The position numbers were made by a program, and so were the translations under genes. The notes beneath the pieces are model-generated. The model saw nothing but the letters and a program-made list of their open reading frames with translations, was not told the DNA's origin and made no database searches. From positions 2,046,001 through 2,110,000 of the forward strand of contig OX359190.1 in the NCBI GenBank assembly GCA_947172415.1: DNA of 64,000 nucleotides, read 5' to 3'. Below are positions 1-64,000 of this stretch, one piece after another. Source of the DNA: Chondrosia reniformis. Lineage: Eukaryota > Porifera > Demospongiae > Chondrillida > Chondrillidae. The stretch's first letter is position 1. The number at the start of each line of letters is the position of its first letter.

Positions 1-3000
1 TGGAATTAATTTAACATCCTGTGTACGTTCGTGTGATTAGTTATAACTATGCAGTAGTGTTGGTTGTAGACACAATTAATAAACTGCTCCCTAAACAGTA
101 AATTGCTACAAAGTTTATTTGGCAATCTGAAGTCGGCCATTTTACCATTGGAAAATAGTCGTCAGCGTCCTAGGCAGATTACTCGTATTAAAGAGATGTT
201 GCTTTCTTAAATTAGGTTTTCCTTGTTAAAGTTAGTGTATGAAAGATAAATAAAGGCAAATAGTTTTGTCAGTGAGAATTATTCATATAATTATATTAGG
301 ATTTTAAGTATACGTAACTATAGGAATAATTGTAAGTTGACATTTTACTTTACAGCCAAACTAGGACAGCTAGGTACTACATATACAGCTAGGTGCTACA
401 TATACAGCTAGGTACTACATATACAGCTAGGTACTACATATACAGCTAGGTACTACATATACAGCTAGGTACTGCGTATACAGCTAGGTACTGCGTATAC
501 AGCTAGGTACTGCGTATACAGCTAGGTACTGCGTATACAGCTAGGTACTACGTATACAAATATTGACTTATTGACTCCTACAATGACTTGAGATGTGTTT
601 GTTTCGTACAGTACAATTGAACCATAACTTTAAATAGTTTGAATACTTTTTTTTATAAAATGCTATTCCAAAGCTGTAGTGTACGTACGTGTATAAGAGT
701 ATTAACATGTATTCTTAGGAGGGAGACAGTAGCTTGAAAGAGGGAGACACTAGCTTGAAGGAGGGAGACACTAGCTTGAAGGAGGGAAGCACTAGCTTGA
801 AGGAGGGAGGCACTAGCTTGAAGGAGGGAAGCACTAGCTTGAAGGAGGGAGGCACTAGCTTGAAGGAGGGAGACGCTAGCTTGAAGGAGGGAGACACTAG
901 CTTGAAGGAGGGAGACACTAGCTTGAAGGATGAATTTATTATTTTCAAGGTAGGTTTGTTGAAAGTTTATTTTGATATTTTTTCAACTGATGTATTGTCA
1001 TGTTGGAGGAGAAGGAAATGAAGGAGAAGCAGACATTGATTGATTTTCAAATGATATATTGTCATGTTGTAGGAGAAGGAAATGAAGGAGAAGCAGACAT
1101 TGATTGATCAGGTAGAGAGATTGAAGAAATCTGAAAGAGAGTACGAACTAAAGGTCCAAGAACTGATGGAGAGAAACACTCAGTTGAAGGTACGGTATCC
1201 TACTGTAGCACCTCCCACACCTCTGCTGATTTAACCTGGCTGGATGTATTAACACTGCCTGCACACAACATCACTAGTTATCCACCAGTTTACACCTAAT
1301 AGAGTAAGGATTACTTCTGTAACTGCTTCCAACTTATCTTTTGATGGTTCGTCTTTTGACTTTTTGGACGTCTAAAGACGAAGTTTGGTAAATATTTTGT
1401 TGACAAAAACTGTGTCTTCAGATGTCAAAAGATGAACCATCCAAAAGATACAGTACATATGGGACATACAGACACTTTGTTAAATAGATAGGCCAATTGA
1501 AGTCTCATCCTGACTGGTGAAAGTACATTGTGGACTAGAGAGCCGATAGTGCACTGACATTACAGATTATTTACAAATTTAATGAGCTTCACCTCTTGAC
1601 TTGGGATCACAGCAAGTTAACACATCTCATGTATGTACGTATATAAGTATATGCTAGTCTGTTTAATGTACTTTTTATGTACAAATCACTGATTAATTCC
1701 TTCCACAAGTGTTTGAAATTTGTTTAGTATGTAGATATATATTTGCTAGGCTGTTGGGAATGCCTAATTTCCAATATATATTCAGAATCTTAAGATCTAG
1801 TGCTTAATGTGTCCACCTTTTTAATGTACTTTCTATGATGCAATTTTGAATTAACTGTATAGTTTTTGAGTAAGAGTATTTGAAATTTACTTAAAGCTTT
1901 CTACAAATCCGAGTCACTTCCATTGATATATGCTCTGTTGTGTGTATATACAGACGGAAGTAGCTGATTTAAGCAGCAAAGGAACAGAGACACAACAGAA
2001 ATACATTGGACGTCTTGAGGTATGAAGACACTGGAGAGGATTTATAAATGTGTTATTTGACTTACATGCTCTTAATACTGTAGGAGAGGATAGCTGAACT
2101 GACCACAGAAATGAGAACTCAGAAAGACGATCTGAAAGAGCGTATTACTGATTTGAAGGAGTCCAACACTCATCTAAAGGAATCTAACATTGAATTAAAG
2201 GAATCCATTTCAGAATTCAGGAGAAAAAGTTCAGATTTGAAGGAGTCCAACACTCATCTAAAGGAATCTAACATTGAAATAAAGGAATCCATTTCAGAAT
2301 TCAGGAGAAAAAATTCAGATTTGAAGGAGTCCAACAGCCAGTCTACTGTGAGTGTCACTCTTGACATGTAGTGAATATGTTATTTGATGAACCCTCTTAT
2401 ATTGATGTAGGAGAAGTTTGCTGAACTGACCAGAGAACTGAGAGATGCTCAAAGGAATGTAGACAAATTAGAAGTTTCCAAAGTGCACCTGGAAGAGCGT
2501 ATCAATGACTTAAAGAAAACCAATTCTCTTCTGGAAGAAGGCAATTCAGAATTAAAGGTAATCCATTGTTTTGACATGTAGATTTCTTATTTTCATGTAC
2601 ATATATAGTGATAGGTGTATTAATGAGCTGAATGAACACTGTATGTAACATGTGAATGTGTTGTCGCCTATTAATCTTAGATGGTACTTTGTACGTATAT
2701 ATAATATGTGCATAAATGTCACAAGTAGTAACTGATTGACAAGACATCTATGTACTGCAATGTAGACTAGACTACAGCAGCAACAGCAAAGTCCAGAAGG
2801 ATTTGCAGAGTTACAAGAGGAGAACATCAAACTGAGAGAAGAGAAGGTATTTCATTTCACTATTACTATACTCGGGAGTGATTATTGGTACTTCCTTTTA
2901 ACATGTTTCACTAAACTGCCACATAATATAGAATGTGATAATTTAATTTAATGTAAAGTGGGACAACTCATTATTTCAAACACTTTTCTCAAGTTATAAG

Positions 3001-4594
3001 TATCAGCTTTCGATTATATACATGTGCAAGACCCAATGGCAAGAGCATGTATAATCGATACACTGCAAAGTGACATTGTATAACTGTTATACACTCCGCC
3101 TCTAGGCTTTTCACAATCTTTTTGGCATTTACTCTGTTATCAGGGGAAAATTGCATTGTATACCTATAATACGAGCTAGGCCAAAATGCCTCTTATTATA
3201 GTTATACAATGGTTATGGAATATAATTTGCCTTGATTGCCCCAGCAACGGAATGTATGACTGTAGAGACTTCATATTTAGAGCAATTTTTCAATTCCATT
3301 TATTCATTTCTTCTTGTGTAGAGCTCTCTTGAAGCTTCCTTAAATACTTTGAAAGAAGAGAAGGCTAAAACTGAAAAGCAAGCTGAAGAGTTGAGGAGTG
3401 ACATGTTGGGAAAGGTTGAAGGATTTGGTGCCATGTTAGAAAAAATGAAGAGATCATTAGACATGTTGGAAGGTTAGCTTTTGTAGTCATTATTTTGGAA
3501 AGAAGTGTAGACTTGTAAATTGAGCTATTTGATTCATTTCAACTATTTAGCAAAGCAAAGCAAAGGAGAATTAATGAGGTGAGTATGTATAAGCAATTCT
3601 TATATTATAAATCTTTAAGTTGGTCCTGATACAATAGTCTATTACAGTTGACTTGTATCTATTTCTACTCATCAGACATAGAGTAAACCTCACCACTGAC
3701 AATAGTCTACAGGTGTGAAGGGAGCTAGTAATTTGACTTTAGTTGGGCAAAGTTGTTGTTACTTGTTTCTGAAAATATAGAGATTCTGAAACTAAACTGA
3801 CACAAATTTAAATGAAGTCTGGAATAATTGTTAATTTTTTAGTGAAGGTTTTATTAGTTTAAAAGAAGGTATACTAAACCCACTTATGGTTAGTTTGTGT
3901 AATACAGTCAATTTTTAGAGAACTTTGACTCCTGCTAATTCCTTCACCAGTAAGTCTTCCTACTTTAATTGTACTCAAATTGTTGACTCACCATTTGAAG
4001 GGTCTGCCAGACCTCCTCTGCAGTCCCTGATCTCTGACTAATGTATGTACACCAGTTAACTGGGCCAGTTGACTATGTACAATGGAGGGTCACTTCTCTA
4101 ATTTTATTCATTACTCTTTAATGATATTCATAGAGTATGTCTTATAGACTAGATTTCTGTGTTATTATGTCCTTATAATATTCACATAGAAATTCTACAA
4201 TAGATAATATGAAATGTGTCCGTAGACACTCCTAAAAGGTGCATGATGTACATACAATATGAATTAAGTATTTTATTACTTCCACAGCACTGAACTCACA
4301 ACCAGTCACATGGATGTGCTGTTGAGAAATGTCGTTGACATGGTCCCTCAGAAATGGGAGGAAATTGCAATATGCCTTCACTTTGGGGATGCCAAGATAG
4401 CCTCACTTAAGGGTGGAAATTTAAGCAATGAGGGACGATGTAAAGATATGCTGAGATCTTGGCTGAGACAAGATAAAGATACTGGTAGCCGGCCAAGGAC
4501 CTTGAAAACCTTGTACAATGCACTTGTGGATCGAAACTGTAGACCAGAGGCAGATAAGCTTGTAAAAGAAGTGAAGGGATTGGAGAAGGAATGA
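1..4594 (+). CDS. KCD1: coiled-coil/Death-domain protein, 5' part outside the window
   Basis: 3' portion of a Kelch–heptad–Death gene. Exons read from GT–AG sites and open frame: 719–949, 1073–1189, 1954–2019, 2084–2347, 2411–2557, 2766–2846, 3322–3472, 3551–3578 and 4288–4594, giving about 463 residues here. The first visible exon is eleven heptads of the EGDTSLK type, followed by Glu/Lys/Leu-rich coiled-coil exons, nearly all phase 0. The last exon encodes a Death domain starting MDVLLRNVVDMVPQKWEEI with the family's KW and SWLRQ motifs, RP..LKTLYNAL helix and the stop at 4594. The Kelch exon should lie just left of the window, as in the other copies. Death domains are homotypic protein-interaction modules of apoptosis and innate signalling; the partner is unknown. 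AATAAA signals follow at 4812 and 4825. Confidence 0.8.
365..557 (+). repeat. 19-bp minisatellite in the Kelch–heptad intron (unit A)
   Basis: About ten tandem copies of acagctaggtactacatat with variants (tgcgtat, tacgtat). It follows directly on a good 3' splice site (ttttactttacag at about 343–355). Each unit carries acag and a gtact core, so every repeat offers cryptic acceptor and donor dinucleotides. It lies in the presumed intron before the heptad exon. Confidence 0.9.
719..949 (+). repeat. 21-bp coding VNTR: 11 heptads (KCD1)
   Basis: One exon of 231 nt, bounded by ttcttag and gtaggt, made of 21-bp repeats (cttgaaggagggagacacta plus g) and closed by the conserved final heptad DEFIIFK. 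It is exactly 11 heptads and phase 0 at both ends. There is one leucine per heptad. The antisense reading (SFKLVSP repeats) is a shadow. Confidence 0.9.
979..1110 (+). repeat. 64-bp local duplication of a 3' splice site and exon start
   Basis: Intron end and exon start (tattgtcatgttg.aggagaagg) occur twice, 64 bp apart. In the first copy the acceptor tgttgtag has become tgttggag, so only the second (acceptor at 1071–1072) should be used. The other units have a single copy. Confidence 0.75.
3014..3211. repeat. Inverted-repeat hairpins in a KCD1 intron
   Basis: The intron between the exons ending 2846 and starting 3322 holds two hairpins. In one, cgattatatacatgtgc pairs with gcatgtataatcg. In the other, a 22-bp arm starting cattgtata pairs with one ending ttatacaatg around a 14-nt loop. 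Unit C has the same structure with perfect arms; units B and D have a different, shorter intron here. Confidence 0.7.
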
Positions 4595-5440
4595 CGGTTA
4601 GTTGATGTTAAGTGTGATGTTTTTTATTGAAGATTGATCTATGTGGGGAGTATAATGCAAAGGTGCAGTACCATCTACTGGCTAACCCTTTGTATGAAGG
4701 ATGTATACAATTTCAACTGTTAAAAACATTGTGTCAAGTGAAGATATGTTAATTAACAGCAGTACCCTATATATGGTAACAGTACCTTATATAGTAATGA
4801 ATATTAATAATAATAAATGCTTAGAATAAAAACTGTACAATATAAAATGGCCGAACCATTGTGTAGTGAAAGGGTGAGACTATTCCACACCAATGCCTAT
4901 ATAGATGGGCTATATATAAAGTAGACCCAGCATGTTTTGACCAATACCTTTGCCCTCTCTCCCTCCCATTATTGCAAGTGCAAGTGGAGAGGGTGAGGTG
5001 GGGTTGTTAATCATTGATAAGTACATGTAATTTTTTATTTCTTCATTTTCAATATTTTTCATCCTATTTACAGTATTACAAAGGAGAGCAACTTTGCAGT
5101 CTTTTAACAAACTATTGGATTACAGAAAGAAATACAACTAAATAAGCAATAATCAGAAGTAGTCCTGACAATCTCTTTTATACGATACATGTATTTTATT
5201 TAGCCTTTAACTGTTTGTCAACCATGTAACATAACAAATGTTCAACTTTAATTTTGTGTCAATGGTGTTTGATGTTTGTAATTCACTGAGCTTCCTGCAA
5301 AGTAGCCACTTTGAGCTAAGTGAACTATAATGATAGCATACCTGATGTATTTGGTTTGATTTCTAACAAAATTAAGTGTTCCAGCTTTACTCGGTTGTTA
5401 GAGAAATGACAGACGAACATACAGTGCCAACTGCAGCTGA
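4595..5440. other. Intergenic spacer between KCD1 and ELOVL-A
   Basis: No supported gene. It holds the KCD1 3' end with AATAAA motifs at 4812 and 4825. The rest is AT-rich and collinear with the same spacer in the other units. Short open frames here are not conserved between units. Confidence 0.7.
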
Positions 5441-5446
5441 AGAATA

Positions 5447-5473
5447 TTATATAAATACGTACAATTACGTCAT
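5447..5473 (+). promoter_or_regulatory. Candidate elongase promoter: TATA box plus CRE-like site (unit A)
   Basis: TATATAAATA at about 5448–5457 is followed 8 bp later by TTACGTCAT (5465–5473), an ATF/CREB-type half-palindrome. The pair sits about 200 bp before the ELOVL-A start. The spacing is kept in unit C (33813/33828) and unit D (50959/50974) and the block is deleted in unit B. Function is inferred from motif and position only. Confidence 0.4.
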
Positions 5474-5657
5474 TCAGTCGTCTACATGTTGTTTGTAAAC
5501 ACTGAACTTGGAGATTGCACGTTATGTCAAATTAATTGAAGTTTATTGCATTATTCTGTGACTATTTAGTGTGCAGAAGTATATTTGTGAGTTAAGTGGT
5601 TCAAGTACTGTGAGGTTTCAAGCAAAGAGGTGACGAACTGTTCCACTTGAAAAGCAC

Positions 5658-6373
5658 ATGATGACTGGAGCTGCAGGTCTTAAAGAGACAGTAGGACTCC
5701 GACTAACTGCTGTGACTACTAAACTTTGCAGTTTACCTAGTTTTCCACTGTTCGTTGGTTATCTCATTTTCACTTCATCTGCTCGTCCTATTTGGAAGGT
5801 GGCTGCACCCGTGGATCTGAAGTTTCCATTAATATTGCACAATTTGACTTGCTTTGTGGCGAGTGTGTACACGTTCATTGCTGGAGTGTACGCATTGACA
5901 ACGACACTGTTTCCGAAGGAAACTCGAACGTTATCCACGTCTTATATGCATATTGGATAAGCAAGGTGATTGAACTCTTGGATACCGTATTTATTATCTT
6001 TGGACACAAGAAACGGCAGCTAACGGCGCTTCATGTTTTTCATCACTCGAGTATGCTGCTCCTTGCAGATTTCGCTTACAGCAGGACGCGTTGGACTCCA
6101 ATATCAGTCGGTTTCACCATTAATTCCTTTGTACACATAGTCATGTACGGCTATTACAACCTTGCAACATTCTACAGCCTCAGCTCAGCATGGTGGAAGA
6201 GAGGAGTGACACAGCTGCAGATTGTCCAGTTTTTGTTTGTTATTTATGTGGGAGTTTATGGTTACGTGAACTACGGGTATTGTATTTATTCCATTATTTA
6301 TCCAGTAGCAATCTTATTATTCTTTATAAACTTTTATTATAATGCCTACTTATCCAAAAGATTCAAGAAGTAA
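5658..6373 (+). pseudogene. ELOVL-A: fatty acid elongase, frameshifted by a 13-bp deletion
   Basis: Intronless member of the ELOVL family, the condensing enzymes of very-long-chain fatty acid elongation in the ER membrane. The start is the ATGATG at 5658. The first frame runs to 5960; the second, carrying KVIELLDTVFII, the histidine box HVFHH, NSFVHIVMYGYY and TQLQIVQF, runs to the stop at 6373. Against units B to D, 13 bp are missing at about 5907, between two CAC triplets, which fits slippage. The deletion shifts the frame after YALTTT and before the catalytic box, so no enzyme can be made unless the reference base calls are wrong. The rest of the sequence is still well preserved, which suggests the break is young. 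The gene is convergent with the ATXN7L3-like gene, 238 bp apart. Confidence 0.85.
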
Positions 6374-6610
6374 TTAAAGAAGACTACGAGGAAGCTAAAG
6401 AAGAGACTGTATATTAAGAGAGTTTACGTATAACAAGTCTTTTATTTATATTACATGCTACTTCTGTTTACATTACATTCATTTTCACTATTACGGATAA
6501 GAGGAATTTTGCAGTTGTAGAAAGCTTTTTAATTCATTAAATAAGATTGATGGATGTAATGTACATTATTCATGTGACTGTCACATGACCTGATGTCCCT
6601 CACATCAGTA

Positions 6611-9547
6611 CTAACAAATGAATGGCATATCAGGCATGTCTTGTGATGTACTTCGTGTGGGGGAGGACTTTGAACTCTGTCGGGTAGTTCTAGTTACCTC
6701 CGGAGGGGAGGTGTCCCAGGAGGGGGTGTGGTCCTTCTCTTTGGATTTACTCTTCTCAGACTTGACTGGTTTGTGTTTCTTCTTATCAATCTTCTTTTGT
6801 TTCTTCTTTGAAGACTTTCCTACAGTGATACAACGTCATACAGGGGCTTGGAGTGGAGGGTGGAGGCTGTATAGGATCTATATGTATACACACTTGTATG
6901 TTTAGCTGATCTAGTCCAGTGTACTTTGACTGTGAAGCACACACTAACTTTATTACACAAAATTTGATACAAGCTGAGAATAGGTTTAGTAATATTCTCC
7001 TAAAGTCAATCCATAACTTAATATAGGTACTGTCACTGGATATACAGTACAATAAGATGATATATATAGCACTGGTTACACAAGACACATGCTAGGTGCT
7101 TCATATGGTACCTTCTTTGTGTAGTGATGATGCAATACTGGCAGCACTCCCTGTGGAGCTGGTCTCCCAGTTTCCCTTCTTACTCAGAGGAGGAGCTAAC
7201 GGTTCATGTTCCTTAATACCTAGCACATTTGAAGTGTATAACAGACCATCACATCACAATATTCCATAAAGTATTAATTTAGTAATTCTAAAGTAGGTGC
7301 AGATCAAGTTATTATAATTCAGAATGCAGGTGAGTGTTGATCTATAGCATATGTAGCGAACAGTTCATTGGTCAATTGGTACATTGCTTGCATATATTCT
7401 ATACACATGTACGTGCATGTTGTATGTGAAGGTCTATTCTGACCAACTGTAGGAAGGTAGACATTATTACTTTCATTGAGTGAGTCTTCATCTTGAAAAG
7501 ATGGTCTTCTCTTCCCAAGAGGCGAGAGCTTGGAGGAGGAGCTCAGCAGTCTTGTTCTTATCTCCTTCCTCTGCTCCTCTGTGTGCTGGGGACACTTGAC
7601 TGAACGTGTACACAGTCTCTTTGTCCTCTCAGACACAACTCCACAAATTGAGTTCAATGTACTTCTTTGCTTTTCTGAGGATAGAGAGAGAGAGGATTAG
7701 TAGAGACAAAAATGTCAACAAAACAGAAATGTGCTACACTAAAATATGGGCGGTATAAATTTAGTGATAATGGACACATTAAATGCGTCTAGTGTTGTCT
7801 AGTGTTTTAGAGTCCTATAGATCATCATATATATACCAGTTATATCTCCATATATATGTATATGTTCAGTGTTTCTTTAATTTATCTATTAAACTATAGA
7901 ACTACACAATCTAAGAGACATTTGGGACATATTTTCAAATTTACTATTAGGTATGGAAGGTATACATCCAAAATATCACTTTAAGAATTTTCGTCTCATA
8001 CAAAAGTTCAACTGTATCAATCTCCTAAATGGTTTACTTTTAGGTTTAGTTTTAGCATAAAACACAATTGGATTGCACTGAAGTTGAAATGCTGACAAAC
8101 GATTATATTTTTAGACAATCAAAAAGTCCAACTATTTCTGATCAATATAAAGCTATGTAAGGCTATAGCTATAACTGGAAGGAAGTCTTATAATTTACCG
8201 TACTTATACTGTTTCCATGGCAACACATTACTGACCTTGAGGAAATGTTAGGAAGTTGGCAACCGTTAGTGGAACAGAAGTCGGCTGAAGGAAACAATTC
8301 ATTTCACTTACATAGTTATTGTATAAATATCATATATTATACGTATGTACTAAGTTATAAAGATATACACTCACAATAGCTATACAAACATACTTTAGTC
8401 TTCTCTGTGGTTTGTGTGGGAGGGGGAGGAGGAGGAGGAGGTGGGTCTATCTTGACACTCCTCTTTGGAGTAGGTGAAGCTGTTCTGTCTTTCTCCCTAT
8501 CTCTCTCCCTGTCCTTCTTCGGCCTCTTGGAACCTGCAGTTAAGAAGGTCAGCTAGGAATGTATGCAACCAGTTGTGTGATTCATAAGTCAGATCTCTAA
8601 TAGATATAAGTATATTTGGGTACTTAAATCTAGTCAACTATTGCTTTCAAATAATTAATTATGAAATAGTAATGACTTACACGCATTTACATCTTATAAC
8701 ATCAAATAAATACTATATACGTATAGTCTTTTACAGACTAAGTTGTTGAGAATGGCTGACAAGATTAGAAATTTTATAATGAATCACCTAAAATTGCAAT
8801 ACATGTATACCTTGGAGAGTGCACATGTATATGTGTATATATCTTATATTCAATAAAAGTGATTGGTGGATCTCATCAGGACTGTACATCAGAGTCTCAA
8901 TTATGGCCAATCTAATCCATTCCAAAGACTTGACAGCCACTACTGATGTTACAATTTATTTAAAATCTTTGTTTTATCCTTCTTGCTATTATGTGTGTGT
9001 GCAGTCTACTCCAGTGTTACCTTTCTTGTCCGGCACATACTCCTCCCCTTCAGAGTCACTTCCCCCACTCTCAGAGTCGAGTATCCGCTGAGGTCTCTTG
9101 CTGGCCAGTCTGTTGCGACCAAGTCCCATACACTTCTCAAGATGAGGAGCAAACTTTGGTACTCCGATGGTCACACTGCACTTTGGACATCTGCAGGTCA
9201 GGTTGGGCTTTTTGAGATCCTGTTTAGTGTTACCAAATACATCCACATCATCAGCTGCAGAAAGCACTATGTCTGCAAGGAGAGGGTGGATCAAAGGATC
9301 TACTTGTACATACTACATAACATACATACCCAATCTAGTGTTACATACCATAAATCAGCCACTTTATTTCTGCATCCATATAGTTTTATAAATACAAACA
9401 ATTCACTTTCCCCATCACTCCAATTCAAACTAGCCAATTGCAAGCTGTTCTAATGGTAAACACTTTATTAACACTTGTGGTTGGGCTGTCCTTATTGATT
9501 TCAGTTTTTGTATAGCATGTCACAATAATAAACAATCATCATCATCA

Positions 9548-9578
<31 letters not shown>

Positions 9579-10062
9579 GTTTAGTAGAAATTATGCAGCC
9601 ATTTATCAGATTAGGAATTCGCATTTTAACTCTTTGGAGACATTCTCTTGTCATAATGTCAAATTTCATCTCGTTACTTATATTCTAAAGTCAATCATTA
9701 GTTCTACTCATGACTCATGTCTCTCATCTTTCTTACCTCTTCGGTCAATGTTAGCTGGATCTGAGTCGATCAGTTCTTTGTAGTACCCCAGTTTAATAGC
9801 ACGATGAAGTTCAAAGGTTACTTCTAGAAATAATTCATCTACGTTTGTAAAAACCATAGCATATATGGTAAAGCTGTATTAGTAGTGTTCGCTATATAAA
9901 TATTACGAAGTGATGCATACCTTAGATTAGTTTTAATGAGAATTAAGGAAAAATTGCTTGATTCAACAGAAAATATGAAATAATTATAAAATTGTACAAA
10001 AATGGTAGACTTACAAGTGCTGTATCTAACTGTTCCTGATTGACTTTATGAGAAGTCTCCAT
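6611..10062 (-). CDS. ATXN7L3/Sgf11-like SAGA deubiquitinase-module subunit, complete copy
   Basis: Adaptor that in other eukaryotes anchors and activates the Ubp8/USP22 histone H2B deubiquitinase in the SAGA coactivator. Exons from splice sites (minus strand, 5' to 3'): 10062–10015 (METSHKVNQEQLDTAL), 9873–9737 (VDELFLEVTFELHRAIKLGY, the N-terminal helix region), 9272–9021 (Sgf11 zinc finger CPKCSVTIGVPKFAPHLEKC, then an acidic Ser/Glu tail), 8533–8394 (Lys/Arg-rich then polyproline), about 7669–7471 (SCA7-type ICGVVSERTKRLCTRSVKCP), 7211–7112 and 6819–6611 (Lys-rich, ends MPDMPFIC). Phases agree across exons 2–3–4 and 6–7. The exon 1/2 junction and the 3' end of the SCA7 exon are not resolved: the obvious sites differ in phase. 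It is the only copy in the array with no lost exon. Confidence 0.75.
9536..9576. repeat. ATC/ATT trinucleotide microsatellite
   Basis: A run of atc triplets changing into att triplets inside an intron of the ATXN7L3-like gene. The unit B equivalent at about 24005–24036 is shorter, so repeat number varies between copies. Confidence 0.85.
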
Positions 10063-10156
10063 CTTTTGAAAGCAACTGAATATTATATTTGTAACGATAG
10101 GAGGAGAAATGGTGTTATAGATTATTCATTAAGTATACCCTAATTTTTATGCAAAG

Positions 10157-10243
10157 TGGAAGTTGTGTTTATAAACAAACAAACAATTAAAAGGTCACTA
10201 ATTATCAAACTGCTGGAAGTTGTGTTTATAAACAAACAAACAT
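10157..10243 (-). promoter_or_regulatory. Twin repeat upstream of the ATXN7L3-like start (forkhead/TATA-like)
   Basis: A 28-bp block containing gtttataaacaaacaaac occurs twice, 57 bp apart, about 100–180 bp upstream of the minus-strand ATG. TTTATAAA is TATA-like on either strand and TAAACAAA fits the forkhead consensus. Both copies are kept in units B (24613–24696) and C (37734–37816), while unit D has lost the block together with exons 1–2. A promoter role is inferred. Confidence 0.35.
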
Positions 10244-11297
10244 GGATGGATTAGGACTAAGGGCAATCACTTTTAGAAGTAAGCTTCAATATTCAAAATA
10301 TTCAAAAAGATGAGATGTTTGCAAATCAATTGCAAATACCATACATTTTAGAATCGGAAATAAATTAATTTCTTAATTCCCTTTTACGTACATCATACGT
10401 AGGACCAAAAAGTGACGCATAACACATTTATGATAAACAGTAGCTTCACAAGAATGTTGGGGAACAATAGGTAACCATTAATCACAACTCAGTCAATCTC
10501 ACAAGTGTATGCATAAGGACTTTTCAGTAGTGTTTAAATGAGGAAAATTTGATAGCCTGCATAAATTAAATCATTGTGGCCTTTGAAGACTGTGCTAGCA
10601 TCTTAGTTGTGGGTGCGTGGTCTACTTTTCTAAGACCTTTTACACGTTACTCCCTACACAATGCACATGCTATGTAGCAACCACAGTGTATACGTACATA
10701 TCAGGCCATAGGTATAAAACTATGATTCAGCAGCTAAATCTCTTGCTTTATCCTTTTCAGTATTATAGTAACTCAACCAGATCAATTCACATGTGAGTAG
10801 GTGTTGGTAGGAGGCTAATTGCATTGTGTGTTTATGGACCTCAAAAGAGGTTGAATAATTTATGTAAAATAATTTATACGTAGACGGCCATTTTTCTAAA
10901 TTAAATCTTAAATTTTCATTCATGGAGTAGCCTCAACCATTCATGAAAAAGAATTTCAATGCAAATGCCACTTAATTAGGTGTACTATATACGTATATTT
11001 GTGAAAGGAGAAATATGTAATAGTCCACCTTCATTATTGTTATTGGAGTACAATCTTCATTTGTTATTGTGTAATCACTCACATTCCATTCTCTTATATT
11101 TTTTGTCTGTTGTGAGGTGAATGTAACTTTGCGCTGTTCTTATTCAAACAACATCTCCTCCCTCTGCACCTAACAGAAATGTCACTCCATATTAAAATAC
11201 ATTTTCTTCACTTATTTAAATAAGTGTGTACTTGAAGGGTTTAAAATTACTTCTTTAATATCTATACATTCACTTAGTAACTATGAACGTGCATCAT
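10244..11297. other. Spacer, no gene seen
   Basis: AT-rich spacer upstream of the ATXN7L3-like gene, collinear with units B and C for most of its length. The short minus-strand frame at 10720–10923 is not maintained as coding between units (its end differs in B and C and D are rearranged). No RNA gene or mobile element recognised. Confidence 0.6.
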
Positions 11298-13163
11298 CTT
11301 TAATGTTATAATCCAGTGTGACCACCTCTCTAATGTGACCACCTCTCTAATGTTATAACCTCTCCAGTGTGACCACCTCTCTAATGTGACCACCTCTCTA
11401 ATGTGACTACCTCTCTAGTGTGACCACTTCTCTAATGTGATCACCTCTCTAATGTGACCACCTCTCTAATGTGACCACCTCTCTAATGTGACCACCTCTC
11501 TAATGTGACCACCTCTCTAGTGTGACCACCTCTCTAATGTGACCACCTCTCTAGTGTGACCACCTCTCTAATGTGACCACCACTCTAATGTGACCACCTC
11601 TCTAATGTGACCACCTCTCTAATGTTATAACCTCTCCAGTGTGACCACCTCTCTAATGTGACCACCTCTCTAATGTGACTACCTCTCTAGTGTGACCACT
11701 TCTCTAATGTGATCACCTCTCTAATGTGACCACCTCTCTAATGTGACCACCTCTCTAATGTGACCACCTCTCTAATGTGACCACCTCTCTAGTGTGACCA
11801 CCTCTCTAATGTGACCACCTCTCTAGTGTGACCACCTCTCTAATGTGACCACCACTCTAATGTGACCACCTCTCTAATGTGACCACCTCTCTAATGTTAT
11901 AACCTCTCCAGTGTGACCACCTCTCTAATGTGACCATCTCTCTAATGTGACCACCTCTCTAATGTGACCACCTCTCTAATGTGACCACCTCTCTAGTGTG
12001 ACCACCTCTCTAGTGTGACCACCTCTCTAATGTGACCACCTCTCCAGTGTGACCACCTCTCTAATGTGACCACCTCTCTAATGTGACCACCTCTCTAGTG
12101 TGACCACCTCTCTAGTGTGACCACCTCTCTAGTGTGACCACCTCTCTAATGTGACCACCTCTCTAATGTGACCACCTCTCCAGTGTGACCACCTCTCTAA
12201 TGTGACCACCTCTCTAATGTGACCACCTCTCTAGTGTGACCACCTCTCTAGTGTGACCACCTCTCTAGTGTGACCACCTCTCTAGTGTGACCACCTCTCT
12301 AATGTGACCACCTCTCTAATGTGACCACCTCTCTAATGTTATAACCTCTCCAGTGTAACCACCTCTCTAATGTGACCACCTCTCTAATGTGACCACCTCT
12401 CAAATGTGACCACCTCTCTAATGTGACCACCTCTCTAGTGTGACCACCTCTCTAGTGTGACCACCTCTCTAATGTGACCACCTCTCCAATGTGACCACCT
12501 CTCCAATGTGACCACCTCTCTAATGTGATCACCTCTCTAATGTGACCACCTCTCTAATGTGACCACCTCTCTAGTGTGACCACCTCTCTAGTGTGACCAC
12601 CTCTCTAGTGTGACCACCTCTCTAGTGTGACCACCTCTCTAATGTGACCACCTCTCTAATGTGACCACCTCTCTAATGTGACCACCTCTCTAGTGTGACC
12701 ACCTCTCTAGTGTGACCACCTCTCTAGTGTGACCACCTCTCTAATGTGACCACCTCTCTAGTGTGACCACCTCTCTAGTGTGACCACCTCTCTAATGTTA
12801 TAACCTCTCCAGTGTGACCACCTCTCTAATGTGACCACCTTACAAATGTGACCACCTCTCTAATGTTATAACCTCTCCAGTGTGACCACCTCTCTAATGT
12901 GACCACCTCTCTAATGTGACCACCTCTCAAATGTGACCACCTCTCTAATGTGACCACCTCTCTAGTGTGACCACCTCTCTAGTGTGACCACCTCTCTAAT
13001 GTGACTACTTCTCTAGTGTGATCACCTCTCTAATGTAACCACCTCTCTAATGTGACCACCTCTCTAGTGTGACCACCTCTCTAGTGTGACCACCTCTCTA
13101 ATGTGACCACCTCTCTAATGTGACCACCTCTCTAATGTGACCACCTCTCTAATGTGACCACAC
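11298..13163. repeat. 17-bp minisatellite, about 110 copies (unit A)
   Basis: Tandem 17-mers of gtgaccacctctctaat with frequent variants ending agt and a rarer gttataacctctccagt variant. The variants recur in blocks: the segment starting at the gttataacc near 11352 repeats at about 11625, a spacing of 272 bp (16 units), so the array also grew by higher-order duplication. It lies between the ATXN7L3-like gene and KCD2. Confidence 0.95.
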
Positions 13164-13239
13164 TAAAAACTTAAACTTGTTCCATAGGCCTCACATACTT
13201 CACATGTAGGTCTGCATGCCATCCTTGCCATATTCTGCT

Positions 13240-13420
13240 GACTAACCTCAACTAAGTAGGACCAGTAATTCCCCTGGACCAGAAAGATCTGCAGATCCAG
13301 AAGCTCCTTGTTCACCAGCTACACCAGTTGGACCACAATCTCCAACTGTTCCAGGTAGACTCTGTTGTAATGTATTACCAGGCATAGGAGCAACAGGTTC
13401 TTTCACCAATTATCTCCGCC
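13240..13420 (-). pseudogene. Collagen-like Gly-X-Y fragment (unit A)
   Basis: On the minus strand a frame reads PGTVGDCGPTGVAGEQGASG and onward, with glycine at every third position for seven triplets, then one broken triplet and another SGP. The frame meets a stop (tga) about ten codons later and the upstream side is also closed, so no complete exon can be defined. Units C and D keep the Gly-X-Y pattern in part; B has substituted glycines. It may be a relic of a collagen exon carried with the duplication, or chance in a short frame. Confidence 0.35.
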
Positions 13421-13477
13421 AGCTTCTGTGCATGGTAGACCGTGTTGTCTTTTGATCACATGGATCTTCTATAGCAG

Positions 13478-13558
13478 TTTGTAAAAACCATAGCATATAT
13501 GGTAAAGCTGTATTAGTAGTGTTCGCTATATAAACATTACGAAATGATGCATACCTTA
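13478..13558 (-). repeat. Second copy of the exon-2 boundary of the ATXN7L3-like gene
   Basis: About 81 bp here (gtttgtaaaaaccatagc to gatgcatacctta) is almost identical to 9843–9924, which spans the 5' end of exon 2 of the ATXN7L3-like gene and the intron before it. Here the following minus-strand frame stops after about 15 codons. The duplicate exists in units B (from about 26643), C (shortened) and D (from about 61433). Confidence 0.7.
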
Positions 13559-13733
13559 CTGTATTTGGAAGGCAACACTAACTCGGGTTTTCCTCTCAGG
13601 AGAGGCGGGATAACCAGATCTACCGCCAATAGTTCAACGGTGTCAATAGTTGTTATAGTGACAGTTACAGTTATATAGAGCAGTCAGTGAAGTATTTTCT
13701 CAGTTTTTAGTTTTGTTCGCTTTTGCTGAAGAT

Positions 13734-16700
13734 ATGAACAAAGATAAAGTGAGGTTACTTAATTGTCTCTTGTAAGTAAAAGATGGGCGGAGCCGCCCGG
13801 AATCGAACGGTCTGACTGCGTCTCCTACACTCATTTAAAAAGACACAGGCTATAGATCTGAAATACTTAAAGCGTTGGGATGAGTCTAATCGTAGAACAG
13901 ATATCGCAAGTGAACCTGCTTTGTCGGGACGTAGCTGGCATATCTTTACAGAGACTGTAGTTTCTGTTCGATTGGGTTTGTTTAGACTGTAGTTTTAAAC
14001 CAGTCGACTATACGTATAAAGACACAAGCGATTCATATCCTTTTAAGGGACAATTTAGAAAGCGAGAAACTGATTCCGTAATCTTTTCCATAACTGAATA
14101 GCCATTCTGTTGCTCTACTGGTGGGAATTACTTTATCACTGTATATTCGTACGTTATGAAGTTTACTAACTTGAGTACTGTATGAGCCATGCATGCACGT
14201 TAAGACAAGATTTACGTTAAGAATATTTAGACAAGAAGATTTACGGCACTTACAGACCTCAAAGTGTTCTTACAATAAGCTGCTACAGAACTTGCTCCTT
14301 CCATGTCATTCAGTTCCTCCAAACAGTGAATATTATCTTTTCTTTCTTCTCTCTAATTAGGTATTTCGCAGTGACCTCCTGACAGCTGGAGGAGGTCACT
14401 TCCTCAAACCAACTAAAATACCGGAAATGCCTATTGGAATCAGTTATGGCAAAGCTGTTGTCATCAATCAAAGAGTATTTGTCAGCGGAGAGCAGAGAGG
14501 AGAAAAGATAGTTCAGATTTACGATGTTAAAACCAATAAATGGTCAACACTACCTCCATCTCCGTATTCTCGTAGAGGAGCCACCATCATAAATGATCAG
14601 TTAACTCTGATAGGAGGTTGGGACACTCATTACACTCCTACAAACAAGCTAGCGACATGGACAGGTGAAGAATGGTTAGAGCTATATCCTCCAATGCACA
14701 ATGCCCGATCCGATCCAGGCGTTCTTGCTATTGGAGACTTAGTAATTGTGTCTGGAGGAGCAGGTAACCAACAAGTAGACACAATTGAATTCCTGGATGT
14801 TAAGAATAGAATGTGGATACAGTCGAATATGAAACTTCCTCGTCCATTAGCGGAACACCACATGGCATTGTGTGGTAAATACATTTACATCTACTACTAC
14901 TTCGGTGGATATTTTTGGAGAATGAATAAGAAGAATTTTATGGCTTCACTTACCAATAATGATGTACATCACTGGGAACAGCTCGAGGATGCACCAGAGT
15001 ACAGTTCACTTTTACAATACAGCACCCTACCAGTCATAGTAGGTCCAGATGGAATCTTTATTTTCGAGAAGAAGAAGTGGACACAAATTAGTGAAGAAAT
15101 GTCTTCTTACAACACCTGTACGGCTTCCCTCAACGGAACTACGTTTCTCACCATTGGAGGAGGAGACTATATGACAAGAGCTGTACAGTATGATATTGTA
15201 GTTAAGGTTAGTAACTTATTTAATTACAAAACATTACATTTAAGTATTAAGAAGTCTTGTTAATATTCGTTGCGCGTTTCGCCTGCACTTTCTCCTTCAA
15301 ATAGAAACATTAGAAGGTTTTATTTACTTCGTTAGAGTCACCTAACTTGTGCGCTCAGTGTACATGAAGCGCGTGTCAATGCTAACAAGACTTGTATTGT
15401 TTTAAGTTCTCGTACGAGTGTGTTCTACGAGCGCTCTCACGAGTTTAAGTGTTAACTTGATTCCACTAACGAAGACTGTTAAGTCTTCTTGCTCTTAGCA
15501 TTTGAAGGAGAGTGTGTACGTTTTATAAATGTGTAAAAATTTTAAAACGGTTTCTTGTCGCGCTACACATGTAATTTAAGAGAAAGTAGTTTTATAGAAG
15601 TGCTAAGTTGTAAATCGGCATTTAGACCTACACTTGGAATTAATTTAACGTCCTGTGCACGTTCGTTTGATTAGTTATAACTATGCAGTAGTGTTGGTTG
15701 TAGACACAATTAATAAACTACTTCCTCAACAGTAAATTGCTACAAAGTTTATTAGGCAGTCTGAAGTCGGCCATTTTACCAGTAAATAGACCAAAAATAG
15801 TCGTCAGCGTCTTAGGCAGATGATTATTACTTGTATTTAAAGAGATGTTGCTTTCTTAAATTAGGTTTTCCTTGTTAAAATTAGTATATGAAAGATAAAT
15901 AACGGCAAATAGATTTGTCAGTGAGAATTATTCATATAATTATATTAGGATTTTAAGTATACGTAACTATAGGAATAATTGTAAGTTGACATTTTACTTT
16001 ACAGCCAAAAATAGGACAGCTAGGTACTACGTATACAGCTAGGTGCTACATATACAGCTAGGTACTACATATACAGCTAGGTACTGCGTATACAGCTAGG
16101 TACTACATATACAGCTAGGTACTACATATACAGCTAGGTACTGCGTATACAGCTAGGTACTACATATACAGCTAGGTACTGCGTATACAACTATGTACTA
16201 CATATATGAATATTGACTTATTGACTCCTACAATGACTTGAGATGTGTTTGTTTCATACAGTATAATTGAACCATAACTTTAAATAGTTTGAATACTTTT
16301 TTTATAAAATGCTATTCCAAAGCTGTAGTGTACGTAGGTGTATAAGAGTATTAACATGTATTCTTAGGAGGGAGACACTAGCTTGAAGGAGGGAGACGCT
16401 AGCTTGAAGGAAGGAGACGCTAGCTTGAAGGAGGGAGACACTAGCTTGAAGGAGGGAGACACTAGCTTAAAGGAGGGATACACTAGCTTGAAGGAGAGAG
16501 ACAGTAGCTTGAAGGAGGGAGACACTAGCTTGAATGAGGGAGACACTAGCTTGAAGGAGGGAGACACTAGCTTGAAGGAGGAAGGCGCTAGCTTGAAGGA
16601 AGGAGACAGTAGCTTGAAGGAGGGAGACAGTAGCTTGAAGGAGGGAGGCACTAGCTTGGGGGATGAATTTATCATATTCAAGGTAGATTTATTGAACGTT

Positions 16701-19700
16701 TATTTTGAAATTTTCAACTGATATATTGTCATGTTGTAGGAGAAGGAAATGAAGGAGAAGCAGACATTGATTGATCAAGTAGAGAGATTGAAGCAATCTG
16801 AAAGAGAGTACGAACTAAAGGTCCAAGAACTTGAGGTTTGTCTTTTGACGTTTTGGACGTCTAAAGATGCAGTTTGGTAAATATTTTGTTGACAAAACGT
16901 TTACCAAACTGTGTCTTGAAGTTGTTAAATACAGACACATTGTTAAATAGAAAGGCCAATTGAAGTCTCATCCTGATTGGTGAAAGTACTGTAGTTCGGG
17001 AAATTTTCTTGGGAAAAATTTTCGTGTTAAAATATTTTCGTGGTCTGGGAGCTACCACGAGTGTTCTGCTGGTACTTCGGACGAAAGTGAGCCCTTTGGG
17101 TCCGGTAAACCGTCCTTGCACTGCAGGTATCGCAGTAGAGCCATTTTGGCTGCGCTCAGCTGTGTTGCGTTTACATATACGTAGATTGTACAACGTGTTA
17201 TTATTCGTTGTTAAAAAATTTCGTGCGATAAATTTTCGTGGTTTGAGCCAACCACGAAAATATTTTAACAACGAAAATTTCCCGAATTACGGTACATTGT
17301 AGACTAGAGAGCCAATAGTGCACTGACATTAGACATTATTTACAAATTTAATGAGTTTCACCTCTTGACTTGGGATCACAGCAAGTTAACACATCTCATG
17401 TATGTACGTATAGATACGTATTATGCTAGTCTGTTGAGAATACATTTACCAGATGCATTGAGTACCGAAATATCTGGTGTTCATCTTTTTAATGTACTTT
17501 TTATGAAGCAAATTGAATTTAGTACCTATCACTGATTAATTCCTTCCACAAGTGTTTGAAATTTGTTTAAATCTTTCTACAAAATGCTACATCTCACTTC
17601 CATTGATATATGCTCTGTTGTGTGTATATATAGACAGAAGTAGCTGATTTGAGCAGCAAAGGAACAGAGACACAACAGAAAATCATTGGACCTCTTGAGG
17701 TATGAAGACACTGGAGAGGATTTATAAATGTGTTCTTTGACTCGCATGTTCTTTATACTGTAGGAGAGGATAGCTGAACTGAATAGAGAACTGAGAGACA
17801 CTCAGAAAGAAAATCTACACCTGAAAGAATGTGATTTGAAGGAGTCCAACATTGACTTAAAGGAATCTAACATTGAATTAAAGGAATCCATTTCAGAATT
17901 GAGGAAAACAAATTCAGATTTAAGGGATTCCAATAGCCAGACTATTGTAAGTATCACTGTTGTGATCAATACATATTATGTTATTTAATTTACTTGTCTA
18001 ATCTTCTTATTGTAGGAGAGGATAGCTGAACTGACCAGTGAACTGAGAGACGCTCAAACGAATGTAGCTGAACTGACAAGTGAAATGAGAGACGCTCAAA
18101 CGAATGTAGCTGAACTGACCAGAGAACTGAGAGACACTCAGAAAGACAACCTACATCTGAAAGAACGTAATTCAGATTTGAAGGAGTCCAACATTGAATT
18201 AAAGGAATCCATTTCAGAATTGAGGAAAACAAATTCAGATTTAAGGGATTCCAATAGCCAGACTTCTGTAAGTATCACTGTTGACATGTTATCAATACAT
18301 GTGTTATTTAATTTACTTGTCCAATCTTCTTATTGTAGGAGAAGTTCGCTGAACTGACCAGTGAACTGAGAGATGCTCATAGGAATGTAGCTGAACTGAC
18401 CAGTGAACTGAGAGACGCTCAAAGGAATGTAGCTGAACTGACCAGTGAACTGAGAGACGCTCAGAAAGACAATCTACACCTGAAAGAACGTAATAGTGAT
18501 TTGAAGGAGTCCAACAGCCAGTCTACTGTGAGTGTCACTGTTGACATGTAATGAATATGGTTTTTGATCAACCCTCTTATATTGATGTAGGAGAAGTTGG
18601 CTGAACTGACCAGAGAACTGAGAGACACTCAAAGAAATATAGCTGAAGTAACCAGAGAATTGAAAGATACTCAAACGAATGTAGACAAACTAGAACTTTC
18701 CAAAAGGCACCTGAAAGAACGTATCAATGACTTAAATAAAACCAATTCTCTTCTGGGTGAAGGCAATTCAGAATTGAAGGTAATCCATTGTTTTGACATC
18801 TAGATTTCTTATTTTCATGTACATATATAGTGATAGGTGTATTAATGAGCTGAATGAACACTGTATGTAACATGTGAATGTGTTATTGCATGTTAATTAT
18901 AGATGGAACTTTGTATGTATATACATATAATATGTACGCGTACATGTACGTATATGTCAGAAACATTCACAACTAGTAACTGATTGACAAGACATCTATG
19001 TACTGCAATGTAGACTAGACTACAGCAGCAACAGCAAAGTACAGAAAGAGTTGCAGAGTTACAAGAGGAGAACATCAAACTGAGAGAAGAGAAGGTATTT
19101 CATTTCACTATTACTATACATGGGAGTATGGGTACTTCCTTTTAACATGTTTTTCTCAACTACCATAAAGGGTAGAGTGTAATAATTTAGGACAACTCAT
19201 CTAACGTTGCTAACCTTAATTATGTCCCAAATTATCCTATGCTACACTATATGGACATACATAGTTACTTACTCCTGCAGAATCACTGGATCTGCAATAT
19301 ACACCTTTTAGTTAAACCAGTGCATTATGAAATAGTAATATAAGTACAGTCTGTCTACATTGATAGTAAGCGTGATATATGAATATCATTATTGAACAAG
19401 AAATGGTCTCTCTTTCAAACACCTTGTATCATCTGTGGAATAGACTGTTACAGATTTTTAGAGCTTTTCTTCTAATATTTAGAAAACTGTTCATTCTTCT
19501 TATTTTTACTTGTGTAGAGCTTTCTTGAAGGTTCCTTGAAAGAAACTGAAGACAGAAGGAAAGCTTTGGAAGAAGAGAAGGCTAAAACTGAAAAGCAAGC
19601 TGAAGAGTTGAGGAGTAACATGTTGGGAAAGGTGGAAGGATTTGGTGCCATGTTAGAAGAAATGAAGAAATCATTAGACATGTTGGAAGGTTAGTTTTTG

Positions 19701-20578
19701 CAGTCATTATTTTCCAAAGAAGTGTGGACTTGTAAATTGAGCTATTTGATTCATTTCCACTATTTAGAAAAGCAAAGCAAAGGAGAATTAATGAGGTGAG
19801 TTTTATGTAAATCTTTAATGTAGAATATTGGATGATGTTGTTATAACTTATTTTTGTCCCTAAAAACCTTATTACAAAACATCCAACAATAAGTAGTGTG
19901 AAATGTGTCTTTAAATGCTCACCAATTTGTTGAAAAGATGATGAAAGGAGGGAGCATTTTAACCATCTATACCGTAGAATCATCCCCATGCTGTACCAAA
20001 AGTACTTTATTGGTTTAGAATGGACATTTTGCTTTGCAGCCTAAACAGCCAACCACCTGGTACCTGCCCCCCCTCCCCCATGATTCATAGTATATTATGT
20101 TCTATTAATTAGAAGTCTTATAGACTAGAATTCTGTATCATATTTGTCCTTAAAATATTCTTCAGAATATTCTACAATAAATTACATGTGTCCATGGATA
20201 CTCATAAGATTATTAAAAGGTGCATGATGTACATATCTACGAATTAAGTATTTTATTGCTTTCCACAGCACTGAACTTACAACCAGACACATGGATGTGC
20301 TGCTGAGAAATGTCATTGATAAAGTTCCTCAAAAATGGGAGGAAATTGCAATTTGCCTTCAATTTGAGGACAATAAGATAGCGTCACTTAAAGATGGAAA
20401 TTTAAAAATTGAAGAACGATGTAGAGCCATGCTGAGGTCTTGGCTAAGACAAGATAAAGATACTGGTAGCCGGCCAAGGACCTTGAAAACCTTGTACAAT
20501 GCACTTGTGGATCGAGACTGTAAACCTGAGGCACTTAAACTTGTAGAAGAAGTGAAGGGACACGTGGAGAAGGAATGA
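13734..20578 (+). CDS. KCD2: Kelch–heptad coiled-coil–Death protein, complete
   Basis: Predicted exons: 13734–13748 (MNKDK), 14361–15206 (Kelch), 16368–16682 (15 heptads), 16740–16835, 17634–17699, 17764–17946, 18016–18267, 18339–18527, 18591–18779, 19014–19094, 19518–19689, 19768–19795 and 20269–20578; about 913 residues, all joins in frame. The 282-residue Kelch exon shows six motifs (KTNKWSTLPP, GEEWLELYPP, FLDVKNRMWIQS, FWRMNKKNF, FEKKKWTQI, FLTIGGG), consistent with a six-bladed propeller. The C-terminal domain (KVPQKWEEIAICLQFEDNK) is a Death domain. The heptad exon has a 3' splice site and no ATG, so it needs an upstream coding exon; the Kelch exon is nearest, in phase, with a conserved donor (gttagt). 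The Kelch–heptad join is still inferred. Exon 16740–16835 was shortened by a deletion and appears to use a gtttgt donor. Confidence 0.7.
13749..14360 (+). other. First intron of KCD2
   Basis: About 610 bp between the MNKDK exon and the Kelch exon. It is strongly conserved among units and contains gggcggagccgccc, a GC-rich palindrome, beside a GTTCGATTCC element on the minus strand. No open frame is kept. It could also include untranslated exon sequence. Confidence 0.5.
16016..16207 (+). repeat. 19-bp minisatellite in the Kelch–heptad intron (unit B)
   Basis: About ten tandem copies of the acagctaggtactacatat repeat, following the same ttttactttacag acceptor as in unit A. The order of tacatat and tgcgtat variants differs from unit A, so the two arrays have been remodelled independently. 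Confidence 0.9.
16368..16682 (+). repeat. 21-bp coding VNTR: 15 heptads (KCD2)
   Basis: A 315-nt exon of fifteen exact heptads, ending in a variant of DEFIIFK. It is the longest version in the window. Variants include EGYTSLK, ERDSSLK and EEGASLK. Frame and heptad register are kept throughout. Confidence 0.9.
16989..17292. mobile_element. MITE with TA target duplication (unit B)
   Basis: 304-bp element flanked by TA (16987–16988 and 17293–17294) in a KCD2 intron. Units A, C and D show the uninterrupted site. The ends are inverted repeats: ctgtagttcgggaaatttt against ccgtaattcgggaaatttt on the other strand. Subterminal inner repeats (ttaaaatattttcgtgg and ccacgaaaatattttaa) give strong foldback. 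No coding capacity is recognised; the 97-residue frame inside is not conserved. TA target and ends suggest mobilisation by a Tc1/mariner-type transposase. Related to the copy at 59281–59657. Confidence 0.9.
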
Positions 20579-21220
20579 CAGTTAATTGATGTTAAGTGTG
20601 ATGTTGTGTATATAGTCAGAGATATATCTATGTGGGGAGCATACAAGTACCAGTCAGTACCCTCTAACCAAATATGATGTATACAATTTTAACTGTTAAA
20701 AATCTGTCAAGTAAAGATAACAACACTGTACTAAGATTTGTGCCTCCTCTCCCTGGTATTGTTAATCATTGATTAGGACATGTACAGTTTATCAGTTCAA
20801 TGATAGAAGAATAGTGTTGTTCATAATACATGTATGGCTTCTTTTAATTTCTTCTTATCCTCATCCTATTATGTACAGTATTACAAGGGAGAGCAGTCTT
20901 TTAACAAACTATTGGATTGCAGAAAGAAAATTATTGTAACAATAATCAGAAGTAGTCCTGACAATCTCTTTTATACAATACATGTATTTTTTTAGCATTT
21001 AACTGTTTGTCAACAACAAATGTTCAACTTTAATTTTGTGTCAATGATGTTTGATGTTTGTAATTCACTGAGCTTCCTGCAAAGTATATGGAGTTTATTG
21101 CATTATTCTGTGACTATTTATATGCATGTATGTGTGCAGGAGTATATTTGTGAGTTAAGTGGTTTAAGTACTGTGAGGTTTCAAGTAAGAGGGTGACAAA
21201 CTGTTCCACTTGAAAAGCAC
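20579..21220. other. Spacer between KCD2 and ELOVL-B
   Basis: AT-rich spacer, shorter than in other units because a segment containing the TATA/CRE block seen at 5447–5473 is deleted near 21088. No gene supported. Confidence 0.6.
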
Positions 21221-21896
21221 ATGATGACTGGAGCTGCAGGTCTTGAAGAGACAGTAGGACTCCGACTAACTGCTGTGACTACTAAACTTTGCAGTATACC
21301 TAGTTTTCCACTGTTCGTTGGTTACTGAAGATTCCGTTAATATTGCACAATTTGACTTGCTTTGTGGCGAGTGTATACACGTTCGTTGCTGGAGTGTACG
21401 CATTGACAACAACACCGTCTTTGCTCACTGTTTCCGAAGGAAACTCGAACGTTATCCACGTCTTATATGCATATTGGATAAGCAAGGTGATTGAACTCTT
21501 GGATACCGTATTTATTACCTTTGGACACAAGAAACGGCAGCTAACGGCGCTTCATGTTTTTCATCACTCGAGTATGCTCTGCTCCTTGCAGATTTTGCTT
21601 ACAGCAGGACGCGTTGGACTCCAATATCAGTCGGTTTCACCATTAATTCCTTTGTGCACATAGTCATGTACAGCTATTACAACCTAGCAACCTTCTACAG
21701 CCTCAGCTCAGCATGGTGGAAGAAAGGAGTGACACAGCTGCAGATTATCCAGTTTTTGTTTGTTATTTATATGGGAGTTAATGGCTACGTGAACTACGGG
21801 TATTGTATTTATTCCATTATTTATCCAGTAGCAATCTTATTATTCTTTATGAACTTTTACTATAATACCTACTTATCCAAAAGATTCAAGAAGTAG
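21221..21896 (+). pseudogene. ELOVL-B: fatty acid elongase, multiply broken
   Basis: Second elongase copy. A 55-bp deletion at about 21327 removes the first membrane-region codons and creates an immediate TGA. A 2-bp insertion at about 21578 (gctctgctcc for gctgctcc) shifts the frame again just after the HVFHH box. The 3' frame with NLATFYSLSSAWW and TQLQIIQF resumes at 21654 and ends at 21896. The candidate promoter block is also missing. No functional enzyme can be made. Confidence 0.9.
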
Positions 21897-22196
21897 TTAA
21901 AGAAGACTACGAGGAAGCTAAAGAAGAGACTGTATATATATTAAGAGAGTTAATGTATAAAAAGTCTTTTATTTCTATTACACCTTGCATATACATGCAC
22001 CAAAGCTACTTTTGTGTTGCATATAATTATTGTTGAATTATATACCCAATTCATTTTCACTATTAAATTTTGCACGGTGTTGAATAAGAGGAATTTTGCA
22101 GTTGTAGAAAGCTTTTAATTCATTAAATAAGATTGATGGATACAATGTATAATATTCATGTGACTGTCACATGACCTGATGTTCCTCACATCAGTA

Positions 22197-24515
22197 CTAA
22201 CAAATGAATGGCATGTCGGGCATGTCTTGTGATGTACTTCGCGTGGGGGAGGACTTTGAACTCTGTCGGGTAGTTCTAGTTACCTCCGGAGGGGAGGTGT
22301 CCCAGGAGGGGGTGTGGTCCTTCTCTTTGGATTTACTCTTCTCAGACTTGACTGGTTTGTGTTTCTTCTTATCAATCTTCTTTTGTTTCTTCTTTGAAGA
22401 CTTTCCTACAGTGATACAACGTCATACAGGGGCTTGGAGTGGAGGGTGGAGGCTGTATAGGATCTATATGTATACACACTTGTACGTTTAGCTGATCTAG
22501 TCTAGTGTACTTTGACTGTGAAGCACACACTAACTTTATTACACAAAATTTGATACAAGCTGAGAATAGGTTTAGTAATATTCTCCTAAAGTCAATCCAT
22601 AACTTAACATAGGTACTGTCATTGGATATACAGTACAATAAAATGATATAGCACTGGTTACACAAGACATGCTAGGAGCTTCATATTGTACCTTCTTTGT
22701 GTAGTGATGATGCAATACTGGCAGCACTCCCTGTGGAGCTGGTCTCCCAGTTTCCCTTCTTACTCAGAGGAGGAGCTAACGGTTCATGTTCCTTAATACC
22801 TAGCACATTTGAAGTGTATAACAGACCATCACATCACAATAATCCATAAGTATTAATTTAGTAATTCTAAAATAAGTTACACAATTCAGAATGTCAGTGA
22901 GTGTTGATCTATAGTATATGTAGTGAACAGTTCATTGGTCAATAGGTACATTGCTTGCATATATTCTATACACATGTACGTGCATGTTGTATGTGAAGGT
23001 CTATTCTGACCAACTGTATGGAGGTAGACATTATTACTTTCATTGAGTGAGTCTTCATCTTGAAAAGATGCTTTTCTCTTCCCAAGAGGTGAGAGCTTGG
23101 AGGAGGAGCTCAGCAGTCTTGTTCTTATCTCCTTCCTCTGCTCCTCTGTGTGCTGGGGACACTTGACTGAATGTGTACACAGTCTCTTTGTCCTCTCAGA
23201 CACAACTCCACAAATTGAGTTCAATGTACTTCTTTGCTTTTCTGAGGAGAGAGAGAGAGAGAGGATTAGTAGAGACAAAAATGTCAACAAAACAGAAATA
23301 TGCTACACTAAAATATGGGTGGTATAAATTTAGTGATAATGGACACATTAAATGTGTCTAGTGTTGTCTAGTGTTTTAGAGTCCTATAGATCATCATATA
23401 TATACCAGTTATATCTCCATATATGTATATGTTCAGTGTTTCTTGAATTTATCTATTAAACTATAGAACTACACAATCCAAGAGACATTTGGGACATACT
23501 TTCAAATTTACTATTAAGTATGGAAGGTATACATCCAAAATATCACTTTAAGAGTTGAGTATCCGCTGAGGTCTCTTGCTGGCCAGTCTGTTGCGACCAA
23601 GTCCCATGCACTTCTCAAGATGAGGAGCAAACTTGGGTACTCCGATGGTCACACTGCACTTTGGACATCTGCAGGTCAGGTTGGAATTTTTGAGATCCTG
23701 TTTAGTGTTACCAAATGCATCATCAGCTGCAGAAAGCACTATGTCTGCAAGGAGCGGGTGGATCAAAGGATCTACTTGTACATACAACATAACATACATA
23801 CCCAATCTAGTGTTACATACCATAAATCAGCCACTTTATTTCTGCATCCATATAGTTTTATAAATACAAACAATTCACTTTCCCCATCACTCCAATTCAA
23901 ACTAGCCAATTGCAAGCTGTTCTAATGGTAAACACTTTATTAACACTTGTGGTTGGGCTGTCCTTATTGATTTCAGTTTTTGTATAGCATGTCACAATAA
24001 TAAACAATCATCATCATCATCATCATCATTATTATTATGTTTAGTAGAAATTATGCAGCCATTTATCAGATTAGGAATTCGCGTTTTAACTCTTTGGAGA
24101 CATTCTCTTGTCATAATATCAAATTTCATCTCGTTACTTATATTCTAAAGTCAATCGTTAGTTCTACTCATGTCTCTCATCTTTCTTACCTCTTCGGTCA
24201 ATGTTAGCTGGATCTGGGTCGATCAGTTCTTTGTAGTATCCCAGTTTAATAGCACGATGAAGTTCAAAGGTTACTTCTAGAAATAATTCATCTACGTTTG
24301 TAAAAACCATAGCATATATGGTAAAGCTGTATTAGTAGTGTTCGCTATATAAATATTACGAAATGATGCATACCTTAGATTAGTTTTTAATGAGAATTAA
24401 GGAAAAATTGCTTGATTCAACAGAAAATATGAAATAATTCTAAAATTGTACAAAAATGGTAGACTTACAGGTGGTGTATCTAACTGTTCCTGATTGACTA
24501 TATGAGAAGTCTCCA
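22197..24515 (-). pseudogene. ATXN7L3/Sgf11-like copy B, internally deleted
   Basis: Collinear with the unit A gene at both ends: last exon 22405–22197 and start codon at 24515–24513. About 1.1 kb is missing at the junction near 23552: the acidic tail of the zinc-finger exon, its donor, the following intron and the whole Lys-rich/polyproline exon. The zinc finger CPKCSVTIGVPKFAPHLEKC survives but the frame ends soon after PQRIL. The Val-Asp pair before FGNTK is also lost. The SCA7-type exon (about 23247–23060) is still open, with CTHSVKCP. Confidence 0.8.
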
Positions 24516-25755
24516 TCTTTTGAAAGCAACTGAATATTATATATGTAACGATAGGAGGAGAAATGGTGTGATAGATTATTCATACAGTACACCCTTATGT
24601 TTATGCAAAGTGGAAGTTGTGTTTATAAACAAACAAACAATTAAAAGGTCACTAATTATCAAACTGCTGGAAGTTGTGTTTATAAACAAACAAACATTGA
24701 TGGATTAGGACTTAGGGCAATCACTTTTAGAAGTAAGCTTCAATATTCAAAATATTCAAAAAGATGAGATGTTTGCAAATCAATTGCAAATACCATACAT
24801 TTTAGGATCGGAAATAAATTAATTTCTTAATTCCCTTACACCTACATTATACGTAGGACCAAAAAGTGATGCATAACACATTTATGATAAACAGTAGCTT
24901 CACAAGAATGTTGGGAAACAATAGGTAACCATTAGTCACAACTCAGTCAATCCCACAAGTGTACACATAAGGACTTTTCAGTAATGTTAAAATGAGGAAA
25001 AATTTGATAGCCTGCATAAATTAAATCATTGTGGCCTTTGAAGACTGTGCTAGCATCTTAGTTGTGGGTGTGTGGTCTACTTTTCTAAGACCTTTTACAC
25101 ATTACTCCCTACACAATGCACATGCTATTTAGCAACCACAGTGAATACGTACATGTCAGGCCATAGGTATAAAATAATGATTCAGCAACTAAATCCTCTT
25201 GCTTTATCCTTTTCAGTATTATAGTAATTCAACCAGATCAATTCACATGTGAGTAGGTGTTGGTAGGAGGCTAATTGCATTGTGTGTTTATGGACCTCAA
25301 AAGAGGTGGAATAATTTATGTAAAATAATTTATACGTAGACGGCCATTTTTCTAAATTAAATCTTAAATTTTCATTCATGGAATAGCCTCAACCATTCAT
25401 GAAAAAGAATTTCAATGCAAATGCCACTTAATTAGGTGTACTATATACGTATATATATGAAAGGAGAAGTATGTAATAGTCCACCTTCATTATTGTTATT
25501 GGAGTACAATCTTCATTTGTTATTGTGTAATCACTCACATTCCATTCTCTTATATTTGTCTGTTGTGAGGTGAATGTAACTTTGCATTGTTCTTATTCAA
25601 ACAACATCTCCTCCCTCTGCACCTAACAGAAATATTAAAATACATTTTCTTCACTTATTTAAATAAGTGTGTACTTGAAGGGTTTAAAATTACCTTGTTA
25701 TTTAATATCTACACATTCACTTAGTAACTATGAACGTGCATGTGGACCTCTACCT
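24516..25755. other. Spacer upstream of the ATXN7L3-like copy B
   Basis: Collinear with 10063–11297. It contains the twin gtttataaacaaacaaac repeat at about 24613–24696. Nothing else recognised. Confidence 0.6.
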
Positions 25756-26330
25756 CTTTAATGTTATAACCTCTCAAATGTTATAACCTCTCTAGTGTGA
25801 CCACCTCTCTAATGTTATAACCTCTCCAGTGTTACTACCTCTCTAGTGTGATCACCTCTCTAATGTGACCACCTCTCTAATGTGACCACCTCTCTAGTGT
25901 GACCACCTCTCTAATGTGACCACCTCTCTAATGTGACCACCTCTCTAATGTGACCACCTCTCTAATGTGACCACCTCTCTAATGTGACCACCTCTCCAGT
26001 GTGACCACCTCTCTAATGTGACCACCTCTCTAATGTGACCACCTCTCTAATGTGACCACCTCTCTAATGTGACCACCTCTCCAGTGTGACCACCTCTCTA
26101 ATGTGACCACCTCTCCAGTGTGACCACCTCTCTAATGTGACCACCTCTCTAATGTGACCACCTCTCTAATGTGACCACCTCTCCAGTGTGACCACCTCTC
26201 TAATGTGACCACCTCTCTAATGTGACCACCTCTCTAATGTGACCACCTCTCTAATGTGACCACCTCTCCAGTGTGACCACCTCTCTAGTGTGACCACTTC
26301 TCTAGTGTGATCACCTCTCTAATGTGACCA
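25756..26330. repeat. 17-bp minisatellite, about 34 copies (unit B)
   Basis: Same repeat as at 11298–13163 (gtgaccacctctctaat) but about a third of the length. The gttataacc variants cluster at the left edge. The array is missing from units C and D. Confidence 0.95.
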
Positions 26331-26359
26331 TACTAAAAACTTAAACGTGTTCCATATGC

Positions 26360-26600
26360 CTCACATACTTCACATATAGGTCTGCCATCCTTGCCATATT
26401 CTGCAGACTAACCTCAACTAAGTAGGACCAGTAATTCCAGTGGACCAGAAAGACCAGCAGATCTAGAAGCTCCTTGTTCAACAGCTGCACCAGTGGGACC
26501 ACAATCTCCAACTGTTCCAGGTAGACTCTGTTGTCATGTATTACCAGGCATAGGAGCAACAGGTTCTTTCACCAATTATCTCCACCAGCTTGTGTGCATG
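26360..26600 (-). pseudogene. Collagen-like fragment (unit B), degraded
   Basis: Equivalent of 13240–13420. The frame starts PGTVGDCGPTGAA but two later glycines are replaced (AVE, SRS), so the Gly-X-Y run is broken. This suggests no constraint. Confidence 0.3.
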
Positions 26601-26894
26601 GTAGACCGTGTTGTCTTTTGATCACATGGATCTTCTATAGCAGTTTGTAAAAACCATAGTATATATGGGAAAGCTGTATTAGTAGTGTTCGCTATATAAA
26701 CATTACGAAATGATGCATACCTTACTGTATTTGGAAGGCAACACTTACTCGGGTTTTCCTCTCAGAAGAGGCGGGATAAACCAGATCTACCGCCAATAGT
26801 TCAACGGTGTCAATAGTTGTTATAGTGACAGTTATATAGAGCAGTCAGTGAAGTGTTTTCTAAGTTTTTAGTTTTGTTCGCTTTGCCTGAAGAT

Positions 26895-29800
26895 ATGAAC
26901 AAAGATAAAGTGAGTTTACTTAATTGTCTCTTGTAAGTAAAAGATGGGCGGAGCCGCCAGGAATCGAACGGTCTGACTGCGTCTCCTACACTCATTTAAA
27001 AAGACACAGGCTATAGATCTGAAATACTTAAAGCGTTGGGATGAGTCTAATCGTAGAACAGATATCGCAAGTGAACCTGCTCTGTCCGGACGTAGCTGGC
27101 ATATCTTTACAGAGACTGCATGTAGTTTCTGTTCGATTGGGTTTGTTTAGACTGTAGTTTTAAACCAGTCAACTATACGTATAAAGACACAAGCGATTCA
27201 TATCCTTTTAGGGGACAAGTTAGAAAGCGAGAAACTGATTCGTAATCTTTTCCATAACTGAATAGCCATTCTGTTGCTCTACTGGTGGGAATTACTTTAT
27301 CACTGTATATTCGTACGTTATGAAGTTTACTAACTTGACTACGTATGAGCCATGCATGCACGTTAAGACAAGATTTACGTTAAGAATATTTAGACAAGAA
27401 GATTTACGGCACTTACAGACCTCAAAGTGTTCTTACAATAAGCTGCTACAGAACTTGCTCCTTCCATGTCATTCAGTTCCTCCAAACAGTGAATATTATC
27501 TTTTCTTTCTTGTCTCTAATTAGGTATTTCGCAGTGACCTCCTGACAGCTGGAGGAGGTCACGTCCTCAAACCAACTGAAATACCGGAAATACCTATTGG
27601 AACCAGTTTTGGCAAAGCTGTTGTCATCAATCAAAGAGTATTTGTCAGCGGAGAGCAGAGAGGAGAAAAGATAGTTCAGATTTACGATGTTAAAACCAAT
27701 AAATGGTCAACACTACCTCCATCTCTGTATTCTTACAGTGGAGCCACCATCATAAAGGATCAGTTAACTCGGATAGGAGGTTTGGACACTCATACAAACA
27801 AGCTAGTGACATGGACAGGTGAAGAATGGTTAGAGCTATATCCTCCAATGCACACTGCCCGATCCTGGCCAGGTGTTCTTGCTATTGGAGACTTAGTAAT
27901 TGTGTCTGGAGGATTTGGAGCAGATGGCAGAGATGTAGACACAATTGAATTCCTGGATGTTAAGAATAAAAAGTGGATCCAGTCGAATCTGAAACTTCCT
28001 AGACCATTATCAGGACACGACATGGCATTGTGTGGTGAATACATTTACATCTACCACCACGGCGGATATTTTTGGAGAATGAATAAGAAGAATTTTATGG
28101 CTTCACTTACCAATAATGAAGTACATCACTGGGAAGAGCTCGAGAATGCACCAGTGAACAGTTCACTTTTAAAATACAGCACTCTACCAGTCCTAGTAGG
28201 TCCAGAAGGAATCTTCATTTTCGAGAAGAAGAAGTGGACACAAATTAGCAAAGAAACATCTTATCCCAACACCTGTACGGCTTCCCTCAACGGAACTACT
28301 TTTCTCACATTTGGAGGAAGTAGAAGAGGACAATTACAGACAAGAGCTGTACAGTACGATATTGCAGTTGAGGTTAGTAACTTATTATATTACAAAACAT
28401 TACATTAAAGTATTAAAAAGTCTTGTTAATATTCGTTGCGCGCTTCGCGTGCACTTTCTCCTTCAAATAGAAACATTAGAAGGTTTCATTTCCTTCGTTA
28501 GAGTCACCTAACTTGTGCGCTCAGTGTACACGAAGCGCGTGTCAATGCTAACAAGACTTGTATTGCTTTAAGTTCTCGTACGAGTGTGTTCTACGAGCGC
28601 TCTCACGAGTTTAAGTGGTAATTTGATTCCACTAACGGGGGCTGTTAGAAGTCTTCTTGCTCTTAGCATTTGAAGGAGAGTGTGTACGTCTTATAAAAGT
28701 GCCAAGTTTTAAAACGGTTTCTTGTCGCGCTACGCATGCAAAGGAAAGAGAAAGTAGTATTATAGAAGTGCTATAAGTTGTAAATCGGCATTTAGACCTA
28801 CACTTGGAATTAATTTAACATCCTGTGTACGTTCGTGTGATTAGTTATAACTATGCAGTAGTGTTGGTTGTAGACACAATTAATAAACTACTTCCTCAAC
28901 AGTAAATTGCTACAAAGTTCATTTGGCAGTCTAAAGTTTGACCAGTGAAAAATAGTCGTCAGCGTCTTAGGCAGATGATTATTACTCGTATTAAGGAGAT
29001 GTTGCTTTCTTAAATTAGGTTTTCCTTGTTAAAGTTAGTGTATGAAAGATAAATAAAGGCAAATAGATTTGTCAGTGAGAATTATTCATATAATTATATT
29101 AGGATTTTAAGTATACGTAACAACTATAGGATTGTAAGTTGACATTTTACTTTACAGCCAAAAATAGGACAGCTACGTATACAGCTAGGTACTGTGTATA
29201 CAGCTAGGTACTGCGTATACAGCTAGTTACTGCGTATACAGCTAGGTACTGCGTATACAGCTAGTTACTGCGTATACAAATATTGACTTATTGACTCCTA
29301 CAATGACTTGAGATGTGTTTGTTTCGCACAGTATAATTGAACCATAACTTTAAATAGTTTGAATACTTTTTCTATAAAATGCTATTCCAAAGCTGTAGTG
29401 TACGTAGGTGTATAAGAGTATTAACATGTATTCTTAGGAGGAAGACACTAGCTTGAAGGAGGGAGGCACTAGCTTGGAGGAGGGAGACACTAGCTTGAAG
29501 GAGGGAGACACTAGCTTGAAGGAGGGAGTCGCTAGCTTGAAGGATGAATTTATCATTTTCAAGGTAGGTTTGTTGAAAGATTATTTTGATATTTTTTCAA
29601 CTGATATATTGTCATGTTGTAGGAGAAGGAAATGAAGGAGAAGCAGACATTGATTGATCAAGTAGAGAGATTGAAGCAATCTGAAAGAGAGTACGAACTA
29701 AAGGTCCAAGAACTGATGAAGAGAAACACTCAGTTGAAGGTACGGTATCCTACTGTAACACCTCCCACACCTCTGCTGATTTAACCTGGCTGGATGTATT

Positions 29801-32800
29801 AACACTGCCTGCACACAACATCACTAGTTATCCACCAGTTTACACCTAATAGAGTAAGGATTACTTCTGTAACTGCTTCCAACTTATCTTTTGATGGTTC
29901 ATCTTTTGACTTTTTGACGTCTAAAGACGCAGTTTGGTAAATATTTTGTTGACAAAAGGTTTACCAAACTGTGTCTTTAGATGTCAAAAGATGAACCTTC
30001 CAAAAGATACAGTACATATGGGACATACAGACACTTTGTTAAACAGATAGGCCAATTGAAGTCTCATCCAGACTGGTGAAAGTAGATTGTGGACTAGAGA
30101 GCCAATAGTGCACTGACATTACAGATTATTTACAAATTTAATGAGTTCCACCTCTTGACTTGGGATCACAGCAAGTTAACACATCTCATGTATGTACGTA
30201 TATAGATGTGTATTATGCTAGTCTGTTTGGAATACATTTACCAGATGCATTCAGAACCGAAATATCTGATGTTGATCTTTTTAATGTACTTTTTATGAAG
30301 CAAATTGAATTTAGTATATATCACTGATTAATTCCTTCCACAAGTGTTTAAAATTTGTCTACTTTCTACAAAATGCTACATCTCACTTCCATTGATATAT
30401 GCTCTGTTGTGTGTATATACAGACGGAAGTAGCTGATTCCAGCAGCAAAGGAACAGAGATACAACAGAAATACATTGGACGTCTTGAGGTATGAAGACAC
30501 TGGAGAGGATTTATAATGTGTTATTTTACTTACATGCTTATAATACTGTAGGAGAGAGTAGCTGAAGTGACCAGAGAACTGAGAGACACTCAGAAAGACA
30601 ATCTACACCTGAAAGAACGTAATTCAGATTTGAAGGAGTCCAACATTGAAATAAAGGAGTCCAACATTGAATTGAAGGAATCCATTTCAGAATTGAGGAA
30701 AACAAATTCAGATTTAAGGGATTCCAATAGCCAGACTACTGTAAGTATCACTGTTGACATGTGATCAATACATATGTTATTTAATTTACTTGTCCAATCT
30801 TCTTATTATAGGAGAAGATAGCTGAACTAACTAGAGAACTGAGAGATGCTCAGAAAGACAATCTACACCTAAAAGAACGTAATAGTGAGTTAATGGAGTC
30901 CAACAGCCAGTCTACTTTGCACCTGGAAGAACGAATCAATGACTTAAAGAAAACCAATTCTCTTCTTGAAGAAGGCAATTCTGAATTGAAGGTAATCCAT
31001 TATTTTGACATGTAGATTTCTTATTTTCATGTACGTATATAGTGATAGTTGTATTAATGAGCTAAACGTATTATTGCTTGTTAATCATAGCATGTATATG
31101 TCAGAAACATTCACAACTAGTAACTGATTGACAAGACATCTATGTACTTCAATGTAGACTAGACTACAGCAGCAACAGCAAAGTACAGAGAGAGTTACAG
31201 AGTTACAAGAGGAGAACATCAAACTGAGAGAAGAGAAGGTATTTCATTTCACTATTACTGTACTCGGGAGTGATTATTGGTACTTTCTTTTAGCATGTTT
31301 CACTCAACTGCCACATAATGTAGAATGTGATAATTTAACATTATGTAGATTCAACTCATCTATTATCATTGGGAAAACAATTTTCTCAAATTATAAGTAT
31401 CAGCTGTCGATTATATACATGTGCAAGACCCGAGGGCAAGAGCATGTATAATCGATACACCACAAAGTGACGTTGTATAACTGTTAAACACTCCACCCCT
31501 AGGCTTTTCACAATCTTTTAGGTATTTACTCTGTTATCAGGGGAAAAGCGCATTGTATAACTATAATAAGAGCTAGGCCAAAATGCCTCTTATTATAGTT
31601 ATACAATGGTTATGGAATATAATTAGCCTTGATTGCCCCAGCAACAAAATGTATGACTTTAGAGACTTCATATTTAGAGCAATTTTTCAATTCCATTTAT
31701 TCATTTCTTCTTGTGTAGTGCTCTCTTGAAGCTTCCTTAAATACTTTGAAAGAAGAGAAGGCTAAAACTGAAAAGCAAGCTGAAGAGTTGAGGAGTGACA
31801 TGTTGGGAAAGGTTGAAGGATTTGGTGCCATGTTAGCAGAAATGAAGAGATCATTAGACATGTTGGAAGGTTAGATTTTGTAGTCATTATTTCCAAAGAA
31901 GTGTAGACTTGTAAATTGCTCTTTGATTCATTTCCACTATTTAGAAACGCAAAGAAAAGGAGAATTGATGAGGTGAGTATGTATAAGCAATTCTTATATT
32001 ATAAATCTTTAAGTTGGTCCTGATACAATAGTCTATTACAGTTGACTTGTAACTATTTCTACTCATCAGATATAGAATGAACCTCACCACTGACAATAGT
32101 CTACAGGTGTGAAGGGAGCTAATTAGTTGGGCAAAGTTGTTACTACCTGTTTCCGAAAATATAGAGATTCTGAAACTAAACTGACTCAAAAAATTTGAAT
32201 GAAGACTTGAGAATAATTGTGAATTTTTTAGTGAAGGTTTTATTAGTTTAAAGGAACCTGTACTAAACCCACTTATGGTTAGTTTGTGTAATACAGTCAA
32301 TTTTTAGAGAACTTTGACTATTGCTAATTCCTTCACCAGTAAGTCTTCCTACTTTAATTGTACTCAAATTGTTGGCTCAACATTTGAAGGGTCTGCCAGA
32401 CCTCCTCTACAGTCCCTGATCTCTGACTAATGTATACCAGTTAACTGGGCCAGTTGACTATGTACACAGGAAGATTAATTCTCTAATTTTATTCAATACT
32501 CTTTAATGGTATTCATAGAGTATGTCTTATAGACTAGAATTCTGTATTATTATGTCCTTATAATATTCACTCAGAAATTCTACGATAGATTACATGAAAT
32601 GTGTCCATAGACACTCATAAGATTATGATTATTAAAATGATATACATACAATACGAATGAAGTATTTTATTACTTTCCACAGCACTGAACTCACAACCAA
32701 TCACATGGATGTGTTGCTGAGAAATGTCGTTGACATGGTCCCTCAGAAATGGGAGGAAATTGCAATATGTCTTCATTTTGGGGATGCCAAGATAGCCTCA

Positions 32801-32989
32801 CTTAAGGGTGGAAATTTAAACAATGAGGGACCATGTAAAGATATGCTGAGATCTTGGCTGAGACAAGATAAAGATACTGGTAGCCGGCCAAGGACCTTGA
32901 AAACCTTGTACAATGCACTTGTGGATCGAGATTGTAGACCTGAGGCAGATAAGCTTGTAAAAGAAGTGAAGGGACTGAAGAAGGAATGA
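26895..32989 (+). CDS. KCD3: Kelch–heptad coiled-coil–Death protein, complete, shortest stalk
   Basis: Predicted exons: 26895–26909, 27524–28372 (Kelch, 283 codons), 29438–29563 (6 heptads), 29623–29739, 30423–30488, 30552–30740, 30812–30991, 31158–31238, 31719–31869, 31945–31972 and 32683–32989; about 702 residues, phases consistent. The Kelch exon lacks the internal ATG of KCD2 (ATA instead), which supports translation from the upstream MNKDK exon. Propeller loops differ from KCD2 (GGFGADGRDVD, YHHGGYFWRM, GGSRRGQLQTR). Exon 30812–30991 joins the start of one coiled-coil exon to the end of the next (SNSQST then LHLEERIN), so the intron between them has been deleted in frame. The Death domain (VDMVPQKWEEIAICLHFGD) is closest to that of KCD1. 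Confidence 0.7.
29167..29278 (+). repeat. 19-bp minisatellite in the Kelch–heptad intron (unit C)
   Basis: About six copies of the acagctaggtactgcgtat variant, shorter than in units A and B. Some units read acagctagttactgcgtat, which removes the ggt. Confidence 0.85.
29438..29563 (+). repeat. 21-bp coding VNTR: 6 heptads (KCD3)
   Basis: A 126-nt exon of six heptads including EEDTSLK, EGGTSLE and EGVASLK, closed by DEFIIFK. Phase 0 at both ends. Confidence 0.9.
31551..31608. repeat. Perfect 22-bp hairpin in a KCD3 intron
   Basis: Arms 31551–31572 and 31587–31608 are exact reverse complements around a 14-nt loop (ctaggccaaaatgc). Unit A has the same hairpin with two arm mismatches; units B and D lack it. 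Confidence 0.85.
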
Positions 32990-34049
32990 CGGTTAGTTGA
33001 TGTTAAGTGTGAAGTTGTTTATTGAAGATTGATCTATGTGGGGCGAGGGGGCGGTACCCTCTACTGGCTAACCCTTTGTATGAAAGATGTATACAATTTC
33101 AACTGTTAAAAACATTGTGTCAAGTGAAGATACATATGTTAATTAACAACAGTACCTTATATAGTAATGAATAATAATAATAATAAATGCTTAGAATAAA
33201 AACTGTACAATATAAAATGGCCGAACCATTGTGTAAAGGGTCTGATATCGTGAGACTATTCTACACCAATACATGTATAGATTGGCTATAAAGTAGACCC
33301 AGCATGTTTTGACCAAGACTTGTGCCTCCTCTCCCTCCCATTATTGTGAAGGAGTGGAGAGAGTGAGATTGTTAATCATTGATTAGTACATGTACAGTTT
33401 ATCAGGTCAATGATAAACTGTATAGTTTTGTACAATATCATATAAGGCTTCTTTTATAATTTCTTCTTATCCAAAATTTCTCATCCTATTTACAGTATTA
33501 TAAAGGAGAGCAACCTGACAGTCTTTTAACAAATTATTGGATTACAGAAAGAAATACAACTAAATAAGCAATAATCAGAAGTAGTCCCGACAATATCTTT
33601 TATACGATACATGTATTTTATTTAACCTTTAACTGTTTGTCAACAATGTAACATAACAAATGTTTAACTTTAATTTTGTGTCAATGGTGTTTGATGTTTG
33701 TAATTCACTGGGCTTCCTGCAAAGTAGCCATTTTGAGCTAAGTGGAGTACCAGTATTATAATGACAGTATTGTATACAAACATAAAGTGCCATCTGCAGC
33801 GGAAGAATATTCTATAAAAACGTACAATTACGTCATTCATTCGTCTCTACACGTTGTTTGTAAACATTGAACTTGGATATTGCACGTTGTGTCAATTTTA
33901 TTGCAGTTTATTGATTACAATCATTGCATTATTCTGTGACTATTTATATGCATGTATGTGTATGCAGGAGTATATTTGTGAGTTAAGTGGTTTAAGTACT
34001 GTGAGGTTTCAAGCAAAGAGGTTGACGAACTGTTCCACTTGAAAAGCAC
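32990..34049 (+). promoter_or_regulatory. Spacer before ELOVL-C with TATA/CRE block
   Basis: AT-rich spacer with AATAAA motifs near 33182 after KCD3. TATAAAAA at 33813 and TTACGTCAT at 33828–33836 repeat the arrangement upstream of ELOVL-A, about 215 bp before the ATG. No other feature supported. Confidence 0.4.
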
Positions 34050-34775
34050 ATGATGACTGGAGCTGCAGGTCTTGAAGAGACAGTAGGACTCCGACTAACT
34101 GCTGTGACTACTAAACTTTGCAGTTTACCTAGTTTTCCACTGTTCGTTGGTTATCTCATTTTCACTTCATCTGCTCGTCCTATTTGGAAGGTGACTGCAC
34201 CCGTGGATCTGAAGACTCCATTAATATTGCACAATTTGACTTGCTTTGTGGCGAGTGTGTACACGTTCGTTGCTGGAGTGTACGCATTGACAACAACACC
34301 GTCTTTGCTCACTGTTTCCGAAGGACACTCGAACGTTATCCACGTCTTATATGCATATTGGATAAGCAAGGTGATTGAACTCTTGGATACCGTATTTATT
34401 ATCTTTCGACACAAGAAACGGCAGCTAACGGCGCTTCATGTTTTTCATCACTCGAGTATGCTGCTCCTTGCAGATTTCGCTTACAGCAGGACGCGTTGGA
34501 CTCCAATATCAGTCGGTTTCACCATTAATTCCTTTGTACACATAGTCATGTACAGCTATTACAACCTTGCAACCTTTTACAGCCTCAGCTGTGGAAGAGA
34601 GGAGTGACACAGCTGCAGATTATCCAGTTTTTGTTTGTTATTTATGTGGGAGTTTATGGCTACGTGAACTATGGGTATTGTATTTATTCCATTATTTATC
34701 CCGTAGCAATCTTATTATTCTTTATAAACTTTTACTATATATAATGCCTACTTATCCAAAAGATTCAAGAAGTAA
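34050..34775 (+). pseudogene. ELOVL-C: fatty acid elongase, 7-bp deletion
   Basis: Opens at ATGATG (34050) and runs 185 codons through KVIELLDTVFII, HVFHH and NSFVHIVMYSYY. A 7-bp deletion at about 34590 (cagcatg lost from the codons for SSAWW) shifts the frame to an early TGA at 34607. A further 4-bp insertion (tatatataatg) lies near 34737. The catalytic box is upstream of the break, but the last membrane segments and C-terminus are lost, so activity is unlikely. Confidence 0.85.
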
Positions 34776-35059
34776 TTAAAGAAGACTACGAGGAAGCTAA
34801 AGAAGAGGCTGTATATTAAGAGAGTTTCCGTATAACAAGTCTGGAAAGTCTTTTATTTTTATTACACCTTGCATATATACATGCACCAAAGTAGCTTATT
34901 ATTGTTGAATTATATACCCAATTCATTTTCACTTTAAAAATTTTGCACGGTGTTGAATAAGAGGAATTTTGCAGTTGTAGAAAGCTTAAATAAGATTGAT
35001 GGATGAAATGCATAATATTCATGTGACTGTCACATGACCTGATGTTCCTCACATCAGTA

Positions 35060-37636
35060 CTAACAAATGAATGGCATGTCGGGCATGTCTTGTGATGTAC
35101 TTCGTGTGGGGGAGGACTTTGAACTCTGTCGGGTAGTTCTAGTTACCTCTGGAGGGGAGGTGTCCCAGGAGGGGGTGTGGTCCTTCTCTTTGGATTTACT
35201 CTTCTCAGACTTGACTGGTTTGTGTTTCTTCTTATCGATCTTCTTTTGTTTCTTCTTTGAAGACTTTCCTACAGTGATACAACGTCATACAGGGGCTTGG
35301 AGTGGAGGGTGGAGGCTGTATAGGCTCTATATGTATACACACTTGTATGTTTAGCTGATCTAGTCTAGTGCACTTTGACTGTGAAGTACACACTAACTTT
35401 ATTACACAAAATTTGATATAGGCTGAGAATAGGTTTAGTAATATTCTCCTAAAGTCAATCCATAACTTAATATAGGTACTGTCATTGGATATACAGTACA
35501 ATAAAATGATATAGCACTGGTTACACAAGACACATGCTAGGTGCTTCATATTGTACCTTCTTTGTGTAGTGATGATGCAATACTGGCAGCACTCCCTGTG
35601 GAGCTGGTCTCCCAGTTTCCCTTCTTACTCAGAGGAGGAGCTAACGGTTCATGTTCCTTAATACCTAGCACATTTGAAGTGTATAACAGACCATCACATC
35701 ACAATATTCCATAAAGTATTAATTTAGTAATTCTAAAATAAGTTACACAATTCAGAATGCAGGTGAGTGTTGATCTAAAGTATATGTAGTGAACAGTCCA
35801 TTGGTCAATAGGTACATTGCTTGCATATATTCTATACACATGTACGTGCATGTTGTATGTGAAGGTCTATTCTGACCAACTGTATGGAGGTAGACATTAT
35901 TACTTTCATTGAGTGAGTCTTCATCTTGAAAAGATGGTCTTCTCTTCCCAAGAGGCGAGAGCTTGGAGGAGGAGCTCAGCAGTCTTGTTCTTATCTCCTT
36001 CCTCTGCTCCTCTGTGTGCTGGGGACACTTGACTGAACGTGTACACAGTCTCTTTGTCCTCTCAGACACAACTCCACAAATTGAGTTCAATGTACTTCTT
36101 TGCTTTTCTGAGGAGAGAGAGAGAGAGAGGATTAGTAGAGCCAAAAATGTCAACAGAAAACAGAAATGTACTACAATAAAATATACAAATTTACTATTAA
36201 GTATGGAAGGTATACATCCATAATATGACTTTAAAAGAAATTTCGTCTCATACATAGTTCAACTGTATCAATCTCTTAAATGTTTTTAGCATGAAACACA
36301 CTTGCATTGCACTGAAGTTGAAATGCTTGACAAGCGATTATATTTTTAGACATTCAAAAAGTCCAAAATATCAACTATTTCTGTTCAATGTAAAGCTATA
36401 GCTACAGCTGGAAGGAAGTCTTAATTTATACTGTTTCCATGGCAACACATACTTACTGACCTTGAGGAAATGTTAGGAAGTTGGCAACCGTTAGTGGAAC
36501 AGAAGTTGGCTGAAGGAAATAATTTATTTTACTGATATAATTATTGTATAAATATCATATATACATTTGTACTAAGTTATAAAGATGTACACTCACAATA
36601 GCTATACAAACATACTTTAGTCTTCTCTGTGGTTTGTGTGGGAGGGGGAGGAGGAGGAGGGGGCGGGTCTATCTTGACACTCCTCTTTGGAGTAGGTGAA
36701 GCTGTTCTGTCTTTCTCCCTATCTCTCTCCCTGTCCTTCTTTGGCCTCTTGGAACCTGCAGTTAAGAAGGTCAGCTAGGAATGTATGCAACCAGTTGTGT
36801 GATTCATAAGTCAGATCTCTAATAGATATAATTATATTTGGGTACTTAAATCTAGTCAACTATTGCTTTCAAATAATTAATTATGAAATAGTAATGACTT
36901 ACACGCATTTACATCTTATAACACCAAATAAATACTATATTTAGTCTTTTACAGATTAAGATTGTTGAGAATGGCTGACAAGATTAGAAATTTTATACCG
37001 TATCTCCTAATATTGCAATACATGTATACCTTGGAGAGTACACATGTATATGTGTATATATCTTATATTCAATAAAAGTGATTGGTGGATCTCATCAAGA
37101 CTGTACAACCGAGTCTCAATTATGGCCAATCTAATCCATTCCAAAGACATGACATTCCACTACTGATGTTACAATTTACTGCTCTAATGGTAAACTCTTT
37201 ACTCTTTGGAGACATTTTCTTGTCATAATGTCAAATTTCACCTCGTTACTTATATTCTAAAGTCAAGCATTAGTTCTACTCATGACTCTTGTCTCTCATC
37301 TTTCTTACCTCTTCGGTCAATGTTAGCTGGATCTGGGTCGATCAGTTCTTAGTAGTATCCCAGTTTAATAGCATGATGAAGTTCAAAGGCTACTTCTAGA
37401 AATAATTCATCTACGTTTGTAAAAACCATAGCATATATGGTAAAGCTGTATTAGTAGTGTTCGCTATATAAATATTACGAAATGATGCATACCTTAGATT
37501 AGTTTTTAATGAGAATTAAGGAAATATTGCTTGATTCAACAGAAAATATGAAATAATTATAAAATTGTACAAAAATGGTAGACTTACAAGTGCTGTATCT
37601 AACTGTTCCTGATTGACTATATGAGAAGTCCTCCAT
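35060..37636 (-). pseudogene. ATXN7L3/Sgf11-like copy C, zinc-finger exon deleted
   Basis: The last exons, the SCA7-type exon (CTRSVKCPQHTEEQRKEIRT), the Lys-rich/polyproline exon (about 36751–36612) and exons 1–2 can be recognised. The whole exon equivalent to 9272–9021, with the CPKC...HLEKC finger, is deleted near 37180. One extra base after the ATG (atggagg for atggag) also shifts the first exon. The product could not bind as an Sgf11-type subunit. Confidence 0.8.
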
Positions 37637-38529
37637 CTTTTGAAAGCAACTGAATATTATATTTGTAACGATAGGAGGAGAAATGGTGTGATAGAGTATT
37701 CATACAGTATACCCTAATTTTTATGCAAAATGGGAGTTGTGTTTATAAACAAACAAACAATTAAAAGGTCACTAATTATCAAACTGCTGGAAGTTGTGTT
37801 TATAAACAAACAAACATGGATGGATTAGGACTTAGGGCAATCACTTTTAGAAGTAAGCTTCAATATTCAAAATATTCAAAAAGATGAGATGTTTGCAAAT
37901 TAATTGCAAATACCATACATTTTAGGATCGGAAATAAATTAATTTCTTAATTCCCTTTTACGTACATTATACGTAGGACCAAAAAGTGACGCATAACACA
38001 TTTATGATAAACAGTAGCTTCACAAGAATGTTGGGGAACAATAGGTAACCATTAATCACAACTCAGTCAATCCCACAAGTGTATGCATAAGGACTTTTCA
38101 ATAGTGTTAAAATGAGGAAAATTTGATAGCCTGCATAAATTAAATCATTGTGGCCTTTGAAGGCTGTGCTAGCACAATGGTATCTTATATAGTTGTGGGT
38201 ACGTGGTCTACTTTTCTAAGACCTTTTATACGTTACTCCCTACACAATGCACATGCTATGTAACAATCACAGCGTATACGTATATGTCAGGCCATACGGT
38301 ATACAAATAATGATTCAGCAACTAACTCAATGTATCCTTTAATGGTTTATCCTTTGACTTCTGAGTGTCTATAGAAACAGTATTAGTAACTCTTCAAATC
38401 AACCAGGTCAATTCACATGTGAGTAGGTGTTGGTAGAAGGCTAATTGCATTTTGTGTTTATGGACCTCAAAAGAGGTTGAATAATTTATGTATCACCAAA
38501 ATTCTCAAATATATATACGTAGACGACCA
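37637..38529. other. Spacer upstream of ATXN7L3-like copy C
   Basis: Collinear with 10063–10860 and carrying the twin forkhead-like repeat at about 37734–37816. No gene recognised. Confidence 0.6.
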
Positions 38530-38634
38530 TTTTTCTAACACACTGCTTGGAAGATGTACATAGAAACAAAAAGCTATCTAGTATAAGGAAACTCTTTGAA
38601 TCTATGTACGTATACAGACAGTGTGTTAGAAAAA
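38530..38634. repeat. Hairpin element in place of the minisatellite (unit C)
   Basis: Terminal inverted repeats ttttctaacacactg and cagtgtgttagaaaa enclose about 75 bp with inner inverted motifs (tgtacatag and ctatgtac). It sits where units A and B have the 17-bp minisatellite and its left flank. No clear target duplication, so it could be a MITE relic or a rearrangement junction. Unit D has it at 61016–61121. Confidence 0.65.
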
Positions 38635-38659
38635 CTTTAACTTAAACGTGTTCCATATG

Positions 38660-38900
38660 CCTCACATACTTCACATGCAGGTCTGCCATCCTTGCCATAT
38701 TCTGCAGACTAACCTCAACTAAGTAGGACCAGTAATTCCCGTGGACCAGAAAGACCTGCAGATCCAGAAGCTCCTTGTTCACCAGCTGCACCAGTTGGGC
38801 CACAACTGTTCCAGGTAAACTCTGTAGTAATGTATTACCAGGCATAGGAGCAACAGGTTCTTTCACCAATTATCTCCACCAGCTTCTGTGCATGGTAGAC
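38660..38900 (-). pseudogene. Collagen-like fragment (unit C)
   Basis: The 5' side of the frame is clearer here (MVKEPVAPMPGNTLLQSLPG) but a deletion after PGTV shifts out of the Gly-X-Y frame. It is a degraded relative of 13240–13420. Confidence 0.3.
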
Positions 38901-39204
38901 CGTGTTGTCTTTTGATCACATCGATCTTCTATAGCAGTTTGTAAAGTTTGTAAAAACCATTAGCAGTGTTAGCTATATAAACATTACGAAATGATGCATA
39001 CCTGTATTTGGAACTCGGGTTTTCCGGCGCCGGTTTTGTTTTCCTCTCAGAAGATAATCAGATCTACCGCCAATATGCCGACGATATGCAAAGGGGGCGT
39101 AACTGTAAATATTAGCGTCTATAGTTCCACGTTGTTAAAGTGACAGTTACAGTTAGAACAATTATTGAAGTGTTTTTCTCAGTTTTGTTCGCTTTGCTGA
39201 AGAT

Positions 39205-42200
39205 ATGAACAAAGATAAAGTGAGTTTACTTAATTGGTCTCTTGTAAGTAAAAGATGGGCGGAGCCGCCTGGAATCGAACGGTCTGACTGCGTCTCCTGC
39301 ACTCATTTAAAAAGACACAGGCTATAGATCTGAAATACTTAAAGCGTTGGGTTGAGTCTAATCGTAGAACAGATATCGCAAGTGAACCTGCATGCTCTGT
39401 CGGGACGTAGCTGGCATATCTTTACAGAGACTGTAGCTTCTGTTCGATTGGGTTTGTTTAGACTGTAGTTTTAAACCAGTCGACTATACGTATAAAGCCA
39501 CAAGCGATTCATATCCTTTTAGGGGACAAGTTAGAAAGCGAGGAACTGATTCCGTAATCTTTTTCATAACTGAATAACCATTCTGTTCCTCTACTGGTGG
39601 GAATTACTTTATCACTGTATATTCGTACGTTATGAAGTTTACTAACTTGACTACGTATGAGCCATGCATGCACGTTAAGACAAGATTTACGTTAAGAATA
39701 TTTAGACAAGAAGATTTACGGCACTTACAGATCTCATGCAAAGTGTTCTTACAATAAGCTGCTACAGAACTTGCTCCTTCCATGTCATTCAGTTCCTCCA
39801 AACAGTGAATATTATCTTTTCTTTCTTGTCTCTAATTAGGTATTTCAAAGTGACCTCCTGACAGCTGGAGGAGGTCACATCCTGAAACCAACTGAAATAC
39901 CGGAAGTGCCTATTCGAACCAAATTTACTAAAGCTGTTGTCATCAATCAAAGAGTATTTGTCTGCGGAGAGCAGATAGTTCAGATTTACGATGTTAAAAC
40001 CAATAAATGGTCAACACTATCTCCGAATTCTTTCGGTGGAAGTGGAGCCACCATCATAAAAGATCAGTTAACTCTGATAGGAGGTACAGACACTCATCGC
40101 ACTCGTACAAACAGGCTAGCGACATGGACAGGTGAAGAATGGTTAGAGCTATATCCTCCAATGCACAATGCCCGATCCGATCCAGGTGTTCTTGCTATTG
40201 AAGACTTAGTAATTGTGTCTGGAGGAGGAGCAGATCGCAGAGAAGTAGACACAATTGAATTCCTGGATGTTAAGAATAGAATATGGACCCAGTCGAATCT
40301 GAAACTTCCTCGACCATTATCAGCACACCACATGGCATTGTGTGGTGAATACATTTACATCTACTACTTCTGGAATGGATATTTTTGTAGAATGAATAAG
40401 AAGAATTTTATGGCTTCACTTACAACAAATGATGTACATCACTGGGAAGAGCTCGAGAATGCACCAGTGAACAGTTCGCTTTTACAAAACAGCACCCTAC
40501 CAGTCCTAGTAGGTCCAAAAGGAATCTTCATTTTCGAGAAGAAGAAGTGGACACAAATTAGTGAAGAAACATCTTATGGCTTAAATTGTACGGCTTCCCT
40601 CAACGGAACTACATTTCTCACCATTGGAGGACTACGAGGAGGACAATATCAGAAAAGAGCTGTACAGTACGATATTGCAGTTAAGGTTAGTAACTTATTT
40701 AATTACAAAACATTACATTTAAGTATTAAAAAGTCTTGTTAATATTCGTTGCGCGTTTCGCCTGCACTTTCTCCTTCAAATAGAAACATTAGAAGGTTTT
40801 ATTTCCTTCGTTAGAGTCACCTAACTTGTGCGCTCAGTGTACATGAAGCGCGTGTCAATGCTAACAAGACTTGTATTGTTTAAGTTCTCGTACGAGTGTG
40901 TTCTACGAGGGCTCTCACGAGTTTAAGTGGTAATTTGATTCCACTAAAGAAGACTGTTAAGTCTTCTTGCTCTTATAGCATTTGAAGGAGAGTGTGTACG
41001 TTTTATAAAAGTGCCAAGTTTTAAAACGGTTTCTTGTCGCGCTACACATGTAATTTAAGAGAAAGTAGTTTTATAGAAGTGCTAAGTTGTAAATCGGCAT
41101 TTAGACCTACACTTGGAATTAATTTAACATCCTGTGTACGTTCGTGTGATTAGTTAAAACTATGCAGTAGTGTCGGTTGTAGACACAATTAATAAACAGT
41201 TCCCAAACAGTAAATTGCTACAAAGTTTATTTGGCAGTCTAAAGTCGGCCATTTGACCAGTGAAAAATAGTCGTCAGCGTCTTAGGCAGATGATTATTAC
41301 TCGTATTAAAAAGATGTTGCTTTCTTAAATTATATTGTTAAGTATATGAAAGATAAATAAAGGCAAATAGATTTGTCAGTTGTCATAGAACCATAACTTT
41401 GAATGGTTTGAATACTTTTTTTTATAAAATGCTATTCCAAAGCTGTAGTGTACGTAGGTGTATAAGAGTATTAACATGTATTCTTAGGAGGGAGACACTA
41501 ACTTGAAGGAGGGAGACGCTAGCTTGAAGGAGGGAGACGCTAGCTTGAAGGAGGGAGACGCTAGCTTGAAGGAGGGAGATACTAGCTTGAAGGAGGGAGG
41601 CGCTAGCTTGAAGGAGGGAGACACTAGCTTGAAGGAGGGAGATGCTAGTTTGAAGGAGGGAGACAGTAGCTTGAAGGATGAATTTATTATTTTCAAGGTA
41701 GGTTTGTTGAAAGTTTATTTTGATATTTTCAACTGATATATTGTCATGTTGTAGGAGAAGGAAATGAAGGAGAAGCAGACATTGATTGATCAAGTAGAGA
41801 GATTGAAGCAATCTGAAAGAGAGTGCGAACTAAAGGTCAAAGAACTGATGGAGAGAAACACTCAGTTGAAGGTACGGTATCCTACTGTAGCACCTCCCGC
41901 ACCTCTGCTGATTTAACCTGGCTGGATGTATTAACACTGCCTGCACACAACATCACTAGTTATCCACCAGTTTACACCTAATAGAGTAAGGATTACTTCT
42001 GTAACTGCTTCCAACTTATCTCTTGATGGTTCGTCTTTTGACTTTTTGGACATCTAAAGACGCAGTTTGGTAAATATATTGTTGACAAAAGGTTTACCAA
42101 ACTGTGTCTTTAGATGTCAGAAGATGAACCATCCAAAAGATACAGTACATATGGGACATACAGACACTTTGTTAAATAGAAAGGCCAATTGAAGTCTCAA

Positions 42201-45200
42201 CCTGACTGGTGAAAGTACATTGTGGACTAGAGAGCCGATAGTGCACTGACATTACACATTATTTACAAATTAATGAGTTCCACCTCTTGACTTTGGTTTA
42301 TAGGAATCTACTGCAAGTTAACACATCTCATGTATGTACATAGATATGTTTGTATGTTACCACTGCTAGTCTGTTGGGAATGCCTAATTTCCAATATATA
42401 TTCAGTATCTTAAGATCTGGTGCTTAATGTGTCCACCTTTTTAATGTACTTTCTAAGATGCAATTTTGAATTAACTGTGTAGTTTAATTCTCTTTTACAA
42501 AAGTATTTGAAATTTGTTGAAAGCTTTCTACAAATGCTACATCTCACTTCCATTGATATATGCTCTGTTGTGTGTATATACAGACGGAAGTAGCTGATTT
42601 GAGCAGCAAAGGAACAGAGACACAACAGAAAATCATTGGACGTCTTGAGGTATGAAGACACTGGAGAGGATTTATAATGTGTTATTTGACTTACAGGCTC
42701 TTAATACTGTAGGAGAAGATAGCTGAACTGACTAGAGAACTGAGAGACACTCAGAAAGACAATCTACACCTGAAAGAACGTAATACAGATTTAACGGAGT
42801 CCAATAGCCAGTCTACTGTGAGTGTCACTATTGACATGTAATGAATATGGTCTTTGATCAACCCTTTTTGATGTAGGAGAAGATGGCTGAACTAACTAGA
42901 GAACTGAGAGACACTCAGAAAGACAATCTACACCTGAAAGAACGTAATACAGATTTAACGGAGTCCAATAGCCAGTCTACTGTGAGAGGCACTATTGACA
43001 TGTAATGAATATGGTCTTTGATCAACCCTTTTTGATGTAGGAGAAGATGGCTGAACTAACTAGAGAACTGAGAGACACTCAGAAAGACAATCTACACCTG
43101 AAAGAACGTAATGCAGATTTAATGGAGTCCAACAGCCAGTCTACTGTGAGTGTCACTATTGACATGTAATGAATATGGTCTTTGATCAACCCTTTTTGAT
43201 GTAGGAGAAGATGGATGAACTAACTAGAGAACTGAGAGACACTCAGAAAGACAATCTACACCTGAAAGAACGTAATGCAGATTTAACAGAGTCCAACAGC
43301 CAGTCTACTGTGAGTGTCACTATTGACATGTAATGAATATGGTCTTTGATCAACCCTTTTGATGTAGGAGAAGATGGCTGAACTAACTAGAGAACTGAGA
43401 GACACTCAGAAAGACAATCTACACCTGAAAGAACGTAATACAGATTTAATGGAGTCCAATAGCCAGTCTACTGTGAGAGGCACTATTGACATGTAATGAA
43501 TATGGTCTTTGATCAACCCTTTTTGATGTAGGAGAAGATGGATGAACTAACTAGAGAACTGAGAGACACTCAGAAAGACAATCTACACCTGAAAGAACGT
43601 AATGCAGATTTAATGGAGTCCAACAGCCAGTCTACTGTGAGTGTCACTATTGACATGTAATGAATATGGTCTTTGATCAACCCTTTTTGATGTAGGAGAA
43701 GATGGATGAACTAACTAGAGAACTGAGAGACACTCAGAAAGACAATCTACACCTGAAAGAACGTAATGCAGATTTAACAGAGTCCAACAGCCAGTCTACT
43801 GTGAGTGTCACTATTGACATGTAATGAATATGGTCTTTGATCAACCCTTTTGATGTAGGAGAAGATGGCTGAACTAACTAGAGAACTGAGAGACACTCAG
43901 AAAGACAATCTACACCTGAAAGAACGTAATACAGATTTAATGGAGTCCAATAGCCAGTCTACTGTGAGAGGCACTATTGACATGTAATGAATATGGTCTT
44001 TGATCAACCCTTTTTGATGTAGGAGAAGATGGATGAACTAACTAGAGAACTGAGAGACACTCAGAAAGACAATCTACACCTGAAAGAACGTAATGCAGAT
44101 TTAATGGAGTCCAACAGCCAGTCTACTGTGAGTGTCACTATTGACATGTAATGAATATGGTCTTTGATCAACCCTTTTTGATGTAGGAGAAGATGGCTGA
44201 ACTAACTAGAGAACTGAGAGACACTCAGAAAGACAATCTACACCTGAAAGAACGTAATGCAGATTTAACAGAGTCCAACAGCCAGTCTACTGTGAGTGTC
44301 ACTATTGACATGTAATGAATATGGTCTTTGATCAACCCTTTTGATGTAGGAGAAGATGGCTGAACTAACTAGAGAACTGAGAGACACTCAGAAAGATAAT
44401 CTACACCTGAAAGAACGTAATGCAGATTTGAAGGAGTCCAACATTGACTTAAAGGAATCTAACATTGAATTAAAGGAATCCATTTCAGAATTGAAGAAAA
44501 CACATTCGGATTTAAGCAGCCAGACTACTGTAAGTATCACTTTGTTGACATGTTATCCATACATGTTACATATAGTTACTTATCCAATCTTCTTATTGTA
44601 GGAGAAGATGGATGAACTGACTAGAGAACTGAGAGACACTCAAAGGAATGTAGACAAACTAGAATGTTCCAAAGTACACCTGGAAGAGCGTATCAATGAC
44701 TTAAATAAAACAAATTCTCATCTGGAGAAAACCAATTCTCTTCTGGAAGCAGGAAATTCTGATTTGAAGGTAATCCACTATTTTGACATGTAGATTTCTT
44801 ATTTTCATATATGTGTTAATGAGCTGAATGAACACTGTATGTAACATGTGAATGTGTTATTGCCTATTAATCTTAGATGGCACTTTGTAAGTATATGTAT
44901 GTATATAAATATGAGATACATTCACAACTAGTAACTGATTGACAAGACATCTATGTACTGCAATGTAGACTAGACTACAGCAGCAACAGCAAAGTACAGA
45001 AAGAGTTGCAGAGTTACAAGAGGAGAACATCAAACTGAGAGAAGAGAAGGTATTTCATTTCACTATTACTATACTCGGGAGTGATTATGGGTACTTCCTT
45101 TTAACATGTTTTACTAAACTACCATAAAGGGTAATAATTTGGGACAACTCATCTGACATTGCTAACCCTAATTATGTCCCAAATTATCCTATGCTACACT

Positions 45201-48200
45201 ATATGGACATACATAGTTACTTACTCCTGTAGAATCACTGGATCTGCAATATACACCTTTTAGTTAAACTAGTGCATTATGAAATAGTAATATATGTACA
45301 GTCTGTCTACATTGATAGTAAACGTGATATATACGTAAGTATTATGAATATCTTTATTGAACAAGAAATGGTCTCTCTTTCAAACACCTTGTATCAGCTG
45401 TGGAATAGACTGTTACAGATTTTTATAGCTTTTCTTCTAATATTTAGAAAACTGTTGATTCTTCTTATTTTTACTTGTGTAGAGCTTTCTTGAAGGTTCA
45501 TTGAAAGAAACTGAAGACAGAAGGAAAGCTTTAGAGGAAGAGAAGGCTAAAACTGAAAAGCAAGCTGAAGAGTTGAGGAGTAACATGTTGGGAAAGGTTG
45601 AAGGATTTGGTGCCATGTTAGAAGAAATGAAAAAATCATTAGATGTGTTGGAAGGTTAGCTTTTGCAGTCATTTATTTTGCAAAGAAGTGTACTAGACTT
45701 GTTAATTGAGCTATTTGATTCATTTCCACTATTTAGAAAAACAAAGCAAAGGAGAATTAATGAGGTGAGTATGTACGTATAAGCAATTCATTAATCTTTA
45801 AGTTGGTCCTGATACAATAGTCTATTACATTTGACTTGTAGCTATTTCTACTCATCAGATATAGAGTAAACCTCACCACTGACAATAGTCTACAGGTGTG
45901 AAGGAAGCTAGTAATTTGACTTTAGTTGGGCAAAGTTGTTATTACATGTTTCTGAAAATATTGAGATTAAACTGAAAGAAATATAGAGACTAAACTGACT
46001 CAAATTTGAATGGAGACTGGAATTATTGTCAATGTTATTTTAGTAAAGTTTTTAGTCCAAAAGAACCTGTACTAAACCACTTATGGTTAGTTTGTGTAAT
46101 ACAGTCAATTTTAAGAGAACTGAGGCTCTTGCTAATTCCTTCACCAGTAAGTCTTCCTGCTTTTAAATTAATTGTACTCAAATTGTTTGCTCACCATTTG
46201 AAGGGTCTGCCAGACCACCTCTGCAGTCCCTGATCTCTGACTAATGTACACCAGTTAACTGGGCCAGTTGACTACGGTACAAATTATAAAAAAGTTAACG
46301 TTCAACGGGCGTGCATACTAAAACGTAAGGGTTACAAACGGGTACGGGTACGGGCGTAGATAACGAAACGTACGGATCCGAGTTAGGTCGATCGACGGGC
46401 GTAGGGGAGAAAACGTACGGGTGTACACGATAAAAGTGTTAATTCTTTGAACATTCTTGTTTTCTACGTCACGAGGTGATACGTGTTAAATTCGTTAATC
46501 TTAAGGTGTAACATTGGTGCGCTATCAGTTCTTGAGTCGATAAATCTCCTTCACGCTTCAAGATGAGTCTTCGATTGGCCCTAAAAGTATCGCATGAACA
46601 AGCAGGTGAGCTATCTTTTCGTATTACGTCAAAAATGTACTGCACGTTATGTCGCAACCTCTGACTTCTTTCCACAGACGATTTTGCGCTGGTGCATTGG
46701 CCTGAAGAGGACTGCGTCAGCATGGTAGAAATCGCTAAATTCACGAGTCCCTGCCCTCCTGTTGTTGGCAATGGCTGCCAAGTTTTAGTCGGAAAGAAGA
46801 TTTACTCAGGTGTGACTGTGGCTATAGGTGTGTTCAACGGTTATTTTATCGATTATCGATAATCGTAGGCTACGTATATATAGACTCTGCACCCTCTACT
46901 GAACATAACCAACCAATAACTTACAGGTTCTCAAAAGGCAATGACGGATTTGGAAAATAACTATTTGAATGGATGCTTCGAAATTCCCATAATGCAAGAA
47001 AATAGACAGACAACACCCAAGATAAGTCAGCCTTCAACTCCCAAGACCAGTGAGACACACATGGATGGATGCATTGACATTGCTCCAATGCAAGAAAATG
47101 AACAAATAACACCCAAGGCAAGCCAGTGTAAGAACATAAAAAAGCGTGTGGCATTGGCTGAAATTAACACCAATACCAATACTGAAGAGTCCGCAGATGT
47201 AGAAGGGAATACAGGTGAAAAACCAAAGAGAAGGAAAAGGAATAGCAAGACAAAGGAAAAGAAAAATGAAGAAACTGGTGTGATACTGGATCTGGCAGAG
47301 TTTGATGAGGCTCAGAAAACCACCATTGCTGAAGAGTCCGCAGATGTAGAAGGGAATACAGGTGAAAAACCAAAGAGAAGAAAAAGGAATAGCAAGACAA
47401 AGGAAAAGAAAAATGAAGAAACTGGTGTGATACTGGATCTGGCAGAGTTTGATGAGGCTCAGAAAACCACCATTGCTGAAGAGATGAGGAGAGACTTAAA
47501 GAAAATTGTAGAAAATAACATGAAGATTGAAAAATCCATGGAAATAATGCAGAGGAGTATGAAAGAAATGATTGAAAAGGAACAGATGATGCAGAGGAGA
47601 ATGGAAGAAATGATTGAAAAGGAACAGATAATGCAGAGGAGTATGGAAGAAATGAAGGAACAGATGATGCAATTACAGCCAGCATATTCACAGCCAATTT
47701 CAGACATATTAAATTTTCCACAATTGCCTTCATTTAACTTTGGTGAAACAGAGCCTCAGATGTCACCTGTGATGCTGACTGCTTCTACACCTGGTCCAGC
47801 ATCATTCGAGAAAACTACAGAGTCACCTATGATGCTGGCTGCCTCTACACCAACATCCCTACCTCTCCAGAAAGAGTCACCTGTGATGTTCACTACACCT
47901 ATTCCCATTACCAAGGTCAGCAGTAAATTCACTGAACTGCCATCAAGTGAGATTAACAAACAACAACTTCAGAGTATACATGATGTATTGGAGAAACATA
48001 CTGCATTGCGTACTGAATGTAAACTAGGAGTGCTAGCTGTCAAATTAGCCAGAGAAGCAATATTTGGTGACCCAATCTTAAGAAGATGCACACCAAGAGG
48101 GTGGAATGATACCCCCGCATTGCCACAAGCAGAACTAAATTTACTTAAAACCATTCTCTTTGAGCAATTTCCACGTTTTTGGTCTTGCCCGGAAGAATAT

Positions 48201-50268
48201 GAAAAAAAATGGGTTGTTGCCCAAGAAGCAATTGCTCAAGCCTGTAAGAGGCTTAGGAAGAAACTGTGAACTAACTGTATTTGATAGTAACCTACATTTT
48301 ATTATGTATAGTTTTAATTAAAAAATATTATTATTATTAATTTACTGTAACTGTATTATTAAATACTTTGGTCACAGCAATACTTAAACCTCGTACCCAC
48401 TCTGGCTGGCTGAAATATGATATTTTGCTGTATGATAAATTATTGACTTTAATTTAAAGAAATACACTAATACTACGTATAACAGTATAATAATAAAATT
48501 CTAAGAGTATAAACTTTCTTTTTAATAGCCCGTTGCACTTCCTTCACACTCTATAACAGCCGGAATAACTTTCTTCAGGTGTCCAATGTACCTCTGGCAC
48601 TTGTCAGCAGTCACTGTTGCCCAAAATTCTTTTATTCCATCGATGAGCTCTTGCTTTGTTTTTGGCTTTTTTTCTCTCCGAATGTACTCCTTTAACTCAT
48701 GCCAGAGGTTTTCAATCGGATTTAAATCAGGAGACTCTGGAGGAGTGGGCCACCAGTTTATTCCTGCTTCACTGTAGAAATCTCTGGCTGCCTTGGAACA
48801 ATGTTTCGGGTCATTATCTTGGACAAAGCGATGGCCATCAGGATAAACTTCCTTAATGAATGGTAAAAGTGATGCCTTTAAAATAGAAATATAAAGAGGA
48901 GCATTCATTTTTCCTTCGAAAATACATAAGTTAGTTCGACCACGATGGCTGATCCCTGCCCAGACATGAACTTTTAGGGGATGTTTCGGTTTGGGTTTGT
49001 ATCTGGGCTTCTGTCCTCTCTTATAGCAGCAAGTCCTACGATGTGTCTCGATTTGCACTGTAGTTTCATCTGTATAGATGAGGTCTTCAAAGGACATGTC
49101 TTTATTCAGTTTTGCCCACTCCAATCTCTTCTGTTTGTTAACGTCTCTGATCATTTGGCAGTACCTGGTGCCTTTTGAAGTCCATCCAATATCATTTCGC
49201 CACTTCAAGACGGTAGATGTAGCAACTTGAATACCACTTTTACCCAATAAATTCTTTAATTCCATTCCTGTTGTCTCATCGTCTTTGTTCATTTGATCTT
49301 CGATGATTCTCTCAGCATCTTCTGTAAATTTCGAAGCCATACCACTTCCAGGCTTACGAGAGATTGTGCCTGTTTCTTGATAGCGACTTACGAACTTGTA
49401 TACGCCAACCTTCGTGGCTTTAAGCCCTTCGTCAGCTAAACATCGAACGATTTCACCGTAGCTCTTCCCCAAACGGCGGTAAGACAGAATCCTTTGTTTA
49501 ACATAATCGGAATAAACCATTTTTACACTTGAAACGATACTAAATGAAACTCGAAAAAGTGTGACATTCTAAATAATTATCGCCATACCCATACGTTCTG
49601 TAGCTACGGGCGTATTTGTCGAAACGTACGCATCCCTACAAAGGATGTATATGGGCGTTCTGTCTAACACGTACGGGTTTAATATCGGCGCACGTACGGG
49701 TTGCGAGCAGGCGTTGACCGTTAACTTTTTTATAATTTGTACCGTATGTACACAGGAAGATTAATTCTCTAATTTTATTCATTACTCTTTAATGATATTC
49801 ATAAAGTATGTCTCATAGACTAGAATTCTGTGTTATTATGTCCTTATAATATTCACTCAGAAATTCTACAATAGATAATATGAAATGTGTCCGTAGACAC
49901 TCCTAAAAGATGCATGATGTACGTATCTACGAATTAAGTATTTTATTACTTTCCACAGCACTGAACTCACAACCAGACATATGGATGTGTTACTGAGAAA
50001 GGTCATTGATAAAGTTCCTCAGAAATGGGAGGAAATTGCAATTTGCCTTCAGTTTGAGGACAATAAGATAGCCTCACTTAAGGACACAAAGTTAAACAAT
50101 GAGGGACTATGTAAAGCCATGCTGAGATCTTGGCTGAGACAAGAAAAGGAGTCTGGTAGTCGGCCAAGGACCTTGAACACATTGTATAAAGTCCTGGTGG
50201 ATCGAAACTGTAAACTTGAGGCAAAGGAGCTGGTGGAGGCTGTGAAGGGACATGTGGAGAGGGAATGA
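39205..50268 (+). CDS. KCD4: Kelch–heptad coiled-coil–Death protein with amplified stalk exons
   Basis: Predicted exons: 39205–39219, 39840–40685 (Kelch, 282 codons), 41488–41697 (10 heptads), 41755–41871, 42584–42649, ten 105-nt exons from 42713 to 44291, 44350–44529, 44602–44769, 44969–45049, 45483–45654, 45737–45764 and 49959–50268; about 1080 residues, all phases consistent. The ten repeated exons encode 35 residues each (EKMAELTRELRDTQ... ending SNSQST), i.e. five heptads. The last intron contains a complete 3470-bp transposon, which should not affect the protein if spliced. The Death domain (KVPQKWEEIAICLQFEDNK) matches KCD2. Propeller loops are distinct (GGTDTHRTRTNR, FWNGYFCRM, GGLRGGQYQKR). 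Confidence 0.7.
41488..41697 (+). repeat. 21-bp coding VNTR: 10 heptads (KCD4)
   Basis: A 210-nt exon of ten heptads, first unit EGDTNLK, last DEFIIFK. Phase 0 at both ends; otherwise EGDASLK and EGDTSLK types. Confidence 0.9.
42713..44349 (+). repeat. Ten-copy 163/164-bp exon–intron tandem array
   Basis: Exons start at 42713, 42877, 43041, 43205, 43368, 43532, 43696, 43859, 44023 and 44187, each 105 nt, separated by introns of 58–59 bp that begin gtgagtg or gtgagagg and end ttgatgtag. An eleventh, longer exon starts at 44350. Variants (gctgaac/gatgaac; acagattt/gcagattt; gtgagagg donor; one T fewer before gatgtag) recur every third copy, so copies 2–10 are three repeats of a 491-bp trimer. 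Every copy adds 35 residues in frame and in heptad register. Confidence 0.95.
46563..48269 (+). CDS. BEN-domain-like passenger protein of the Tc1/mariner element
   Basis: Three-exon gene inside the transposon: 46563–46605 (MSLRLALKVSHEQA), 46678–46809 and 46927–48269; the splice sites are gtgag/ccacag and gtgtga/ttacag and all joins are in phase, giving about 505 residues. Exon 2 encodes a compact N-terminal module (FALVHWPEEDCVSMVEIAKF, then VGNGCQVLVGKKIYSG). The middle is Lys-rich with a perfect 49-residue tandem duplication (about 47184 and 47331), followed by a coiled-coil of QRSMEEM-type repeats and a Pro/Ser/Thr-rich linker. The C-terminal ~90 residues (LAREAIFGDPIL, LPQAELNLLKTILFEQFP, AIAQACKRLRKKL) resemble a BEN DNA-binding domain. 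A role in binding the element's ends or chromatin is inferred. The tail-to-tail gap to the transposase is 252 bp. Confidence 0.7.
48522..49520 (-). CDS. Tc1/mariner (IS630-type) DD34E transposase
   Basis: Intact 332-residue single-exon transposase, normal length for the family. The N-terminal helix-turn-helix region (YGEIVRCLADEGLKATKVGV) binds the inverted repeats. Catalytic triad: D151 in YTDETTV, D235 in QDNDPKH and E270 in SPDLNPIENLW, with 34 residues between the last two, i.e. DD34E. The flanking TA duplication fits. The start lies 224 bp inside the right end of the element. Confidence 0.95.
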   Translation of the reverse strand: MVYSDYVKQRILSYRRLGKSYGEIVRCLADEGLKATKVGVYKFVSRYQETGTISRKPGSGMASKFTEDAERIIEDQMNKDDETTGMELKNLLGKSGIQVATSTVLKWRNDIGWTSKGTRYCQMIRDVNKQKRLEWAKLNKDMSFEDLIYTDETTVQIETHRRTCCYKRGQKPRYKPKPKHPLKVHVWAGISHRGRTNLCIFEGKMNAPLYISILKASLLPFIKEVYPDGHRFVQDNDPKHCSKAARDFYSEAGINWWPTPPESPDLNPIENLWHELKEYIRREKKPKTKQELIDGIKEFWATVTADKCQRYIGHLKKVIPAVIECEGSATGY

Positions 50269-51188
50269 GGGTTAGCTAATGTTATAAGTGTATTGTTATT
50301 CATATAGTCCGAGGTGGAAAGTATTTGTTAAAAAGGTGAATTTAAATGAACAATTTACGTCTAAAGGGAATGTCTAATAGTGACTGGTGTTACTAATTAT
50401 ATTCATGACCAATAGTAGTTGGTGCTCCCTCTCTCCCTCCTGTAGATGTGAAGGGAGTGTAGAGGGTGTGATGGTTAATAAATGTCAAGTGTTATTCTTG
50501 TGGTGTGTCGCATGCTACTTCTTAATTTCTTCATTTAACAATATTTCACATTCCATTCACGCAGTATCATAGTGAGAGCAACTTTGTAGTCTTTTAACAA
50601 GCAATTGGATTACAGAAAGAAATGAAACAATAATCAGAAGTAGTCCTGACAATCTCTTTTATACGATACATGTATTTTATTTAGCCTTTAACTGTTTGTC
50701 AACCATGTAACATAACTTTAATTTTGTGTCAATGGTGTTTGATGTTTGATGTTTGTATTGAGCTAAGTGGAGTACCAGTATTATAATCATTCCTGATGTA
50801 CGTAGTTGTATTTCATTTCATTTGTGTCAATGGTGTTTGATGTTTGTAATTCACTGAGCTTCCTGCAAAGTAGCCATTTTGAGCTAAGTGGAGTACCAGT
50901 ATTATAATGACAGTATCGTATACCAACATAAAGTGCCATCTGCAGCGGAAGAATGTTCTATAAATACGTACAATTACGTCATTCAATCGTCTTTACACGT
51001 TGTTTGTAAACACTGAACTTGAATATTGCACGTTATGTCAATTTAATTGAAGTTTATTGATCACAAGCATTATTCTGTGACTATTTATATACATGTATGT
51101 GTGCAGGAGTAAATTTGTGAGTTAAGTGGTTTAAGTACTGTGAGGTTTCAAGCAAAGAGGGTGACGAACTGTTCCACTTGAAAAGCAC
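50269..51188 (+). promoter_or_regulatory. Spacer before ELOVL-D with TATA/CRE block
   Basis: Contains a local duplication of about 100 bp (tttgtgtcaatggtgtttgatg at about 50723 and 50821, each followed by gagctaagtggagtacc). TATAAATA at 50959–50966 and TTACGTCAT at 50974–50982 match the block before ELOVL-A and ELOVL-C. No gene supported. Confidence 0.45.
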
Positions 51189-51917
51189 ATGATGACGTCG
51201 ACTGGAGCTGCAGGTCTTGAAGAGACAGTAGGACTCCGACTAACTGCTGTGACTACTAAACTTTGCAGTTTACATAGTTTTCCACTGTTTGTTGTTTATC
51301 TCATTTTCACTGCATCTGCTCGTCTTATTTGGAAGGTGGCTGCACCCGTGGATCTGAAGACTCCATTAATATTGCACAATTTGACTTGCTTTGTGGCGAG
51401 TGTGTACACGTTCGTTGCTGGAGTGTACGCATTGACAACAACACCGTCTTTGCTCCCTGTTTCTGAAGGAAACTCGAACGTTATCCACGTCTTATATGCA
51501 TATTGGATAAGCAAGGTGATTGAACTCTTGGATACCGTATTTATTATCTTTCGACACAAGAAACGGCAGCTAACGGCGCTTCATGTTTTTCATCACTCGA
51601 GTATGCTGCTCCTTGCAGATTTCGCTTACAGCAGGACGCGTTGGACTCCAATATCAGTCGGTTTCACCATTAATTCCTTTGTGCACATAGTCACGTACGG
51701 CTATTACAACCTAGCAACCTTCTACAGCCTCAGCTCAGCATGGTGGAAGAGAGGAGTGACACAGCTGCAGATTATCCAGTTTTTGTTTATTATTTATGTG
51801 GGAGTTTATGGCTACGTGAACTACGGGTATTGTATTTATTCCATTATTTATCCAGTAGCAATCTTATTATTCTTTATAAACTTTTACTATAATGCCTACT
51901 TATATGATATTACGAAA

Positions 51918-53504
51918 ATGGCGGAAAAGGATACGAAGCGTGGTGATCGTGCGAAGAATTTAGCTAGCTCTACGAACCGTAGTAAGAAAGGCACTGCAGC
52001 CACTGCAGCCAAGCGCAAGATTAACTTAATTGGCGACGGGAACGGTCGGACTGAAGTAGGATCCCCTACTGCAGAGAACGGATCGACAGACGATCGTATT
52101 TCACGATCTAGCCAATCACAAGCAGGAAAGAGCAACAACAGCGGAGATGCTACCATTTGTCCGATGTGCAACGAAGTTGTAGCTGACAACGACGCCTCTG
52201 AGGCTATTCTCTGTGATGCTGGATGCGGTCTGTGGATTCACAGACTCTGCGTTAGAATGGAGATGACCGAATATACCCAGCTATCCCAATCAGATGCCCC
52301 ATGGGAATGCCCTCTCTGCAAGGAAGTCCCATCCACTCGACTGTCACAAGAAGCACAGTCAGTTGATCTGAATTGCTACTGTGGCAAGACTAACACAACC
52401 GGAGTGGAACTCATTAAATGTGCATGGTGCCAACATCATTTCCATTTATCCTGCACAGGTATGTCTAGTATGTGTGATTGCTTTCTCTGTAGTCCCTGTA
52501 TGTTCCAGGAGTTGGTGAGGGGAAGACAGAGGATGGCCAATCTGGAAAGAACAATTACCATCTTACAGCAGCAAATCAGTCACTGTCAGACAACTGGGAC
52601 CAATGGAAACCAGACAATGACGGTTGTAAACAACCAGAAGACAGCCCATGAGACCAGAAGACCTGAAACACCAACCAACCATGAGACCAGAAACAACAAC
52701 TCTATGCCTGACAACAAGAGCTTCAGAAATAAAGTGCAATACTTGAGAGGTATCTCCACCACTCTCTCAAAGATAGAGTTACTGAAAATCCTGGAAAAGA
52801 ACGTAACTCACATGGATGACATCTATGTAGAACAAACAGTTTCCAAATTCAATGGCAGACGTATGTTCTACAAACTCACCATCAAATCGCAGGAAGCATT
52901 GTCAAGCATAAGATCAACCATAAACGAAAGGTTTAGACGCTGTGGATGGATGCTGTCTAACTCCCCACCCAACCCACCTCCAGCAGCTGCTACTCCAGGC
53001 CACTCCTCTGTTGAAACCAAACCTTCGACTGGGGCTGCAGGGATGAAAGAGACGCAGTCCACTACTAAGACTGCAGCAACCAATCCGCAATCTACCTCCA
53101 ATATCAAGCTCCCAGGGCCAGCTTCAGCCCACCAACCCAATGCAGCCCATCATTCAACACAATCAGCCCATCATTCAACACAATCAGCCCATCACTCAAC
53201 ACAACAAAGAATAGGGAACCACTTAATCAATCACCCCAATCAATCTCATTTTTTGTACCACCCCCCACCTCACCCCCCACCTCATCTCCCACCTCATTTC
53301 CCTCATCATCTTACTCCTCACCCCACATATCATCTACCAAATCATGTTCCTCTGCTCAACCCCCCACAGTACCACCCTCCGTGGCAGAGCCAGATGGTCA
53401 GAGCAATGGAAAATCAGGTGGACCAGCTGAAGCTGCTTGGGAGAATGATACACCAGCTACAAGTACCACCAGCCCAACTGATGCCATCACAATGTCACAG
53501 ATAA
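51918..53504 (+). CDS. LINE ORF1: protein with two PHD-type zinc fingers
   Basis: 528 residues from the ATG at 51918; the frame is also open upstream into ELOVL-D. A basic N-terminus is followed by a PHD-type finger (CPMC...CDAGC..WIH..C, then CPLC) and a second Cys/His cluster (CYCGKTN...CAWCQHHFHLSC...CFLCSPC). After these come a short coiled coil (ANLERTITILQQQISH), a region that may bind nucleic acid (VQYLRGISTTLSKIELLKIL), a Pro-rich tail and three copies of HHSTQSA. PHD-bearing ORF1 proteins are known in some CR1-like LINEs; they bind chromatin or RNA. It overlaps ORF2 by 13 bp if ORF2 starts at 53492. Confidence 0.85.
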   Translation: MAEKDTKRGDRAKNLASSTNRSKKGTAATAAKRKINLIGDGNGRTEVGSPTAENGSTDDRISRSSQSQAGKSNNSGDATICPMCNEVVADNDASEAILCDAGCGLWIHRLCVRMEMTEYTQLSQSDAPWECPLCKEVPSTRLSQEAQSVDLNCYCGKTNTTGVELIKCAWCQHHFHLSCTGMSSMCDCFLCSPCMFQELVRGRQRMANLERTITILQQQISHCQTTGTNGNQTMTVVNNQKTAHETRRPETPTNHETRNNNSMPDNKSFRNKVQYLRGISTTLSKIELLKILEKNVTHMDDIYVEQTVSKFNGRRMFYKLTIKSQEALSSIRSTINERFRRCGWMLSNSPPNPPPAAATPGHSSVETKPSTGAAGMKETQSTTKTAATNPQSTSNIKLPGPASAHQPNAAHHSTQSAHHSTQSAHHSTQQRIGNHLINHPNQSHFLYHPPPHPPPHLPPHFPHHLTPHPTYHLPNHVPLLNPPQYHPPWQSQMVRAMENQVDQLKLLGRMIHQLQVPPAQLMPSQCHR

Positions 53505-56500
53505 GATTAGGTTTATGGAATACTAGAGGCTTCTTAGATAGTAATTGTAATTTACGTAAACAAATTTTAGAGAGTTTAAGTCTAGATATAATAGTTATTT
53601 GTGAAACCTTTTTGAAGGATAAAGACGTAGTTACTATACCTGGATACTTATGGATAGGCCATAACCGTACTAAATTATCTAAAAAGGCTGCCAGAGGCTC
53701 TGGTGGAGTGGGAGTCCTAATTAAAGAGTCTCTACTTTGTAATTATACTTCCTCTATCCTCAATAATAGTTATGAAGGCATCTTGTGGTTGTCCTTTAAC
53801 CATATTAACTCCAGTAATTCCTTCTGCCTGTGTGCCTGTTATTTGCCACCATCAGGCTCTAGCCGTGGAGACTCATCTGTAGAATTTTTTGAGACCCTAA
53901 GAACTCAAATAATGCTTTTTTACCCCCTTGGTGACCTTATTATATGCGGGGATTTTAATGCTAGGACCGGCAACCTGAGTGATACAGACATGCCCCACCT
54001 CCCTAAGAGGCAGGTAGTTGACTCCGTGGTGAACTCCCACGGGCGGCAGTTTATTGATCTGTTATTAGATTCACACATGATCATGCTTAATGGTAGATCT
54101 GACCCCAAGTATAACAATTTTACCAGTATATCAACACTTGGTAGGGCAGTAGTAGATTATGTAATTGTCCCCCAGTCCACTCTGGCTTATTTCTCAAACT
54201 TTGAAGTACACACTGTACTAGATTTAGTTGAGGAATTAAATTTACCATACGACTCTAATGCACCTGATCACTCCCTTCTTACATGGAAATATTTAATTGA
54301 TTCTACATACAATGCCCAACAATTTTATTCAAGAAAAGATGAGTCTAGACTAACCTATAGACATAGACGTACCTATCACTGTGCTCCATCAAAGACTTGT
54401 CTATCAACCCCGGAAGCCACTAATACTATAGATACACTTATTACAGAACTTGAAACTATCTCCTCAGAACCAAACCCTACTAAGCTTAATAAAAATTTTA
54501 GTACATTCTGTAATATCATCAAGTCTGAAGTCGATGGTCAAAGCCCTAATAATACAAGACGTTACGGCCCATCCCCCAAACCTTGGTGGAATAGTGATTT
54601 GTCCATCTGTAGAAAAGAGTTGAAGGAGGCTCAGAAAAAGTGGCTGGCCTGTAATAGATCTGACCCAATTAGGCTACAATTATGGCGAATATTTAGAAAT
54701 AAACAAAAAGTTTTTGACACCCTGGTCAGACATGAAAAAAGAAAGTATCAAAATAGAATGAATTTAAACCTAGTAAATCATTTAAGCATGGGCAATTCAC
54801 AGAAATTTTGGAAACTATTTGATAAAATTAGTATCACTAGCACCCCAGAAAAAAATACCCTGCCAAGATCACTTTTAAATGCTAATGGTACATTAACATC
54901 TGATCCTCAAGAAATAAAAGATATCTGGCATAACTACTTTAAGAACTTACTAAACCCCCCTTACCAACAGCAGCCTAATCAAGAGTTAGTTACAATGGCT
55001 GATGATTTGGTACAGACACTACAAACTAACAATAATCAGACCCAATGGGAACCGTACTTGAATAGGGAAATCTCCTTAGAAGAAGTCACTGATGCAGTTT
55101 ACTCTCTAAAAGATAAAAAAGCGGCAGGTCCAGATGGTCTAGGCCCTAGTACACTTAAAAACATTAATACTCTTAAATATCTACATAAACTATTTAATCT
55201 CTGTTTTAAGAAATCATTGATACCAGATGAATGGTACTATAGCTCACTGACACCCATATACAAGGGTATTGGAAATAAATATGACACAAATAATTACAGA
55301 GGAATAGCAGTACAATCTTGTATTACTAAGTGCTATTGTAAAATCCTGAATAATCGTCTTACAGCATACTTGGATTCTAATGATCTACTATGTGAAGAGC
55401 AAGGTGGATTTAGGAAAAATAGAAGCTGTCAAGACCAAATATTTTCTCTTTTTAGCATTATTGAAAATCGAAAGTCAAGGAAAAAAGATACATTTGCTTG
55501 TTTTGTTGACTTTAAAAAAGCCTTTGACTCTATACCAAGAGAGAAATTATGGTCAAAATTAAACAATATAGGTATCAATGGCCTTTTTCTCAGTTCTATC
55601 CGTAGACTTTATTCTAACACACAATATGCAGTATGTACTGAAAATGGTACCACTGATTGGTTCCAAGTTAATACAGGTGTTAAGCAAGGATGTGTTTTGT
55701 CCCCCACTCTATTTAACATTTATATCAATGATCTACCGGTTTCCCTCAGGGAAGTAAATGCCCCAATTAGCTTTGGTAATATAAAGATCGATGCTCTACT
55801 ATATGCAGATGATTTAGTTATCATAGCAGACTCTCCTAGAATCCTACAGAATAAGTTAAATTCTCTTACCTCTTATTGTAACTTATGGAATTTGTCTATA
55901 AACCCTGATAAAACTAAAACAGTGCATTTCAGAAACAATAGAAAACCACTAGACTCAAAAATATTTAAATGCTGTAATGCTTATATTACTTACACTGATA
56001 AATACAAGTACCTAGGTGTCATATTTACTGAACACCTTAGTCTGAAGGCTACAATTGAAGCAACCTCCATCTCAGCCAGTAGAGCTGCCAGCCTTTTAAT
56101 CTGTAAATCTAGGACCTCAGGTAATTTTAACTACAATGTATACAGTAAAATATATGAAAGTCTAATCTTACCAGTCATTAATTATAGCTCCTTTTTATGG
56201 GGATTTAAGTCCTATGATCAGGTTAACAAAATACAGTTTAAACTAATTAGAAACTTCTTAGGACTTAATCGGAATGTACCTCTTGACGCTTTAATAGGGG
56301 AGATGGGTTGGAAACCTATATCATGTCTGACAAAAATCACATGTATTAAATTTTGGAAAAGACTACACACCCTACATAATAATCGTATCACAAAAGCAGT
56401 TTTTATTGAAGCATGTAGATTGGCCGAGCAAGGCACCCATAATTGGGTTAGCTCTGTAAATAATTTGTTTTCTAGCTACTGGCCCCAATACTCCCCCCCT

Positions 56501-57019
56501 GCAACACTTGATCTTAACTCTATTGTACATCTTACCACCCAAAGTATCTGTGTTAATTATGATTTACTCTGGTATCAAAATATTAATAGAATCCCTTATA
56601 ACTCCAGTTCTGGTGGTAGATTAAATCTTTACCGTAAGATAAAATTTGCTCCCAAGGTAGATAGTTATATAATGAGATGTGACAAAGGCAGGAGACGAGT
56701 CATCGCTGGTCTACGTACTGGTTGCCTTCCCCTTGCAGTCGAAGTTGGTCGTTACACCTCCATCCCATTTGATCAGAGGACATGTCAGGTCTGTGCTGGG
56801 GGTGAGGTGGAGGACCAAGCACATTTTTTGCTTGATTGTTGTAAACTTAATATTATAAGAAAAGATTTATTTACCTACTGTACCAATCTTAATCCCAATT
56901 TTACATGTATGCCTCCCTCCACTAAATTACAATATCTTTTAACCTCAGACAATACAAAAGTCATTAATTTTATTTATAGAATGTATAATCTTAGACAATC
57001 CCTTTTATTCCCATCATAA
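53492..57019 (+). CDS. LINE ORF2: APE endonuclease–reverse transcriptase
   Basis: About 1175 residues from the ATG at 53492 (MSQIRLGLWNTRG); the frame is also open back to 53381. The endonuclease has GLWNTRG, VICETFL, ICGDFNAR and APDHSLL. The reverse transcriptase has AAGPDGLGP, QGGFRKNRSCQDQI, FVDFKKAFDSIPREKLW, GVKQGCVLSPTLFNIYINDL and the catalytic LLYADDLVIIAD. A C-terminal CCHC knuckle (CQVCAGGEVEDQAHFLLDC) is near residue 1115. No stop or frameshift is seen, so it is potentially active. Translation probably depends on termination–reinitiation or leaky scanning from ORF1, given the 13-bp overlap. Confidence 0.95.
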   Translation: MSQIRLGLWNTRGFLDSNCNLRKQILESLSLDIIVICETFLKDKDVVTIPGYLWIGHNRTKLSKKAARGSGGVGVLIKESLLCNYTSSILNNSYEGILWLSFNHINSSNSFCLCACYLPPSGSSRGDSSVEFFETLRTQIMLFYPLGDLIICGDFNARTGNLSDTDMPHLPKRQVVDSVVNSHGRQFIDLLLDSHMIMLNGRSDPKYNNFTSISTLGRAVVDYVIVPQSTLAYFSNFEVHTVLDLVEELNLPYDSNAPDHSLLTWKYLIDSTYNAQQFYSRKDESRLTYRHRRTYHCAPSKTCLSTPEATNTIDTLITELETISSEPNPTKLNKNFSTFCNIIKSEVDGQSPNNTRRYGPSPKPWWNSDLSICRKELKEAQKKWLACNRSDPIRLQLWRIFRNKQKVFDTLVRHEKRKYQNRMNLNLVNHLSMGNSQKFWKLFDKISITSTPEKNTLPRSLLNANGTLTSDPQEIKDIWHNYFKNLLNPPYQQQPNQELVTMADDLVQTLQTNNNQTQWEPYLNREISLEEVTDAVYSLKDKKAAGPDGLGPSTLKNINTLKYLHKLFNLCFKKSLIPDEWYYSSLTPIYKGIGNKYDTNNYRGIAVQSCITKCYCKILNNRLTAYLDSNDLLCEEQGGFRKNRSCQDQIFSLFSIIENRKSRKKDTFACFVDFKKAFDSIPREKLWSKLNNIGINGLFLSSIRRLYSNTQYAVCTENGTTDWFQVNTGVKQGCVLSPTLFNIYINDLPVSLREVNAPISFGNIKIDALLYADDLVIIADSPRILQNKLNSLTSYCNLWNLSINPDKTKTVHFRNNRKPLDSKIFKCCNAYITYTDKYKYLGVIFTEHLSLKATIEATSISASRAASLLICKSRTSGNFNYNVYSKIYESLILPVINYSSFLWGFKSYDQVNKIQFKLIRNFLGLNRNVPLDALIGEMGWKPISCLTKITCIKFWKRLHTLHNNRITKAVFIEACRLAEQGTHNWVSSVNNLFSSYWPQYSPPATLDLNSIVHLTTQSICVNYDLLWYQNINRIPYNSSSGGRLNLYRKIKFAPKVDSYIMRCDKGRRRVIAGLRTGCLPLAVEVGRYTSIPFDQRTCQVCAGGEVEDQAHFLLDCCKLNIIRKDLFTYCTNLNPNFTCMPPSTKLQYLLTSDNTKVINFIYRMYNLRQSLLFPS

Positions 57020-57431
57020 TTTATTGTAAACACCCTCACCAATCTTTTTTGTGACTAATAAGCCAAACCTGGCTGGTCAGCTTGTATACTGATAGTCACT
57101 TTAATAATAATAATAAAAAATATCCAAAAGATTCAAGAAGTAGTTAAAGAAGACTACGAGGAAGCTAAAGGAGAGACTGTTAATGTATAAAAAGTCTTTT
57201 ATTTCTATTACACCTTGCATATACATGCACCAAAGCTACTTTTGTCTTGCATATAATTATTGTTGAATTATATACCCAATTCATTACATTTTCACTTTTA
57301 AATTTTGCACGGTGTTGAATAAGAGGAATTTTGTAGTTGTAGAAAGCTTTTAATTCATTAAATAAGATTGATGGATGTAATGTATATTATTCATGTGACT
57401 GTCACATGACCTGATGTTCCTCACATCAATA

Positions 57432-60260
57432 CTAACAAATGAATGGCATGTCGGGCATGTCTTGTGATGTACTTCGTGTGGGGGAGGACTTTGAACTCTG
57501 TCGGGGAGTTCTAGTTACCTCCGGAGGGGAGGTGTCCCAGGAGGGGGTGTGGTCCTTCTCTTTGGATTTACTCTTCTCAGACTTGACTGGTTTGTGTTTC
57601 TTCTTATCGATCTTCTTTTGTTTCTTCTTTGAAGACTTTCCTACAGTGATACAACGTCATACAGGGGCTTGGAGTGGAGGGTGGAGGCTGTATAGGCTCT
57701 ATATGTATACACACTTGTATGTTCAGCTGATCTAGTCTAGTGTACTTTGACTGTGAAGCACACACTAACTTCATTACACAAAATTTGATATAGGCTGAGA
57801 ATAGGTTTAGTAATATTCTCCCAAAGTCAATCCATAACTTAACATAGGTACTGTCATTGGATATACAGTACAATAAAATGATATAGCACTGGTTACACAA
57901 GACACATGCTAGGTGCTTCATATTGTACCTTCTTTGTGTAGTGATGATGCAATACTGGCAGCACTCCCTGTGGAGCTGGTCTCCCAGTTTCCCTTCTTAC
58001 TCAGAGGAGGAGCTAACAGTTCATGTTCCTTAATACCTAGCACATTTGAAGTGTATAACAGACCATCACATCACAATATTCCATAAAGTATTAATTTAAT
58101 AATTCTAAAGTATGTGCAGATCAAGTTATATAATTCAGAATGCAAGTGAGTGTTGATCTATAGTATATGTAGCGAACAGTCCATTGGTCAATAGGTACAT
58201 TGCTTGCATATATTCTATACACAAGTACGTGCATGTTGTATGTGAAGGTCTATTCTGACCAACTGTATGGAGGTAGACATTATTACTTTCATTGAGTGAG
58301 TCTTCATCTTGAAAAGATGGTCTTCTCTTCCCAAGAGGTGAGAGCTTGGAGGAGGAGCTCAGAAGTCTTGTTCTTATCTCCTTCCTCTGCTCCTCTGTGT
58401 GCTGGGGACACTTGACTGAACGTGTACACAGTCTCTTTGTCCTCTCAGACACAACTCCACAAATTGAGTTCAATGTACTTCTTTGCTTGTCTGAGGAGAG
58501 AGAGAGAGAGAGGATTAGTAGAGACAAAAATGTCAATAGAAAACAGAAATGTGCTACACTAAAATATACAAATTTACTATTAAGTATGGAAGGTATACAT
58601 CCATAATCTGACTTTAAAAGAAATTTCGTCTCATACATAGTTCAACTGTAACAATCTCTTAAATGTTTTTAGCATGAAACACACTTGCATTGCACTGAAG
58701 TTGAAATGCTTGACAAGCGATTATATTTTTAGACATTCAAAAAGTCCAAAATATCAACTATTTCTGTTCAATGTAAAGCTATAGCTACAGCTGGAAGGAA
58801 GTCTTAATTTATACTGTTTCCATGGCAACACATACTTACTGACCTTGAGGAAATGTTAGGAAGTTGGCAACCGTTAGTGGAACAGAAGTCTGCTGAAGGA
58901 AACAATTCATTTCACTTACATAGTTATTGTATAAATATCATATATACGTATGTACTAAGTTATAAAGATATACACTCACAATAGCTATACAAACATACTT
59001 TAGTCTTCTCTGTGGTTTGTGTGGGAGGGGGAGGAGGAGGAGGGGGCGGGTCTATCTTGACACTCCTCTTTGGAGTAGGTGAAGCTGTTCTATCTTTCTC
59101 CCTATCTCTCTCCCTGTCCTTCTTCGGCCTCTTGGAACCTGCAGTTAAGAAGGTCAGTTAGGAATGTATGCAACCAGTTGTGTGCTTCATAAGTCAGATC
59201 TCTAATAGATATAATTATATTTGGGTACTTAAATCTAGTCAACTATGGCTTTCAAAATAATTATGATTGGCTTTCAAATACCGTAGTTCGGGAAATTTTC
59301 GTGTTCGGAAATTTTCGTGGAAAAAATTTTCGTGTTAAAATATTTTCGTGGTCTGGGGGCTACCACGAAAATTTATACACGTTACGTAATTACGTTGAGA
59401 AATAGAGGATTACGAAAGGGATCTCTGTGTTCGCGGCTTTCACGAAAGTGAGCCCTTTGGGTCCGGTAAACCGTCCTTGCGCTGCAGGTATCGCAGTAGA
59501 GTCATTTTGGCCGCGCTCAGCTGTGTTGCGTTTACATATATACGTAGATTGTACAACGTGTTATTATTCGTTGTTAAAAATATTTCGTGTTAAAATATTT
59601 TCGTGGTTTGAGCCAACCACGAAAATATTTTAACAACGAAAATTTCCCGAACTACGGTAGTAATGACTTACACGTATTTACATCTTATAACACCAAATAA
59701 ATACTATATTTAGTCTTTTACAGATTAAGGTTGTTGAGAATGGCTGACAAGATTAGAAATTTTGTACCGTATCTCCTAAAATTGCAATACATGTATACCT
59801 TGGAGAGTGTACATGTATATGTGTATATATCTTATATTCAATAAAAGTGATTGGTGGATCTCATCAAGACTGTACAACCGAGTCTCAATTATGGCCAATC
59901 TAATCTATTCCAAAGACTTGACAGCCACTACTGATGTTACAATTTATTTAAAATCTTTGTTTTATCCTTCTCGCTATTATGTGTGTGTGCAGTCTACTCC
60001 AGTGTTACCTTTCTTGTCCGGCACATACTCCTCCCCTTCAGAGTCACTTCCCCCACTCTCAGAGTCGAGTATCCGCTGAGGTCTCTTGCTGGCCAGTCTG
60101 TTGCGACCAAGTCCCATGCACTTCTCAAGATGAGGAGCAAACTTTGGTACTCCGATGGTCACGCTGCACTTTGGACATCTGCAGGTCAGGTTGGGCTTTT
60201 TGAGATCCTGTTTAGTGTTACCAAATACATCCACATCATCAGCTGCAGAAAGCACTATGT
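57432..60260 (-). pseudogene. ATXN7L3/Sgf11-like copy D, exons 1–2 deleted
   Basis: The zinc-finger exon 60260–60009 (CPKCSVTIGVPKFAPHLEKC plus acidic tail), Lys-rich/polyproline exon 59138–58999, SCA7-type exon (about 58498–58300) and last exons are intact and match unit A. The sequence then jumps from the intron (gcatgtcac at about 60513) straight to spacer equivalent to 10450, so the start codon, both N-terminal exons and the twin promoter-like repeat are gone; tcacaa occurs at both break points. A MITE sits in the intron at 59281–59657. A truncated protein would need a new promoter and start. Confidence 0.8.
59281..59657. mobile_element. MITE with TA target duplication (unit D)
   Basis: 377-bp relative of 16989–17292, flanked by TA (59279–59280 and 59658–59659), with perfect terminal inverted repeats of at least 20 bp starting ccgtagttcgggaaatttt. 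It shares the same interior (gagccctttgggtccggtaa) and foldback. Perfect ends suggest more recent insertion than the unit B copy. Confidence 0.92.
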
Positions 60261-61015
60261 CTGCAAGGAGTGGGTGGATCAAAGAATCTACTTGTACATA
60301 CAACATAACATACATACCCAATCTAGTGTTACCTATACCATAAATCAGCCATTTTATTTCTGCATCCATATAGTTTTATAAATACAAACAATTCACTTTC
60401 CCCATCACTCCAATTCAAACTAGCCAATTGCAAGCTGCTCTAATGGTAAACTCTTTATTAACACTTGTGGTTGGGCTGTCCTTATTGATTTCAGTTTTTG
60501 TATAGCATGTCACAAGAATGTTGGGGAACAATAGGTAACCATTAATCACAACTCAGTCAATCCCACAAGTGTATGCATAAGGACTTTTCAGTAATGCTAA
60601 AATGAGGAAAATTTGATAGCCTGCATAAATTAAATCATTATGGCCTTTGAAGGCTGTGCTAGCATAGTGGTATCTTAGTTGTGGATGCGTGGTCTACTTT
60701 TCTAAGACCTTTTACACGTAACTCCCTACACAATGCACATGCTATGTAGCAATCACAGTGTATACATACATATCAGGCCATAGGTAGGTACAAATGATGA
60801 TTCAGCAACTAACTCAATGTATCCTTTAATGGTTTATCCTTTGACTTCTGAGTGTCTATAGAAAAAGTATTAGTAACTCTTCAAATCAACCAGATCAATT
60901 CACATGTGAGTAGGTGTTGGTAGGAGGCTAATTGCATTTTGTGTTTATGGACCTCAAAAGAGGTTGAATAATTTATGTATCACCAAAATTCTCAAATATA
61001 TATACGTAGACGACC
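60261..61015. other. Spacer after ATXN7L3-like copy D
   Basis: The first part is the intron upstream of the zinc-finger exon; from about 60515 it is spacer equivalent to 38020–38520. No gene supported. Confidence 0.6.
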
Positions 61016-61121
61016 ATTTTTCTAACACACTGCTTGGAAGATGTACATAGCAACTAAAAGCTATCTAGTATAAGGAAACTCTTTGAATCTATGTACGTAT
61101 ACAGACAGTGTGTTAGAAAAA
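61016..61121. repeat. Hairpin element in place of the minisatellite (unit D)
   Basis: Nearly identical to 38530–38634: inverted ends tttctaacacactg and cagtgtgttagaaa with inner tgtacatag/ctatgtac pairing. Shared by units C and D only. Confidence 0.65.
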
Positions 61122-61149
61122 CTTTAACTTAAACGTGTTCCATATGCCT

Positions 61150-61380
61150 CACATACTTCACATGTAGGTCTGCCATCCTTGCCATATTCTGCAGACTAAC
61201 CTCAACTGAGTAGGACCAGTAATTCCCCTGGACCAGAAAGACCAGCAGATCCAGAAGCTCCTTGTTCACCAGCTGTACCAGTTGGACCACAATCTCCAAC
61301 TGTTCCAGGTAGACTCTGTTGTCATGTATTACCAGGCATAGGAGCAACACGTTCTTTCACCAATTATCTCCACCAACTTC
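61150..61380 (-). pseudogene. Collagen-like fragment (unit D)
   Basis: The cleanest Gly-X-Y run of the four: PGTVGDCGPTGTAGEQGASG then SAGLSGPGE, nine successive triplets with glycine. An in-frame TGA lies five codons upstream and another stop follows, so no exon can be closed. Confidence 0.35.
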
Positions 61381-61714
61381 TGTGCATGGTAGACCGTGTT
61401 GTCTTTTGATCACATGGATCTTCTATAGCAGTTTGTAAAAACCATAGCATATATGGTAAAGCTGTATTAGCAGTGTTCGCTATATAAACATTACGAAATG
61501 ATGCATACCTTACTGTATTTGGAAGGCAACACTTACTCGGGTTTTCCTCTCAGAAGAGGCGGGATAACCAGATCTACCGCCAATATGCCGACGATATGCA
61601 AAGGGGGCGTAACTGTACACATTAGCGTCTATAGTTCCACGTTGTTAAAGTGACAGTTACAGTTAGAACAATTATTGAAGTGTTTTTCTCAGTTTTGTTC
61701 GCTTTGCTGAAGAT

Positions 61715-64000
61715 ATGAACGAAGATAAAGTGAGTTCACTTAATTGTCTCTTGTAAGTAAAAGATGGGCGGAGCCGCTCGGAATCGAACGGTCTGACTGC
61801 GTCTCCTACACTCATTTAAAAAGACACAGGCTATAGATCTGAAATACTTAAAGCGTTGGGATGAGTCTAATCGTAGAACAGATATAGCAAGTGAACCTGC
61901 TCTGTCGGGACGTAGCTGGCATATCTTTACAGAGACTGTAGTTTCTGTTCGATTAGGTTTGTTTAGACTGTAGTTTTAAATCAAACCAGTCAACTATAAA
62001 GCGGAGATTCATATTCTTTTAAGGGACAAGTTAGAAAGCGAGAAACTGATTCCGTAATCTTTTCCATAACTGAATAGCCTTTTTGTTGCTCTACTGGTGG
62101 GAATTACTTTATCACTGTATATTCGTACGTTATAAAGTTTACTAACTTGACTACGTATGAGCCATGCATGCACGTTACGACAAGATTTACGTTAAGAATA
62201 TTTAGACAAGAAGATTTACGGCACTTACAGACCTCAAAGTGTTCTTACAATAAGCTGTAACAGAACTTGCTCTTTCCATGTCATTCAGTTCCTCCAAACA
62301 GTGAATATTATCTTTTCTTTCTTGTCTCTAATTAGGTATTTCAAAGTGACCTCCTGACAGCTGGAGGAGGCCACGTCCTCAAACCAACTGAAATACCGGA
62401 AGCGCTAATTGGTACCAGATTTGGCAAAACTGTTGTACACAATCAAAGAGTATTTGTCTGCGGAGAGCAGAGAGTTCAGATTTACGATGTTAAAACCAAT
62501 AAATGGTCAGCACTACCTCCATCTCATTCTTACAGTGGAGCCACCATCATAAATGATCAGTTAACTCTGATAGGAGGTGAAGACACTCATTACACTCCTA
62601 CAAGCAAGCTAGTGACATGGACAGGTGAAGAATGGTTAGAACTATATCCTCCAATGCACACTGGCCAAACCGATCCAGGTGTTCTTGCTATTGGAGACTT
62701 AATAATTGTGTCTGGAGGAGATGGAGCAGTTGGCAGATCAGTAGACACAATTGAATTCCTGGATATTAACAAAAGAATATGGATACAGTCGAATCTGAAA
62801 CTTCCTCGACCATTCACCATGATATCACATCACCACATGTCATTGTGTGGTGAATACATTTACATCTACTACAGGAATGGATATTTTTGGAGAATGAATA
62901 AGAAGAATCTTATGGCTTCACTTACAACTAATGATGTACATCACTGGGAAGAGCTCGAGAATGCATCAGAGTGGAGTTCACTTTTACAATACAGCATCCT
63001 ACCAGTCCTAGTAGGTCCAAAAGGAATCTTCATTTTCGAGAAGAAGAAGTGGACACAAATTAGTAAAGAAACATCTTCTAATAACACTTGTACGGCTTCC
63101 CTCAACGAAAATACTTTTCTCACCATTGGAGGAGGATTAGGAGAATATCAGACAAGAGCTGTACAGTATGATATTGCAGTTGAAGTTAGTAACTTATTTA
63201 ATTACAAAACATTACATTTAAGTATTAAAAGTCTTGTTAACATTCGTTGCGCGTTTCGCGTACACTTTCTCCTTCAAATAGAAACATTAGAAGGTTTTAT
63301 TTCCTTCGTTAGAGTCACCTAACTTGTGCGCTCAGTGTACATGAAGCGCGTGTCAATGTTAACAAGACTCGTATTGTTTTAAGTTCTCGAACGAGTGTGT
63401 TCTACGAGCACTCTCACGAGTTTAAGTGGTAACTTCATTTGCTCTTTGCATTTGAAGGAGTGTGTACGTTTTATAAAAGTGCCAAGTTTTAAAACGGTTT
63501 CTTGTCGCGCTACACATGTAATTTAAGAGAAAGTAGTTTTATAGAAGTGCTAAGTTGTAAATCGACATTTAGACATACACTTGGAATTAATTTAACATCT
63601 TGTGTACGTTCATGTGATTAGTTATTCTTAGGAGGGAGATGCTAGCTTGAAGGAGGGAGACACTAGCTTGAAGGATGAATTTATCATTTTCAAGGTAGGT
63701 TTGTTGAAAGTTTATTTAGATATTTTCAACTGATATATTGTCATGTTGTAGGAGAAGGAAATGAAGGAGAAGCAGACATTGATTGATCATGTAGAGAGAT
63801 TGAAGCAATCTGAAAGAGAGTACGAACTAAAGGTCAAAGAACTGATGGAGAGAAACACTCAGTTGAAGGTACGGTATCCTACTGTAGCACCTCCCACACC
63901 TCTGCTGATTTAACCTGGCTGAATGTATTACCACTGCCTGCACACAACATCACTAGTTATCCACCAGTTTACACCCAATAGAGTAAGAATGGCTTCTGTA
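61715..64000 (+). CDS. KCD5: Kelch–heptad protein, 3' part outside the window
   Basis: Exons seen: 61715–61729 (MNEDK), 62336–63184 (Kelch, 283 codons), 63632–63694 (3 heptads) and 63752–63868; 348 residues, phases consistent. Propeller loops again differ (GGEDTHYTPTSK, YRNGYFWRM, a longer FTMISHHHM segment, GGGLGEYQTR). The donor after the Kelch exon is weaker here (gaa/gttagt instead of aag/gttagt), because the exon's last base is A. The intron to the heptad exon is shortened by the deletion that starts unit E. Coiled-coil and Death exons presumably follow beyond 64000. Confidence 0.65.
63582..64000. repeat. Segmental tandem duplication, unit E (start only)
   Basis: The fifth copy begins here and is cut by the window end. 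Compared with A to C it has a deletion of several hundred bases right after its first ~45 bp, which joins the unit start almost directly to the 3' splice site of the heptad exon of KCD5. Confidence 0.9.
63632..63694 (+). repeat. 21-bp coding VNTR: 3 heptads (KCD5)
   Basis: The shortest version: EGDASLK, EGDTSLK and DEFIIFK in a 63-nt phase-0 exon. Confidence 0.9.

Follow-up and report, generated by a model that had tools for sequence, protein, structure and literature searches.

Chromosome 2 of the sponge Chondrosia reniformis carries a tandem array of genes that probably encodes a large receptor family for recognition in the cytosol, whose members diversify fast and signal through death-fold assembly; we put the probability of this reading at about 0.68. 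The receptor reading is suggested by the site of variation, by the parts that are conserved and by the nature of the effector halves. Within the window, by which we mean the whole 64-kb stretch of DNA analysed (C2:2046001-2110000 of the assembly), the order Kelch, heptad, coiled coil, Death is the same in three complete units (B, C and D), in the tail of a fourth (A) and in the head of a fifth (E). Each unit is composed of a 5-codon ATG exon, a Kelch exon, a heptad exon, a series of coiled-coil exons and a C-terminal Death exon, located in window positions as follows:

719..4594, + strand: unit A, tail only (heptad exon 719-949, coiled-coil exons 1073 to 3578, Death exon 4288-4594)
13734..13748, + strand: unit B exon 1, MNKDK, donor GTGAGG (splice model; a like exon in 24 of 30 Kelch loci)
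14361..15206, + strand: unit B Kelch exon, 282 codons, phase 0-0 (Pfam Kelch_1, AlphaFold2 propeller)
16368..16682, + strand: unit B heptad exon, 15 x 21 nt, phase 0-0 (splice model)
16740..16835, + strand: unit B coiled-coil exon cca, 3' end missing relative to units A, C and D, donor GTTTGT less certain (splice model)
17634..17699, + strand: unit B coiled-coil exon ccb (splice model)
17764..17946, + strand: unit B coiled-coil exon cc1 (splice model)
18016..18267, + strand: unit B coiled-coil exon cc2 (splice model)
18339..18527, + strand: unit B coiled-coil exon cc3 (splice model)
18591..18779, + strand: unit B coiled-coil exon cc4 (splice model)
19014..19094, + strand: unit B exon cc5 (splice model)
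19518..19689, + strand: unit B exon cc6, phase 0 to 1 (splice model; upstream in 29 of 30 Death loci)
19768..19795, + strand: unit B exon cc7, phase 1 to 2 (splice model; upstream in 29 of 30 Death loci)
20269..20578, + strand: unit B Death exon including the stop codon, acceptor phase 2 (PF00531, 31.5 bits, cut-off 22.6)
26895..26909, + strand: unit C exon 1, MNKDK (exon model)
27524..28372, + strand: unit C Kelch exon (exon model)
29438..29563, + strand: unit C heptad exon, 6 x 21 nt (exon model)
29623..31972, + strand: unit C stalk exons 29623-29739, 30423-30488, 30552-30740, 30812-30991, 31158-31238, 31719-31869 and 31945-31972 (exon model)
32683..32989, + strand: unit C Death exon including the stop codon (PF00531, 27.2 bits)
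39205..39219, + strand: unit D exon 1, MNKDK (exon model)
39840..40685, + strand: unit D Kelch exon (PF01344, 41.9 bits)
41488..41697, + strand: unit D heptad exon, 10 x 21 nt (exon model)
41755..42649, + strand: unit D exons 41755-41871 and 42584-42649 (exon model)
42713..44291, + strand: unit D, ten tandem 105-nt coiled-coil exons, one intron each (exon model)
44350..45764, + strand: unit D exons 44350-44529, 44602-44769, 44969-45049, 45483-45654 and 45737-45764 (exon model)
49959..50268, + strand: unit D Death exon including the stop codon (PF00531, 27.2 bits)
61715..63730, + strand: unit E, head only (exon 1 61715-61729, MNEDK; Kelch exon 62336-63184; heptad exon start 63632)

In all three complete units the frame is open from ATG to stop across GT–AG introns of matched phase, and the joined proteins of 913 (B), 702 (C) and 1080 (D) amino acids are free of internal stops. 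This bears out the sequence-only reading, which had proposed an in-phase exon series from Kelch to Death in each unit. Its description of the heptad exon, with an acceptor and without a start codon, agrees with our splice model, and its claim that stalk length differs between paralogues holds as well: the heptad exon measures 231 nt in unit A, 315 in B, 126 in C and 210 in D, each a multiple of 21, and the extra length of the unit D stalk comes from its ten tandem 105-nt exons.

Unit B consists of 13 coding exons, namely MNKDK, Kelch, heptad, nine more stalk exons (16740–19795) and Death, and the exon chains of units C and D are identical to it in kind. Nine internal exons of unit B are phase 0-0; the last junctions are phase-specific, because the chain ends with two stalk exons running from 0 to 1 and from 1 to 2 into a Death exon that accepts phase 2. 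The Kelch open reading frame of unit B reaches 15263 and the exon itself stops at 15206 (donor GTTAGT). This phase-0 donor is conserved among the Kelch exons, and the idea of a stand-alone Kelch gene was dropped, since the reading frame beyond the donor, with its terminal stop, is not frame-conserved.

Loci fetched from the genome repeat this pattern. Of 30 Death loci, 29 have the two exons that precede Death within 1.5 kb; only unit D, with an insertion in its last intron, departs from this. An AG acceptor stands at the phase-2 position in all 29 Death loci with a recognised exon start. The short ATG exon, matched in 24 of 30 Kelch loci, reads MN[KER]DK in 15 of 18 Death-type loci and MNVEN or MNKKN in 9 of the 12 others. 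Two Death exons in the cluster each appear as a pair of pieces, and 3 of the 30 fetched Kelch exons have broken frames; these three were left out of the Kelch alignment, and two of five loci added later repeated earlier ones. Splice signals, the phase chain, the genome-wide alternation described below and both domain profiles on the joined protein thus support a single family of Kelch–heptad–coiled-coil–Death proteins. As far as sequence evidence goes the unit structure is solid, and each unit would be expressed as a single transcript.

Exon by exon, Kelch_1 scored 36.5 and 41.9 bits in units B and D (cut-off 20.1), and the Death exons of B, C and D all exceeded the PF00531 cut-off of 22.6 (31.5, 27.2 and 27.2 bits). 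On the joined unit-B protein the two profiles lie in one frame of 913 residues (Kelch_1 31.6 bits, Death 25.2 bits), with matches to coiled-coil families between them; NACHT, LRR and BTB were absent from its 13 Pfam matches at E 0.001. AlphaFold2, given 30 paralogues as input, modelled the Kelch exon with a pLDDT of 89.0 and a pTM of 0.87, and the predicted strand pattern, from which alone the fold was read, fits six blades with an N-terminal closing strand. The best natural profile matches among solved structures include IVNS1ABP, KLHL3, KLHL2, KLHL12 and KLHL20. In the heptad exon and stalk hydrophobic residues recur with a period of 3.5, which none of 1000 shuffles reached; the EGDTSLK heptad, with a single leucine per seven residues, is weak for a classical coiled coil. 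Neither a signal peptide nor a membrane segment is apparent by eye in the gene model, and by the same inspection the protein is likely cytosolic.

The units of the window belong to a much larger family. The 117,379,552-bp assembly (15 contigs) contains at least 132 Kelch matches, and at least 104 places, five of them short (<700 nt), are at least 53% identical, with 99 of the 104 on chromosome 2. Scoring covered 131 of 239 Kelch candidates, 56 of 214 for Roc-COR and all 140 for Death, which makes the Kelch and Roc-COR numbers minimum values. The counts exclude four of the 132 Kelch rows, each the second piece of a split locus, and 21 of the 114 Death rows, of which two were second pieces and 19 the weakest. 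Between 1.86 and 2.20 Mb of C2, each of the 22 Kelch places is followed by a same-strand Death exon before the next Kelch.

Elsewhere a second class of effector takes the place of the Death half. A large Roc-COR-like exon lies 0.8–7.3 kb downstream of a same-strand Kelch exon in 55 of 56 scored copies, none of which falls within the Death cluster at C2:1.86–2.21 Mb. Among scored candidates, the 104 Kelch places divide into at least 54 with Roc-COR only, 28 with Death only (C2:2810283 being doubtful among these) and one with both; neither effector matched at the other 21, at least one of which (C2:783647, fetched as L073) has Roc-COR, so that part of these misses stems from the limit on candidates scored. 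Two candidates for a mixed Kelch–Death gene in the Roc-COR clusters were dropped: at C2:2840770 a Roc-COR exon precedes the Death exon, and at C2:2810283 the following intron is closer to the Roc type than to the Death type. In five units fetched from other clusters, the window's Death and coiled-coil exons had no match, and the large exon was followed by a CARD-like exon in all five; its frame is broken in L071 and open over 776-803 codons in the other four. In some units of this class a short linker exon could be recognised as well.

The identity of the second effector half is suggested by motifs and profiles. A P-loop and a DTGGQ motif are invariant in the four aligned copies of the large exon, and COR-A and Roc match all four, with best E values of 1.2e-4 and 0.0096 that are below the Pfam cut-offs; CARD (PF00619) matches two of six CARD-like exons, likewise below its cut-off (best E 2.8e-4). 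The search for relatives of the Roc-COR exon among PDB sequences found none, and among the scanned exons none was recognised as encoding a kinase. Each of the two effector halves accepts phase 0, and in the Roc-COR class the same Kelch donor joins a phase-0 Roc-COR acceptor. As the Kelch exon is phase 0-0 and two effector types lie downstream of it, one Kelch exon appears to serve two death-fold signalling halves. An origin of the two classes by a single effector swap was set aside, in that the Kelch tree needs two label changes and a single one is compatible with 2% of bootstrap trees. This tree contains only two sequences of the 0.77–1.5 Mb clade, 2 of its 15 Roc labels (L031, L037) were assigned by clade and place only, and gene conversion blurs it, so one swap or several may have taken place.

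More distant Kelch arrays occur on two other contigs. On C14 (0.60-1.09 Mb) an array of Kelch reading frames is 34-37% identical to the window Kelch, and on C7 a diverged array shows 31–33% identity. At about 6.093 Mb of C7 a CARD-like exon (L074:3012-3392) lies approximately 3.3 kb downstream of one diverged Kelch copy and scores 23.7 bits against the CARD cut-off of 23.9. It is possible that these form a second Kelch-CARD family; the exon could end that gene or start the next.

Variation in the Kelch exon is localized. Alignment of 30 intact paralogues leaves 93 of 282 positions unchanged, whereas at several others at least eight different residues occur, and the most variable positions are paired in each of the six blades at a spacing of 15-19 residues (28/45, 71/87, 118/134, 165/180, 214/230 and 250/269). 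In the AlphaFold2 model these positions immediately precede strand A or follow strand B. When loops were delimited manually on the model's DSSP line, the DA and BC loops, which make up 91 of 282 residues, held 15 of the 16 sites with an entropy of at least 2.2 bits, and the AB and CD turns (48 residues) held none (Fisher p 2e-7). Kelch variability thus appears concentrated in two loops per blade, matching the ligand face of KLHL20-type propellers; the KLHL20 ligand contacts every one of the six DA loops and all but one of the six BC loops (PMC6720452).

Selection was assessed by counting methods rather than codon models, with sites chosen in one effector class and tested in the other, which avoids choosing and testing on the same data. 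Sites chosen in the Death type had a pN/pS of 2.72 in the Roc type (rest 0.60), and sites chosen in the Roc type had 1.63 in the Death type (rest 0.88); 14 of the 18 top variable sites were common to both classes, with 1.2 expected. The two classes share ancestry, so this hold-out is not fully independent. At the chosen codons of Death-type Kelch exons pS was raised as well (0.26-0.34 vs 0.08-0.09 elsewhere), and gene conversion or mutation bias may therefore add to the signal. Over the whole exon the Kelch ratio (omega) was only 1.05 and 0.83.

The effector exons, by comparison, are constrained and under clear purifying selection. Death exons gave a pN/pS of 0.40 (19 sequences) and 0.28 (5 sequences) and Roc-COR exons 0.40 (4 sequences), against 0.75 for Kelch in the four loci compared with Roc-COR. 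Divergence in introns (0.10-0.11) equals that in exons (0.10). Distances measured pairwise in one segment hardly correlate with those in the next (r -0.13 to 0.27, with a possible contribution of intron alignment noise), and this weak correlation suggests that gene conversion shuffles the Kelch repertoire.

Other explanations have to be weighed against these observations. We consider it very improbable that each unit holds two neighbouring genes, a Kelch gene and a coiled-coil–Death gene, that were duplicated together. The Kelch exon closes at a conserved phase-0 donor without a frame-conserved terminal stop, the heptad exon brings an acceptor and lacks a start, the same Kelch donor meets a phase-0 Roc-COR acceptor in the other class, and Kelch and Death alternate in 22 of 22 cases. 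There is equally little to recommend the view that the array consists of amplified, largely functionless repeats under relaxed constraint, whose apparent diversification stems from gene conversion. A whole-exon Kelch ratio near 1, three broken Kelch exons among 30 and equal divergence of introns and exons would fit such repeats, but purifying selection on the Death and Roc-COR exons is clear, 93 of 282 Kelch positions are invariant across 30 paralogues, and the excess of replacements is limited to two loops per blade that are common to both classes.

What the receptors would recognise is a separate question. The propellers may bind host proteins in the manner of KLHL proteins and regulate cell death or development, with no recognition of non-self. 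The nearest natural solved structures are indeed the IVNS1ABP and KLHL propellers, and KLHL20 binds a peptide of the DAPK1 death domain (PMC6720452); a set of about a hundred close paralogues that changed recently and mainly in loops nevertheless does not resemble stable substrate adaptors, the Kelch clusters are without a BTB match, and we regard this explanation as improbable. Somewhat less improbable, though still unlikely, is allorecognition, in which the receptors would read variable self or conspecific cues, as in graft rejection, and release their death-fold output at the contact zone. Sponges reject grafts, and a large tandem family with loop-focused diversification and little correlation across segments would suit such a role, but no exported or membrane-bound part is apparent by eye in the model. 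We favour intracellular recognition receptors with death-fold output. The recognition or immune-adaptor role put forward by the sequence-only reading gains strength from the loop-focused diversification of the propeller, the conserved effector exons, the Roc-COR/CARD-like second half and the kinship with Death–NACHT genes, to which we now turn.

At least 101 NACHT exons in the genome exceed the cut-off (101 of 139 candidates scored), and C7 holds a dense array of them at 0.9-2.8 Mb that looks like a large cluster of NLR genes. Among 60 diverged Death exons (<53% identity to those of the window), 22 lie 0.6-4.9 kb upstream of a same-strand NACHT exon, so the Kelch–Death genes seem to use a Death domain related to that of apparent Death–NACHT genes. 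When 62 of the at least 101 NACHT places were compared, the 39 left-out rows all being on C7, none came within 15 kb of any of the 33 close Death exons. With both NACHT and LRR absent from the joined unit-B protein (Pfam, E 0.001), the family falls outside the NLRs. Sponge NLRs (Death-NACHT-LRR and CARD-NACHT-LRR) also form large families whose signalling domain is a Death or a CARD, 25 Death-bearing and 20 CARD-bearing in Dysidea avara (PMC12909245), but they carry LRRs in place of the Kelch propeller, and the domain order is reversed, with Death at the C-terminus here.

Likenesses to Kelch and Roco proteins are similarly partial. BTB-Kelch proteins (KLHL, KEAP1, IVNS1ABP) share the six-bladed propeller, predicted in our case, and DA and BC loops as the ligand face (PMC6720452). 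The sponge Kelch clusters instead combine Kelch with C-terminal death-fold domains: with all 68 candidates scored, none of the 62 BTB matches in the genome falls in the window or the Kelch clusters, the closest on C2 being at 3.257 Mb, and in the gene model only a 5-codon exon stands before Kelch, where KLHL proteins have BTB. Brown-algal ROCO proteins (LRR-ROC-COR), proposed as immune receptors (PMC11378527), likewise join Roc-COR to a diversifying repeat sensor; that sensor is built from shuffled LRR exons rather than a single Kelch exon, and part of the sponge family has coiled coil and Death without Roc-COR. In some Roco proteins Kelch motifs flank Roc-COR, and DAPK1 combines Roc-COR with Death (PMC6320773). 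Dictyostelium Roco and DAPK1 thus resemble the sponge genes in having Kelch near Roc-COR and Roc-COR with Death, respectively; the sponge differs in its tens of copies and in that the exons scanned contain no recognised kinase. Kelch with Death and without Roc-COR lies outside the Roco scheme as set out in the accessible portion of that review (PMC6320773).

Exposure of Aplysina and Dysidea to microbial patterns is followed by changes in separate 'Kelch motif' and 'DEATH domain' transcripts (PMC6208332), which may be relatives of the Kelch–Death family. A literature search, with preprints and most subscription papers outside its scope, found no description of a Kelch–Death family, which is apparently undescribed. 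Its layout resembles that of NLRs and algal ROCO receptors, and it may best be regarded as a novel form of death-fold receptor acting inside the cell.

Several further features accompany the units. A gene copy that we take to be fatty-acid-elongase-like follows each of units A to D (window 6056-6355, 21495-21893, 34379-34738 and 51606-51902), and the duplicated segment therefore carries passenger genes. Another passenger of the tandem unit is a repeated minus-strand reading frame (7322-7696, 22889-23302, 35755-36258, 58138-58641 and 59980-60375), presumably fragments of an ATXN7L3/SGF11-type gene. The insertion in the last intron of unit D (45770-49810) contains a 449-codon repetitive frame (46920-48266) and, on the minus strand, a 348-codon frame (48525-49568) that we presume to be transposase-like. 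Arrays of a 17-bp tandem repeat lie upstream of unit B (11317-13161, about 108 copies) and unit C (25752-26330, about 34 copies), and a plus-strand open frame of 1316 codons (53069-57016) is found between units D and E.

We posit that each unit is one gene for a cytosolic receptor. Its N-terminal six-bladed Kelch propeller would bind a target through the DA and BC loops, whose residues differ between paralogues, the coiled-coil stalk of variable length would bring molecules together, and the C-terminal Death domain would nucleate a death-fold signalling assembly with a death or inflammatory output and, presumably, an immune purpose. The related Death domains of the Death–NACHT genes would be expected to nucleate likewise. 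In the sister clusters the same Kelch exon would stand before a Roc-COR-like GTPase exon and a CARD-like exon, so that the same sensor may feed a second death-fold output. Tandem duplication would have made the repertoire and gene conversion would have shuffled it. In a broader view, for which we hold the odds to be even, the family is a germline repertoire parallel to the NLRs, in which a symmetric Kelch exon, about a hundred binding faces and two interchangeable halves (coiled coil–Death or Roc-COR–CARD) are combined and new specificities are continually made by duplication and gene conversion.

The metagenome of C. reniformis is reported to be typical of a high-microbial-abundance sponge (PMC12181767). 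If our reading is right, intracellular death-fold receptors would have the Kelch propeller, besides LRR arrays, as a recognition module that evolves fast, and such receptors would be present in a phylum that was among the first to branch off in the animals. The way in which an animal densely populated by bacterial partners distinguishes these from intruders would then become testable, with defined loops, exons and two output domains on offer for binding and signalling assays.
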